This document shows, piece after piece, positions 1 to 50,934 of a stretch of 50,934 nt of DNA. The position numbers and the translations under genes are program-made. Position 1 is the stretch's first letter. Each line of letters begins with the position of its first letter. Under the pieces are notes generated by a model, which saw only the letters and a list, made by a program, of their open reading frames with translations, ran no database searches and had not been told where the DNA came from. Origin of the DNA: Companilactobacillus tucceti DSM 20183 (GTDB lineage: Bacteria; Bacillota; Bacilli; Lactobacillales; Lactobacillaceae); assembly GCF_001434665.1 (NCBI RefSeq), contig NZ_AZDG01000017.1, positions 1 to 50,934 of the forward strand. The letters run 5' to 3'.

Positions 1-6
1 AGATAC

Positions 7-42
7 AAAAAAACTGGTATTGATTTTATTCATCAATACCAG
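7..42 (-). terminator. Intrinsic terminator for a minus-strand gene left of the window
   Basis: An 11-bp perfect stem (14-24 with 32-42) around a 7-nt loop. Read on the minus strand it is followed by a run of seven T (7-13), the layout of a Rho-independent terminator. It therefore probably ends a convergent gene lying to the left of position 1. No T-run follows on the plus strand. Confidence 0.7.
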
Positions 43-93
43 AAAGTGTAGAACCATAAATTCCAACCTCATTTTTTTGTTAGGAAGCATATT

Positions 94-906
94 ATGAAAA
101 TTGCAATAAATAATACTAAGTTGAGTTATGAAACCGTAGGAGATGGATATCCAGTATATTTTTTCCACGGAATGAGTCAGGATTCAACTAGTATGAAGGA
201 AAATTATGAACCATTAATGTCTGATGGAATCAAAAGGATTTATCTAGATTTACCAGGAATGGGCGAATCACAGGATATTTCTTTAGTAAATAATTCTGAT
301 GATGTATTAAATTTAGTGATCGATTTTATACAACAAATTACGGGAGATCAAAAGATCTCCATTTGTGGACATTCATATGGCGGATATATATGTCTAGGAC
401 TACTAAAGAAAATTGAATATAAAATTAATTCAGTTTTTATAACTTGTCCAGTGATCCATGCGGATAAAGAAAATCGAGATGTTAGTGTACATAAAAATAT
501 TATTCAAGAGAAATTAAACATTGAAGATAGTTATTACCAAAAGTTTTTGGACACTAATGTGTTGATAAATCAAAAAGCTTGGGATAATTATCAAAGAACG
601 ATTTTACCTGGTTTAAAAAAGTACAATATTGAATTTTGGAATGAAATTAAGACTAGTCATCATTACAGCTTTTCATTTGAAGATGAGTTAACGGCAGATT
701 TGGCTGATAGTAAAGTCAAAACAACACTTCTTTTGGGGAAAAATGACCAAGTGGTTGGTTATAAAGATCAGTTAGCATTACTTGATCCGGATAACGAAAT
801 CGAAATTTATATTTTAAATGATGCCGGACATAATTTATTTACTGATAGAACAAAAGAGTGGCAAGATTCGTTTAAAAAATTCTCAAAATCTATTAAAAAA
901 AATTAA
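94..906 (+). CDS. Alpha/beta-hydrolase fold protein
   Basis: A 270-residue cytoplasmic protein of the alpha/beta-hydrolase superfamily. An HG oxyanion motif sits at residues 25-26. The nucleophile elbow GHSYGG places Ser94 as nucleophile, Asp218 (in GKNDQ) is the likely acid, and His246 (in DAGHNLF) is the catalytic base. The full triad is present and the length is normal for proline iminopeptidase-like or esterase-like members. There is no signal peptide or membrane segment. It stands alone, 56 nt upstream of the symporter gene, which has its own promoter. The substrate cannot be read from sequence; peptidase, esterase and haloalkane dehalogenase-like activities are all possible. The fold assignment is firm, the reaction is not. 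Confidence 0.85.
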   Translation: MKIAINNTKLSYETVGDGYPVYFFHGMSQDSTSMKENYEPLMSDGIKRIYLDLPGMGESQDISLVNNSDDVLNLVIDFIQQITGDQKISICGHSYGGYICLGLLKKIEYKINSVFITCPVIHADKENRDVSVHKNIIQEKLNIEDSYYQKFLDTNVLINQKAWDNYQRTILPGLKKYNIEFWNEIKTSHHYSFSFEDELTADLADSKVKTTLLLGKNDQVVGYKDQLALLDPDNEIEIYILNDAGHNLFTDRTKEWQDSFKKFSKSIKKN

Positions 907-932
907 TTTGATTAGAAAAAATCTGCTATAAT
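904..932 (+). promoter_or_regulatory. Probable extended -10 promoter of the dicarboxylate symporter gene
   Basis: The sequence TGCTATAAT ending at 932 is a perfect extended -10 element (TG at 924-925, TATAAT at 927-932). The -35 region is weak (TAATTT near 904-909, 17-bp spacing), as is common for extended -10 promoters. A strong ribosome-binding site AAGGGGG (948-954) follows, 8 nt before the TTG start. Confidence 0.55.
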
Positions 933-962
933 ATAACTCGACGCTTTAAGGGGGCTTCTAAA

Positions 963-2243
963 TTGCAAAAGCAAAAGTTTTTTCGGCTTAGTCTAGGCTG
1001 GCAAATTATTATCGGACTAGTTCTAGGTATAATTTTAGGACAGATCTTTTATCACAATAAGGCTGCAATAACAGTCATGCAAAACATTGGTACGATGTTC
1101 ATTTCATTAATTCAAATGATCGTTTTACCTATCGTTATATCTTGTTTAACAGTTGGTATCGCCAACATGGGAGATATAAGGAAGCTTGGGCGTATTGGTC
1201 TAAAAACTTTAATTTATTTTGAAGTTATGACTACTCTAGCTATTATTATTGGTATTTTAGTTGCTAATATCACTCATCCGGGTACTTATATAAATATTAA
1301 CGATTTAAAGGGTTCAAGTATTTCGCAGTATACGGCTTCTGCCTCAAGTGCAAAACACTCTGGCATTTGGTCAGTCTTAATGGGGATAATTCCAACAAAT
1401 ATCTTTGCTGCAATGGGTAAGGGTGATATGTTGCCAGTTATCTTCTTCTCAGTCTTGTTTGGACTAGGAACTGCATCACTAGGTAAGCAAGGTAAGATCA
1501 TTACTGATCTATTGAATGCTGTTGCTAACGTAATGTTTAAAGTAACAAATTGGGTTATGCGTACAGCTCCAATTGGTGTCTGTGCCTTGATTGGTGTAAC
1601 AGTTGGTGAAATGGGATTTGAATCACTTAAACCATTGGCACTGTTTATCCTTATTGCATATGCGACAATGGCGTTCTTTGTATTTGTTGTAATGTATATT
1701 GTCGGAAGAATTTTCCATGTAGACTTCTTTGAATTATTTAGAATCATTGAAAATGAATTTGTCTTGGCTTTCACTACTGCTAGTTCAGAAGCTGCCTTGC
1801 CAAAGATGATGGAAAAAATGCAAGATTATGGGGCCACAAAGGGAATAGTTTCATTTGTTATTCCAACCGGTTACACATTTAACCTTGATGGTTCCGCAAT
1901 TTATCAGTCTCTAGCTGCTCTATTCTTAGCTCAGGCATATCATATTAATTTGTCTATAGGACAACAGATTACTTTGGTGGTTGTCTTAATGTTGACATCT
2001 AAAGGGATGGCCGGAGTTCCAGGAGCATCATTTGTTGTATTGTTAGCAACCGTTTCTACGATCGGTGTCCCAATGCAAGGATTAACATTTATTGCCGGTA
2101 TTGACCGTCTAGTTGATATGGGACGTACAGCCGTTAACGTTGTCGGAAATTCACTTGCTACAATCATTATTGCCAAAAGTGAAAATGAGTTTGATGATGA
2201 TAAGCGGAAAAATTATGTCGCCAATTATAAACGTGGAGATTAA
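963..2243 (+). CDS. Dicarboxylate/amino acid:cation symporter (DAACS family)
   Basis: A 426-residue integral membrane transporter of the DAACS/GltP-DctA family, expected to import glutamate, aspartate or C4-dicarboxylates with Na+ or H+. Family signatures are all present: the serine-rich re-entrant loop SSEAALP (residues 274-280), NLDGSA (307-312), the second re-entrant loop SKGMAGVPG (346-354), and DRLVDMGRTAVNVVGN (381-396). Arg388 matches the arginine that binds the side-chain carboxylate in acidic-amino-acid carriers. The length is normal. The start is TTG, chosen because AAGGGGG lies 8 nt upstream and no better start follows before TM1. It is monocistronic, between an extended -10 promoter and a terminator. 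Glutamate/aspartate is the best substrate guess. Confidence 0.92.
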   Translation: MQKQKFFRLSLGWQIIIGLVLGIILGQIFYHNKAAITVMQNIGTMFISLIQMIVLPIVISCLTVGIANMGDIRKLGRIGLKTLIYFEVMTTLAIIIGILVANITHPGTYININDLKGSSISQYTASASSAKHSGIWSVLMGIIPTNIFAAMGKGDMLPVIFFSVLFGLGTASLGKQGKIITDLLNAVANVMFKVTNWVMRTAPIGVCALIGVTVGEMGFESLKPLALFILIAYATMAFFVFVVMYIVGRIFHVDFFELFRIIENEFVLAFTTASSEAALPKMMEKMQDYGATKGIVSFVIPTGYTFNLDGSAIYQSLAALFLAQAYHINLSIGQQITLVVVLMLTSKGMAGVPGASFVVLLATVSTIGVPMQGLTFIAGIDRLVDMGRTAVNVVGNSLATIIIAKSENEFDDDKRKNYVANYKRGD

Positions 2244-2263
2244 AAATTCAGAAATGAAAATAG

Positions 2264-2294
2264 GAGTTGTGACTTGTGTCACGGCTCTTTTTTT
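2264..2294 (+). terminator. Intrinsic terminator after the symporter gene
   Basis: A 10-bp stem (2264-2273 with 2278-2287, including two G-U pairs) closes a TTGT loop and is followed by seven T. It separates the symporter from the aldo/keto reductase promoter. Confidence 0.8.
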
Positions 2295-2303
2295 GTGTAT
2301 TGG

Positions 2304-2334
2304 TTGACTTAGACTATGGTCGAAGAATTATTCT
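2304..2334 (+). promoter_or_regulatory. MerR-type promoter/operator of the aldo/keto reductase gene
   Basis: -35 TTGACT (2304-2309) and -10 TATTCT (2329-2334) are separated by 19 bp, the over-long spacer typical of MerR-activated promoters. Across the spacer lies a 7-4-7 inverted repeat, CTTAGAC TATG GTCGAAG (2308-2325), with 6 of 7 positions symmetric. As I recall, the AdhR/NmlR operator of Bacillus is also a 7-4-7 repeat beginning CTTA. An AdhR-like MerR regulator is encoded convergently at 3487-3873, so it is the obvious candidate activator (inference). Confidence 0.7.
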
Positions 2335-2380
2335 TTATCTGTAGGATATTTTAAAGATATATTTCAGAAAGGAATTGAAA

Positions 2381-3334
2381 ATGAAACAAGTAAATATTGG
2401 TAATACAAATTGGACTGCTTCCGCTGAAGCATTAGGTATCATGAGAATGGAAGCTTTATCAACTAAGGATGCTGCTAAAGCAATAGATACAGCTTACGAT
2501 AATGGTATAAATTATATTGATTCTGCGGATATTTATGGAATGGGTAACTCAGAAAAAGTCTTTGGTAACGCATTAAAAGAATCAGGTGTTTCTAGAGATG
2601 ATCTATATATTCAATCAAAGGGAGGAATCGTAACTGATCCTAAACGTAGTCATGGAAGCTTTGTTTTTGGTAAGAGATATGATTTTTCAAAGAAACATTT
2701 GATTAAGACCGTTGATGAAATATTAGAGAGAATGCAAATAGATTATCTTGATGCATTTTTATTGCACAGACCAGATCCATTGATGGAGCCAGAGGAAATT
2801 GCTGACGCATTTGATGAATTACAAACTTCTGGGAAAGTACGTCACTTTGGTGTTTCAAATTTTAACCCAGAACAGTTTAAATTAGTTCAAGAATCGATTG
2901 ATCAAAGATTATTGATCAATCAATTACAATTCAGTATTAAGCACACAGGAATGGTCGATTTTGGAATGCATACTAATATGGCCGATCCTCGTTCTATTGA
3001 TCATGATGGTGGATTATTAGAGTTTTCTAGACGTATGGATGTAACTATTCAAGCTTGGTCACCATTTCAATATGGTATGTTTGAAGGAACGTTTATTAAT
3101 AATGATAAATTCCCAGAACTTAACGATAAATTAGCCGAATTGGCTGATAAATATAACGTTTCAAAGAATGCCATTGCTGCAGCATGGATATTAAGACATC
3201 CTGCTAATATGCAAGTTGTTATTGGGACAATGAATCCTGAACATATCAAAGATAGTGCTGATGGTGGCAATATCGAATTAACAAAACAAGAATGGTATGA
3301 CATATACTTTGCTGCTGGTAATGATTTGCCATAG
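2381..3334 (+). CDS. Aldo/keto reductase (YdhF-like)
   Basis: A 317-residue NAD(P)H-dependent oxidoreductase of the aldo/keto reductase TIM-barrel family, nearest in character to the YdhF subgroup. The catalytic tetrad is visible: Asp47 and Tyr52 in IDSADIYG, Lys80 in QSKGG, and His119 in LLHRPDP. The conserved GVSNF motif follows the QTSGKVRHF segment. ATG at 2381 is preferred over the in-frame TTG at 2375, because AGAAAGGA ends 8 nt upstream of the ATG. It is expressed alone from a MerR-type promoter with a 19-bp spacer, which suggests induction by reactive electrophiles or aldehydes (inference). A structured repeat follows the stop codon. The physiological substrate is unknown. Confidence 0.9.
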   Translation: MKQVNIGNTNWTASAEALGIMRMEALSTKDAAKAIDTAYDNGINYIDSADIYGMGNSEKVFGNALKESGVSRDDLYIQSKGGIVTDPKRSHGSFVFGKRYDFSKKHLIKTVDEILERMQIDYLDAFLLHRPDPLMEPEEIADAFDELQTSGKVRHFGVSNFNPEQFKLVQESIDQRLLINQLQFSIKHTGMVDFGMHTNMADPRSIDHDGGLLEFSRRMDVTIQAWSPFQYGMFEGTFINNDKFPELNDKLAELADKYNVSKNAIAAAWILRHPANMQVVIGTMNPEHIKDSADGGNIELTKQEWYDIYFAAGNDLP

Positions 3335-3342
3335 AAGATAAA

Positions 3343-3462
3343 GAGAGTGTGCCAACACATGGTCAGCTTTCGAGTATTAAGGCAGACAAGCCCATCAATC
3401 CGATTTTGGATTGATGGGCTTGTCTGTTTTAAGCGGAAAAAGCTATGTGTTGGCACACGTTT
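3343..3462 (+). repeat. Structured intergenic element, copy A1
   Basis: A nested hairpin starting 8 nt after the aldo/keto reductase stop. Outer helix: 14 perfect pairs (3347-3360 with 3445-3458). Then a 5' GGTC bulge (3361-3364), helix AGCTTT/AAAGCT (3365-3370 with 3439-3444), a conserved internal loop (CGAGTA opposite GCGGAA), and an inner 19-bp perfect stem (3383-3401 with 3408-3426) with a 6-nt loop. It ends in CGTTT. It lies between convergent genes and may terminate either transcript. Confidence 0.8.
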
Positions 3463-3486
3463 ATGCTGCATGTTTTCTTTAAATTT

Positions 3487-3873
3487 TTAGCACTCTATGC
3501 CGTCTTCAGTACCGGCCTCACATGCTCTTGTATAATAATAGATTTTATGATCGACCATGTCTAAATATCCTTGAACTTCTTGTAATTGTTTCTCAACATC
3601 TTTTCGATGTTTATTGAAAAATGCTAGACGTTCGTTTAAAGTACAGTCTCCTTTTTGGCACAATTCTATAAATTGTTTTATTTCTTTTAAACTCATACCA
3701 GTATTTTTTAGACAATTGATAGTTTGAAGAAATTCAAAATCATGTTCTTTAAAATGTCGACGTCCACTAGGATCTCTATCGATAAAAGGTAGCAATCCTT
3801 TTTTATCATAGTATCTAAGTGTGTATGAACTCATACCAGTTATTTTAGCGACATCGCCAATTGTATAACCCAT
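3487..3873 (-). CDS. MerR-family regulator, AdhR/NmlR-like
   Basis: A 128-residue MerR-family transcription factor. The N-terminal winged helix-turn-helix (TIGDVAKITGMSSYTLRYYD) is followed by the RR wing motif and then a dimerisation helix with KDVEKQLQEV. Cys54, in the segment INCLKNTGM, aligns with the single conserved cysteine that senses aldehydes and electrophiles in Bacillus AdhR (family knowledge, numbering from memory). The start at 3873 is chosen over an upstream ATG at 3894 because GAAAGGA lies 7 nt upstream and the protein then begins MGYTIGD, as in the family. It is convergent with the aldo/keto reductase gene, whose promoter carries a matching dyad. Regulation of that gene is an inference. 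Confidence 0.88.
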   Translation of the reverse strand: MGYTIGDVAKITGMSSYTLRYYDKKGLLPFIDRDPSGRRHFKEHDFEFLQTINCLKNTGMSLKEIKQFIELCQKGDCTLNERLAFFNKHRKDVEKQLQEVQGYLDMVDHKIYYYTRACEAGTEDGIEC

Positions 3874-3918
3874 AATTTTTCCTTTCGAAAACATAATTAT
3901 TCTTATTATAATCTATGC

Positions 3919-4548
3919 CTACATAAAAAAACTAGTGATGACGACGATTGTGTTCATAATGAAATGACTCGCGGCACTAACGTAAATATTCTTTGATCTG
4001 TAATAAATAAATGCAAACCACAATCCCATTCCCATATAAATAATAAATCTTGTATCTTGATGCATAAATGCAAAGAAAGCCGCTGAAATGATTGCTGCCC
4101 AATAGATATTAGTAAGAGTTATTAAATTTGAAAAGAATAGTCTTCTAAAAACAATTTCTTCCATGATTGGTGCACAGACCAACACGTAAATAAAATAGTA
4201 AGGATAAGCTGATACTAGCGTTAACAATTGAGTAGTATTAGCTGATTCGACATTTTGATGTAGGATCAAGATTTCAATTAAGCTAATACCGAATTGAATA
4301 ACTAATGCTCCAATCGTACCGATAAGGATCCATTTAATTTTATTAGAGCTAGAAGTTTTTTCTTCGATATTATTTGGAGAACTTTTCTGTGTTAAATAAA
4401 TCATCGAAATAGTTGTAACGATTGCTGCAATTGTTAGGATGATGAAATAGCTGGAACCGGTTACTTTAAGCATTGTCAGGGCTGATCCTACAAATAATAA
4501 AAGTATGTAGATCAAGAGAGTTGAAAATTGATTTTTGAAATAAGTCAT
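3919..4548 (-). CDS. CPBP-family intramembrane metalloprotease
   Basis: A 209-residue polytopic membrane protein with several hydrophobic segments and the CPBP (CAAX protease/bacteriocin-processing, formerly Abi) motifs: EE..R at Glu130, Glu131 and Arg135, FAFMH with His163, and HFIMN with His195 and Asn199. These are the expected metal-binding and catalytic residues of the glutamic/metal intramembrane protease family. It is divergent from groES and shares the intergenic region. Members process peptides, confer bacteriocin self-immunity, or have unknown roles. No bacteriocin gene is visible nearby, so no specific function can be given. Confidence 0.85.
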   Translation of the reverse strand: MTYFKNQFSTLLIYILLLFVGSALTMLKVTGSSYFIILTIAAIVTTISMIYLTQKSSPNNIEEKTSSSNKIKWILIGTIGALVIQFGISLIEILILHQNVESANTTQLLTLVSAYPYYFIYVLVCAPIMEEIVFRRLFFSNLITLTNIYWAAIISAAFFAFMHQDTRFIIYMGMGLWFAFIYYRSKNIYVSAASHFIMNTIVVITSFFM

Positions 4549-4580
4549 AAGTTCTCCTTAATTTTTTTAAAGGTAAATAC

Positions 4581-4608
4581 TTGCATGTTCACAAGAAAAT
4601 GTTAATAT
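4581..4608 (+). promoter_or_regulatory. Promoter of groES-groEL
   Basis: TTGCAT (4581-4586) and TAATAT (4603-4608) with a 16-bp spacer form a reasonable sigma-A promoter directly upstream of the CIRCE operator. The ribosome-binding site GGAGGG is at 4666-4671. Confidence 0.6.
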
Positions 4609-4619
4609 TAAACATGTGA

Positions 4620-4646
4620 TTAGCACAAGACAAGTTCGAGTGCTAA
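4620..4646 (+). promoter_or_regulatory. CIRCE operator (HrcA binding site)
   Basis: The inverted repeat TTAGCACAA-N9-GAGTGCTAA matches the CIRCE consensus TTAGCACTC-N9-GAGTGCTAA at 16 of 18 arm positions. The right arm is perfect; the two innermost bases of the left arm differ. It sits between the promoter and the groES ribosome-binding site, where HrcA repression acts. hrcA is not in this window. Confidence 0.93.
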
Positions 4647-4678
4647 AGTTAAAAATTTAATCATCGGAGGGATTCAAA

Positions 4679-4963
4679 TTGTTAAAACCACTTGGAGACA
4701 GAGTTATTGTAACAGTCGATAAAGAAGAAGAGAAGACAGTTGGCGGCATTGTTTTAGCTAACAACGCTAAGGAAAAGCCACAAACAGCTGAAGTTGTGGC
4801 TGTAGGTGCAGGAGCCGTTACAGAAGATGGAAAGAAGTTACCAATGAATATTAAAGTTGGCGACAAGATTCTCTTTGATAAGTATGCTGGTTCAAACGTT
4901 AAATATGATGACAATGAATATTTAATCCTTCATGAAAAAGATGTCATGGCAATCGTTGAATAA
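4679..4963 (+). CDS. groES: Co-chaperonin GroES
   Basis: A 94-residue 10-kDa chaperonin that caps the GroEL ring and encloses substrate for ATP-driven folding in the cytoplasm. The N-terminus [11 protein letters not shown], the mobile-loop region (residues 17-33, with GGIVL), and the C-terminal [15 protein letters not shown] are diagnostic, and the length is standard. The start codon is TTG, supported by GGAGGG 7 nt upstream. First gene of the groESL operon, 43 nt before groEL. Heat-shock control through HrcA is indicated by the CIRCE element upstream. Confidence 0.98.
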
Positions 4964-5003
4964 TAAATATTATAAATAATTTTAAATGATAATTGGAGTG
5001 TGA

Positions 5004-6644
<1,641 letters not shown>

Positions 6645-6648
6645 AAAA

Positions 6649-6765
6649 GAGAGTGCAGGCAGGACGGTCAGACTTCGAGCATTGCCTAGGATAAGGCAGG
6701 TGACACGAAGTGTCGCATGACTTATTCGTAGCAAGCACAGAAGTTTGTCCTGCCGGAACTCGTTT
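6649..6765 (+). repeat. Structured intergenic element, copy B1
   Basis: Begins 4 nt after the groEL stop. Outer helix 6651-6665 with 6747-6761 (13 of 15 pairs), a 5' GGTC bulge (6666-6669), second helix AGACTTC/GAAGTTT (6670-6676 with 6740-6746), an internal loop with GAGCA opposite GCACA, TTGC/GCAA, a 3x3 loop CTA/GTA, then an inner stem ending in GACAC-GAA-GTGTC. It terminates in CTCGTTTT. Its 60-nt core (6677-6736) is identical to copy B2. Confidence 0.8.
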
Positions 6766-6769
6766 TGAT

Positions 6770-6886
6770 CAGAGAGTGTAACAAAGCGTTTAACTTTTGA
6801 GCATTGCCTAGGATAAGGCAGGTGACACGAAGTGTCGCATGACTTATTCGTAGCAAGCGCAGAAAGTTGCTTTGTGGAACTCGTTT
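6770..6886 (+). repeat. Structured intergenic element, copy B2
   Basis: Tandem with B1. The core 6799-6858 is base-for-base the same as 6677-6736, but the outer helix is different (6774-6787 with 6869-6882, built on ACAAAGC/GCTTTGT) and still pairs. The second helix is AACTTT/AAAGTT (6792-6797 with 6863-6868) with a GTTT bulge. It ends CTCGTTTT. The 374-nt gap between groEL and the next gene holds only these two copies and one terminator. Confidence 0.8.
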
Positions 6887-6944
6887 TAGATTAATAATTT
6901 ACAAAAAATAAGTTTCAAAAATAAACCATTAATTAGACAAATAA

Positions 6945-6982
6945 TAGTCATCCCTATACCAACACAGGGATGGCTATTTTTT
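6945..6982 (+). terminator. Intrinsic terminator downstream of groEL
   Basis: An 11-bp stem (6945-6955 with 6966-6976, one G-U pair) and a 10-nt loop, followed by six T. This is a conventional strong terminator, about 300 nt after groEL, so the two structured repeats would lie in the groESL 3' untranslated region if upstream termination is incomplete. Confidence 0.85.
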
Positions 6983-7018
6983 ATGCTAAAATGAAGAAAA
7001 ACACTTGAGGATATACTT

Positions 7019-7828
7019 ATGGATCAATTATTTACTATTGGACAACTATCAAAATTATATGATATCAAAATACCGACATTACGATATTACGATGAAGTTG
7101 GTATTTTAAAGCCCGCCAAAGTTGACCCAGAATCCCACTATCGCTATTATTCAACAGAAGAATTTGAACGTTTAAATGTCATTAAGTATTTGAGGGCACT
7201 AGATGTATCTATAAGTGATATTAAAAATTTCTTTGATGCACGTGATATTTCTACACTAGAGAACTTATTGGAAAAACAGCAAACGCAAGTTGAACAACAG
7301 ATGAAAACTTTACAAGCTGTTAATGGACGAATTACTTCTCGATTAAAGCAAGTACGAGATGCCAAAAATTCAGTATTAGGCAAAATAGAATACTTGAATT
7401 TGCCAAAGACACCAATTGTATATCTACAAAGTGATTACCATTTGGGAGAAGATATTGAAGTCCCCTTAACTGAATTAAGAAGAAAATATGGTTTAGACCA
7501 AGCAATATTTTTGGGTAAAATTGCATTGTCATTAAATAAACAAAATATTTTGAATAATAAATATGACCAATACAGTGGAATTTTGATGATTTTGGAATCA
7601 GGTGATGAGCGTGAAGCTACTTCATTTTTGGCTCAAGGTTCTTATTTGAGAATTAGATTTCATGGGACGCATGAAGATTCCGCTGATTCATATCGTCAAC
7701 TTGTTAAATATTGCCATGATCATTTGTTGACGATTATTGATGGTGCAATTGAAATAACCTTGATAGATTACGGTATTACCAATGATTTTGACAAATACGT
7801 TACTGAAATTAGACTTCCCGTTAGGTAA
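7019..7828 (+). CDS. MerR-family regulator with BmrR/GyrI-like effector domain
   Basis: A 269-residue transcription factor. The N-terminal MerR DNA-binding domain (residues 1-75: FTIGQLSKLYDIKIPTLRYYDEVG and HYRYYS) is followed by a coiled-coil dimerisation helix (about 80-115) and a C-terminal GyrI-like ligand-binding domain of about 150 residues ending in EIRLPV, as in BmrR and BltR. Such proteins bind lipophilic cations or drugs and twist over-long promoters into active form. It lies 80 nt upstream of two DUF554 genes, each with a 19-bp-spacer promoter carrying a dyad, so those genes are the likely regulon (inference). No such dyad is seen in front of the regulator itself. Confidence 0.9.
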   Translation: MDQLFTIGQLSKLYDIKIPTLRYYDEVGILKPAKVDPESHYRYYSTEEFERLNVIKYLRALDVSISDIKNFFDARDISTLENLLEKQQTQVEQQMKTLQAVNGRITSRLKQVRDAKNSVLGKIEYLNLPKTPIVYLQSDYHLGEDIEVPLTELRRKYGLDQAIFLGKIALSLNKQNILNNKYDQYSGILMILESGDEREATSFLAQGSYLRIRFHGTHEDSADSYRQLVKYCHDHLLTIIDGAIEITLIDYGITNDFDKYVTEIRLPVR

Positions 7829-7841
7829 AAGACAAACATTA

Positions 7842-7872
7842 TTGACTCTCTAGGTACTTGATAGTTTATATT
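7842..7872 (+). promoter_or_regulatory. MerR-type promoter of the first DUF554 gene
   Basis: TTGACT (7842-7847), a 19-bp spacer, then TATATT (7867-7872). Inside the spacer region an imperfect dyad ACTCTC-N9-GATAGT (5 of 6 symmetric) matches the layout of BmrR-type operators. The second DUF554 gene has a near-identical promoter at 8761-8791. Confidence 0.75.
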
Positions 7873-7908
7873 AATTATGTAATCGCTTACTCACAAGGGA
7901 GAAAAATA

Positions 7909-8586
7909 ATGATTGGGACACTATTTAATGTAGCAATGATTATTGGTGGAAGTATTTTAGGTAAATTTTTTCACAATGGAATAAAACTTGAATATCAAAG
8001 AATATTGACTCAGGGACTAGGATTGTCAGCTATGGCAATTGGAATCAATGCGGTAGTCGAATATATGCCCAAAAGTCACTATCCGGTATTATTTATTGTC
8101 AGTCTTTCAGTAGGTGGACTGATTGGCGAATGGATCAATTTACAAAAGAGATTTGATGATTTTGTCAATAAATTTTCTAAGAGTAATTTGGCAGAAGGTT
8201 TAGCCACAGCAATTTTACTATATTGCATTGGCTCGCTATCTATACTTGGGCCAATTCAAGAGGCCCTAGAACACGATTTAACTTTCCTATTGACCAATGG
8301 AATTTTGGATGGAATTACTTCAGTCGTACTGGCCTCAACTTTTGGCATAGGTATTGCCTTTTCGGCGGTAGCAGTATTTATTTGGCAAGGTAGTATATAC
8401 GGAATTGCGCTGCTACTTCAGAATTCAATTAATAATGATGTGATCACAGAACTTACAATTGTCGGAGGTATATTGATAATTGCTTCTGGAATAGGGTTAT
8501 TAGAGATTAAGAAAATCAATGTTGTTAATTTATTACCATCTTTGCTTGTTCCAATCGTAGTTATTTCAGTAATGCAGTTATTTTAA
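7909..8586 (+). CDS. DUF554 family membrane protein (first of two paralogues)
   Basis: A 225-residue polytopic membrane protein of the DUF554 (YdfK/YqgA-like) family. About six or seven hydrophobic segments are visible, with conserved MPKSHYPVLFIVSL, GNLAEGLATA-like and LYCIGSLSILGP stretches. No reaction is established for the family. The start at 7909 gives MIGTLFNVAMI and has AAGGGAG 7 nt upstream; an upstream in-frame start would run through the promoter and is unlikely. The neighbour at 8821 has the same length and roughly 70% identical residues by eye. Probable control by the MerR protein encoded just upstream suggests a role in coping with a toxic ligand, but transport has not been shown. 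Confidence 0.85.
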   Translation: MIGTLFNVAMIIGGSILGKFFHNGIKLEYQRILTQGLGLSAMAIGINAVVEYMPKSHYPVLFIVSLSVGGLIGEWINLQKRFDDFVNKFSKSNLAEGLATAILLYCIGSLSILGPIQEALEHDLTFLLTNGILDGITSVVLASTFGIGIAFSAVAVFIWQGSIYGIALLLQNSINNDVITELTIVGGILIIASGIGLLEIKKINVVNLLPSLLVPIVVISVMQLF

Positions 8587-8751
8587 GAGATTGGGACAAA
8601 ACTATTTTTCACTTAAACATGCGACATAAAATTGAAACAAAACATAGCTTTTCCGCTTAAACCAAATAATCCCAACAATCCAAAATCGGATTGTTGGGAC
8701 TATTTTCTTTAATGCTCGAAAGCTGGGCATGTTTTGTTCCGCTCTTTTTTT
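8587..8751 (+). repeat. Structured intergenic element, copy A2 (core inverted), with terminator
   Basis: On the plus strand, GGGACAAAAC (8593-8602) can pair with GTTTTGTTCC (8731-8740), followed by CTC and seven T: a terminator for the first DUF554 gene. Inside it is an A-type core in the opposite orientation. On the minus strand it reads outer arm, GCCC bulge, AGCTTTCGAGCATT, a long inner stem, then TTTAAGCGGAAAAGCT. An alternative 5' arm, GAAACAAAACAT (8634-8645), competes for the same 3' arm. An extra fragment GCGACATAAAAT near 8621-8632 recurs in copy A4. Confidence 0.7.
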
Positions 8752-8760
8752 ATTACTAGA

Positions 8761-8791
8761 TTGACCCTCTAGTAGCCTGAGAGTTTATATT
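8761..8791 (+). promoter_or_regulatory. MerR-type promoter of the second DUF554 gene
   Basis: TTGACC (8761-8766), a 19-bp spacer, TATATT (8786-8791). A dyad ACCCTC-N9-GAGAGT (5 of 6 symmetric) spans the spacer. The close match to the promoter at 7842-7872 indicates that promoter and gene were duplicated together and that one MerR regulator controls both. Confidence 0.75.
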
Positions 8792-8820
8792 AATAATATT
8801 TACTCGTGGGGGATGATATT

Positions 8821-9498
8821 ATGATTGGGACAATTTTTAATGTATCGATGATTTTAATTGGTAGTATTATAGGACGATTTTTGCATAAAGGAATGAAACC
8901 AGAATTTCAAAAAATATTAACACAAGGCCTGGGATTGGCGGCAATGGTAATAGGAATTAATGCGGTTGTTCAGCATATGCCAAAGAGTCACTACCCAGTA
9001 TTGTTTATTGTTAGCCTAGCCATTGGTGGTTTGTTGGGGCAATGGATCGATTTGCAATCTAGATTTGATAAATTAGTCGGTAAATTTTCAGGTGGAAATC
9101 TAGCAGAAGGGTTAGCTACAGTTATTTTATTATATTGCATTGGTTCTTTATCTATTCTGGGTCCAATTGAAGCTGCGTTGAAACATGATTACACATTTTT
9201 ATTCACTAATGGAATGCTGGATGGAATTACGTCGATTGTTTTGGCGTCAACTTTTGGATTAGGAATTGCATTTGCGGCTGTTGCTGTTTTGTTATGGCAA
9301 GGTAGTATTTATATGATTGCTTTATTTTTTCAAGGAGCATTAAACACCAATATGATCAATGAATTAACGATTGTTGGTGGAATTTTAATTTTGGCATCAG
9401 GATTAGGTCTATTGGAAATTAAAAAAATTAGTGTTTTAAATCTTTTGCCATCTTTAGCAGTTCCACTAATTTTAATTTTCTTATTAAGCTTGTTTTAA
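8821..9498 (+). CDS. DUF554 family membrane protein (second of two paralogues)
   Basis: A 225-residue membrane protein, paralogue of the gene at 7909-8586 with exactly equal length and conserved blocks MPKSHYPVLFIVSL, LYCIGSLSILGP and LTIVGGIL. The start at 8821 has GGGGGA 7 nt upstream and yields MIGTIFNVSMI, matching the paralogue. It has its own MerR-type promoter. An A-type repeat with terminator separates the two genes, so they are probably separate transcripts under common control. The two may form a hetero-oligomer or differ in ligand; neither can be decided from sequence. Function unknown. Confidence 0.85.
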   Translation: MIGTIFNVSMILIGSIIGRFLHKGMKPEFQKILTQGLGLAAMVIGINAVVQHMPKSHYPVLFIVSLAIGGLLGQWIDLQSRFDKLVGKFSGGNLAEGLATVILLYCIGSLSILGPIEAALKHDYTFLFTNGMLDGITSIVLASTFGLGIAFAAVAVLLWQGSIYMIALFFQGALNTNMINELTIVGGILILASGLGLLEIKKISVLNLLPSLAVPLILIFLLSLF

Positions 9499-9547
9499 TT
9501 TAGAAAGATTTCAAAACTGATATTTTCACTTATTTTATTAAAGTCCC

Positions 9548-9576
9548 TTGACAATGATTAAAAAGTATCTAATAAT
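9548..9576 (+). promoter_or_regulatory. Promoter of the PanE-like gene
   Basis: A perfect -35 TTGACA (9548-9553), 16-bp spacer, and -10 TAATAA (9570-9575). The ribosome-binding site TTGGAGG (9594-9600) lies 9 nt before the ATG at 9610. Confidence 0.7.
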
Positions 9577-9609
9577 GCATAACAACATATAATTTGGAGG
9601 CGACTATTT

Positions 9610-10584
9610 ATGAAATATGCAGTATTAGGTGCAGGTGCAATGGGATTGAGATACGGAGTTCTTTTACAAGAGGCTGGTTTTGAAGTTGATTTTGTGGATA
9701 TTTGGGATAAGCAAATTGAAACAATTAAACAACAAAATGGTGTGTTTGTATCTCGTGATGGTGAAAATAAGCATCTTGTACCAATTAACATTACGTCACC
9801 TGAAGATTATATGGGTTCTCCTGATGTTTGGATCGTCTTTGTAAAACAGATGCAATTGGCGGATGCTTTAAATAGAGCAGAACATCTATTTACCAAAGAA
9901 CAATATGTTGTTGCTCCAATGAATGGCATGGGACATATTGAAAAATTAGATAAGTATTTTGAAAAAGATAAGGTAATAAGTGGAACAGCAATGATTGCTA
10001 CTGTCTTGAATGGACCTGGTGATGTGGATTTCATGGGTCCATCGGGTGCAGGTAGTATGAAATTAGTTAATCAAAATGAAACTCCAGATGAAGTTACTAA
10101 ACAAATTGCTAATGATTTTACAAAGGCTAATTTGAATCCAGAAATCACTACTAATTTTCAAGGAACTCTAATGGCTAAGGTTATTTTGAATTCAGTCTGT
10201 AATACGCTTTGTACTATGTTTGGAATTAAGATGGGTGAATTTATTCAAGCACCAACAACTGAAGCTTTAAGTAAACAGCTTATTAATGAAGCCTTTGATG
10301 TTTGTGAACGTGCTGGAATTAAATTATTGAATACTAGACAACAAGAATGGGAAACGATTAAGTTTGCAGCAACTAAAAGTATGCCACTCCATTATCCATC
10401 CATGTATCAGGATATGTCCAAGCATCGACCTACTGAAGTCGACTATATTAATGGTTATATTTATGAATTGGGTAAGAAATACAATTATGAAGCTACAACA
10501 CATGATTACTTACGTAACTTAGTTCATTTAGCTGAATTTACAAACGACTTTGATCCTGAAACTTTGACTGCAGAAGTAGAGTAG
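9610..10584 (+). CDS. Ketopantoate reductase family protein (PanE/ApbA)
   Basis: A 324-residue NADPH-dependent 2-keto acid reductase family protein. The N-terminal Rossmann motif GAGAMG (residues 7-12) and the C-terminal helical domain with a conserved lysine in the GTLMAKVILNSVCN region are typical of PanE (2-dehydropantoate 2-reductase, pantothenate synthesis). In lactic acid bacteria some PanE homologues instead act as D-2-hydroxyacid dehydrogenases on branched-chain keto acids, and no pantothenate genes are nearby, so the substrate is open. It is monocistronic, with a strong TTGACA promoter and its own terminator. Length is normal to slightly long (usual 290-320). Confidence 0.85.
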   Translation: MKYAVLGAGAMGLRYGVLLQEAGFEVDFVDIWDKQIETIKQQNGVFVSRDGENKHLVPINITSPEDYMGSPDVWIVFVKQMQLADALNRAEHLFTKEQYVVAPMNGMGHIEKLDKYFEKDKVISGTAMIATVLNGPGDVDFMGPSGAGSMKLVNQNETPDEVTKQIANDFTKANLNPEITTNFQGTLMAKVILNSVCNTLCTMFGIKMGEFIQAPTTEALSKQLINEAFDVCERAGIKLLNTRQQEWETIKFAATKSMPLHYPSMYQDMSKHRPTEVDYINGYIYELGKKYNYEATTHDYLRNLVHLAEFTNDFDPETLTAEVE

Positions 10585-10590
10585 AAAAAA

Positions 10591-10630
10591 AGAGTATCAA
10601 CAGTATAAAATTTGTTGATACTCTCTTTTT
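10591..10630 (+). terminator. Intrinsic terminator after the PanE-like gene
   Basis: An 11-bp perfect stem (AGAGTATCAAC 10591-10601 with GTTGATACTCT 10614-10624) with a 12-nt loop, then C and five T. Confidence 0.85.
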
Positions 10631-10731
10631 CTGAATTTTTATTAGGATTGGCTTGTTAATTAATTATAAACAGGTGTTTAAAATGGGGGGGGTACGTGTT
10701 AGGATGAACTTATATTAGGGAGGAAATTATT

Positions 10732-11271
10732 ATGAAAAGAAGTCTATTAAGTAGTGTCACTATTTTGTTAGCTTTAAGCATGATGTCTACGACTGTTTTT
10801 GCATCGGATGTAACTAATGATGATTATGCGATAACAGACGAAGATGGAAACAGTGTTACCAACAACTTAGATTTAGATAATTTCGGTGTAACAGTAACTT
10901 CTAGTTCAGCCCAACTATACGATATTAATGGAAATAAAATTTCAGCTAGTTTAAATCAAGGAACATCTTGGAAAACAGATAATGAGCGTTACATAGGTGA
11001 TTCAGTCTATTATCGTGTGTCAACGAACGGGTATGTGAATAGTAGTGACGTTTATCTATATAAACCTATTAATGAAGTGATTAAAGCGATGGGGGATAAA
11101 CCTGTTGTTCTCTATAATAATCAAGGGCAATTGATCAAAAACTCCAACAGAGCGTTAGCGCCAGGATCAACTTGGAGAACAGATCGAGTTATTACAGTAG
11201 ATCATATAAGTTATTATCGTGTTTCAACTAATGAATTTGCGGTGTTATCTGATATTTCATATGTAAATTAG
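10732..11271 (+). CDS. Small secreted protein with two SLAP (surface-layer) repeats
   Basis: A 179-residue exported protein. The N-terminus has a Sec signal peptide (MKRSLLSS, a hydrophobic core, and cleavage likely after VFA near residue 24). The mature part carries two repeats of about 60 residues. Each runs from an xxLYxxNG segment through GT/STWKTD or WRTD to YYRVSTN and ends in a SDVYL/SDISY segment, the pattern of the Lactobacillus SLAP wall-binding domain (PF03217). There is no separate enzymatic domain, so it may be a cell-wall-associated structural or regulatory protein. GGGAGGA precedes the ATG. An eight-G tract lies about 40 nt upstream of the start. The A3 element begins at the stop codon. 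Confidence 0.85.
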   Translation: MKRSLLSSVTILLALSMMSTTVFASDVTNDDYAITDEDGNSVTNNLDLDNFGVTVTSSSAQLYDINGNKISASLNQGTSWKTDNERYIGDSVYYRVSTNGYVNSSDVYLYKPINEVIKAMGDKPVVLYNNQGQLIKNSNRALAPGSTWRTDRVITVDHISYYRVSTNEFAVLSDISYVN

Positions 11272-11383
11272 AGCGCAAGAAATCATGTTCAGCTTTCGAG
11301 CATTAAGGTAAACAAGTCTAGCAATCAAAGATTGCTAGACTTGTTTGCTTTAAGCAGAAAAAGCTATGATTTCTTGCGCGTTT
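11271..11383 (+). repeat. Structured intergenic element, copy A3
   Basis: Overlaps the G of the stop codon. Outer helix: 14 perfect pairs (11273-11286 with 11366-11379). A GTTC bulge (11287-11290), helix AGCTTT/AAAGCT, internal loop CGAGCA opposite GCAGAA, and an inner stem of 16 perfect pairs (11310-11325 with 11331-11346), extended outward through TTAAGG/CTTTAA. It ends in CGTTT. Confidence 0.8.
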
Positions 11384-11487
11384 GTTCTGAGTATATAACG
11401 TACTAATTTTTATCTAAGCACAGTCTCTTTTTAATTTTCAACAATATTGATACAATATCATAGGTAAAGATGGGGGAATTTTATATA

Positions 11488-12291
11488 ATGAAAATACTTT
11501 TCGTTGGGGATGTCGTTGGAAAAATCGGCCTTAAAACTGTGGAAACTTATTTGCCAGAAATCAAGCAAAAAGTTAAACCACAGTTAACTATCGTTAATGG
11601 TGAAAACGCTAATGGTGGTAAAGGAATCAAGGTCGAAGATTACCAAAGGATCCAAGTGGCCGGTGCAGATGTTGTATCTGGTGGAAATCATATTTGGGAT
11701 AAGCGTGAAGTTTTAGAATTTATCGACGATCCTAAGAAGAGTATCTTACGTCCATACAATTTTTCAGGCGCTGATGTGCCTGGTCGTGGTGTAATTGAAA
11801 AGAAGGTCAATCAAAAAAAGGTTTACATTATTAACATGCAAGGTACTGCTTTAATGCAACCCTTGGATAATCCTTTCTTAGCTTTTGATAAATTACTACC
11901 TACTTTAGATAAAGACGCTGTTAAGTTTGTTGATTTTCATGCTGAAACAACTAGTGAAAAGATAGCAACTGCAAAGTATTTAACAGGACGTGTTTCTGCG
12001 GTTGTTGGAACACATACGCACGTTCAAACAAATGATGCTCGTGTCTTTGATAAGAAGACGGCATATTTAACTGATGTTGGTATGACTGGCTCATATGATG
12101 GGATTTTAGGCGTTAAAGAAGAGCCTATTATTACTCGCTTTTTAACACAACGTCCAACTGAATTTGATGTTGACGAAGATGGCCGTATGCAAATAGGGTT
12201 TTGTGTTATTGATATTAATGATCAAACTAACTATGCTCGTAGTATTAAAAATTATGTAATTAATCCTGATAATCAAAAATTTTTAAATTAG
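11488..12291 (+). CDS. ymdB: YmdB family metallophosphoesterase
   Basis: A 267-residue dinuclear-metal phosphodiesterase of the YmdB/TIGR00282 family, which hydrolyses 2',3'-cyclic nucleotides and influences biofilm and motility gene expression in Bacillus. The N-terminus MKILFVGDVVGKIG, then NGENANGGKG, SGGNHIWDK and VGTHTHVQT supply the metal ligands (Asp, Asn, His). The start at 11488 (MKILF) fits the family, although the GGGGG motif is 11 nt away; an in-frame ATG at 11470 would add six residues. It heads the ymdB-mutS-mutL-ruvAB cluster, 12 nt before mutS. Confidence 0.93.
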   Translation: MKILFVGDVVGKIGLKTVETYLPEIKQKVKPQLTIVNGENANGGKGIKVEDYQRIQVAGADVVSGGNHIWDKREVLEFIDDPKKSILRPYNFSGADVPGRGVIEKKVNQKKVYIINMQGTALMQPLDNPFLAFDKLLPTLDKDAVKFVDFHAETTSEKIATAKYLTGRVSAVVGTHTHVQTNDARVFDKKTAYLTDVGMTGSYDGILGVKEEPIITRFLTQRPTEFDVDEDGRMQIGFCVIDINDQTNYARSIKNYVINPDNQKFLN

Positions 12292-12303
12292 TGGAGGAAA
12301 TAG

Positions 12304-14916
12304 ATGCCACAAAAAACTAAAGAAACTCCAATGATGCAACAGTATCTCGATATGAAAGATGAATATCCAGATGCTTTTTTGTTTTATCGTGTTGGAGATT
12401 TCTATGAAATGTTTTATGATGACGCAGTCAAAGGTTCACAAATACTTGAATTGACTTTAACGTCACGTAATAAAAAAGCGGATGAAAGTATTCCTATGTG
12501 TGGAGTACCTCATAAAGCTGTACAAAGTTATATCGATATTTTGGTCGATAAAGGTTATAAAGTAGCAATCTGTGATCAATTAGAGAATCCACAAGATGCT
12601 CAAGGAATGGTCAAGCGTGGAATAACTCGCGTTGTAACTCCTGGAACAGTTATGGATGAATCAGCTAATCAAGCAACTGAAAATAACTATATTACTGCTA
12701 TCGGTCGCAATAAAAATCAATTTGGATTAGCCTATGCGGACTTATCAACAGGTGAAGTCAAAGTAACTGTTGTTAATAATTCAATTGATTTGATCAATGA
12801 ATTACAAAACCTTAATACTAAAGAATGTGTTGTTTTCAAAGATTTGGCTAAAAAATATCTCGAACCGATTCAGAAAATCGGCATCTTGATTTCAACAATT
12901 GATGAAATAGATAACAACTTTGATTATGACTTTAGTAATATTTCTGATGATTTAGAAGTAAGTACTGTAAAAATCCTTATTTCATATTTGATCGAAACAC
13001 AAATGCGTTCACTGGATCATTTGAAGCCAGCTGAGACGTATGAAACAACAGCATATTTGTCCATGGATCATACAGCGCAGAGTAATTTGGAATTATTTCA
13101 AAATTTAAGAACAAATAAAAAGTCTGGAACACTTTTGTGGCTTTTGGATGAATCAAAAACCGCCATGGGTGGCAGACTTTTAAAGCAGTGGCTATCGAGA
13201 CCGTTGATCAATCAAAGTGTTTTGGAACATAGACAGCACATAGTAGACGTGTTTTTACAGAATTATTTTCAACATTCATCATTTCAGGATTATTTAACAA
13301 AAGTCTATGATTTGGAGAGATTAGCTGGTCGTATTGCTTATGGAACTGTTAATGGACGTGATTTAGTTCAATTAAAGACATCTTTGGAACAAGTTCCGAT
13401 GATAAAACAAATTTTGTTGGATATTGGGGACTATGACCTTGATGCTTATGTGGAAAAGATTGATGAAGTTAACGATGTTCATTCACTGATCGATAAATCT
13501 ATTAGCGATGAACCACCTATTTCAGTTACAGGTGGTGGATTGATCAAACAAGGCTATAATGAACAGCTTGATAAATATATTGATGCCTCTAAGAATGGTA
13601 AGCAATGGATGGCAAGTTTGCGAGCTAAAGAACAAGAAGTAACTGGAATCAGTAACTTGAAAATCGGTTACAATAAAGTATTTGGTTACTATATTGAAGT
13701 TACTAAGTCTAATGTGGATAAAGTACCTGAAGGTCGTTATCAAAGAAAGCAAACTTTGACCAATGCTGAAAGATATATCACTCCAGAACTAAAAGAAAAA
13801 GAGAGCTTAATTCTTGAAGCAGAAGAGAAGTCTCAAGCTTTGGAATATCATTTGTTTGATGAAATCAGAACTAAAATCAAACAACAAATCAGAAGGATTC
13901 AAAATTTAGCCAATATTTTGTCACAACTAGATGTTTTACAAAGTTTTGCAGTTGTCAGTGAAACTTATCATTATGTAAAGCCAACATTTACAAAGGGCCA
14001 TGAATTAAAAGTCGTAAATGGTCGTCATCCGGTTGTTGAAAAAGTTTTGAGTAATAATAGTTATATTCCAAATGATGTTACTTTTGATAGTAAAACAGAT
14101 ATTTTATTGATAACTGGTCCTAATATGTCTGGTAAGAGTACTTATATGAGACAGATGGCATTGACTGTTATTATGGGACAAGTGGGATGTTTTGTACCTG
14201 CTGAAAAGGCTGAATTGCCTATTTTTGATCATATCTTTACACGAATCGGTGCTGCCGATGATCTTATTTCTGGTGATAGTACTTTCATGGTTGAAATGCG
14301 GGAAGCAAATGATGCTTTGAAGAATGCTACTGAAAATAGTTTGATCATTTTTGACGAAATAGGTCGTGGTACAGCCACATATGATGGTATGGCATTAGCT
14401 CAAGCTATCATTGAATATATCGATGAAAATGTTAAAGCTATGACAATGTTCTCAACACATTATCATGAGTTAACTGAATTAGAATCTCAGTTACCTGGAG
14501 TTAAAAATGTCCACGTTGATGCTTCTGAAGAAAATGGTACTTTGGTATTTTTACACAAAGTTTTACCAGGACCTGCGGACAAGTCATATGGAATTCATGT
14601 AGCCAAATTAGCAGGATTACCAAACGAAGTTTTAACACGTGCTGATACGATACTAAGCAGTTTGGAAGATACCGCACCTAAAGAAATCAAAGTTGAACCA
14701 GCTGTTGAAAACGAAGAACCAAAAATTGATGAAGTAAGTGAACCAGAACTAGAGTCACAACTTTCACTTTTCCCAGAATTAGAACAAAAACCTAAGGGAA
14801 AATTAAATAAGGGTGAACAAAAAGTTGTTAACGAGTTACAAAAACAAGATTTAATGAGTGTCACACCAATTGACGCCATCAATCTTTTATACAAATGGCA
14901 AAAAGAACTTAAATAA
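12304..14916 (+). CDS. mutS: DNA mismatch repair protein MutS
   Basis: An 870-residue mismatch-recognition ATPase. The N-terminal mismatch-reading motif is Phe33-Tyr34-Glu35 in VGDFYEMF. The Walker A motif GPNMSGKST starts at residue 605, Walker B is [13 protein letters not shown], and FSTHYHEL is the signature/His switch. Near the C-terminus, QLSLF (in [10 protein letters not shown]) fits the beta-clamp binding consensus. Length is standard (about 850-880). GTGGAGGAAAT is the ribosome-binding region. It lies upstream of mutL in one operon and acts in post-replicative repair with MutL. Confidence 0.98.
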
Positions 14917-14930
14917 AGAAGGTGGAAAAT

Positions 14931-16781
14931 TTGGGGTTGATTCATGAGTTACCAGTTGAATTGAGTAATCAAATTGCAGCTGGTGAAGTAATTGAACGTC
15001 CGGCATCAGTTGTTAAAGAGTTAGTTGAAAATGCAATAGATGCTAAGGCTACGCAAGTGTTGATCACGGTTTATCAATCTGGTCTTCGTTCAATTGAAAT
15101 CAATGATAATGGTGTGGGTATTGCACCAGATGATGTTGAGATTGCCTTTCAACCTCATACCACTAGTAAGATATCCACAGACCATGACCTATTTAATGTT
15201 AAAACATTGGGATTTCGTGGAGAAGCTTTAGCAAGTATCGCTTCAGTTTCTAAATTGACTGTGGTTACAAGTACTGATGGGAAATCGGCTGTGAAAGCTG
15301 AATTTTCAGGAAATAGTTTGTTAAAAAAAGAAACACATGCCCGTTCAAAAGGGACAACTATCACAGTTGAAGACTTATTTTTTAATACACCGGCTAGATT
15401 AAAATATGTAAAATCTTTGCACACTGAATTGAATAAAATAGTGGATATAGTGGATCGTTTAGCAATGGGACATCCAGAAATTTCCTTTAGACTTATTCAT
15501 GAAGGAAAAGATTTAGTATGGACCTCTGGTAATGATAATTTACAACAAACAATTGCAGGCATTTATGGTAGAACAATTGCAAGTCATATGTATTCTTTTG
15601 AAAATAGTGATGCAGATTATCAAATTAAAGGATTCTTTTCTAAACCAGATACAACACGCTCTAATCGTTCATACATTTCTTTGATTTTAAATGGTCGTTA
15701 TATAAGAAATTATCAATTGGCTAATGCTGTTATTAGAGGATATGGTTCTAAACTTATGATCGGTCGTTTTCCAATTGCAATTATTGATATAAATTTAGAT
15801 CCAAGTTTAGTTGATATTAATGTCCATCCGACTAAACAAGAAGTTAGATTGACAAATGAAGGTCATATTGCTGATTTAATAAGTGATGGAATTAAGCAAA
15901 AGTTATCGACACAAAACTTGATACCTGATGCCGTTAAAAACTTAGAACGTAAAACAACTGTTGATCAAATTGAGCGACCTGAACAGATCAGTTTGGATGA
16001 CTTATCGATGGTTGAGCATATAAGTGAACCAGAACCTGATTCAAAGCCAATTACTACTGAAAAATCTTCTATAGAAGAACTTGAATCTCATCCAATTTTT
16101 GATGATCCAGAACATTTAAAGTCATGGGATGAAAGATTAAAAGAAGAAACCGAGCCAACTGAGTCAGTTTCAACTTTTCCTGATTTACACTATATTGGAC
16201 AAATTCATGGAACATATTTAGTTGCTGAAAGTCCAGAGGGTTTCTATCTAATCGATCAGCATGCAGCTCAAGAGCGGGTCAACTATGAGTATTATCGAAA
16301 ACAAATCGGTGAAGTCGCCGCTGACCAACAACGATTGTTGGTACCAATAGTCTTAGATTATCCTAATTCTGAAAGTATTTTGATTCGTGAGAAAAAACCA
16401 ATTTTAGAAAGTATTGGATTATATTTAGATGATTTTGGACAAAACAGTTTTGTTGTTAATACGCATCCCACTTGGTTTGTAGCTGGACAAGAAGAATCAA
16501 CTATCAGAGAAATGATTGATTATGTTTTGAATGATTCTAAGATTTCCGTTGCTGCATTTAGAGAAAAGAACGCCATTATGATGAGTTGTAAACGTGCCAT
16601 TAAAGCTAATCAACATTTGGATGACAAACAAGCTGCTTTCTTATTGAAAAATTTAGCGAAAGCAGAAAATCCATATAATTGTCCACATGGTAGACCAGTA
16701 TTGATAGAATTTAGTAATAGAGATTTAGAAAAAATGTTTAAGCGAATTCAAGACTCGCATGACACAAGAGAAAGTGAATAA
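14931..16781 (+). CDS. mutL: DNA mismatch repair protein MutL (endonuclease type)
   Basis: A 616-residue GHKL ATPase that couples MutS recognition to strand incision. N-terminal motifs include NQIAAGEV, NAIDA, DNGVGI and TLGFRGEALASI. The C-terminal domain has the metal-dependent nicking motif DQHA(X)2E(X)4E (near residue 440), with CKRAIKANQ and CPHGRP. This is the type found where no MutH/Dam system exists. The start is TTG at 14931, giving MGLIHELP as in the family, with AAGGTGG 5 nt upstream; a GTG at 14922 would overlap that ribosome-binding site. The central linker (about residues 330-420) is acidic and Ser/Thr-rich. Confidence 0.97.
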   Translation: MGLIHELPVELSNQIAAGEVIERPASVVKELVENAIDAKATQVLITVYQSGLRSIEINDNGVGIAPDDVEIAFQPHTTSKISTDHDLFNVKTLGFRGEALASIASVSKLTVVTSTDGKSAVKAEFSGNSLLKKETHARSKGTTITVEDLFFNTPARLKYVKSLHTELNKIVDIVDRLAMGHPEISFRLIHEGKDLVWTSGNDNLQQTIAGIYGRTIASHMYSFENSDADYQIKGFFSKPDTTRSNRSYISLILNGRYIRNYQLANAVIRGYGSKLMIGRFPIAIIDINLDPSLVDINVHPTKQEVRLTNEGHIADLISDGIKQKLSTQNLIPDAVKNLERKTTVDQIERPEQISLDDLSMVEHISEPEPDSKPITTEKSSIEELESHPIFDDPEHLKSWDERLKEETEPTESVSTFPDLHYIGQIHGTYLVAESPEGFYLIDQHAAQERVNYEYYRKQIGEVAADQQRLLVPIVLDYPNSESILIREKKPILESIGLYLDDFGQNSFVVNTHPTWFVAGQEESTIREMIDYVLNDSKISVAAFREKNAIMMSCKRAIKANQHLDDKQAAFLLKNLAKAENPYNCPHGRPVLIEFSNRDLEKMFKRIQDSHDTRESE

Positions 16782-16783
16782 TA

Positions 16784-17374
16784 ATGTTTGAATACTTAAA
16801 TGGAATTATTACAGAAGTTGATCCGGCCTATGTGGTTGTTGATGTTAATGGTGTAGGTTATAAAGTTCAAGTGGCTAATCCTTATCGTTATCAACAAGAT
16901 GAAAAGACTAAGATCTATGTAGAACAAATCGTTCGTGATAACGAACAATCTTTATATGGATTTTATGATTTGAATGAAAAACGCATTTTTCTTAATTTGA
17001 TCAGTGTTTCGGGAATTGGACCAAAAAGTGCCCTAGCCATTTTAGCTGGGCAAGACCTTAATGGATTGATTTCAGCAATTGAAAATAATGATGTGAAATT
17101 CTTGACGAGATTTCCTAAGATAGGTAAAAAGACCGCTCAACAAATTGTTTTGGATCTAAGCGGTAAGTTTACAGCTCAAGGTCAAATGACTTTAGGTGAG
17201 GAACCGACAGTATTGAGCTCTGGAAATAAAGAATTAGAAGATGGTATGTTGGCCTTAGAGTCATTAGGATATACAGCACGTGATATTAGTAAAATCAAAC
17301 CTAAATTACAAAAAGAGGCTCTTGATTCAGCGGATGCTTATTTGAGAGCCGGATTAAAATTATTAACAAAATAG
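16784..17374 (+). CDS. ruvA: Holliday junction branch migration protein RuvA
   Basis: A 196-residue DNA-binding subunit of the RuvABC resolvasome. It forms tetramers that clamp the four-way junction. The N-terminal OB-fold (MFEYLNGIITEVDPAYVVVDV), tandem helix-hairpin-helix motifs (LISVSGIGPKSAL and FPKIGKKTAQQI), and the small C-terminal domain that contacts RuvB are all present. It starts 2 nt after the mutL stop and 15 nt before ruvB, so it is translationally linked in the operon. Length is typical. Confidence 0.97.
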   Translation: MFEYLNGIITEVDPAYVVVDVNGVGYKVQVANPYRYQQDEKTKIYVEQIVRDNEQSLYGFYDLNEKRIFLNLISVSGIGPKSALAILAGQDLNGLISAIENNDVKFLTRFPKIGKKTAQQIVLDLSGKFTAQGQMTLGEEPTVLSSGNKELEDGMLALESLGYTARDISKIKPKLQKEALDSADAYLRAGLKLLTK

Positions 17375-17389
17375 AGGGGAGGATAACTA

Positions 17390-18421
17390 ATGGGAAATAA
17401 TGATAATGAAAACGATCGTTTAACTGATGCTGATTCATTAGATGATATTGAAGATATTGTTGAGCAAACGTTACGTCCAACAACCTTTGACCAATATTTA
17501 GGACAAGAAAAAGCCAAAAAAGAATTAGATGTTTATATCAAAGCTGCTAAGCAAAGACAACAAACATTGGATCATGTTTTGCTATATGGACCTCCTGGGT
17601 TAGGTAAAACAACGCTTGCAATGATCATTGCTAATGAAATGGGAGTAAATATTCATACAACTACTGGACCTTCGATTGAAAAGTCAGGTGATCTAGTGGC
17701 AGTGCTAGATGAATTATCACCAGGTGATGTACTTTTTATTGATGAAATTCACCGTATGCCACGATCTGTTGAAGAGGTTCTTTATTCAGCTATGGAAGAT
17801 TTCTACATTGATATAATCGTTGGTCAAGGAACAGAAGCACGTTCACTTCATCATGAGTTAGTTCCGTATACTTTGATTGGGGCAACTACTACTGCAGGTA
17901 AATTGTCAGCTCCTTTAAGAGATAGATTTGGAATTGTTGAACATATGGAGTATTATTCAGAGGCTGAACTATCGAAAATTGTTTTTAGATCTGCTAACGT
18001 TTTGAATATTAATGTCGATGAAGAAGGGGCTCACGAGATTGCCAGAAGATCGCGTGGAACGCCTAGAATTGCCAATAGATTACTAAAACGTGTCCGTGAT
18101 TTTGCTCAAGTTGCGGGTAAAGATATGATAGATTATGATATTGCCGAATCAGCTTTAAACCAACTACAAGTGGATGATGCTGGATTGGATAGATTAGATA
18201 GAAAAATCTTGTCGATGATGATCGAATTGTATAATGGCGGACCACTTGGAATCAAAGTTATTGCTGCTAATATTGGTGAAGACCAAGAAACAATTGAATC
18301 AGTATATGAACCATATTTAATGCAAAAGGGATTTTTGAAAAGGACTGCTAGAGGACGAATCGTAACTCGTAAAGGCTACGAACATCTTGGCTATACGTAT
18401 CCTGACAAGAAGAACGATTAA
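17390..18421 (+). CDS. ruvB: Holliday junction branch migration ATPase RuvB
   Basis: A 343-residue AAA+ motor that drives branch migration at RuvA-bound junctions. Walker [10 protein letters not shown] is at residues 67-75 and Walker B is LFIDEIHRM. Sensor-1 lies in the [18 protein letters not shown] region, whose RDRFG contains the arginine finger, and the winged-helix C-terminus ends near [21 protein letters not shown] precedes the ATG. The N-terminal 25 residues are acidic, a normal lineage-specific extension. Confidence 0.98.
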
Positions 18422-18434
18422 GGAGAATTAAGAA

Positions 18435-19469
18435 ATGACACTAACAACTGAAGATTTTGATTATAATTTGCCAGAAGAACTAATTGCACAAACACCAATA
18501 AAGGATCGTGACCATTCACGTTTGCTAGTTTTAGATCACGAAACAGGAAAATATGAAGATAAACATTTTTATGACATCTTGGATTATCTAAATCCAGGGG
18601 ATGCACTTGTTATGAACAATTCACGTGTTTTACCTGCTAGACTTTATGGAACAAAAGAAGATACAGATGGTCATGAAGAAGTATTGTTGTTAAACAATAT
18701 CGAAGGTGACAAGTGGGAAGTATTAATGAAACCCGCACGTCGTGCCAAAGTTGGTACAAAAGTTCAATTTGGAGATGGACAACTAGAAGCCACTGTTTTA
18801 GAAGAATTAGAACATGGTGGGAAGATCATTGAATTTAATTATGAAGGTATTTTCTTAGAAATCTTGGAAAAATTAGGTGAAATGCCTTTGCCTCCATATA
18901 TCAAGGAAAAATTAGATGATCCTGATCGTTATCAAACAGTTTATGCTAAAGAAAACGGATCAGCAGCAGCACCTACAGCTGGATTACATTGGACAAAAGA
19001 TCTATTGGAAAAAGTTCAAGAAAAAGGTATTAAATTAGTTTATCTAACATTACACGTTGGACTAGGAACCTTTAGACCAGTGACTGAATCAGATATTAGT
19101 AAACATGTTATGCATTCAGAATTTTATCGATTAGATGAAGATTCAGCTAATACTTTGAATGAAGTCCGTAAAAATGGTGGCAAGATCGTAGCAACCGGTA
19201 CAACATCTATTCGCACATTGGAGACAATTGGTACTAAGTTTAATGGAGAAATCAAACCAGACAGTGGTTGGACAGATATCTTTATTAAGCCAGGATACGA
19301 GTGGAAAGTAGTAGATGAATTCATTACAAACTTCCATTTACCAAAATCAACATTAGTGATGCTAGTAGCAGCCTTTACAGGACGTGAAAATATCTTAAAT
19401 GCATATGAACATGCGATTGAAGAAAAGTATCGCTTCTTTAGTTTTGGGGATGCTATGTTTATCAAGTAG
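18435..19469 (+). CDS. queA: S-adenosylmethionine:tRNA ribosyltransferase-isomerase QueA
   Basis: A 344-residue enzyme that transfers and isomerises the ribosyl group of SAM onto 7-aminomethyl-7-deazaguanine at tRNA position 34, giving epoxyqueuosine. Typical landmarks are [15 protein letters not shown] near the N-terminus, [34 protein letters not shown], and [16 protein letters not shown] near the C-terminus. AAGGAGAA is 8 nt upstream of the ATG, and ruvB ends 13 nt before. It is followed by tgt, the preceding step of queuosine synthesis, after about 300 nt holding structured repeats. Confidence 0.97.
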
Positions 19470-19470
19470 A

Positions 19471-19583
19471 GAGCAAATCAAACCGGTCAGCTCCTGAGCA
19501 TTACCTAGGATATAAGATGCGTCGCAAAGCGACACATCTTATATCCGTAGTAAGCGCAGGGAGTTGGTTTGATTTGCTCGTTT
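19471..19583 (+). repeat. Structured intergenic element, copy B3
   Basis: Begins 2 nt after the queA stop. Outer helix: 14 perfect pairs (19471-19484 with 19566-19579). A GGTC bulge (19485-19488), second helix AGCTCC/GGAGTT (with one G-U), internal loop GAGCA opposite GCGCA, TTAC/GTAA (in place of the TTGC/GCAA of B1), the 3x3 loop CTA/GTA, a 12-bp perfect stem (19508-19519 with 19535-19546) and an apical GTCGC-AAA-GCGAC hairpin. It ends in CTCGTTT. Confidence 0.82.
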
Positions 19584-19700
19584 CAGCAATAAAGCAGAAT
19601 AATTATTTAAAAAGAGCAACAAGATAACTAATTGCATAATACGTAAGTAATCAAGGAGATGTCTTGATTTGCTCGTTTCAGCAATAAAGCAGAATAATTA
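19569..19700 (+). repeat. 37-bp perfect direct repeat (two copies) around a degenerate B-type element
   Basis: Bases 19569-19605 recur exactly at 19664-19700 (offset 95). The second copy is the 3' end of a shortened B-type element (about 19614-19678). GAGCAA...CAAGA can still pair imperfectly with TCTTG...TTGCTC, and traces of the core (TTGC, CGTA, AGTAA, GGAGA) remain, but the inner stem is gone. This reads as a tandem duplication of B3 with its 3' flank, followed by decay of one copy. The interval between queA and tgt (about 300 nt) holds nothing else recognisable except the tgt ribosome-binding site. Confidence 0.75.
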
Positions 19701-19746
19701 CTTTCAGTCAGATGACTTACTTGTTAGTTTCAGATTTAAAAAGTAA

Positions 19747-20910
<1,164 letters not shown>

Positions 20911-20928
20911 TTTTTTTTTAATAAAAAA

Positions 20929-20943
20929 AGCCACGTAGTGGCT
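20929..20943 (-). terminator. Short hairpin after tgt with T-run on the minus strand
   Basis: AGCCAC-GTA-GTGGCT is a perfect 6-bp stem. The U-rich tract needed for termination exists only on the minus strand (seven A at 20923-20929 read as T, then more T). No minus-strand gene ends here, so the role is unclear; it may simply be a weak pause or stability hairpin in the tgt-yajC transcript. Confidence 0.4.
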
Positions 20944-20966
20944 AGGTGTGTCAATCTTTGTTATTC

Positions 20967-20972
20967 TATAAT
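20967..20972 (+). promoter_or_regulatory. Consensus -10 element upstream of yajC
   Basis: A perfect TATAAT 31 nt before the TTG start of yajC. No convincing -35 is seen at 16-18 bp upstream, so promoter strength is uncertain. Confidence 0.45.
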
Positions 20973-21002
20973 AAGGAAAGTAATTATTAAGAGGTGGAAA
21001 AT

Positions 21003-21467
21003 TTGAATATTTTAACATTGGGCGCTGCAGCTGGTGGATTATCATCATATAGTTTCTTTATCATTATCATTCTTATGGTTGTGGTAATGTACTTCATGTC
21101 AGTTCGTCCTCAAAAGAAACAACAACAAAAACGTCAAGAAATGCTAAAGGCAATGAGTGCCGGAGATAGCGTTGTTACACTTGGTGGTATCAAAGGTAAG
21201 ATCCATTCGATCAACCGTGAATCAGAAGAAGTTGTAGTTGATTGTGATGGCATTTACTTAACATTTGATTTGAAATTCATTCGTCAAACAACTCCTGCTA
21301 CTGAAACAGTTGCTAAACCAGCTGAAAAAGCTGAACCGGCAAAAGAAGAAGCAGCAAAAGAGACAAAAGAAACTGAAACAAAGTCAGAAGAAAAATCAGA
21401 AACAACTGATTCTAAAGAAGACAGTAGTGATGATACTAACGCTGACGAAACAAAAGAAGATAAATAA
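21003..21467 (+). CDS. yajC: Preprotein translocase accessory subunit YajC
   Basis: A 154-residue single-pass membrane protein of the YajC family that associates with SecDF and SecYEG. The N-terminal hydrophobic segment (about residues 14-34, YSFFIIIILMVVVMYF) is followed by the family core VRPQKKQQQKRQEML and GDSVVTLGGIKGKI. The last 50 residues are an acidic, low-complexity tail rich in Lys, Glu, Thr and Ser, unusually long compared with the roughly 85-110 residue norm. The start is TTG at 21003, with AAGAGGTGG 5 nt upstream, the same arrangement as mutL; a GTG at 20994 would overlap the ribosome-binding site. Confidence 0.93.
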   Translation: MNILTLGAAAGGLSSYSFFIIIILMVVVMYFMSVRPQKKQQQKRQEMLKAMSAGDSVVTLGGIKGKIHSINRESEEVVVDCDGIYLTFDLKFIRQTTPATETVAKPAEKAEPAKEEAAKETKETETKSEEKSETTDSKEDSSDDTNADETKEDK

Positions 21468-21474
21468 CTTTTTT

Positions 21475-21506
21475 AAGATTGAAACTTAGGTTTCAATCTT
21501 TTTTTT
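21475..21506 (+). terminator. Intrinsic terminator after yajC
   Basis: An 11-bp perfect stem AAGATTGAAAC / GTTTCAATCTT with a TTAG tetraloop, followed by six further T. It closes the repair/queuosine/yajC block. Confidence 0.92.
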
Positions 21507-21657
21507 AGCGTTTTACTTGCCTTATAGTAAGGTCTAAGGTTTAGAATGTTATTTGTATTAGAGACAATAATGAAGATGTTTTTTTATGTGTAGTGTAAAA
21601 TAGAATTATATGTTTTATTAATGGAAATTAGACGATTTATCAAAGGGAGTTTAAAGA

Positions 21658-23094
21658 ATGGCTACAGAAAAGTCAGCAGTATTTATAATTTTTGGTGGTT
21701 CTGGTGATCTAGCACATCGTAAATTATATCCAGCTTTGTATCGCTTGTTTAAAGCCGGCATGTTAAAAGATCACTTTGCAGTAATTGGTACAGCTCGACG
21801 CCCATGGAGTAACGAATATTTTCGTCAAACAGTAATAACGTCACTTGAGGATTTTGACGATGATAAGAGAATGATGGAAAACTTTGCTATGCATTTCTAC
21901 TATCAATCTCACGATGTAAACGATTCTGATCATTATATTGCTTTGAAACAATTGGCAAGTAAACTTGATGATCGTTTTGATACTGAACATAATCGAGTTT
22001 ATTATATGGCGATTGCTCCTAGATTCTTTGGAACTGTTGCAGCCCATATCAAATCAGAAGGATTGAAAACAGATGGCTATAATCGTCTTGTTATTGAAAA
22101 ACCCTTTGGAAGAGATCTAAATAGTGCTTGTGATTTAAACGATGCTCTCTCTAAGGCATTTACTGAGGAAGAAATTTATCGAATCGATCATTACTTGGGT
22201 AAAAAGATGGTCCAAGAAATTCCAAATTTACGAAAGAAAAATCCTAAATTTGATGAAATTTTGAATAATAAATATGTATCCAATATTCAAGTAACTTTAG
22301 GTGAATCACTTGGAGTTGAAGATCGTGGTGGATACTACGAAACTGCTGGTGCACTTCGTGATATGGTCCAAAATCATATTATGCAAATTTTAGGTGTTGT
22401 CGCTATGGATGAGCCTGATGTTATGGATGCTAAATCAATTCATGATATTAAAGAAAAATTATTTGCTAGTTTGAAAGATCTTACTCCAGATGAAGTTTCT
22501 AAGAAATTTGTTCGTGGACAATATGATACAGATGAAATGGGTAAATTAAATCCTTATCGAAAAGAAGACAAGGTTGAAGAAGATTCAAATATAGAGACAT
22601 TTGCTGCTGGTAAAATTGAATTTGATAATGAACGTTGGAGCAATGTTCCATTTTACGTTCGTTCGGGTAAAAGGATGCCTAAAAAGTCTTCTAGAATTGA
22701 TATAGTGTTCAATGAAAAGGTGGCTGACCTTGGTATCAGAGCAAATACAATTGTTACATTGTTTATTGAGCCTGATGAAGGAAGCAGTATTTTGATCAAT
22801 GGAATCGATTATCGAGAAGTTAAACAAAATTTGATCAAATATCCTGAAGATCCTGAAATTTTTGATAACGCACGTGAAGCTTATGAAAGTTTGATTATTG
22901 ATATTCTTGCTGGTGATAAAGCTAACTTTACACTTTGGGAAGAATTGAAGAGTACTTGGAAATATATTGATGTAATTAGAAAACAATGGGATGAAGAAAG
23001 TCCTAAATTTCCTAACTATCTAAGTAACACTATGGGTCCAGATACTGCCGATACACTTTTGGAAAAGGATGGTAATTCTTGGATCTGGAATTAA
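21658..23094 (+). CDS. zwf: Glucose-6-phosphate 1-dehydrogenase
   Basis: A 478-residue enzyme that oxidises glucose-6-phosphate to 6-phosphogluconolactone, the entry to the oxidative pentose phosphate pathway and phosphoketolase route. The nucleotide-binding motif is FGGSGDLAHRKLYPALY at the N-terminus. Asp177 and His178 in RIDHYLGKK occupy exactly the catalytic positions known from the Leuconostoc mesenteroides enzyme (numbering from memory). AAAGGGAG precedes the ATG. It is preceded by a 190-nt region with a strong upstream terminator but no clear -35/-10 pair, and followed after 4 nt by dinB. Confidence 0.97.
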   Translation: MATEKSAVFIIFGGSGDLAHRKLYPALYRLFKAGMLKDHFAVIGTARRPWSNEYFRQTVITSLEDFDDDKRMMENFAMHFYYQSHDVNDSDHYIALKQLASKLDDRFDTEHNRVYYMAIAPRFFGTVAAHIKSEGLKTDGYNRLVIEKPFGRDLNSACDLNDALSKAFTEEEIYRIDHYLGKKMVQEIPNLRKKNPKFDEILNNKYVSNIQVTLGESLGVEDRGGYYETAGALRDMVQNHIMQILGVVAMDEPDVMDAKSIHDIKEKLFASLKDLTPDEVSKKFVRGQYDTDEMGKLNPYRKEDKVEEDSNIETFAAGKIEFDNERWSNVPFYVRSGKRMPKKSSRIDIVFNEKVADLGIRANTIVTLFIEPDEGSSILINGIDYREVKQNLIKYPEDPEIFDNAREAYESLIIDILAGDKANFTLWEELKSTWKYIDVIRKQWDEESPKFPNYLSNTMGPDTADTLLEKDGNSWIWN

Positions 23095-23098
23095 GGCG

Positions 23099-24241
23099 GT
23101 GTTTGTAATCGGATTTTTAAAAATACCAATTAGAATTGAAGAAAGTAGAAAAATTATCCATGTTGATATGGATGCTTTTTTTGCGTCTGTAGAAGAAAGA
23201 GAACATCCATATTACAAGAAAAAATGCCTGATAGTGGCACAAGATCCTCGTAAAAATCATCACCATGGAGTAGTAACGACTGCTAATTACAATGCTAGAA
23301 AATATGGTGTTCATTCAGCTATGCCTGCTCAACAAGCAGTTGAATTAATACCACGGGAAAAGTTGGTAATTGCACCTCCAAATTTTGAATTATATCGTAA
23401 GGTTTCAAATTATATTCACGGTATTTTTGCTGATGTGACTGACGTTTATCAATCCGTCGCACTGGATGAGGCATATTTGGATGTTACTAAAAATAAACTC
23501 GATGAAAACAATACGGTGAAAATAGCTAATTATATTCAACAGCGTATTATTAAAGAAACTAGGTTAACTTGTTCAGTTGGAATATCATATAATAAATTTT
23601 TAGCCAAAATGGCATCTGATTATCGTAAACCATTTGGTAGAACCATTATTTTGGGTGAGTATGCTGAAGATTTTTTGAAACCAATTCCGATTGAAAAATT
23701 TAATGGTATCGGTAAAGCCATGCAAAAGAAATTGCACGATATGGATGTATATACTGGAGAAGATCTTCAAAACCTGGATCAAGATATCTTCTTGAAAACC
23801 TTTGGTAAACTAGGATATGTTATGTTTCGCAGAGTTCATGGCATTGATGACTCACCAGTTAATAATCATCGGTTGAGAAAATCTATTGGTCGTGAACGAA
23901 CCTATAATATGAATTTGGTTTTGGATAAACAGGTAGAACAAGAATTGCATTTTTTGGCCGATCTTGTTAGTAAAGATTTAAAGAAACAAAGACAACACGG
24001 TAAAACAATCGTATTAAAATTGCGTAATTCTGAATTTGAAACGATAACTAAAAGAATGAGTTTTCAAGATTATGTGCAAAATTCAGATGAAATTTATCGA
24101 GTTGCTAAGGGAATTTATGATAAATTAAAGGTAAGTGATCAAAAAATCCGGTTATTGGGGATAACCGTGACTAATCTTGATCCATTATCGTATCAAGAGG
24201 TTTCATTAAAGTTATTTAAAGACGGAGGCACTAATGAATAA
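23099..24241 (+). CDS. dinB: DNA polymerase IV (DinB)
   Basis: A Y-family translesion DNA polymerase. Catalytic carboxylates are visible in IIHVDMDAFFASVEE and SVALDEAYLDVT; SVGISYNKFLAKMASDYRKP and GIGKAMQKKL (helix-hairpin-helix) follow. QEVSLKLF close to the C-terminus resembles a beta-clamp binding peptide. The start is uncertain. GTG at 23099 gives an N-terminal extension of usual family length but has a weak ribosome-binding site; ATG at 23069 would overlap zwf by 26 nt, with GGAAAAGG just upstream. It overlaps the following phosphoesterase gene by 8 nt. Confidence 0.93.
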   Translation: MFVIGFLKIPIRIEESRKIIHVDMDAFFASVEEREHPYYKKKCLIVAQDPRKNHHHGVVTTANYNARKYGVHSAMPAQQAVELIPREKLVIAPPNFELYRKVSNYIHGIFADVTDVYQSVALDEAYLDVTKNKLDENNTVKIANYIQQRIIKETRLTCSVGISYNKFLAKMASDYRKPFGRTIILGEYAEDFLKPIPIEKFNGIGKAMQKKLHDMDVYTGEDLQNLDQDIFLKTFGKLGYVMFRRVHGIDDSPVNNHRLRKSIGRERTYNMNLVLDKQVEQELHFLADLVSKDLKKQRQHGKTIVLKLRNSEFETITKRMSFQDYVQNSDEIYRVAKGIYDKLKVSDQKIRLLGITVTNLDPLSYQEVSLKLFKDGGTNE

Positions 24242-25187
24242 GTTTGCAGATATAATTGAAACAATCAAAAAGTATGATAGAATTATCATTTTACGTCATC
24301 AAAATCCAGATCCCGATGCTTTGGGGTCTCAAAAGGGATTGGCACTGACTTTGCAAGCAGCCTTTCCACAAAAAACTATTTTGATCGGTGGACAAAACGC
24401 TGAGGGATTAAAATGGTTATCCACAATGGATCATATTAAAAATGATGATTTTAAGGGTGCTTTAGTAATTACGACAGATACAGCTAATACACCAAGAGTT
24501 GATGACGATCGATATGACCAAGGAGATTTCCTGATCAAAATTGACCATCATCCAAATGATGAAGCATATGGTGATCAACTATATGTAAATACAGATGCTA
24601 GTTCTAGTTCAGAAATCATTGCTGATTTTATTGAGGACTGCGATGATTTGACTTTAACTAAAGAAGCTGCCTACTATTTATATGCTGGAATTGTCGGAGA
24701 TACAGGTCGTTTCATGTACCCATCTACTACTGAACATACGATGTGCGTGGCTGGTAGATTTTTGGCTCTTGGCATTGATGCAGCAGGTATCAATCAAAAA
24801 ATGAATGAAATTACTTTGCAACAAGCTAAATTGCAAGGTGAATTATTTGATCGTTTAAAGGTTGATGAGTCTGGTGCTGCAATGGCTGTAATTGATGACG
24901 ATTTGATGAATAAGTTAGGTATTAATCAAGAACAAGCAAATTCTGTTGTATCAACACCAGGACGATTAGGCGAGGTCTTTGCTTGGCTAGAAGCCGTCCA
25001 AAAACATGATGATACTTATAGAATTCATCTTCGTTCAAAAGGTCCAGTTATTAATGAATTAGCTAAAGAACATGATGGCGGCGGACATCCTTTAGCTAGT
25101 GGTGCAAATGCAAAGGATTTAGAAGAAGTAGACCAAATGTATAATAAATTAATTAAAATCGTAACTGATTTTAAAAAGGGTGAATAA
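24234..25187 (+). CDS. DHH-family phosphoesterase, NrnA-like (nanoRNase/pAp phosphatase)
   Basis: A 317-residue DHH/DHHA1 phosphoesterase, predicted to degrade short oligoribonucleotides and dephosphorylate pAp in the cytoplasm. Family motifs: ILRHQNPDPDALGS (residues about 20-33), TTDTANTPR, IDHHPND (the DHH motif), GIVGDTGRFMYPS, and the C-terminal DHHA1 GGGHPLASGA. Length is right for NrnA (about 310-325). GACGGAGG precedes the ATG. It overlaps dinB by 8 nt and abuts the helicase gene, so RNA turnover enzymes are clustered here. Confidence 0.92.
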   Translation: MNKFADIIETIKKYDRIIILRHQNPDPDALGSQKGLALTLQAAFPQKTILIGGQNAEGLKWLSTMDHIKNDDFKGALVITTDTANTPRVDDDRYDQGDFLIKIDHHPNDEAYGDQLYVNTDASSSSEIIADFIEDCDDLTLTKEAAYYLYAGIVGDTGRFMYPSTTEHTMCVAGRFLALGIDAAGINQKMNEITLQQAKLQGELFDRLKVDESGAAMAVIDDDLMNKLGINQEQANSVVSTPGRLGEVFAWLEAVQKHDDTYRIHLRSKGPVINELAKEHDGGGHPLASGANAKDLEEVDQMYNKLIKIVTDFKKGE

Positions 25188-26534
25188 ATGACAAAATTTT
25201 CACAGTATAACTTCAATGATGCTATCAATAAATCATTGAAAGAAATTCATTTTGATGAGCCAACCCCAGTTCAAGAAGCTGTTATCTCATTAGTGAATAA
25301 GAAAAAAGATATTATCGTTCAATCAGAAACAGGTTCGGGTAAAACTCATGCCTTCTTATTACCGATTTTAAATGCCATTACCAAGAATCAAAATGTGCAG
25401 GCATTGATTGCAACACCTAGTCGTGAGTTGGCTTACCAAATATATGAAGATACACAAAATATTTTGAAGAACTATCCTGAAGAATATAATGCGTTTATCT
25501 TTGTTGGTGGTGCTGATCGTGAACGTCAAAAAAGAAAATTAAGTGCTCATCAACCACAAATAGCTATTGGTACACCTGGTAGATTGTGGGATTTGATCAG
25601 AGAAAATGATTTGCATGTTGAAAACGTTGAGCGTTTTGTAGTCGATGAAGCTGATATGACTTTAGACATGGGATTCTTAAATGATATTGATCATATTGCT
25701 GCGAAGATGCCAGATAATCACGAAATGCTTGTATTCTCAGCTACAATTCCACAAAAATTGGAGCCTTTCTTGAAGAAATATATGAGAGGTCCAAAGAGAA
25801 TTGAATTGAAGAATTCATCAGTTATTGCTAAAAACGTTGATAACTGGCTAATGTTTACTCACGGCCGTGATAAAAAAGAATTGATTTATCAATTAATGAC
25901 TCTTGGTTCACCATATATGGCTTTGATTTTTGCTAATACTAAGAAGACTGTTGATGAGATCTACGAATATCTTAAAGCCAAAGGACTTAAGGTTGCCCGT
26001 ATTCATGGTGGATTAACTCCTCGTGAGAGAAAACGAGTTATGAAGCAAGTTGAAAATATGGAATATCAATTCGTTGTCGCAACTGACCTAGCTGCTAGAG
26101 GTATTGATATTAATGGTGTTTCTCATGTTATTAATGCTGAAATACCTGATGACCTAGAATTCTTTATCCATCGTGTTGGTAGAACCGGACGTAATAAAAT
26201 GTCAGGTACTGCAATAACACTATATGCACCTGGTGAAGAACATAAGGTTGCCGATATTGAGCACTTAGGTATTAAATTCAAGCCTAAGGAATTAAAAAAT
26301 GGCGAAATAGTTGATGGATATGATCGTGATCGTCGTAATGACCGTCATGCTACACAAGAAAAACTTGATACTAAATTAGTCGGTTTTGTTAAGAAACAAA
26401 AAGTTAAGAGAAAGCCTGGTTATAAGAAGAAGATCAAACAAGCAATCTCAACTGAAAAACGTCAACAAAGAAAAATCAAAAATCGTCAAGAAATGCGTAA
26501 ACAACGCGATGCAAGACGTAAGAATGGTAAGTAA
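25188..26534 (+). CDS. DEAD-box RNA helicase, CshB-like
   Basis: A 448-residue ATP-dependent RNA helicase. Ordered motifs: Q-motif (TPVQEAVI), motif I SETGSGKT, PSRELAYQ, GGADRER, TPGRLWD, DEAD (VVDEADMTLDMGF), SAT, IFANTKKT, ATDLAARGIDI and HRVGRTGR. A strongly basic C-terminal tail (residues 395-448) probably binds RNA. The organisation and tail resemble Bacillus CshB, which acts in cold adaptation and RNA remodelling. The ATG follows the TAA of the preceding gene directly, implying translational coupling with the NrnA-like protein. Confidence 0.92.
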   Translation: MTKFSQYNFNDAINKSLKEIHFDEPTPVQEAVISLVNKKKDIIVQSETGSGKTHAFLLPILNAITKNQNVQALIATPSRELAYQIYEDTQNILKNYPEEYNAFIFVGGADRERQKRKLSAHQPQIAIGTPGRLWDLIRENDLHVENVERFVVDEADMTLDMGFLNDIDHIAAKMPDNHEMLVFSATIPQKLEPFLKKYMRGPKRIELKNSSVIAKNVDNWLMFTHGRDKKELIYQLMTLGSPYMALIFANTKKTVDEIYEYLKAKGLKVARIHGGLTPRERKRVMKQVENMEYQFVVATDLAARGIDINGVSHVINAEIPDDLEFFIHRVGRTGRNKMSGTAITLYAPGEEHKVADIEHLGIKFKPKELKNGEIVDGYDRDRRNDRHATQEKLDTKLVGFVKKQKVKRKPGYKKKIKQAISTEKRQQRKIKNRQEMRKQRDARRKNGK

Positions 26535-26560
26535 TATTTAAATATTGACTTTTTTTGGCC

Positions 26561-26765
26561 TGGTAGTTAATATTTTCATTGGATATATCAAATGATAAGT
26601 GTCAAAAGAGAAGGCTATTTGGTGAGAACGCCTAGACAACTAATTATTTAGATGCTACCAAAATGTTAATTTAATATAACTTTTTGAGAGGCTAACGAAA
26701 AATCGTTGCAAACAAGGTGGTACCGCGCAGTGGCGTCCTTGAAATTGCAACGGTTTTTATTTTTT
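26561..26765 (+). promoter_or_regulatory. T-box riboswitch leader, alanine-specific, with terminator
   Basis: Leader of alaS. The T-box sequence AAGGTGGTACCGCG (26714-26727) fits the AGGGTGGNACCGCG consensus, and the following GCGTCCTT completes the antiterminator region. A GGTGAGAACGCC segment in the upstream part is typical of Stem I. GCT at 26654-26656, in GATGCTACC, is the likely alanine specifier codon. The competing terminator is CGTTGCAA (26704-26711) with TTGCAACG (26745-26752), followed by a T-rich run. Uncharged tRNA-Ala should favour read-through into alaS. The 274-nt gap between the helicase gene and alaS is filled by this leader. Confidence 0.93.
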
Positions 26766-26808
26766 TTGAGCAGTCTTATTAAGAAATCATTTATTTAGGG
26801 GAGATAAA

Positions 26809-29448
26809 ATGAAAAATTTATCTAGTGCAGAAATAAGAAAAATGTTTTTGGATTTTTTCCAAACAAAAGGTCATACCATTGAACCTAGTGCATCTTTAGT
26901 ACCAGTCAATGATCCGACTTTACTATGGGTCAACTCTGGAGTTGCAACATTGAAGAAGTATTTCGATGGAACAGTGATTCCTAAGAACCCTAGAATTACT
27001 AATGCCCAAAAATGTATCAGAACAAACGATATTGAAAATGTTGGTAAAACTGCTCGTCATCAAACATTCTTTGAAATGCTTGGTAACTTTTCAGTCGGTG
27101 ATTATTTTAAAAAAGATGCCATTCCTTGGGCTTTTGAATTCTTAACAAGTCCTGACTGGATCGGAATGGATGTTGAAAAGCTATATGTAACTACTTATCC
27201 AAAAGATACAGAGACTCAAAAGATCTGGGCTGAAGTGGGAATCTTACCAGATCATATAATTAAAGAAGAAGATAACTTTTGGGATATTGGTGAAGGTCCT
27301 TGTGGTCCTGACTCAGAAGTATTTTATGATCGTGGACAAAGTTTTAATAACTTGTCAGAAGATGATCCTGAGAATTATCCTGGTGGAGAAAATGAGAGAT
27401 ATTTGGAAGTTTGGAATATTGTTTTCTCAGAATTAAATCATTTGCCAAATGGTAAATATGTTGAACAACCACATAAAAACATTGATACGGGGATGGGACT
27501 AGAACGTTTAGTTTCTATTATTCAAGGAACAAAAACTAACTTTGAAACTGACTTATTTAAACCTATTATCGAACAAGCTGAAGAATTAAGTGACAATCGT
27601 AAATATGGTAAAAATGATGAAGATGATGTATCATTTAAAATCATCGCTGATCATGCTAGAACTGTTTCGTTTGCTGTCGGTGACGGAGCTTTGCCTTCAA
27701 ATGAAGGACGAGGATATGTTATTAGACGTTTGATCAGACGTGCCGTTTTAAATGGAAAGAAAATCGGTATCGATGGACCATTTCTTTACAAACTAGTGCC
27801 AACAGTTGGTAAAATTATGGAAAGTTACTATCCAGAAGTTAGTCAACAACAAGAATTCATTGCTAAAACCATTCAACAAGAAGAAAAACGTTTCTCCGAT
27901 ACATTGAACGATGGTTTAACATTATTGAACGGTGTTATTGCTGAACTTCATAAAAAAGATGAAAAGATGATCGACGGAGCATCTGCTTTCAAACTTTATG
28001 ATACTTATGGTTTCCCATTGGAAATGACTCGTGAATATGCTCATGATGAAGGCTTAGATGTTGACGAAGATGGTTTCAAGGAAAATATGGAAGCTCAGAA
28101 ACAACGTGCTCGTAACGCTCGTGGTAATTTGCAATCTATGGGAATGCAAGATGAAACCTTGATGGAAATTAAGACTAAGAGTGAATTCGTTGGATATGAC
28201 CATAATGAAATTAAAGCCACATTGAAAGATATTGTTTCTGAAGATAAAGAAGTTTCGACCGTTTCTGACGGTAAAGCACAACTTGTTTTTGATAAGACAC
28301 CATTTTATGCCGAAATGGGTGGACAAGTAGCTGATATTGGTGGAATTTATGATAATAATGGTAACCAAGTTGCCGAAGTTGTCGATGTACAACATGCTCC
28401 AAATGGTCAAAATATTCATTTAGTTAATGTTTTCAATGAGTTGAAAACAGATAACGAATATGAATTGAAGATCGATGTTGATTTCCGTGAAAAAGTTCGT
28501 CATAATCACACAGCTACTCACTTATTAGATCAAGCTTTACGTGATGTCGTAGGACCAAGAACTCATCAAGCTGGATCACTAGTTGAACCTGATTATTTGA
28601 GATTTGATTTTAATAGTAATACTGCATTAACAGATGAACAAATCAGTCAATTGGAAACAATTGTCAATAAGAAAATCTGGCAAGCTATTCCTGTTAAAAC
28701 AGAAGTTCTTCCTATTGAAGAAGCTAAGAAAAAGAAGGGTGCTATCGCCTTATTTAGTGAAAAGTATGGTGATTTAGTACGTGTTGTTGAAATTGATGAT
28801 TATTCAGTTGAGTTCTGTGGTGGAACACACGCAAGAAATACATCAGAATTGGGACTATTTAAGATAACTTCTGAATCAGCCATTGGTTCTGGTATTAGAA
28901 GAGTTGAAGCAGTAACTGGTGAAGAAGCTTTCAAGTATCTCAATACACAATTACAGCTATTGCAAGAAACAGCAAGTACAATGAAAGTAAATCAATTGAA
29001 AGATGTACCTCAACGTGCAACTCAATTGATCGATGATAATAAAGCATTAAAACGTGATAATCAAAATCTTAAGACTCAACTTACTAGTCAAAAATCAAAT
29101 GAGATTTTTGATCATGTTGAAGATATCAACGGATTCAAGGTTATTGCAGATATAGTTCCAGCAGACATGTCTGCACTAAGACAATTAGCTGATAAATGGA
29201 AGAATGATAAAAATTCTGATATTTTGGTATTAGGCGCTAGTGCAGATAAGAAAGCCAGCTTAGTTGTTGCTGTAAATAAGGATGCTCAAGATAAAGGTGT
29301 AAAAGCCGGTGATGTGATCAAGAAGATTGCTAAAGAGATTCAAGGTGGCGGCGGTGGTCGTCCAGATATGGCACAAGCTGGTGGTAAAAACCCTGCTGGT
29401 TTAACAAATGCGTTACAAATGGCTAAAGATGTTATTAAATCTTATTAA
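26809..29448 (+). CDS. alaS: Alanyl-tRNA synthetase
   Basis: An 879-residue class II aminoacyl-tRNA synthetase. The aminoacylation domain (from RKMFLDFFQTKGH through WVNSGVATLKKYF and GMGLERLVSIIQG) is followed by the tRNA-recognition region, the editing domain with HNHTATHLL and CGGTHARNTSELG zinc ligands, and the C-terminal C-Ala domain with GGGGGRPDMAQAGG. The length is complete. AGGGGAG lies upstream of the ATG. Expression is controlled by the alanine T-box in the leader. It is followed after 63 nt by the ireB-ruvX operon. Confidence 0.99.
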   Translation: MKNLSSAEIRKMFLDFFQTKGHTIEPSASLVPVNDPTLLWVNSGVATLKKYFDGTVIPKNPRITNAQKCIRTNDIENVGKTARHQTFFEMLGNFSVGDYFKKDAIPWAFEFLTSPDWIGMDVEKLYVTTYPKDTETQKIWAEVGILPDHIIKEEDNFWDIGEGPCGPDSEVFYDRGQSFNNLSEDDPENYPGGENERYLEVWNIVFSELNHLPNGKYVEQPHKNIDTGMGLERLVSIIQGTKTNFETDLFKPIIEQAEELSDNRKYGKNDEDDVSFKIIADHARTVSFAVGDGALPSNEGRGYVIRRLIRRAVLNGKKIGIDGPFLYKLVPTVGKIMESYYPEVSQQQEFIAKTIQQEEKRFSDTLNDGLTLLNGVIAELHKKDEKMIDGASAFKLYDTYGFPLEMTREYAHDEGLDVDEDGFKENMEAQKQRARNARGNLQSMGMQDETLMEIKTKSEFVGYDHNEIKATLKDIVSEDKEVSTVSDGKAQLVFDKTPFYAEMGGQVADIGGIYDNNGNQVAEVVDVQHAPNGQNIHLVNVFNELKTDNEYELKIDVDFREKVRHNHTATHLLDQALRDVVGPRTHQAGSLVEPDYLRFDFNSNTALTDEQISQLETIVNKKIWQAIPVKTEVLPIEEAKKKKGAIALFSEKYGDLVRVVEIDDYSVEFCGGTHARNTSELGLFKITSESAIGSGIRRVEAVTGEEAFKYLNTQLQLLQETASTMKVNQLKDVPQRATQLIDDNKALKRDNQNLKTQLTSQKSNEIFDHVEDINGFKVIADIVPADMSALRQLADKWKNDKNSDILVLGASADKKASLVVAVNKDAQDKGVKAGDVIKKIAKEIQGGGGGRPDMAQAGGKNPAGLTNALQMAKDVIKSY

Positions 29449-29511
29449 AGTGGGCTATAATTGAAGTAAGATTTTTTCAGCCATTTAAATAATGTTATAT
29501 GGAGGTTTGCC

Positions 29512-29769
29512 ATGAGTTCACTTGATAAAACAATGAGTTTTGACTTTAATGAGAATAAAGGCAAAGATGTAAAAGATACTCTTCAAAGTGTCTACCAATC
29601 TTTAGAAGAAAAGGGATATAATCCTATAAATCAAATAGTCGGATACTTGTTATCAGGGGATCCAGCTTATATTCCAAGACATAATGATGCTAGAAATCTA
29701 ATTTTAAAGCATGAAAGGGACGAGATAATCGAAGAACTAGTTAAAAGTTATCTCGGTCAAAGTAAATAA
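29512..29769 (+). CDS. IreB family regulatory phosphoprotein (UPF0297/YrzL)
   Basis: An 85-residue small protein of the UPF0297 family. In Enterococcus faecalis the homologue IreB is a substrate of the PASTA kinase IreK and affects cephalosporin tolerance. The N-terminus [14 protein letters not shown] contains Thr6 and Ser8 in the region where IreB is phosphorylated (inference by position), and the remainder ([30 protein letters not shown]) is the conserved family core. ATATGGAGG precedes the ATG. Its stop codon overlaps the ruvX start by one base, the usual ireB-ruvX-DUF1292 order of Firmicutes. Confidence 0.95.
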
Positions 29770-30203
29770 TGCGGTTATTAGGATTAGATGTTGGCTCAAA
29801 AACTGTCGGAGTGGCTGCTAGTGACTTATTGGGCTGGACAGCTCAAGGTGTAGAAATTATTCGTATCAATGAAGATGATGGGGAATTTGGCTTAGATAGA
29901 TTGTCAGAAATTATTAAAGATAAACAGGCGACAGGAATTGTCATCGGCTTACCTAAAAATATGAATAATACTGAAGGACCAAGGGTTGAAAAATCTCGTG
30001 AGTACGGCGATATGGTAAAAGAAAGATTTAATTTACCAGTTGATTTTATTGACGAAAGGTTAACAACCGTTCAAGCTGAACGCATGTTGGTCGATGAAGC
30101 TAATGTCTCACGTAAAAAACGTAAAAAAGTTATTGATAAAATTGCAGCTGAAATGATTTTACAAAATTATTTAGATGCGAAAGGTAAATTAACACGAAAA
30201 TAG
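29769..30203 (+). CDS. ruvX: Holliday junction resolvase-like RNase RuvX (YqgF)
   Basis: A 144-residue RNase H-fold nuclease of the YqgF family, implicated in pre-16S rRNA maturation and proposed as an alternative junction resolvase. The first acidic motif lies in [13 protein letters not shown], the second at [14 protein letters not shown], and the third near the C-terminus in [13 protein letters not shown]. Length is typical (about 138-150). ATG overlaps the preceding stop codon by one base, showing translational coupling. DUF1292 follows after 8 nt. Confidence 0.96.
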
Positions 30204-30211
30204 GTGAAAAT

Positions 30212-30520
30212 ATGAGTGAAAATCCACAGTCACCAAAAGATTTGGATGAAGTAATTTTAAGTGATGATAAAGGAAACAAGGAAGTTTACAAGATCCTCTT
30301 TACTTTTGATTCAGAAGATTACGGTAAATCATATGTCTTCTTGTATCCTAAAAATGCAGAAGATTCAGATGAAATTGAAGTACAAGCTTTCTCATTTACA
30401 CCCGATGAAAATGGGGATGTTGATGCAGGAGAATTAAATCCTATTGAAGATGAACAAGAATGGGATATGGTTCAAGAAGTGCTTAATACTTTCACTGAAG
30501 ACGACGAACAAGGTGAATAA
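30212..30520 (+). CDS. DUF1292 family protein (YrzB)
   Basis: A 102-residue acidic protein of the DUF1292 family; no molecular function is established. Conserved elements are the IL..DDKGNKEVYKILFTFDSEDYGKSYV-like start and the C-terminal EEWDMVQEVLNTF-type helix. It is almost always the third gene after ireB and ruvX, as here. The protein is strongly acidic (many Asp/Glu), with no membrane segment. A G+C-rich hairpin follows its stop codon. Confidence 0.93.
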   Translation: MSENPQSPKDLDEVILSDDKGNKEVYKILFTFDSEDYGKSYVFLYPKNAEDSDEIEVQAFSFTPDENGDVDAGELNPIEDEQEWDMVQEVLNTFTEDDEQGE

Positions 30521-30529
30521 CTGATAAAG

Positions 30530-30564
30530 GCGGGACAAGAGTGAATTTTTATCTCTTGTCCCGC
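30530..30564 (+). terminator. Strong hairpin, possible terminator after the DUF1292 gene
   Basis: A 12-bp perfect stem GCGGGACAAGAG / CTCTTGTCCCGC with an 11-nt loop. Only a weak T tract (ATTTATG) follows, so termination may be partial. Confidence 0.55.
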
Positions 30565-30606
30565 ATTTATGCAAAACTTGAGTGATACAGAATCAAAGGG
30601 GATATA

Positions 30607-31149
30607 ATGCTGAGTCTTTTAATTGTTTTATGTTTAGTCTATGGCTTCTACGTCGGAGCACGACGCGGCTTGATGATGCAAGCTTTTTATACAGTTGGAT
30701 ATACAATATTCTTTGGAATAGCATGGGTATCAGCTAGAGCTTTAGGACCAAAATTTGAAATGTTAATACCATATCCTTCCGCCAATCTAGGAAGTGAATT
30801 TGCATTCTTTTCTACAAAAGTTGGAATGGAATTAGACGACGCATTTTATCGTGCATTTGCCTTTCTTTTCGTATGCTTTGTTGGATGGATCATCATGAGA
30901 TTTATTGGATTATACTTTAAACGTTTAACGTATTTTCCAATGTATAATGATGTAAATCTTTTAAGTGGAGGAATACTAGGACTAGTAGTCAACTATGTAA
31001 TGGTCTTTTTGATACTTTTGATTATGGCCATGATCCCGGTTGCTGGTATTCAAAATGCATTGCAACATTCATTTGTTGCATCGGCAATGATCAGAAGTAC
31101 TCCAATATTGACTCACGCGTTAACAACGCTTTTGATAAGTGGTTTATAA
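30607..31149 (+). CDS. CvpA family membrane protein
   Basis: A 180-residue membrane protein of the CvpA family with four predicted transmembrane segments. These lie near residues 1-12, 20-45, 75-95 and 115-145, and GARRGLMMQAFYTVGY follows the first. The family is named after a colicin V production factor of Escherichia coli, but its role in Gram-positive bacteria is unclear; envelope stress and cell-wall functions are suggested. AAAGGGGA precedes the ATG. Position directly before mutS2 is conserved in lactobacilli and bacilli. Confidence 0.9.
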   Translation: MLSLLIVLCLVYGFYVGARRGLMMQAFYTVGYTIFFGIAWVSARALGPKFEMLIPYPSANLGSEFAFFSTKVGMELDDAFYRAFAFLFVCFVGWIIMRFIGLYFKRLTYFPMYNDVNLLSGGILGLVVNYVMVFLILLIMAMIPVAGIQNALQHSFVASAMIRSTPILTHALTTLLISGL

Positions 31150-31151
31150 AA

Positions 31152-31188
31152 AATAAGGCTGGGACAATTATATTGTTTCAGTCTTATT
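31152..31188 (+). terminator. Hairpin between cvpA-type gene and mutS2
   Basis: AATAAGGCTGGGACA (31152-31166) can form 15 pairs with TGTTTCAGTCTTATT (31174-31188), three of them G-U, around a 7-nt loop. Only a few T follow, so it may be a weak terminator or an RNA-stability structure upstream of mutS2. Confidence 0.5.
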
Positions 31189-31205
31189 TGTTAAGAGGAG
31201 ATTAA

Positions 31206-33560
31206 ATGAATAATAAAGCATTAAATGTTTTAGAATTTGACAAGATAAAAGCTGAAATAGGGAAGTTTCTTATTACCTCTCGTGGACATGCATTATTGAA
31301 AAAATTAATGCCTATGTCAGTTGAATCAATTGTTCAAAGATTGATAGATCAAACGAAAGATGGAATGGATATTGTCCGTCTAAAGGGTGAAATACCTGTT
31401 AGAAAATTAGCCGATTTAAATGATCAAGCTAATCGTCTAAAAAAAGATGGTAATTTAAACGGAACAGAGCTTGCAGCAATTGGTCAAGTTCTAAAAAATA
31501 CTAGTGAATTAAAAGAATTTTTTGAAGGTCTGCATGATGATGCAATTGACCTTAGACAGTTATACGATTTGAATGATGATTTGATCGATAATCCTAGTTT
31601 GACGACTAGAATCAATAAATCTTTAGATGAAAGTGGTCGTGTTTTAAATGCTGCTTCACCTGATTTGAAATACATTAGAGAACATATTGAGCGTTTAAAT
31701 GATCAAATAAGACATGCGATGGAACAGTTTACTCGTGGTAAAAACACGAAATATTTAACTGAATCTATCGTTACTTTACGTGATGATCGATTTGTTGTTC
31801 CAGTTAAAACTGAATACAGAGCTAAATTTGGGGGCGTCGTCCACGATCAAAGTGCCAGTGGACAAACTCTTTACATTGAACCTCAAGCGGTTGTAGGTCT
31901 TAATAATCAGCTTCATGATGATCAAACATCTGAAAAACTTGAAGAGATAAGAATCTTAAATGAACTATCTGATTTAGTACGGCCAGAAATTGACGATATT
32001 GTTAAGAATAACGATGTTTTAGCACAGTTTGATCTAATTAATGCTAAGGCTAAGTATGCTAAAGAGATCAAAGGTACTGAGCCATTGATTTCAAAAGAAA
32101 GAGTTGTCGATCTTAAAGATGCCAAACATCCTTTAATTGACCCTAAACGAGTAGTAGCAAACGATATTAAAATTGGTGACGATTATCAAACAATGTTGAT
32201 AACTGGTCCTAATACTGGTGGTAAAACTATTACCATGAAAACGTTGGGATTGATTCAAGCAATGGCACAAGCTGGATTATTTATTCCAGCCCACGAAGAA
32301 AGTGAAGTCGCTGTTTTCGATGAAATTTTTGTTGATATTGGTGATGAACAATCAATTGAACAAAACTTAAGTACATTTTCATCACATATGGATAATATTA
32401 TTAATATTATTCATAAAGTTTCTCAAAATAGTTTAGTTTTAATTGATGAATTAGGTGCTGGTACTGATCCTCAAGAAGGAGCTTCAATAGCCATTGCGAT
32501 TTTAGAGAAACTTGCTAAATCAAATTGTATGATCATGGCTACAACACATTATCCAGAATTGAAGATCTTTGCTTATAATACAAAGGATACTATTAATGCC
32601 AGTATGGAATTTGACGATAAGTCTCTTAAACCAACATACCGTCTTTTGATCGGTATTCCAGGTGCAAGTAATGCCTTTAATATTGCTGGCAGACTTGGTA
32701 TGGATCGTGATGTTGTTGAACGTGGTGAATCCTTAATGAGTGGGGAAAGCCAAGATTTAAATAATATGATTACTGATCTTGAGAATCGTCGTAAGGAATT
32801 TGAAAAGAAAAATCAAGAACTTGATACGCAATTAGCCAAGAATAAAGAGATTCAAGATGACTATGAGAAGAAACAAGTAGCTTTAGCAAATTCTAAAGAT
32901 AGTGAAATTCAAGCTGCAAAAGTACGTGCTAATCAAATTGTGGCTAAAGCTAAAGGTAAGTCAGACAAGATCATCGATCATTTGCGCGAAATGGAGCGTA
33001 AAGGTGTTGCTGTTAAAGAGGATCAATTGATCAGTGCCAAAACAGAGTTGAAGAATCTTCATCAAGATGAGACCGTTAAAAAGAATCGTGTTCTACGTAG
33101 AAATAAACGTAAACAGGCTCTAAAGGTTGGCGATGAAGTAAAGGCTATACCTTATGGTCAAATTGGTACTATCGTAAGAAAAAATCGTAATGATGAGTAT
33201 GAAGTTCAACTTGGAATTTTGAAAATGAAATTCAAGAGTGATGATCTTGAGAAAGTACAATCTTCTAAGGATAACGATGAACCTAAACCAACTATGGTGA
33301 GAAGAACTAAGAGTACAGGTCTTTCAAGTAAATTAGATCTTCGTGGTAAACGTTATGAAGAGGCTATGACAGAATTAGATAGTTATATTGATGAAGCTCT
33401 ATTAGCAGGTTATAATCAAGTTACTATCGTTCATGGATTTGGTACGGGAGTAATTAGAAAAGGTGTTACTAAATATTTGCAAGGTAATCCGAGAGTTAAG
33501 TCATTTGGATATGCGCCTGCAAGTTCTGGTGGTTCGGGAGCAACAATTGTAGATTTATAG
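31206..33560 (+). CDS. mutS2: Endonuclease MutS2 / ribosome rescue factor
   Basis: A 784-residue MutS-family ATPase without a mismatch-binding domain. Walker A GPNTGGKT begins at residue 334, with Walker B LIDELGAGTDPQEG and TTHYPELK downstream. A long coiled coil (about 515-625) leads to a KOW-like segment and a C-terminal Smr nuclease domain with LDLRGKRYEEA and HGFGTGVIRKG. MutS2 suppresses recombination and, in Bacillus, rescues collided ribosomes (recent literature, from memory). GAGGAG precedes the ATG. It is followed by trxA, the order seen in Bacillus and lactobacilli. Confidence 0.97.
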   Translation: MNNKALNVLEFDKIKAEIGKFLITSRGHALLKKLMPMSVESIVQRLIDQTKDGMDIVRLKGEIPVRKLADLNDQANRLKKDGNLNGTELAAIGQVLKNTSELKEFFEGLHDDAIDLRQLYDLNDDLIDNPSLTTRINKSLDESGRVLNAASPDLKYIREHIERLNDQIRHAMEQFTRGKNTKYLTESIVTLRDDRFVVPVKTEYRAKFGGVVHDQSASGQTLYIEPQAVVGLNNQLHDDQTSEKLEEIRILNELSDLVRPEIDDIVKNNDVLAQFDLINAKAKYAKEIKGTEPLISKERVVDLKDAKHPLIDPKRVVANDIKIGDDYQTMLITGPNTGGKTITMKTLGLIQAMAQAGLFIPAHEESEVAVFDEIFVDIGDEQSIEQNLSTFSSHMDNIINIIHKVSQNSLVLIDELGAGTDPQEGASIAIAILEKLAKSNCMIMATTHYPELKIFAYNTKDTINASMEFDDKSLKPTYRLLIGIPGASNAFNIAGRLGMDRDVVERGESLMSGESQDLNNMITDLENRRKEFEKKNQELDTQLAKNKEIQDDYEKKQVALANSKDSEIQAAKVRANQIVAKAKGKSDKIIDHLREMERKGVAVKEDQLISAKTELKNLHQDETVKKNRVLRRNKRKQALKVGDEVKAIPYGQIGTIVRKNRNDEYEVQLGILKMKFKSDDLEKVQSSKDNDEPKPTMVRRTKSTGLSSKLDLRGKRYEEAMTELDSYIDEALLAGYNQVTIVHGFGTGVIRKGVTKYLQGNPRVKSFGYAPASSGGSGATIVDL

Positions 33561-33638
33561 TTTTTTTGAAACAAAATGTTTCCTTGAATTACCTGAAAGT
33601 GATACCTTAATAACAGTGATTTAAAAAGGAGTGATTTC

Positions 33639-33950
33639 ATGGTTGATGAAGTAACAGATGCAAATTACCAAGATGAAACCAAAGACGGAGTTGTATTGAC
33701 AGACTTTTGGGCAACATGGTGTGGTCCATGTCGTATGCAATCACCTGTAATTGAGGAATTATCAGAGGAAAATGATGCAGTTAAGTTCACTAAGATGGAC
33801 GTAGACGCTAATCCTAAAACACCAGAATCTTATGGAATTATGGCTATTCCAACATTAGTTATCAAAAAAGATGGCGAAGTTGTTGAAAAGATAACTGGAT
33901 TCCACAGTAAAGCTCAATTAGCTAAGATCTTGGATGGTTACACAGATTAG
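33639..33950 (+). CDS. trxA: Thioredoxin
   Basis: A 103-residue cytoplasmic disulphide reductase with the canonical WATWCGPC active site (Cys28 and Cys31) and the cis-proline motif MAIPTLV. Length is standard. AAAGGAGTG precedes the ATG. It ends in a strong terminator. It is located directly downstream of mutS2, as in many Firmicutes. Confidence 0.97.
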   Translation: MVDEVTDANYQDETKDGVVLTDFWATWCGPCRMQSPVIEELSEENDAVKFTKMDVDANPKTPESYGIMAIPTLVIKKDGEVVEKITGFHSKAQLAKILDGYTD

Positions 33951-33960
33951 TATTAAAAAT

Positions 33961-34004
33961 AAAGAGCTTTCGCGTTTGTATAATTCAATGCGAAAGCTCT
34001 TTTT
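33961..34004 (+). terminator. Intrinsic terminator after trxA
   Basis: A 13-bp stem AAAGAGCTTTCGC / GCGAAAGCTCTTT with a loop of 16 nt and a run of T to 34004. It ends the cvpA-mutS2-trxA region. Confidence 0.9.
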
Positions 34005-34077
34005 ATATAGTTTATTAATAATAAATAGTCTTTCATAATATATTATGAAAACGCTATTGTGAATATTTTGGAATGCG

Positions 34078-34105
34078 TTGACTTTGATAGGATACGTATT
34101 AAATA
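34078..34105 (+). promoter_or_regulatory. Probable promoter of the unknown gene at 34143
   Basis: TTGACT (34078-34083), 16-bp spacer, TAAATA (34100-34105). Upstream, TGAAAACGCTATTG (34046-34059) matches 12 of 14 positions of the cre consensus TGWNANCGNTNWCA, failing only at the final CA; it is a weak candidate CcpA site. Confidence 0.45.
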
Positions 34106-34142
34106 ATGGTCCTGTAAGTATCTATAAAAGGGGTGTTAATAA

Positions 34143-34952
34143 ATGGACAAGATTGATGAAAACTTCTACTTGAATGTCGATAATGAAGCTTTAAAACAAA
34201 AAGTTATAAGTGATCTTTTTGAATGGCAAGCTAATATTCCTGCACAATTGGAACGTACACTTAAAAAACGCAATATTGAGGATAAAATTGTTTGGAAGGA
34301 CGCTGTTATTGGCCATACTAAAGACGAAAAATATTATGGTAAACGTAGTGTTCTAATGTTTTACTTTAATAATTACTATGTAATGAATGTATGGGCCGAT
34401 GTTAGTGATCCTATTAAGTTTTATATGAATGATTTTAGTGTGAAACCTAATATTGCTATTTTTGGTTATGGATTCTTGGAAGATAGAAACGTAACCTTTA
34501 CAGAAGATAACCCAGTTGAAATCGCATATAGCATTGATAAATTCTGTATCGGTGATGGTATTGGTGATCCAGCAGAAATATATGATGTTGTTTCTGATCT
34601 TATTAACAATCGTAAAGATGAAGTTAATAAAGAAGTGGAAAAAGCTATCAGCAAACGTGATGAAGATTATGGTACTTCAAAAATTGACAGTCGATTCCGT
34701 AATGTTAAAGATATTGTCAGCCAAGGGCCAATTCCTGAAGGCTTCAAATATCAAGCTCCTAAAATTTATCTTAATAGTGAAGGTATTACTGATTACAAGA
34801 AGGCATATAATGACTGTTTAGCTCAAGCATATGCTGATATGAATAGTGGAAAGTACGATGCATTGTTTAATGTCAGAGTTAATAGTCAACCTAATGATGG
34901 AAATAAGTATAATACATATTTGACTGGTGATGCAGTAAACATTTGTTATTAA
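34143..34952 (+). CDS. Protein of unknown function (269 aa)
   Basis: I do not recognise this 269-residue protein. It has no signal peptide or transmembrane segment. It is acidic overall, with an alternating beta-like central part rich in aromatic residues (KRSVLMFYFNNYYVMNVWADV). The C-terminal part (from about residue 208, KIYLNSEGITDYKKAYNDCLAQAYADM) ends with a single Cys-Tyr. AAAAGGGGTG precedes the ATG. It is monocistronic, between its own promoter and a bidirectional terminator. Codon use resembles the neighbours, giving no sign of recent transfer. Structure prediction would be the quickest way to place it. Confidence 0.8.
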   Translation: MDKIDENFYLNVDNEALKQKVISDLFEWQANIPAQLERTLKKRNIEDKIVWKDAVIGHTKDEKYYGKRSVLMFYFNNYYVMNVWADVSDPIKFYMNDFSVKPNIAIFGYGFLEDRNVTFTEDNPVEIAYSIDKFCIGDGIGDPAEIYDVVSDLINNRKDEVNKEVEKAISKRDEDYGTSKIDSRFRNVKDIVSQGPIPEGFKYQAPKIYLNSEGITDYKKAYNDCLAQAYADMNSGKYDALFNVRVNSQPNDGNKYNTYLTGDAVNICY

Positions 34953-34962
34953 TTACTAAAAT

Positions 34963-35002
34963 AAAAAAGACAGTGAAGCGTTTTTGCTTCATTGTCTTTT
35001 TT
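34963..35002. terminator. Bidirectional terminator between convergent genes
   Basis: An A-run, stem AGACAGTGAAGC / GCTTCATTGTCT (one G-U), a short T-rich loop, and a T-run. A/T symmetry means it can terminate both the 34143 gene (plus) and yslB (minus). Confidence 0.9.
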
Positions 35003-35012
35003 GATGTAAACT

Positions 35013-35501
35013 TTAGTTTCGATCGATTTTAATTGTAATCGAAACACTTTGAGCTTTACTGTTAGTTGTATAAGTTCCCAAACAATAAGCGTCTATCGTT
35101 TTTTCCACAGTCTCAGCAATTACTCCTGTCTCAAGTGAGAATTCAGGATCATCATTGTTCAAATTAAAACGTTGTTCGACTTCAGGTCCATTTAAAGTAT
35201 ATTGATAGCTGGTCTTTGTTTGTTTAGAGATTTTTAAGTTACCAAAACCAGCTTTAGTGAATAAATCAGGAAGACTTTGCATATCTAAAACTAAATTTCT
35301 ACTGAGATTTTTACCAGCCCAATAGAGCATTTCTACAGAATCTTTTTTCAATAGATCTGAAAGAACAAAGTCACGGAGAACTGAGACTGCAAAATAATCT
35401 TCGGTTAACTTTTCGTCGTCGCCATTTTCGTTTTCTTTGAGAACATCAGGGATGTCGTATTCAGTTAACTTTGTATCTGTTTTTTTTGATTTTGCGGCCA
35501 T
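35013..35501 (-). CDS. DUF2507 family protein, YslB-like
   Basis: A 162-residue cytoplasmic protein of the DUF2507/YslB family. The conserved block LRDFVLSDLLKKDSVEMLYWAGKNLSR (about residues 46-72) identifies it; the rest is a V4R-like fold by resemblance. Function is not established. In Bacillus yslB precedes racE, the glutamate racemase gene, in the same direction. Here it is divergent from murI, sharing a 139-nt intergenic region. AAAAGGAG precedes the ATG on the minus strand. The first 30 residues are low-complexity and charged. Confidence 0.88.
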   Translation of the reverse strand: MAAKSKKTDTKLTEYDIPDVLKENENGDDEKLTEDYFAVSVLRDFVLSDLLKKDSVEMLYWAGKNLSRNLVLDMQSLPDLFTKAGFGNLKISKQTKTSYQYTLNGPEVEQRFNLNNDDPEFSLETGVIAETVEKTIDAYCLGTYTTNSKAQSVSITIKIDRN

Positions 35502-35640
35502 TATTTTAACTCCTTTTTTTAGACAATTTATTATATCATTAGGATAGTCGCTTTTTAAGTGATTGTAACAGATAGACCAAATTATTTGAGTAAATATACA
35601 ATTAAATCATTAAAGTGAAAATAAATTATAGAGGTGTATT

Positions 35641-36441
35641 ATGAGCGACAACAGACCAATAGGATTATTAGATTCAGGTTTAGGTGGCTTAACTGTAACT
35701 AAAGAAGTTATTCGTCAATTACCAGATGAAGATATTGTTTTTATCGGAGACGAAGCGAGAATGCCTTATGGTATTAAGACTAAAGAAGAAATCATTAATT
35801 GTACAAGACAATTAGTTCAATACTTAATAAGTCAAAATGTTAAAGCCATAATTTACGCTTGCAATACGGCCACTGCTAACGCTTTACCTGCCCTAAGAAA
35901 AGAATTTTCGATTCCAATGATTGGTGTAATTGAGCCAGGAGCTATTTCTGCCACTCAAGTTACCAAAACTAAAAATGTTGGTGTTATTGGTACTGAAGCC
36001 ACAATTAAGGCTAAGAGCTACAGTACAGCGATTGAGAGCTTAGATAATGAAATCAACGTCTTAGGAATCGCTGCCCAAGATTTTGTTACTATCGTTGAAA
36101 AAGATGCTATTAATACAGATATGGCTAAAGATAATATTGCTAAAACGCTAAGTCCTTATAAAGATAGTGATTACGATACATTAGTTTTAGGATGTACACA
36201 TTTTCCAATGTTGAGAAATCAGATTCAAAAATTTTTACCAAATGTAAAATTGGTTGACTCAGGTATCGCCACTGTTACGATCACCAAAAAATTCTTAAAA
36301 GAAAATGGAATGCTCACAGATACTAAGGGATCTAAAATTGAATTACATGCAACAGGAAATATAGATGATTTTAAACGCCTTGCAAAACGCTGGTTAGAAG
36401 TGGATATTGATGAAATAAGTTTAGTAAATGTGGAGAAATAA
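35641..36441 (+). CDS. murI: Glutamate racemase
   Basis: A 266-residue cofactor-independent racemase that supplies D-glutamate for peptidoglycan. The two catalytic cysteines are Cys74 in YACNTATANAL and Cys185 in LGCTHFPML, and the N-terminal acid is in LLDSGLGGLTV (Asp11). Length is standard. GAGGTG precedes the ATG. It overlaps nothing and is 2 nt before rdgB, a pairing conserved in lactobacilli and bacilli. Confidence 0.98.
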   Translation: MSDNRPIGLLDSGLGGLTVTKEVIRQLPDEDIVFIGDEARMPYGIKTKEEIINCTRQLVQYLISQNVKAIIYACNTATANALPALRKEFSIPMIGVIEPGAISATQVTKTKNVGVIGTEATIKAKSYSTAIESLDNEINVLGIAAQDFVTIVEKDAINTDMAKDNIAKTLSPYKDSDYDTLVLGCTHFPMLRNQIQKFLPNVKLVDSGIATVTITKKFLKENGMLTDTKGSKIELHATGNIDDFKRLAKRWLEVDIDEISLVNVEK

Positions 36442-36443
36442 CA

Positions 36444-37043
36444 ATGAAAAAAATTATAATTGCTACGAGTAACCCTAATAAAGCTAAAGAATTTCGCAGA
36501 ATATTTGATGAAACAGAAATTGAATTAAAGACACTTTTGGATTTAACTGATGTACCTGAAATAAGAGAAACTGGTGAAAGTTTTAAAGAAAATGCTCAAA
36601 TCAAGGCTCATACAGTTATGGAGAAGTATAAACTGCCAACTATTGCTGATGACTCAGGACTTGAAGTAGATGCATTATTTGGACAACCGGGTATATATTC
36701 TGCAAGATATGCAGGTGATCATAATGATGCTGCTAACAATGCTAAATTATTGGCGGAATTAGGTGGAGTACCTGAAGAAAAGAGAACAGCCAGATTCGTG
36801 ACTACTTTAGTATTTGCTAATCCTAATAATGATGAAGATTTAGTCGTTGAGGGGGAAGTGAAAGGCCAGATTGCTAATTTTCCACAAGGGAATAATGGAT
36901 TTGGCTATGATCCACTATTTTATTTACCAGATTTGAAGAAAACAATGGCGGAATTGACACTTGATCAAAAAAATGAGATCAGTCATAGAGGACGTGCAAT
37001 TAGAAAATTAGAAAACGAATGGCCAAGCTGGATTAATTGGTAA
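36444..37043 (+). CDS. XTP/dITP diphosphatase (RdgB/HAM1 family)
   Basis: A 199-residue house-cleaning pyrophosphatase that hydrolyses dITP, XTP and ITP to keep deaminated purines out of DNA and RNA. N-terminal SNPNKAKEF, the acidic motif ADDSGLEVDAL, GQPGIYSARYAG, and NGFGYDPLF with SHRGRAI near the end are the family's substrate and metal motifs. It is co-transcribed with murI (2-nt gap). Length is standard. Confidence 0.97.
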   Translation: MKKIIIATSNPNKAKEFRRIFDETEIELKTLLDLTDVPEIRETGESFKENAQIKAHTVMEKYKLPTIADDSGLEVDALFGQPGIYSARYAGDHNDAANNAKLLAELGGVPEEKRTARFVTTLVFANPNNDEDLVVEGEVKGQIANFPQGNNGFGYDPLFYLPDLKKTMAELTLDQKNEISHRGRAIRKLENEWPSWINW

Positions 37044-37109
37044 TTGATTGCTGTAATACCGCGATAATGCTAATATTAAATTGCTATTAAAATTTAGGAG
37101 GAATTTGAT

Positions 37110-37520
37110 ATGACAGGTGGACAAATTGCAGGATTAATTGCAGCAGTTGCTTTCGTTGCTTTGGTTGTTTACTTGGCTATTACTTTGATTCAAACAGCTA
37201 AGCTACTTAAAGAATTACAATCTACAATGCAAGAAACAACTAAGATGGTTGAAGTACTTTCAAAGAATACTGATGAATTGATGCAACAAAGTAGTCAATT
37301 GGTTGATAAGACAAATACTTTGATGGATGATGTTAATTCTAAATCTGAAAAGCTAAATCCGCTTTTTGATACAGTTGAAAATTTAGGTCAAAAGGCCGCT
37401 AATGCCACAGCTGAAAAGCCAAATTCTGGATTTGGAATTCATAGTTTGATGAATCTTGCTAGTGCAGCTTCAATTGTTAAGTCAGTTGCCAAGTTTGTGC
37501 CAAGAAAGAAGAAAGACTAA
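37110..37520 (+). CDS. DUF948 family protein (YtxG-like)
   Basis: A 136-residue protein with one N-terminal transmembrane segment (about residues 6-28), then a coiled-coil-like stretch (about 30-95, LLKELQSTMQETTKMVEVL and following heptads), ending in a basic tail with RKKKD. It belongs to the DUF948 family; the Bacillus homologue YtxG belongs to the sigma-B general stress regulon. TAGGAGGAA precedes the ATG. It is 2 nt upstream of a YtxH-like gene, as in Bacillus, and just before the pepQ/ccpA locus, which recalls the Bacillus ytxGHJ-ccpA neighbourhood. Confidence 0.88.
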   Translation: MTGGQIAGLIAAVAFVALVVYLAITLIQTAKLLKELQSTMQETTKMVEVLSKNTDELMQQSSQLVDKTNTLMDDVNSKSEKLNPLFDTVENLGQKAANATAEKPNSGFGIHSLMNLASAASIVKSVAKFVPRKKKD

Positions 37521-37522
37521 TT

Positions 37523-37801
37523 ATGAAAAATAAATTTGCTTTGGGATTAGCGTTTGGTAGCATCGTTGGATATGCTACCTCTAAATATTTAACTAGTGAA
37601 TCAGGACAAAAGTTGTTGGAAAGTGTAAAAACTATTCGTGGTGACTTTAATAACGGTGGCGTTGGACTTGCTGATGCCAAGTTAGTGAATTCATTTAACG
37701 AGAAAACTGATGAACTAAAAAAACAAATGTTAGATACAGCCGATCAAATCGATGATAAAGAATCGAATATCGTTTTTGATGAGGATGATATTAAGAAATA
37801 G
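37523..37801 (+). CDS. YtxH-like small protein
   Basis: A 92-residue protein whose first 20 residues form a Gly/Ala-rich hydrophobic segment (KFALGLAFGSIVGYATSKYL) typical of YtxH family proteins, followed by a helical amphipathic part and an acidic C-terminus. The mechanism is unknown; the family is stress-associated. It lies 2 nt after the DUF948 gene and clearly shares its transcript. The C element begins at the stop codon. Confidence 0.83.
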   Translation: MKNKFALGLAFGSIVGYATSKYLTSESGQKLLESVKTIRGDFNNGGVGLADAKLVNSFNEKTDELKKQMLDTADQIDDKESNIVFDEDDIKK

Positions 37802-37919
37802 AGAGTGTGAAAAAAGGCGGTTTGCCACAGGAATATAGCCTAGAGCCACGAATGATTGGAACTATCAATCGTTTGTGGTTCGTAGCTATATGGAGGTTGT
37901 AGCCTTTTTTTACACGTTT
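37801..37919 (+). repeat. Structured intergenic element, copy C
   Basis: Starts at the ytxH-like stop codon. Outer helix: 14 pairs, one G-U (37805-37818 with 37902-37915), then CGTTT. Inside, ATATAGC/GCTATAT (37833-37839 with 37885-37891) brackets the same CTA/GTA 3x3 internal loop as the B copies, followed by a long inner stem with G-U pairs. It lacks the GAGCA/GCGCA loop, so it is a hybrid or older member. Confidence 0.72.
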
Positions 37920-37935
37920 AGGGTATAAGAAATAA

Positions 37936-38060
37936 AGAGCGTGACGACACATGTTCAGCTTTCGAGCATTAAGTAAATAAACAGGCAATCCAAATTTTGG
38001 ATTGCCTATTTATTTGGCTTAAGCGACATAAAATAGTTGTGTCACAGCCCTTTTATTTTT
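37936..38060 (+). repeat. Structured intergenic element, copy A4
   Basis: Contains the A-type 5' part (GTTCAGCTTTCGAGCATTAAG) and an inner stem of 17 positions with one mismatch (37975-37991 with 37999-38015). The 3' part reads CTTAAGCGACATAAAATAG instead of the usual GGAAAAAGCTATG, so the second helix is lost. The outer helix is reduced to GTGAC/GTCAC. A T-rich tract follows (38051-38060). Partly decayed, or rearranged with the fragment also seen in A2. Elements C and A4 fill the 283-nt convergent gap before pepQ. Confidence 0.65.
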
Positions 38061-38084
38061 GATGTAATATCTATAATTTAAATA

Positions 38085-39188
38085 CTATCCTTCAATGTAA
38101 GTTAATTCTTTACTTGTATGTGTGAATGGCTTGCAACCATCTTCTGTGATGTATACACAGTCTTCAATACGAACACCGGCAACATTAGGAATGTAAATTC
38201 CAGGTTCAATAGAGAAGCACATACCAGGTTTAAGAACCATGTCATTTCCTTCCATGATTGAAGGGAATTCGTGTTCAGATTGACCCATACCATGACCTAA
38301 TCTATGAATAAAGTATTCACCATAACCAGCCTTTGTGATAACGTCACGTGCAACTTTATCAAGTTCAGCTGCTGTAATACCGGGTTTAGCAGCATCCATA
38401 GCAGCATATTGTGCTTCTAAGTCTACTTTATAAATATCAAGTGACTTTTCATCAGGTTTACCAAAGGCAACAGTTCTTGAAGCATCACTAATATATCCAT
38501 TATGAATAGTTCCTAAATCAAACAAAATCAATTCATTTTTCTTAAGTAAGTTCTTTTCAGCAGCCCCATGTGGATTGGCAGCATTAGCACCAGCTTGAAC
38601 TATCGTGTCAAAGCTCATGTGCATGACACCTTTTTTCATCATAGCGTATTCAATTTCAGCTACGACGTCTTGTTCAGTACGTCCTTCCTTAATTGCATTA
38701 AAGGCAACTGAAAAAGCATAGTCGGCCTCTTTACCTGCAGCAATCAATTCTTTAATTTCATCATCAGTTTTGATCAACTTAGCATTTTCCATGTAACGAG
38801 ATAAGTTTTCAAGGAAGTCAGCATTAGGAAATTGTTCTCTGATAGCTTCAAATTTATCAACAGAGAGATCATCTTTTTCAATGGCCCAGTGTAATGGATC
38901 AGCCGTTACATCTTTGATATGTCCAGCAATTAGATCAAAAGGTTTTTCATGATCTAAATAACCAAATACATCTTTATCCCATCCGGCTTTTTTAGCAGAT
39001 TCAACTTCTAGTTGAGGGGCAAATAGGAATGGATCTTTATTTGGGAAAACTAGTAGTGCGAGGATTCTTTCTGCGGGTTCGCTATAAAAACCTGTAAAAT
39101 ATTGAATATCAGTAGGATTTGAGATATATGCAATGTCAATATCCTTTTTAGCTAAGTATTCTTGTAAATCTAATAGTTGTTTCTTCAT
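38085..39188 (-). CDS. pepQ: Xaa-Pro dipeptidase PepQ
   Basis: A 367-residue cytoplasmic metallopeptidase of the M24 (pita-bread) family that releases X from X-Pro dipeptides in casein and peptide utilisation. Metal ligands: two Asp in ILFDLGTIHNGYISDASR, His in HRLGHGMG, Glu in SIEPGIYIP, and Glu in VRIEDCV. The start at 39188 (MKKQLLDLQEYL) is preferred because GGGAG is 9 nt upstream; in-frame GTG/TTG codons at 39197/39194 overlap the ribosome-binding site. It is divergent from ccpA with a shared cre site, the classic Lactobacillus arrangement. Confidence 0.96.
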   Translation of the reverse strand: MKKQLLDLQEYLAKKDIDIAYISNPTDIQYFTGFYSEPAERILALLVFPNKDPFLFAPQLEVESAKKAGWDKDVFGYLDHEKPFDLIAGHIKDVTADPLHWAIEKDDLSVDKFEAIREQFPNADFLENLSRYMENAKLIKTDDEIKELIAAGKEADYAFSVAFNAIKEGRTEQDVVAEIEYAMMKKGVMHMSFDTIVQAGANAANPHGAAEKNLLKKNELILFDLGTIHNGYISDASRTVAFGKPDEKSLDIYKVDLEAQYAAMDAAKPGITAAELDKVARDVITKAGYGEYFIHRLGHGMGQSEHEFPSIMEGNDMVLKPGMCFSIEPGIYIPNVAGVRIEDCVYITEDGCKPFTHTSKELTYIEG

Positions 39189-39225
39189 TTCCAACACTCC
39201 CTTTTTAAATCAAAATCTATTTATG

Positions 39226-39231
39226 AGTATA
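39226..39231 (-). promoter_or_regulatory. Extended -10 element of pepQ
   Basis: On the minus strand TGTTATACT is an extended -10 (TATACT read from 39231 to 39226). No good -35 is visible at 17 bp, consistent with an extended -10 promoter. It is about 57 nt from the cre site. Confidence 0.5.
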
Positions 39232-39287
39232 ACACTGAAAATACAGTTTTCTTATTGAAAAATTATGAAAACTTGTCATATTAATGT

Positions 39288-39301
39288 GGTAAACGCTTGC
39301 A
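39288..39301. promoter_or_regulatory. cre site between pepQ and ccpA
   Basis: GGTAAACGCTTGCA agrees with the cre consensus TGWNANCGNTNWCA at 12 of 14 positions. It overlaps the -35 box of ccpA (TTGCAA, 39297-39302), so CcpA binding would repress ccpA. The same region may modulate pepQ. Such cre sites are documented in other Lactobacillus pepQ-ccpA regions. Confidence 0.8.
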
Positions 39302-39325
39302 ACCGGAGTTATTTTCTGATAAATT
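39297..39325 (+). promoter_or_regulatory. Promoter of ccpA
   Basis: -35 TTGCAA (39297-39302), 17-bp spacer, extended -10 TGATAAATT (TAAATT at 39320-39325). The -35 is covered by the cre site. Confidence 0.65.
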
Positions 39326-39365
39326 AAAGTTATCTAAATGAAAATTTGAGAGAGTGAATATAAAA

Positions 39366-40367
39366 ATGGAAAAAAAAGTAGTAACTATATACGATGTAGC
39401 TGAGGCAGCTAACGTATCTATGGCAACTATTTCTAGAGTTGTTAACGGTAATGCTAACGTCAAGGAAGAAACACGTAAAAGGGTACTTGAGGTTATTGAT
39501 CGTCTAAATTACCGTCCTAATGCAGTTGCTCGTGGGTTAGCAAGTAAGAAGAGTACAACCATAGGTGTTATTTTACCTGATATTACTGATCTTTACTATG
39601 CTTCGCTTGCAAAAGGAATTGATGATGTTGCATCAATGTACAAATACAACATTATTTTAACAAGCATTCAAGAATCTGTAGGTGATGAAGAGCAAATCTT
39701 AAATAACTTACTTTCAAAGCAAGTTGATGGGTTGATTTACATGGGTAAGCAATTATCAAAGAAATTAAAGCGTACATTATCAAATTCAAAGACACCAATC
39801 GTTTTGGCAGGTTCTGTTGATAAGAATAATGAAGCTGCTAGTGTAAATATCGATTTTACAGATGCCGTATGTAGTGTTGTAAATCAATTAGTCCAAAATG
39901 GACATAAGAAAATTGCCTTTGTTGGTGGAAGTCTTGAAAACCCAATTGATGGAAAGTTTAGACTAGATGGTTATAAACGTGCTCTAAAGAAAGCACATAT
40001 CAACTTCTCTTCTAACTTAGTATTTGAAGCTGAGTATTCAGTTCGTGCTGGAGAAGCTATGTGGGATGCAGTTAAGAATAGTGGAGCTACAGCTGCTTAT
40101 GTTACAGAAGATTTACTTGCTTCTGGATTATTGAATTCAGCTGTAAAAGCTGGTGTTAAGATTCCTGATGATTTTGAAATCATTACAAGTAATGATACGA
40201 TCCTCTGTGAGGTAACTCGTCCAAAGATGAGTTCTATTGAAGAACCACTTTATGATATTGGTGCGGTTGCTATGCGCTTGTTGACTAAGATGATGAATCA
40301 AGAACAAATTGATGAAAATACTATTAAGTTACCATATAGTATTGTAAAACGTGAATCAACAAGATAA
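39366..40367 (+). CDS. ccpA: Catabolite control protein A
   Basis: A 333-residue LacI-family regulator that, with HPr-Ser-P, binds cre sites to control carbon metabolism. The helix-turn-helix VTIYDVAEAANVSMATISRVVNG is at the N-terminus, followed by the hinge helix (NAVARGLASKKSTTIGVI) and the periplasmic-binding-protein-like core with YYASLAKGIDDVASMYKYNI, the CcpA-diagnostic stretch. The start at 39366 gives MEKKVVTIYDV as in other CcpA proteins; an in-frame GTG at 39354 overlaps the ribosome-binding site. It ends at a strong terminator. Confidence 0.97.
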   Translation: MEKKVVTIYDVAEAANVSMATISRVVNGNANVKEETRKRVLEVIDRLNYRPNAVARGLASKKSTTIGVILPDITDLYYASLAKGIDDVASMYKYNIILTSIQESVGDEEQILNNLLSKQVDGLIYMGKQLSKKLKRTLSNSKTPIVLAGSVDKNNEAASVNIDFTDAVCSVVNQLVQNGHKKIAFVGGSLENPIDGKFRLDGYKRALKKAHINFSSNLVFEAEYSVRAGEAMWDAVKNSGATAAYVTEDLLASGLLNSAVKAGVKIPDDFEIITSNDTILCEVTRPKMSSIEEPLYDIGAVAMRLLTKMMNQEQIDENTIKLPYSIVKRESTR

Positions 40368-40394
40368 TTAGTGAAACAAACTATAAGTGTTAGT

Positions 40395-40434
40395 AAAAAG
40401 ATCTCAACGATTCTTGTCGTTGAGATCTTTTTTT
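40395..40434. terminator. Bidirectional terminator after ccpA
   Basis: A 12-bp perfect stem AGATCTCAACGA / TCGTTGAGATCT with a 6-nt loop, preceded by A-run and followed by T-run. It serves ccpA (plus) and the small membrane protein gene (minus). Confidence 0.93.
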
Positions 40435-40459
40435 CATATTATTTTAAAGATTAAATAAT

Positions 40460-40759
40460 CTATTTCTTTTCTTTAATGTTTTCTTTATGAAAATCCCAAA
40501 TGATGACAATTATGTAACCAAAGGTAACTAATGTTAAGCCTCCGGTTACAACAGCATTTAGCTCATATGGTAGATTTACAATACCTGTAAGTAAAGAGTA
40601 AAGGGTATTCAATAAAACGATACAGGCGAGTACGAACGGCTTATCGATGATTTTTAGATTATTCTTTTTCTTGTAAATAAAAACACCGACCATAAAGGCA
40701 ATCAATAGAACCGCCACTACGTATAGAGTGTTTTGTAAAAATACTGGACTGAAATACAT
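40460..40759 (-). CDS. Small membrane protein of unknown function (99 aa)
   Basis: A 99-residue protein with three hydrophobic segments (about residues 9-28, 42-62 and 69-88), a lysine-rich first loop (YKKKNNLKIIDK) and a charged C-terminus (DFHKENIKEKK). Not recognised as a named family. AAAGGAGTA is 7 nt upstream of the ATG on the minus strand. It lies downstream of the PBP gene in the same direction, with a terminator-like stem between. Small lactobacillus membrane proteins of this kind often have no assigned function. Confidence 0.75.
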   Translation of the reverse strand: MYFSPVFLQNTLYVVAVLLIAFMVGVFIYKKKNNLKIIDKPFVLACIVLLNTLYSLLTGIVNLPYELNAVVTGGLTLVTFGYIIVIIWDFHKENIKEKK

Positions 40760-40814
40760 AAATATACTCCTTTATTAATAACCATCTAATTCTATCATTG
40801 TTTTGAAGTGAAAG

Positions 40815-40847
40815 AAATGGACCACCGATTTAATCGATGGTCCATTT
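40815..40847 (-). terminator. Terminator after the class A PBP gene
   Basis: A perfect-to-near-perfect 15-bp stem (40815-40829 with 40833-40847) with a 3-nt loop. Read on the minus strand it is followed by CTTTC and further T. It lies 6 nt after the PBP stop. Confidence 0.75.
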
Positions 40848-40852
40848 TTGAT

Positions 40853-43552
40853 TTATTCAGTTGTCGGATCAACGATACCAGTTTCTGTAGAGCTACCACC
40901 TGTAGATCCATTTGAACCTGTTGATGATTCGTCAGTAACGCTAGTACTGTTGTCACTGCCACTACCAGATCCAGAACTTCCCGTTCCGGTTTCTGATGTT
41001 CCATTATTTGTCGTTGAGTTAGTATTTCTTGAATTACTTGTAGAAGTAGAATTATTTGTCGTAACATCTGATGAATCATTGTCATTAGAACTATTACTAA
41101 ATCCAGATGTACGTCCGCTACCATTTTCTGATGCTAATTCATCGGTTGATTTACTTGAATCGCCAAGTTGTTTTACAACACCGTAACTATTATTCTTGCC
41201 AAAGTAATGATCCCAGAATAGTTTATAGTTCTTATCCTTACCACCAATACCAAAGTCAGAGTAAGACATATCACTAGGTTTACCTTTGTAATATAGAGAA
41301 GTTGTAAGGTGTTGGTTAACTTTAGCAGTCATACCGTTGTATTCGACAGTACCTGGCATCGTACCAGTTTCTTTATCAACCTTGTACGAATCAACGCCTT
41401 CTGGTTTGTTGAATTTCTTATGAATATTCATGACATTAGGATCTTCTTTGTAAACAGCGTTAGCCATGTTTGCCCAAATTTCTTGGTTAGTAAGAGTGGA
41501 ATTAGTTTCCAAGTTGTAATTATTACCATAGAAATTATCATAACCAATCCAAGATGCCATAGTGACACCATCGGTACTACCAACGAACCAATTATCACGA
41601 TAATCATTTGAAGTACCAGTTTTACCAAATAAATTCTTAGTACTAAAGTTTGCTTCATATGAAAGGGCAGATGCAGTACCTTTTGTAACGACCCCGTGAA
41701 GCATATTTTTAATAATATATGAAGTTTGTTTAGTAAATACACGAGTCTTCGAGGCTTTATGCTTATATATTTTCTTTCCAGATGGTTCAGTGACGTCTTT
41801 AACGACGTATGGATCAACATGGACACCTTTATTAGCAAAAGTAGAAAAGGCACTTGCTTGTTGTAAGACAGTAACACCTTTGTTAGTACCACCAAGAGTG
41901 ATACCAAGTTGTCTATATTCATTGTCACTTAAATGGATTCCCATTTTTGACATGTATGATTTTGAGCTGACACCTTTAGATTGAAGGTAATTGTATAAGT
42001 TAACAGCAGGGATGTTATATGATTCCTCTAGTGATTCACGAGCTGATATGAACCTATTTTGAATAGTTTCTCCATAATCAGTTGGTGAGTAGCCCTTATA
42101 TTTAGTCTTAAAGTCAGCAAGCATTGTTTGAGAACCAATTAAACCATTTTCGATAGCTGGTCCAAAAGTAATTAAAGGTTTTATAGATGAACCAGGTGAT
42201 CTTTGTGTATCAAAGGCATGATTTAGTTGTGATTTCTTAAAGTTAACACCACCAACAAAAGCTAGGACTTGGCCAGTTTTATTATCCAAGAGGACTGAAC
42301 CATTTTGAACAGGCTCAGAGACCTTGATTGACTTACCAGTGTTTGGATCTTTGGTATTGTCGGTATGAGTCGTACCAAAGTTACCCTTATATTGTTGAAC
42401 TTGTTGGTTCATAGCAACGTATAGATCCTTATTGATTGTACTGTGGATTTTATAGTTCTTACTGTGAAGTTCAGTATCAGCTTGAGTGTAGTATTTTTCA
42501 TATAATGCTTTATCTTTTTTAAGGTCACTATATTTAAGACCATCGTTTTTAGCCAAACGTTTGATCAAGATGGTTCTAGCCTGAGCAGTCAAAGTGTTAT
42601 ATAGATAACCATATTTGATTTTCTTTGAGCTAGCTTTAGCAGGTTTTTGGAAGTCAGATGCTAAGTCAAACTTTCTAGCTTGATCGTATTGTGACTTGGT
42701 GATCGAATCATCACGATACATTCTGAACAAAACGATATTTTTACGCTTTATTCCTAAACTGTAATCGTCTTTTAGTTTCCCTTTTACATCGTATGGAGTG
42801 TAAATAGAAGGACTTTGTGGTAATCCAGCAATGAAAGCTGATTCAGCTAAATTAAGGTCCTTGGCACTTTTACCAAATAAGCCTTGAGCTGCTGCTTGAA
42901 CACCTTGAATGTTTTGACCCTTATTATTACGACCAAAGGTAGCTGCATTCAAATAGTCTTCTAAAATTTCATTTTTCGTGAAGTATTTGTCCACACGCAT
43001 AGCTAGAAAAATTTCTACAGCTTTACGTTTCCAAGTTGTTTCTGATGATAGTAACTGCATTTTGACTGTCTGTTGCGTCAATGTAGAACCACCAGTTTGA
43101 GCACCAATTCCTGTAATATCAGAAATTATGGCACGAACAATTGATTTTGGAACGACACCATTGTGACGATAAAAGTCACTATCTTCAGTAGAGACAATTG
43201 CCTTTTTTAAATATGGCGACATCTCTGACAAAGTTATACTTTTACCAGTGAGGTCTCTTTGAAGATTTTCAACCTTTTCGCCATTTGAGAAGTATAGTGT
43301 TGCAGAATTATTAACGTCTTTTAATTGCGAACGCATTTCATATTTTGTTGGGACTTGAACTTGACTAGTTAGTGCAGAAACATATCCAATACCTAGTCCT
43401 ATCGTTAATCCCATGAGAATTAAAATACCAGCCAAAGAATAGAGGATAATTCTGCGAATAACTTCTATTGTTAAGTTGGCTCTTGTAGCAAAGTCGGACC
43501 AGCTTTTAATACTTTTAAAGCTTTCAACAATGCTATTCCATAAATTTTTCAC
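40853..43552 (-). CDS. Class A penicillin-binding protein (PBP2A-like)
   Basis: An 899-residue bifunctional peptidoglycan glycosyltransferase/transpeptidase anchored by one transmembrane helix (about residues 34-60). GT51 motifs: EDSDFYRHNG (catalytic Glu123) and GGSTLTQQ (154-161). Transpeptidase motifs: SSIK (Ser455, Lys458), SYN (511-513) and KTGT (644-647). The last 100 residues are a low-complexity Ser/Thr/Gly/Asn tail (from about 798), longer than usual. The start is GTG, with GGGG 10 nt upstream. It acts outside the membrane in wall elongation. Location near ccpA is common in lactobacilli. Confidence 0.96.
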   Translation of the reverse strand: MKNLWNSIVESFKSIKSWSDFATRANLTIEVIRRIILYSLAGILILMGLTIGLGIGYVSALTSQVQVPTKYEMRSQLKDVNNSATLYFSNGEKVENLQRDLTGKSITLSEMSPYLKKAIVSTEDSDFYRHNGVVPKSIVRAIISDITGIGAQTGGSTLTQQTVKMQLLSSETTWKRKAVEIFLAMRVDKYFTKNEILEDYLNAATFGRNNKGQNIQGVQAAAQGLFGKSAKDLNLAESAFIAGLPQSPSIYTPYDVKGKLKDDYSLGIKRKNIVLFRMYRDDSITKSQYDQARKFDLASDFQKPAKASSKKIKYGYLYNTLTAQARTILIKRLAKNDGLKYSDLKKDKALYEKYYTQADTELHSKNYKIHSTINKDLYVAMNQQVQQYKGNFGTTHTDNTKDPNTGKSIKVSEPVQNGSVLLDNKTGQVLAFVGGVNFKKSQLNHAFDTQRSPGSSIKPLITFGPAIENGLIGSQTMLADFKTKYKGYSPTDYGETIQNRFISARESLEESYNIPAVNLYNYLQSKGVSSKSYMSKMGIHLSDNEYRQLGITLGGTNKGVTVLQQASAFSTFANKGVHVDPYVVKDVTEPSGKKIYKHKASKTRVFTKQTSYIIKNMLHGVVTKGTASALSYEANFSTKNLFGKTGTSNDYRDNWFVGSTDGVTMASWIGYDNFYGNNYNLETNSTLTNQEIWANMANAVYKEDPNVMNIHKKFNKPEGVDSYKVDKETGTMPGTVEYNGMTAKVNQHLTTSLYYKGKPSDMSYSDFGIGGKDKNYKLFWDHYFGKNNSYGVVKQLGDSSKSTDELASENGSGRTSGFSNSSNDNDSSDVTTNNSTSTSNSRNTNSTTNNGTSETGTGSSGSGSGSDNSTSVTDESSTGSNGSTGGSSTETGIVDPTTE

Positions 43553-43590
43553 TTTTAAATAAACCCCTTTAAAAAGTTACATATGGTTAA

Positions 43591-43619
43591 TTATATAATA
43601 AAAATCTTTCATAAGTACA
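43591..43619 (-). promoter_or_regulatory. Promoter of the PBP gene
   Basis: On the minus strand TTGTAC, 17-bp spacer, TATATA (a TATAAT overlaps by two bases further on). Located 39-67 nt upstream of the GTG start. Confidence 0.5.
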
Positions 43620-43623
43620 AAAA

Positions 43624-43664
43624 CAAAAAAAGTTCTATGGGAAAAGGCTCTCCATAGAACTTTT
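43624..43664 (-). terminator. Terminator after pepV
   Basis: AAAAGTTCTATGG can pair with CCATAGAACTTTT around an 11-nt loop, and the minus strand then runs into T-rich sequence. It ends the minus-strand pepV transcript just before the PBP promoter. Confidence 0.85.
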
Positions 43665-43676
43665 AAGGATAGAATA

Positions 43677-45071
43677 TTATTTAATTAAACGATAGATTGC
43701 ATCTGCATAAATTGCAGTTGCTTTTTGAAGCTTTTCAAGATCAATGTATTCATTTGGTTGATGCATAACGTTTTCGTCGTTAGGGAACATGGCACCAAAT
43801 GCTACACCTTTTTTAAGGATACGTCCGTATGTACCACCACCAACTGTGTAAGCTGGACTATCGTCACCAGTGTGATCTTTATAAGCACTTAAAAGTGTTT
43901 TAACTAATGGATCATCTGCAGGTACGAAGTGAGGCAATTGATTGTGTCCTTTGATAGTAGCGGTAACTTTCTTAGGTAAATGTTTATTGATTTTATCAGT
44001 TAAACTTTGACCATCATCACCCTTAGGATAACGAATATTTAATAAAATTGACGCATTGTCTTCATCAAACTTGAAGATATTAGGTGAAACAGTTAATTCA
44101 CCCATTACTTCGTGAGTATTTGCGATTCCTAGTGCTTTACCAGCAAAATCTAAATGCAATGATTCAGCAATAAATTGGAAATATTCTCTTTGACGATCAT
44201 TTAGATTCAGTTTAGTTAAAAATGATGCTAGATAAGTTGCAGCATTGATACCAACCGCTGGTTGCATTGCGTGAGCACCTTTACCAACAATGTGGATAGT
44301 TGCTTCATTATCAGTTAAATCAATTGAACCTTTGATTTCTTTATGTCCAGTTAAGAATTGATCGAATAGATCTTGTAATTCTTCAACTTTAATATCAGTT
44401 AAGTCAATAACTGCATCTGCATTTTGAGGTACCATGTTAGCTACAATACCACTTTCAAAGCTCTTTACTAAACCGCTTGATGGGTTAGGAAATTGAACAT
44501 CGAATGAGACAATTCCTTTTTCACCATTGATAGCTGGAAATTGTGCATCAGGTGAGAATCCAACTTCAGGCATTTCTTCAGTCTTCATATAATGATTGAT
44601 ACCAGTCCAATCATTTTCCTCATCAGTACCTAAGATAAGTTGAACTTTTTTGCTGACAGGCAATTTCATTTCTTTGATAACTTTCAAAGCATAATAAGCG
44701 CCTAGACTTGGTCCTTTATCATCACTTGAACCACGTGCATATAATTTACCGTCTTTAATGACTGGTTTAAATGGATCAGTTTCCCAACCTGGACCTTCAG
44801 GAACAACGTCAACGTGAGCAAGAATACCAACTGCTTCACCTTCACCATATTCGATACGTCCAGCTAAATTGTCAACATTCTTTGTTTCAAATCCGTCTCT
44901 TTTAGCAAAGTTTAAAAATATCTTAAGTGCTTTAGCAGGTCCTGGACCTAATGGATACTCGTCAGTCTTATGTTCTACATCTCTTTGACTGTTGATGCTT
45001 ACTAATTCTGATAAGTCATTGATCATTTCATCTGATCTATGAGCAATCTCTTTTTCCCAATCTATAGCCAT
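43677..45071 (-). CDS. pepV: Dipeptidase PepV
   Basis: A 464-residue cytoplasmic M20-family zinc dipeptidase with broad specificity for dipeptides, including carnosine-like substrates. Motifs: LAHVDVVPEGPGW (zinc His and Asp), GSSDDKGPSLG (bridging Asp), GTDEENDWTG (catalytic and zinc Glu), and GGGTYGRILKKGVAFG near the C-terminus. GGGAGG precedes the ATG on the minus strand. Length matches Lactobacillus delbrueckii PepV (about 470). Works with PepQ in using casein peptides. Confidence 0.96.
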   Translation of the reverse strand: MAIDWEKEIAHRSDEMINDLSELVSINSQRDVEHKTDEYPLGPGPAKALKIFLNFAKRDGFETKNVDNLAGRIEYGEGEAVGILAHVDVVPEGPGWETDPFKPVIKDGKLYARGSSDDKGPSLGAYYALKVIKEMKLPVSKKVQLILGTDEENDWTGINHYMKTEEMPEVGFSPDAQFPAINGEKGIVSFDVQFPNPSSGLVKSFESGIVANMVPQNADAVIDLTDIKVEELQDLFDQFLTGHKEIKGSIDLTDNEATIHIVGKGAHAMQPAVGINAATYLASFLTKLNLNDRQREYFQFIAESLHLDFAGKALGIANTHEVMGELTVSPNIFKFDEDNASILLNIRYPKGDDGQSLTDKINKHLPKKVTATIKGHNQLPHFVPADDPLVKTLLSAYKDHTGDDSPAYTVGGGTYGRILKKGVAFGAMFPNDENVMHQPNEYIDLEKLQKATAIYADAIYRLIK

Positions 45072-45140
45072 GTTTTAAAAAGCCTCCCTATGGAAATGTT
45101 CTTTTAATTCTACCAAATCATTAAGCCTATGGCGAATTTA

Positions 45141-46562
45141 TTAAATTTGGTTGATTGAATTGTTATTATTTTTTATGGGGAAAATCAAATTCAAACTATT
45201 GAAGTCCCTTATTAAATTTGCACGTTTTAAATCTTGATCTGTACTTGGCTTCAAGTATAAATTGTTTTCCAATAAGTCAATATTCTTAAACCTTTGACCG
45301 ACTGGGAGATCATAATAACTTTCTTCACTCTCATTACCAAGATAATTATTAGGGTTGAGTTGAATCAATACATCTTTAGAATTTATCCAACCGTCTTTTA
45401 ATTTCAACCAAACTTGTGTACCTAGTTTTTGAACTGTTAGTATTCGTTCAGGCTTATTGAACTCTAAACGATTTATGATGCTATTTTTCTTTCTTGGATC
45501 TTTATATAGATAATTGTTTTGTTCCTGTCCTCTAAAGATGGCTTTAGCACCAAAGTAGGGACGCAATTCCTTTAAAGCAGAGTCGGAGTTAAATCCTTCT
45601 GCATTTGCAAAAGAATTCTCGCCAAGTTGTACATATTCGTTACCATGAAATTTTATGATATTAGTAATGTGGAACCCATCTAGTGGACGTACTTCACGTT
45701 TAGTTTTAACTAGTCGGTAAGGATTTTCGTAAATAGGTTCTTCTTTTGTTCCTAAGTAGTATACATTTTGATCAAGAACTTCACTTTGTGATTGATTCTT
45801 CAGTTCACGGTATTCATTACCAGTGGCAGGATAATTAGTTACAACTCCGTCAATTGGCATATTTACTAGAGTATTCCATTTACTTGGGCTTTCATTCATC
45901 TCATCCCAAACGTAAACAGTTTTATTCATTGCGTGCAATGCATTGATAATATCAGGCGTAACAATATTTGATGAAAGATTGACACCAGTTACGTATTGTA
46001 AAATATCAAAATTGACTCTTTTAGTGGTACCAGCAATGAAAATTCTAGGGATGTTGGGCATCAATTTTGCTTCATTTTGCATACTTTTAGTTGAAAAGGA
46101 ATGGAACATAACTCTGTTTTGCATACCATATTTATCGATACATTCTTTCAGCAATTCCTCCATATTTTGAGGATTACCTTTTTTAGTTTTTTTAGTTTCA
46201 ATGAGAAATTTAGCTTTTGGATTATCTTTATAGTGAGCAAAAACTTGGTCCAAACTGTGGATAGGTTCACCATTTTCTTGATGAAGTTGGCTTAAAGTCG
46301 AAAAGTTTTGTTCAGAAACCACCATGGATGTTCCGGTGATCCTCTCCAAATTTTTATCATGAGACACAACTAAAACATTATCTTTTGAAACGTGCAGATC
46401 TAACTCTACATAGTCGGCACCTTCTGAAAATGCTGTGTTAAAACTTTCAAATGTTTCTTCGGGAGCTTTGATGGGATCACCACGGTGACCAATTACATCG
46501 AATCCACTCATGAAAAGAAAAATAGAAAGAGAAAGTACAAGGATTATTTTTTTTGAGACCAT
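45141..46562 (-). CDS. Secreted glycerophosphodiester phosphodiesterase with C-terminal SLAP-type repeats
   Basis: A 473-residue exported protein. A hydrophobic signal/anchor (residues 5-20) precedes a GDPD TIM barrel with catalytic His26-Arg27 (GHRGDP), Glu53, Asp55 (VELDLHVS) and His68 (VVSHDK). After about residue 265 the protein carries two SLAP/SH3-like wall-binding repeats (LGTKEEPIYENPYRLVKTKREVRPL and the later EFNKPERILTVQKLGTQVWLKLKDGWI region). It probably hydrolyses glycerophosphodiesters or lipoteichoic-acid-derived glycerophosphate outside the membrane while bound to the wall. AGGGAGTT precedes the ATG. It is monocistronic and divergent from the next gene. Confidence 0.9.
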   Translation of the reverse strand: MVSKKIILVLSLSIFLFMSGFDVIGHRGDPIKAPEETFESFNTAFSEGADYVELDLHVSKDNVLVVSHDKNLERITGTSMVVSEQNFSTLSQLHQENGEPIHSLDQVFAHYKDNPKAKFLIETKKTKKGNPQNMEELLKECIDKYGMQNRVMFHSFSTKSMQNEAKLMPNIPRIFIAGTTKRVNFDILQYVTGVNLSSNIVTPDIINALHAMNKTVYVWDEMNESPSKWNTLVNMPIDGVVTNYPATGNEYRELKNQSQSEVLDQNVYYLGTKEEPIYENPYRLVKTKREVRPLDGFHITNIIKFHGNEYVQLGENSFANAEGFNSDSALKELRPYFGAKAIFRGQEQNNYLYKDPRKKNSIINRLEFNKPERILTVQKLGTQVWLKLKDGWINSKDVLIQLNPNNYLGNESEESYYDLPVGQRFKNIDLLENNLYLKPSTDQDLKRANLIRDFNSLNLIFPIKNNNNSINQI

Positions 46563-46633
46563 AATTAACTCCCTAGCTTTTTAGATATTATATACTAAAT
46601 ACGTAGTAATAATTTGTGAGGTATTAATGATAA

Positions 46634-46960
46634 ATGAATAATGAAAGACAAACGCTTGATATAATTGAACAAATAACTCGAAACGATGGAACAAAGTATT
46701 ATGAGCTAGCCAATGTTTTGATGAATGGTAGAGCTGAGAAAGCTGCTGAATTGGGATTTATCAAAGAGGTAAGAATTTTGAAATTGAATATTCCTCATTC
46801 ATCAGCTGTATCAGTTTACGAAGACTATGTTAACGAAAACTATACTGTACCTCCAATGAACCTTAAAGAATGGGTCGAATACGACAAGCCAGAAGGTAAG
46901 GTACGAGATGCCTTTAATGAAATTTTAAAGGCAAACAAAATAATTTCAAAGGAAGAGTGA
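46634..46960 (+). CDS. Small protein of unknown function (108 aa)
   Basis: A 108-residue protein with no signal peptide or membrane segment. It is not recognised as a named family; the sequence is acidic, with a short hydrophobic core (VRILKLNIPHSSAVSVY). It is directly upstream of a metallophosphoesterase (8 nt gap with the chosen start), so the two are probably co-transcribed. No classical Shine-Dalgarno is obvious at its ATG (GAGG lies 15 nt upstream), which lowers confidence slightly. No sign of transfer. Confidence 0.7.
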   Translation: MNNERQTLDIIEQITRNDGTKYYELANVLMNGRAEKAAELGFIKEVRILKLNIPHSSAVSVYEDYVNENYTVPPMNLKEWVEYDKPEGKVRDAFNEILKANKIISKEE

Positions 46961-46968
46961 GTATAACA

Positions 46969-47580
46969 ATGAATTATTTTATATCAGATACTCATTTTTA
47001 TCATTATCAATTATTGGAACCTAATGATTTTGCACCTAGGCACTTTGACAATGTGGAAATGATGAATCAAGCAATGATCGATGCATGGAATGCTCGTGTA
47101 GATGAAAATGATACGGTTTATCACCTGGGAGATATTTCGATGCGTCCACAAGATTATCCAACTGATGAAGAGACATATGATATTTTAAAGCAATTAAAGG
47201 GTCATATGGTCTTGATTAAGGGTAACCATGACTATCGATCACTATTTAAATTCCTAGAGAAGCACAACTATACAATGGATGATGGTGAACCAAGATTTCA
47301 ATTTGAAGATGTTGGAGCACTGTTGAAATTTGATCATAATCAATTTTATTGCACACACTACCCTATGTTTTTAGGAAAAGTGGAGCAGATCATTAATCTT
47401 CATGGACACATTCATCATTATAGTATGTCAACAGCTGAAAATATAAATGTTGGAGTAGATGCGCCAGAACGTGGATATCTATCAGAGGATCTTCCATGGG
47501 GTTCTCCATTACGTGGTGAAGAAATAATTGAAATGTATAATAAGAAGAAGCAAGATTTAGCAAATCTACAAAGAAAGTAG
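46969..47580 (+). CDS. Calcineurin-like metallophosphoesterase
   Basis: A 203-residue metallophosphoesterase. Metal ligands are laid out as DTHFYH (Asp and His), HLGDIS (Asp), KGNHDYR (Asn and His), THYPM (His) and LHGHIHHY (two His), so the site is complete. The ATG at 46969 is preferred to an in-frame GTG at 46957 that overlaps the ribosome-binding site GGAAGAG. Substrate unknown. It overlaps no neighbour and is 7 nt before a second metallophosphoesterase, with which it probably shares a transcript. Confidence 0.87.
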   Translation: MNYFISDTHFYHYQLLEPNDFAPRHFDNVEMMNQAMIDAWNARVDENDTVYHLGDISMRPQDYPTDEETYDILKQLKGHMVLIKGNHDYRSLFKFLEKHNYTMDDGEPRFQFEDVGALLKFDHNQFYCTHYPMFLGKVEQIINLHGHIHHYSMSTAENINVGVDAPERGYLSEDLPWGSPLRGEEIIEMYNKKKQDLANLQRK

Positions 47581-47587
47581 GGACATG

Positions 47588-48958
47588 ATGGAGACAATTA
47601 AGATTATCCATACCAATGATCTACATTCTCATTTTGAAAATTTTCCTAGGATCAAACGCTTTATAGAAGATAAGAGAACCAATAATTCTGATGATGAGTT
47701 TTATCTATTTGATATTGGGGATGCAATGGATCGTGCTCATCCTCTAACTGATGCTACGGATGGTAAAAGTAATATCGAATGGTTAAATTCATTAAAATAT
47801 GATGCTGCAACTATCGGTAACAATGAGGGGTTAGGAAATAGTCACTCTGAATTGAACCATCTATATGGTAAAGCAAACTTTGAAGTTATCTTAGGTAACC
47901 TTTTTGATAAGGAAACAGGTAAATTAGCTAGTTTTGCTAAGCCATATAAAATAATAGAAACTAAGAAAAATACGAAAATAGGTGTGTTAGGTCTAACAGC
48001 ACCCTATATTCTGACGTATCCATTATTAGATTGGGATATTCATTTGATTCAAGAAACACTCCCAGGTTTGGTATCTAAACTAGAAAAAGATTGTGATGTA
48101 ATAATTTTATTGTCTCATTTGGGAGTTTCAATGGATCGTAGAATTGCTAAGAAGTATCCGCAAATAGATGTTGTAATAGGATCACACACGCATCATTTAT
48201 TTGAAAAAGGTGAAATGGATAATGGTGTCTTACTAGCAGCAGCAGGTAAATATGGACAAAATATTGGTGAGATCAACCTTGTATTAGACGATGATAAAAA
48301 AATAACACGAAAAGATGCTGTAACTACGAGAACTAGTTCTCTACAAGAAAATCCAGAAGATAAAGCGTGGATAGATGGAAAGATGCATCAAGGTGAACAG
48401 TTATTAGATGAAGTAAAAGTTGCAAATATTCCTCAAACGATGAGTCGTAATATTAATAAGGAAAATCCTGTTATTGAAGAAGGACTTACAGCTATCAAAG
48501 AATTTGCTGATGCTGATGCAGCGATTCTTAGTTCAGGACTATTTTTACAAAGTCTTCATAAGGGAACAGTATCGAAAAATGATTTGCATAAGATGTTGCC
48601 ACATGCTATTCATGTTATGAGAACCAAAATGTCTGGTGATAATGTTTGGCGTCTTGTTATGGAAATGGAAAAAAACCGTGCCTTTTTAAGAAATCATCCT
48701 CAAAAGGGAATGGGATTTCGTGGTAAAACCTTTGGTGAAATAGTTTACCGTGGGATAAGTATTGATGATAAGAAAAATGTCTACATCAATGGAGAGGCAA
48801 TACATAAGAAGAAAGAGTATACTTTAGCATTATTGGATCATTATTTGTTTGTACCATATTTTCCTTCTATAGAGATATCTGGTAATAATGACATTTTGTA
48901 TCCTAAATTTTTGAGAAGTGTTTTTGGAGATTACTTAAGTAAAAAATATCCAATTTAA
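47588..48958 (+). CDS. Bifunctional metallophosphatase/5'-nucleotidase-like protein (YunD-like)
   Basis: A 456-residue protein. The N-terminal metallophosphoesterase domain has IIHTNDLHSHF, FDIGDAMDR, GNNEGL, LSHLG and GSHTHH; the C-terminal 5'-nucleotidase domain (from about residue 280) contains the conserved GKTFGEI-like and FLRSVFGDYL segments. It lacks a signal peptide, unlike secreted UshA, so it resembles the cytoplasmic Bacillus YunD. The start at 47588 leaves 4 nt after GTAGGGA; ATG at 47585 is also possible. It is followed by yutD, as in the Bacillus yun/yut region. Confidence 0.88.
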   Translation: METIKIIHTNDLHSHFENFPRIKRFIEDKRTNNSDDEFYLFDIGDAMDRAHPLTDATDGKSNIEWLNSLKYDAATIGNNEGLGNSHSELNHLYGKANFEVILGNLFDKETGKLASFAKPYKIIETKKNTKIGVLGLTAPYILTYPLLDWDIHLIQETLPGLVSKLEKDCDVIILLSHLGVSMDRRIAKKYPQIDVVIGSHTHHLFEKGEMDNGVLLAAAGKYGQNIGEINLVLDDDKKITRKDAVTTRTSSLQENPEDKAWIDGKMHQGEQLLDEVKVANIPQTMSRNINKENPVIEEGLTAIKEFADADAAILSSGLFLQSLHKGTVSKNDLHKMLPHAIHVMRTKMSGDNVWRLVMEMEKNRAFLRNHPQKGMGFRGKTFGEIVYRGISIDDKKNVYINGEAIHKKKEYTLALLDHYLFVPYFPSIEISGNNDILYPKFLRSVFGDYLSKKYPI

Positions 48959-48969
48959 GAGGTGATTTC

Positions 48970-49488
48970 TTGCAGGAAATAGATGATAATACTGTATCTA
49001 AGCAGGCAAAAGTTACAGTTTTGACGGATGATATTATTACCATCAATGGAAAAAAGTATCATTTAGTTGAAAATCATGAAAATGGTTTTGATGAAGAGAA
49101 AATAGAAGAACGCTTTAATACTGTGTTGGATAAGTACGATTATATTGTCGGTGACTGGGGATATGATCAACTAAGATTCAAGGGCTTTTATGATGATAAT
49201 CGTCCTGAAAGTGGAATAGATAATAAAATTTCACATCTTGAGGATTATCTAGTTGAGTATTGTAATTTTGGCTGTTCTTATTTTGTTTTAGAGAAGGAGA
49301 ATAAATCTTCCACTAACAAAAAACATCATAGGAAAAATTCTAGAAGACCTAGAAAAAAGCGTTCTACTAATGCGGTAGTACATCACAATCATAATAATAA
49401 AAAAGTCCATCCTACTACTAATAATAGGCGTAAGAGGGCTTCTTCAAGTAAATTCAAAATTAGAAAAATAGGTGAAAAGAGTAAATGA
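48970..49488 (+). CDS. YutD family protein (DUF1027)
   Basis: A 172-residue protein. The DUF1027/YutD core (about residues 15-112) contains the diagnostic DYIVGDWGYDQLRFKGFY segment. The last 55 residues form an unusually long, strongly basic, low-complexity extension rich in Lys, Arg, His and Asn (KKHHRKNSRRPRKKRS onward), which suggests nucleic acid or ribosome binding (inference). The start is TTG, with AGAGGTG 4-5 nt upstream. It overlaps the next gene by 4 nt (ATGA). Confidence 0.9.
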   Translation: MQEIDDNTVSKQAKVTVLTDDIITINGKKYHLVENHENGFDEEKIEERFNTVLDKYDYIVGDWGYDQLRFKGFYDDNRPESGIDNKISHLEDYLVEYCNFGCSYFVLEKENKSSTNKKHHRKNSRRPRKKRSTNAVVHHNHNNKKVHPTTNNRRKRASSSKFKIRKIGEKSK

Positions 49489-50264
49489 TGAACTATCAAA
49501 CATATCTAATTGATTTGGACGGTACTATGTATCGAGGTAAGGACAAGATTCCAGAGGCTAAAATATTTATCGATCGTCTAAACGAAAAAAATCTTGACTA
49601 TTATTTTTTAACAAATAATACGACAAAGACCCCACAACAAGTAGCTGATAATTTGATGAATAATCATCAGATCACTGCAGATGCAAAACATGTTGTTACG
49701 CCATCTTTGGCAACGGCCGATTACGTAAAAAATATGTTTGATGATGATGTTTCTAACCATTCTGCTTATGTTATTGGTGAGTATGGGTTAAAGAGTGCTA
49801 TTTTTGGAACAGGAATCAAATTAAATGAAGTTGATCCAGATGTTGTAATTGTAGGTTTAGATTACGATGTAACTTATCATAAGTTTGAACTAGCAACTTT
49901 AGCTATTAAACGTGGAGCATTCTTTATTGGAACTAATGCTGATACTAATTTACCTAATGAAAGAGGACTAGTTCCGGGAGCTGGTTCTGTTATTTCACTT
50001 GTAGAAACTTCGACTCAACAAAAGGCTAAGTATATTGGAAAGCCAGAACGTGACATTGTTGACTATGCAGTTTCAGAAAAAGGCTTTGATCCAAAGACTG
50101 CAGTAATGGTTGGTGATAACTATAATACTGATATTAAATGTGGATTAAATGCTGGTATTGAAACGCTTCTAGTTTATACAGGAGTAAGCACTCATGAAGA
50201 TATAGCTAAAGAAACTAGAAAACCAACACATGAAGTAGAAAGTCTGGATCAATGGGATGTCTAA
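49485..50264 (+). CDS. HAD-superfamily phosphatase, NagD-like (TIGR01457)
   Basis: A 259-residue HAD phosphatase of the NagD subfamily. Motif I LIDLDGTMYRG (Asp10 and Asp12), motif II TNNTT, the cap region, motif III/IV GKPERDIVDYA and MVGDNYNTDI are intact. Likely substrates are sugar phosphates or nucleotides, unproven. The yutD-yutF type order, with a DUF1461 gene after it, is conserved in lactobacilli. It overlaps both neighbours by a few bases, so it is within an operon. ATG at 49488 is an alternative start. Confidence 0.93.
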   Translation: MMNYQTYLIDLDGTMYRGKDKIPEAKIFIDRLNEKNLDYYFLTNNTTKTPQQVADNLMNNHQITADAKHVVTPSLATADYVKNMFDDDVSNHSAYVIGEYGLKSAIFGTGIKLNEVDPDVVIVGLDYDVTYHKFELATLAIKRGAFFIGTNADTNLPNERGLVPGAGSVISLVETSTQQKAKYIGKPERDIVDYAVSEKGFDPKTAVMVGDNYNTDIKCGLNAGIETLLVYTGVSTHEDIAKETRKPTHEVESLDQWDV

Positions 50265-50856
50265 TAGTCAAAAGGATACAATTTACACAATTGTATTAGC
50301 TTTTTTCATTCTTACATTTACAATAACGGTGACGATTTTTGCTAGTTACCCATTGTTTTTGTTTGCAATAAAACATTATTATTTAGAACAAGCGGTTAAC
50401 CTAAGCTTTGGGAAAATATTTCATAACTATAACCAAATGATGAATTATTTAATTAATCCGTTTAGTGGTCAATTCCATTTAAGTGATTTTCAGTCATCAG
50501 TCGCCGGTAGAGCTCATTTTGCTGACGTCAAAAAGCTATTCATGCTTAACTTTGGTGTTTTTGTATTGTCCGGTGTATATATTGGATTTAGACATAAAAA
50601 GAGATCAAGATATAATCAGGTATTTAAATATATAGCTATTTTAGGGATCGTGTTAGCTATATTAATGGCAATTAACTTTGATAGTTTCTTTGTAGTCTTT
50701 CATGAAGTTCTATTTAGAAATAGTGATTGGCTGTTTGACCCAGCAAAGGATCCAGTTATTAATATTTTGCCAGAAGAGTTCTTTACTCAATGTTTTGTTG
50801 TATTTTTCATTCTATTTGAAGGATTAAACATTTGGAAATATAAATCGAGAAAATAA
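50257..50856 (+). CDS. DUF1461 integral membrane protein (TIGR01906)
   Basis: A 199-residue membrane protein of the TIGR01906/DUF1461 family with four hydrophobic segments (about residues 10-37, 90-108, 122-142 and 175-192) and a hydrophilic loop containing NYNQMMNYL, typical of the family. Function unknown. It overlaps the HAD phosphatase gene by 8 nt and completes the operon. Its stop codon is 78 nt before the window edge. Confidence 0.9.
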   Translation: MSNSQKDTIYTIVLAFFILTFTITVTIFASYPLFLFAIKHYYLEQAVNLSFGKIFHNYNQMMNYLINPFSGQFHLSDFQSSVAGRAHFADVKKLFMLNFGVFVLSGVYIGFRHKKRSRYNQVFKYIAILGIVLAILMAINFDSFFVVFHEVLFRNSDWLFDPAKDPVINILPEEFFTQCFVVFFILFEGLNIWKYKSRK

Positions 50857-50864
50857 AAAAGGCT

Positions 50865-50894
50865 TTGTAGTTTACTAAAGGTACTGAGTATATA
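50865..50894 (+). promoter_or_regulatory. Possible promoter at the right edge
   Basis: TTGTAG (50865-50870), 18-bp spacer, TATATA (50889-50894). It could drive a gene beyond the window; there is no coding sequence inside to confirm it. Confidence 0.3.
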
Positions 50895-50934
50895 ATTTGA
50901 TACAGATAAATAAGAGCACTTCTGGGAAAATAAT

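Follow-up and report, generated by a model that had tools for sequence, protein, structure and literature searches.

The genome of Companilactobacillus tucceti DSM 20183 carries about 100 copies of a protein-less hairpin repeat of about 117 nt. We read it as a structured, non-autonomous repeat comparable to REP, ERIC and EFAR, which probably acts at the stop codon within the 3' end of the mRNA, and we put the probability of this reading at roughly 0.55. A repeat of this copy number, found in several families of Lactobacillales, absent from Rfam and placed at the stop codons of many genes of a food bacterium, is open to study. Should the fold influence ribosome release or mRNA decay, it would determine the expression of a sizeable set of genes; its copies can also confuse annotation and RNA-seq. 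Moreover, matched arms around a common core provide a natural experiment that sets selection on RNA structure against mutational copying in palindromes, two causes whose distinction is a standing problem in covariation analysis.

Copies in the window and in the source genome

The window, that is the whole stretch of 50,934 nucleotides analysed, holds eight copies of the nested hairpin as scored with the covariance model R1 (113–118 nt, one of them antisense), in agreement with the preliminary description, which had proposed a dispersed family of at least seven. All the positions it listed do hold a copy, with the correction that the one at 8.7 kb lies on the minus strand and the one at 37.9 kb is decayed and did not yield the nested hairpin on folding. 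The copies and their parts are as follows.

3345–3462, plus strand: A-type copy, complete; 117 bits with R1; starts 10 nt past the stop of ORF 2375–3334
6649–6765, plus strand: B-type copy behind groEL (ORF 5007–6644), where it leads a tandem pair; 91.4 bits with R1; starts 4 nt past the groEL stop
6772–6886, plus strand: B-type copy, second of the tandem pair; 97.8 bits with R1; no contact with a stop codon
8628–8744, minus strand: A-type copy, antisense, flanked by two plus-strand genes, 3' end degenerate; 87.3 bits with R1
11271–11383, plus strand: A-type copy; 115.3 bits with R1; distance to stop −1
11273–11286, plus strand: 11271 copy, outer helix, 5' strand; the 3' strand of this helix lies at 11366–11379 (sequence and fold)
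11287–11290, plus strand: 11271 copy, 5' bulge of 4 nt (sequence and fold)
11291–11302, plus strand: 11271 copy, second helix (5' strand), letters of the internal loop, GC pairs and the bulged A (sequence and fold)
19469–19583, plus strand: B-type copy behind queA; 106.2 bits with R1; relatives have copies at the same site
19652–19703, plus strand: incomplete repetition of the 19469 copy, covering its 3' strand and tail (90% repeat of 19557–19608)
37803–37919, plus strand: third-subtype copy, first of a tandem pair; 56.9 bits with R1 and 69.9 bits with R2; starts 1 nt past a stop codon
37937–38054, plus strand: A-type copy, decayed, second of the tandem pair; 53.8 bits with R1; no contact with a stop codon

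In the source genome, the sequence pattern of the core gave 46 matches, as against three for the reversed control, and a few of the 46 were coding or overlapping. The set used for positional analyses comprises 100 separate places, 99 from the genome search and one from the R1 scan of the window; sequence was retrieved for all except two, leaving 98 copies.

A covarying fold around constant loops

Folding bore out the architecture first described for these elements. From the outside inwards, it consists of an outer helix, a 4-nt 5' bulge, a second helix of 6 bp, a constant GA/GNA internal loop, GC pairs with a bulged A, and a long inner stem. Aligned rows measure 112–123 nt and mostly run from GAG to GTTT; the more specific CGTTT ending proposed earlier holds for six of the eight window copies and fails for the other two. 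The letters of the constant loops, which may serve as recognition sites as had been suggested, are kept among copies. A kink-turn reading of the GA loop does not fit.

The proposed covariation of the helices was evaluated by shuffles and partner slides in place of the R-scape test that had been recommended. We used 28 copies of the source genome (set A2), comprising 27 from genome loci and one from the window, chosen by sequence pattern and a loose folding-energy cut; one coding match (L017) was dropped after passing that cut, and 16 of the 46 pattern matches were without locus sequence. Standard pairs made up 95.1% in these copies compared with 75.6% after shuffling, and 37 of 47 pairs showed two-sided changes, a level reached in none of 500 shuffles. 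When the helix partner was slid, pairing fell to 37–43%. Across Lactobacillaceae (set A4, with rows from 20 genomes of eight other genera and Companilactobacillus), pairing stood at 94.1% compared with 64.2% after shuffling, and 37 of 42 pairs showed two-sided changes, counts that lean towards structure because the rows were selected by a match to R1. A further set (A3) contains antisense shadow rows and was left out of the analysis.

G.U pairs outnumbered A.C pairs in each of three counts (68:24, 79:17 and 124:35; the inner-stem count took in 76 copies of the source genome), and the excess persisted when the two richest columns were removed (44:17 and 58:17). Eight of 47 pair columns in set A2 and 2 of 42 in set A4 leaned to A.C. 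The G.U excess suggests that one strand carries the fold, and that strand is probably the mRNA, although selection acting on one strand of the DNA would also produce it.

Docking at stop codons

Seventy of the 98 copies in the source genome start within 15 nt of a stop codon on the same strand, compared with 5 of 98 in a mirror control. The earlier claim that most copies start at or within about 10 nt of a stop codon stands for five of the eight window copies on the same strand; those at 6772 and 37937, both second tandem units, are among the exceptions. For the 11271 copy, base 1 is itself the last base of the TAG stop of ORF 10732–11271. In other genera and families, 25 of 50 copies lie within 20 nt of a stop, as against none of 50 mirror positions; for 18 of the 30 copies from other families, no stop codon in sense orientation falls within 20 nt. 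In this survey of stop distances and arms outside the source genome, the row for locus L248 is a parsing artefact. A few copies of the source genome are antisense. Copies also occur inside operons, as between mutL and ruvA, showing that the presence of the fold between two translated genes is tolerated.

Distribution and mobility

Further copies in related genomes, which the preliminary description had proposed to look for, were found, and matches extend over six family codes of Lactobacillales. In a phylum sample of 398 genomes only the source genome matched. In all these genome searches, the phylum sample included, a limited number of candidates was scored per genome under strict filters, so that the copy numbers are minimum values and copies may have been missed; one follow-up distribution search was restricted to 11 genomes already positive. 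The same architecture occurs in genome G566, at a locus (L221) that also contains the Enterococcus sRNA Ref70. Consistent with the view that no known Rfam family is involved, there were no matches at the gathering threshold in the window, where the 13 sub-threshold matches between 3200 and 11500 (up to E 10) all fell far under gathering. None was obtained in 20 loci of other Lactobacillaceae, and in 20 of the 30 loci from other families Ref70 was the only match, off the element copy. Literature titles and abstract openings, drawn mostly from outside the subscription journals, contained no family of such kind in Lactobacillaceae.

The repeat family is mobile, as seen from empty and filled sites among relatives at mutL–ruvA and ruvB–queA, from arrays of two to four tandem units and from one copy nested inside another. 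Empty sites are A/G-rich with AGAGAG-like sequence, and two clean filled sites carry direct repeats of 15–16 nt. Target-site duplication as a general hallmark was nonetheless unsupported: flanking direct repeats were at the null level for 82 copies of the source genome, with a weak excess of repeats of at least 7 nt in further sets (6 compared with 1.9 expected for 28 copies, and 2 compared with 0.3 for 21 copies). At the queA site, 8 of 30 rows have full copies and 2 of 30 have remnants, with pairing kept despite divergence.

The source genome has no Y1 HUH transposase of the kind that goes with the RAYT-mobilised REP/BIME class; Y1_Tnp (PF01797) is absent from this genome and from the copy-rich genome G002, and is present in 18 of 36 genomes of the genus. 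Nor does the source genome, the only one searched for it, have a PF00078 (RVT_1) reverse transcriptase, as would be expected for a derivative of a retroelement or group II intron. As regards an IS-derived MITE, for which PF01797 and PF00078 were the autonomous partners sought, the end pairs are conserved while the adjoining arms vary and co-change.

Combination of arms and core

In the tandem pair behind groEL, the 6772 copy has a core 98% identical to that of the 6649 copy, and the outer arms differ (the comparison of core and arms parsed 78 of the 98 copies in the source genome). Two genomes combine one core with about five discrete 7-bp arm pairs. Among copies sharing a core, 24 of 29 have perfect 7-bp arms, and chimeric arms are seldom seen, in 2 of the 29. 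Between the close relatives L115 and L116, whole helix segments differ while core and flanks are almost unchanged. Arms and core can be combined independently.

Function and alternative explanations

We propose that the functional object is the fold, which the hairpin would adopt once transcribed at the beginning of the mRNA 3' end. Most likely it would resemble the RNA hairpins of REP or ERIC in its action, blocking the stretch behind the stop codon and altering ribosome release, mRNA decay or both. Possibly a protein reads the constant GA/GNA loop together with the 4-nt bulge, and a mobilising factor would be supplied in trans. We count covariation, docking at stop codons, strand asymmetry, mobility, pairing at queA and matched arms with a shared core in favour of this reading; against it we count the lack of a general excess of direct repeats, the columns leaning to A.C, the absence of Y1_Tnp and RVT_1 from the source genome, the operon copies, the off-stop copies in other families and the few antisense copies. 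A bolder version is doubtful as a whole: a mobile stop-codon-docking RNA element of several families, with a constant protein-read core and exchangeable address arms, in which cores move or convert, each copy has a matched individual outer helix and tandem copies fold separately, would give Lactobacillales a new regulatory system in the 3' UTR, with an undescribed mode of mobilisation.

Unlikely, yet to be taken seriously, is that the repeat is purely selfish DNA, its hairpin being the single-stranded or cruciform substrate of a transposase or recombinase. It would then do nothing in the mRNA, and insertions would lie at stop codons because they are tolerated there or because the AGAGAG target is there. 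The occurrence of sites both filled and empty, of tandem arrays and of a nested copy agrees with this, as do the ERIC-like size and the G.U excess, since G.T is better than A.C in single-stranded DNA too. On the other hand, when set against the mirror control, the sense orientation and the docking within 15 nt seem stricter than tolerance by itself would call for, the source genome lacks both the Y1 transposase and the PF00078 reverse transcriptase, and queA-site copies are still well paired in diverged relatives. Nor did plasmids give a match in five blastn searches, each with a single copy as query, and of four pattern matches in viral contigs, R1 found no element at E 1e-9 in the two scored (L207 and L208, the former resembling coding sequence).

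That the elements are intrinsic transcription terminators with decorated stems is very improbable. They do lie at the 3' ends of genes, 58 of 98 (80-codon cut) or 48 of 98 (100-codon cut) have the end of an antisense gene no farther than 200 nt away, and some A-type copies have a tail in which T's follow a second 3' strand. A T-run directly after the stem, however, is found in only 6 of the 98 copies; a separate canonical terminator lies within 160 nt in 10 of 98 compared with 0.9 expected from shuffles, for example behind groEL, where it ends near 6974; and copies occur within operons. We accordingly rejected a canonical terminator as the main reading, upholding the view that the element is more than an ordinary one. 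Covariation could also be mutational rather than selected, with template switching in quasi-palindromes and gene conversion copying arm onto arm, as the segment-wise differences between L115 and L116 and the tandem units with a common core and different arms would allow. We regard this as very improbable, given that asymmetric bulges and loops are kept where arm copying would erase them, that G.U exceeds A.C and that chimeric arms are rare.

Comparison with known repeats

The EFAR elements of Enterococcus faecalis are reportedly palindromic miniature insertion sequences, mostly of about 170 bp (range 42 to 650 bp), with variable stems at their termini, and their targets are said to be stem-loops whose stems are partly retained at the ends of the element. 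As far as this description goes, the present family occurs in the same order and is likewise palindromic, with variable terminal stems, whereas visual inspection of its empty mutL–ruvA and queA–tgt sites brought out no evident hairpin. An origin of the outer helix by insertion into pre-existing hairpins, the mechanism reported for EFAR, gains no support from these sites.

ERIC repeats are mobile. In enterobacteria they measure about 127 bp and form a single long stem-loop, and their RNA hairpins affect the expression of neighbouring genes in Yersinia (PMC2267715). By description, size, the single long stem-loop and mobility are common to both families; the hosts differ, and docking at stop codons and modular arms are features of the present family that the excerpt of PMC2267715 used here does not mention for ERIC. 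REPs, with their associated TnpA-REP, are likewise extragenic hairpins, many of them behind genes, and those less than 16 nt from a stop codon lower translation (Liang et al., 2015, cited in PMC12306157). They are 20–40 bp long, however (PMC3733652), compared with about 117 nt here, and the source genome has no Y1 transposase; at 112–123 nt with GAG…GTTT ends, the elements differ from a 20–40 bp palindrome with a GTAG or CGTC end tag. On these descriptions the family resembles ERIC, REP and, by recall, EFAR repeats. The initial interpretation is partly supported, having missed this likeness along with mobility, the spread over several families and the independent combination of arms and core.

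Among the species covered in the excerpt of PMC2267715 (Petrillo et al., 2008), L. johnsonii has one family, Lac-1, which is genic, and no clusters were found in L. innocua and L. monocytogenes. In E. faecalis the same excerpt describes Efa-1, an intergenic structured repeat with a model size of 163 and 65 (18) copies. Efa-1 is a pair of adjacent stem-loops and is set apart by this description from the single nested hairpin found here; both are intergenic structured repeats.

Structure and co-variation of the element

Folding of the repeats reproduced, at the places reported in the preliminary description, the nested hairpin drawn there; the exception was a decayed copy at 37.9 kb. The plan runs from an outer helix through a 5′ bulge of 4 nt to a 6-bp helix, and from there through an internal loop (GA facing GGA or GCA), two GC pairs and a bulged A to a long inner stem. 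The two main subtypes are A, with a simple inner stem, and B, with an additional CTA/GTA internal loop; a third subtype occurs at position 37803 of the window, which is contig 9 of the assembly and holds eight copies in all. Copies referred to individually are:

6649..6765 and 6772..6886, + strand, tandem copies (the groEL pair)
8628..8744, − strand, antisense copy; it lies between neighbouring paralogous genes (7906-8205 and 8818-9117, 75% identity over 300 nt)
19469..19583, + strand, queA copy; its 3′ strand and tail are duplicated at 19652-19703, about 95 nt downstream

A core pattern taken from the window copies matched the Companilactobacillus tucceti genome 46 times, including a few coding or overlapping matches, compared with 3 for the reversed control. 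In 28 copies from this genome, 95.1% of cells were paired (75.6% in shuffles), two-sided changes were found at 37 of 47 pairs, and sliding the partner by 1–3 columns lowered pairing to 37–43%, in agreement with the helix co-variation originally proposed. The covariance model that finds the window's eight copies (R1) listed 130 matches in the genome; as these contain opposite-strand shadows of the same hairpins, 100 separate places were kept, of which 98 were read.

Distribution in the order

The expectation of further copies in related genomes was borne out, with R1 positive in 34 of 35 other Companilactobacillus genomes (60 genomes searched) and in 132 of 301 genomes of the family (20 of 40 genera). 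Aligned together, 34 copies taken from Companilactobacillus and from 20 genomes of 8 further genera retained the plan, with 94.1% pairing compared with 64.2% in shuffles and two-sided changes at 37 of 42 pairs, figures biased towards structure by the selection of rows through an R1 match. Letters that never vary in this alignment are, among others, AG-N-G at the 5′ end, the A-U pair that opens helix 2, GAG.A, and C..A on the facing strand. Among 395 genomes of the order, a second covariance model built from these rows (R2) was positive in 92 (30 of 80 genera, six family codes); in a phylum sample, the single match among 398 genomes was C. tucceti itself. In other families, thirty matches taken from eleven genomes followed the same plan over 116–120 nt, some families deviating in the 3′ end and loop letters, and tandem arrays occur there too, with adjacent matches about 122–128 nt apart. 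Locus L221, from a genome of family code f3, also carries the Enterococcus sRNA Ref70 of Rfam (2766-2887, about 1.1 kb from the element copy), so f3 is probably enterococcal.

The preliminary description did not recognise the family, and in the loci searched the element is not overlapped by any Rfam family. It is of the same kind as ERIC and REP, and presumably as EFAR of E. faecalis; its enterococcal members may be EFAR or Efa-1. Size, tag and transposase distinguish it from REP and rule out that identity. What appears new, since our literature search found no description of the combination, is an element found across several families of the order that combines constant letters in its loops with docking at stop codons and arms that can be exchanged.

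Docking at stop codons and strand asymmetry

For 70 of the 98 C. tucceti copies, a same-strand open frame of at least 100 codons stops within 15 nt of the start of the element; in the mirror control, taken at the opposite end, the number is 5 of 98. When frames of 80 codons or more are admitted, a same-strand stop lies within 150 nt of 81 of the 98 copies, leaving 12 other cases and 5 copies without one. Stops lie within 20 nt of 13 of 20 copies in other genera and 12 of 30 in other families (mirror, 0 of 50). Such positions could suggest a usual terminator, and the tail of some A-type copies does bear a second 3′ strand followed by T's. However, a T-run directly follows only 6 of 98 copies, and a separate canonical terminator lies within 160 nt behind 10 of 98 (0.9 expected), as behind the groEL pair, where it ends near 6974. 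We therefore reject this as the main reading, and the original view of more than an ordinary terminator holds.

G.U cells outnumber A.C cells 68:24, 79:17 and 124:35. These cells are not independent of one another; with the two richest columns removed the ratios were 44:17 and 58:17. Counted column by column, G.U was ahead at 17 versus 8 of 47 and at 19 versus 2 of 42. Since duplex DNA or symmetric copying alone would give equality, the folded strand is probably the one that would be in mRNA, although the fold could possibly act as single-stranded DNA of that same strand. To the demonstrated structure, dispersal, docking and strand asymmetry we would add a putative role, modelled on REP in E. 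coli: the element would form the beginning of the transcribed 3′ UTR and might act on ribosome release or decay. REP hairpins less than 16 nt from the stop codon are described as reducing translation in E. coli, where REPs are also described as protecting upstream mRNA (PMC12306157), and Yersinia ERIC hairpins as changing the expression of neighbours (PMC2267715).

Mobility

We compared the mutL-ruvA-ruvB-queA-tgt block in 29 records, 26 of them from Companilactobacillus; by MutL and RuvB, the closest named relatives of C. tucceti are C. baiquanensis, C. kedongensis and C. keshanensis. The mutL-ruvA junction is short and empty in most relatives, holding a copy in C. nuruki and copies or a collapsed remnant in C. 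crustorum and C. mindensis, and ruvB-queA holds a copy in C. insicii and an internally deleted one in C. nodensis. Direct repeats flank the copies in C. nuruki (16 nt) and C. insicii (15 nt), the target being an A/G-rich, AGAGAG-like stretch. Arrays of four units behind groEL and three behind queA are found in C. hulinensis, and of three behind groEL in C. mishanensis; in genome G008 a complete copy lies within another (L253). Filled and empty sites, tandem arrays and the nested copy together establish that the element moves. Flanking repeats of 82 C. tucceti copies showed no excess over mismatched pairs and two other sets only a weak one, which counts against a uniform transposition signature. 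Neither a Y1 transposase nor a PF00078 reverse transcriptase was found in the C. tucceti genome. In other relatives, different, longer insertions of 417–595 nt, seemingly GC-rich, occur in the same operon (ruvB-queA in L103, L104, L107 and L110; ruvA-ruvB in L114) and are perhaps another repeat family.

At the queA site a copy was scored present in 8 of 30 rows and a remnant in 2, all outside a 15-species genus group without a queA copy in a quick MutL–RuvB tree. The helices of these copies vary among species with pairing mostly retained; the outer helix in C. kedongensis has two mismatches.

Cores and arms

The groEL pair shares 98% of the core and only 25–36% of the outer arms, and in C. kedongensis and C. 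hulinensis, too, adjacent units seem to follow this pattern. This is not the rule in C. tucceti, since core and arm identity correlate at 0.64 over 78 copies and, where two cores are at least 95% identical (16 pairs), a single pair drops below 0.5 in arm identity. The sister species C. zhongbaensis and C. furfuricola have queA copies whose cores differ at 2 of 68 letters and whose flanks agree at 55 of 60 letters upstream and at 49 of 60 downstream, yet their outer 7-bp arms are unlike. Of 36 genomes scanned for this core, two contained it, at 29 loci in all (G008, 23; G017, 6), where one near-identical core is joined to about five discrete arm pairs. By script, arms match perfectly over 7 bp in 24 of 29, and two loci (L265 and L274) are chimeras with non-matching arms. 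Gene conversion or core movement between copies, with arms inherited separately, would yield this pattern, and the scarcity of mismatched arms speaks for selection on pairing.

Tails and collapsed copies

Several A-type copies in C. tucceti are followed by 3′-half duplicates similar to that behind queA. A-type copies (e.g. C1:9276, C45:83986, C49:81704) also have a shared tail that ends in a second strand complementary to a common 5′ arm, then T's, a possible two-state fold; where copies have diverged, as at C45:83986, the match is retained by the first 3′ strand alone. Most G008 and G017 copies (L248-L276) share a longer tail, which has a small hairpin of its own following CTCGTTT. Collapsed copies (L111, mutL-ruvA; L122, queA-tgt; C1:44037 in C. 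tucceti) keep the outer arms or ends and have lost most of the core.
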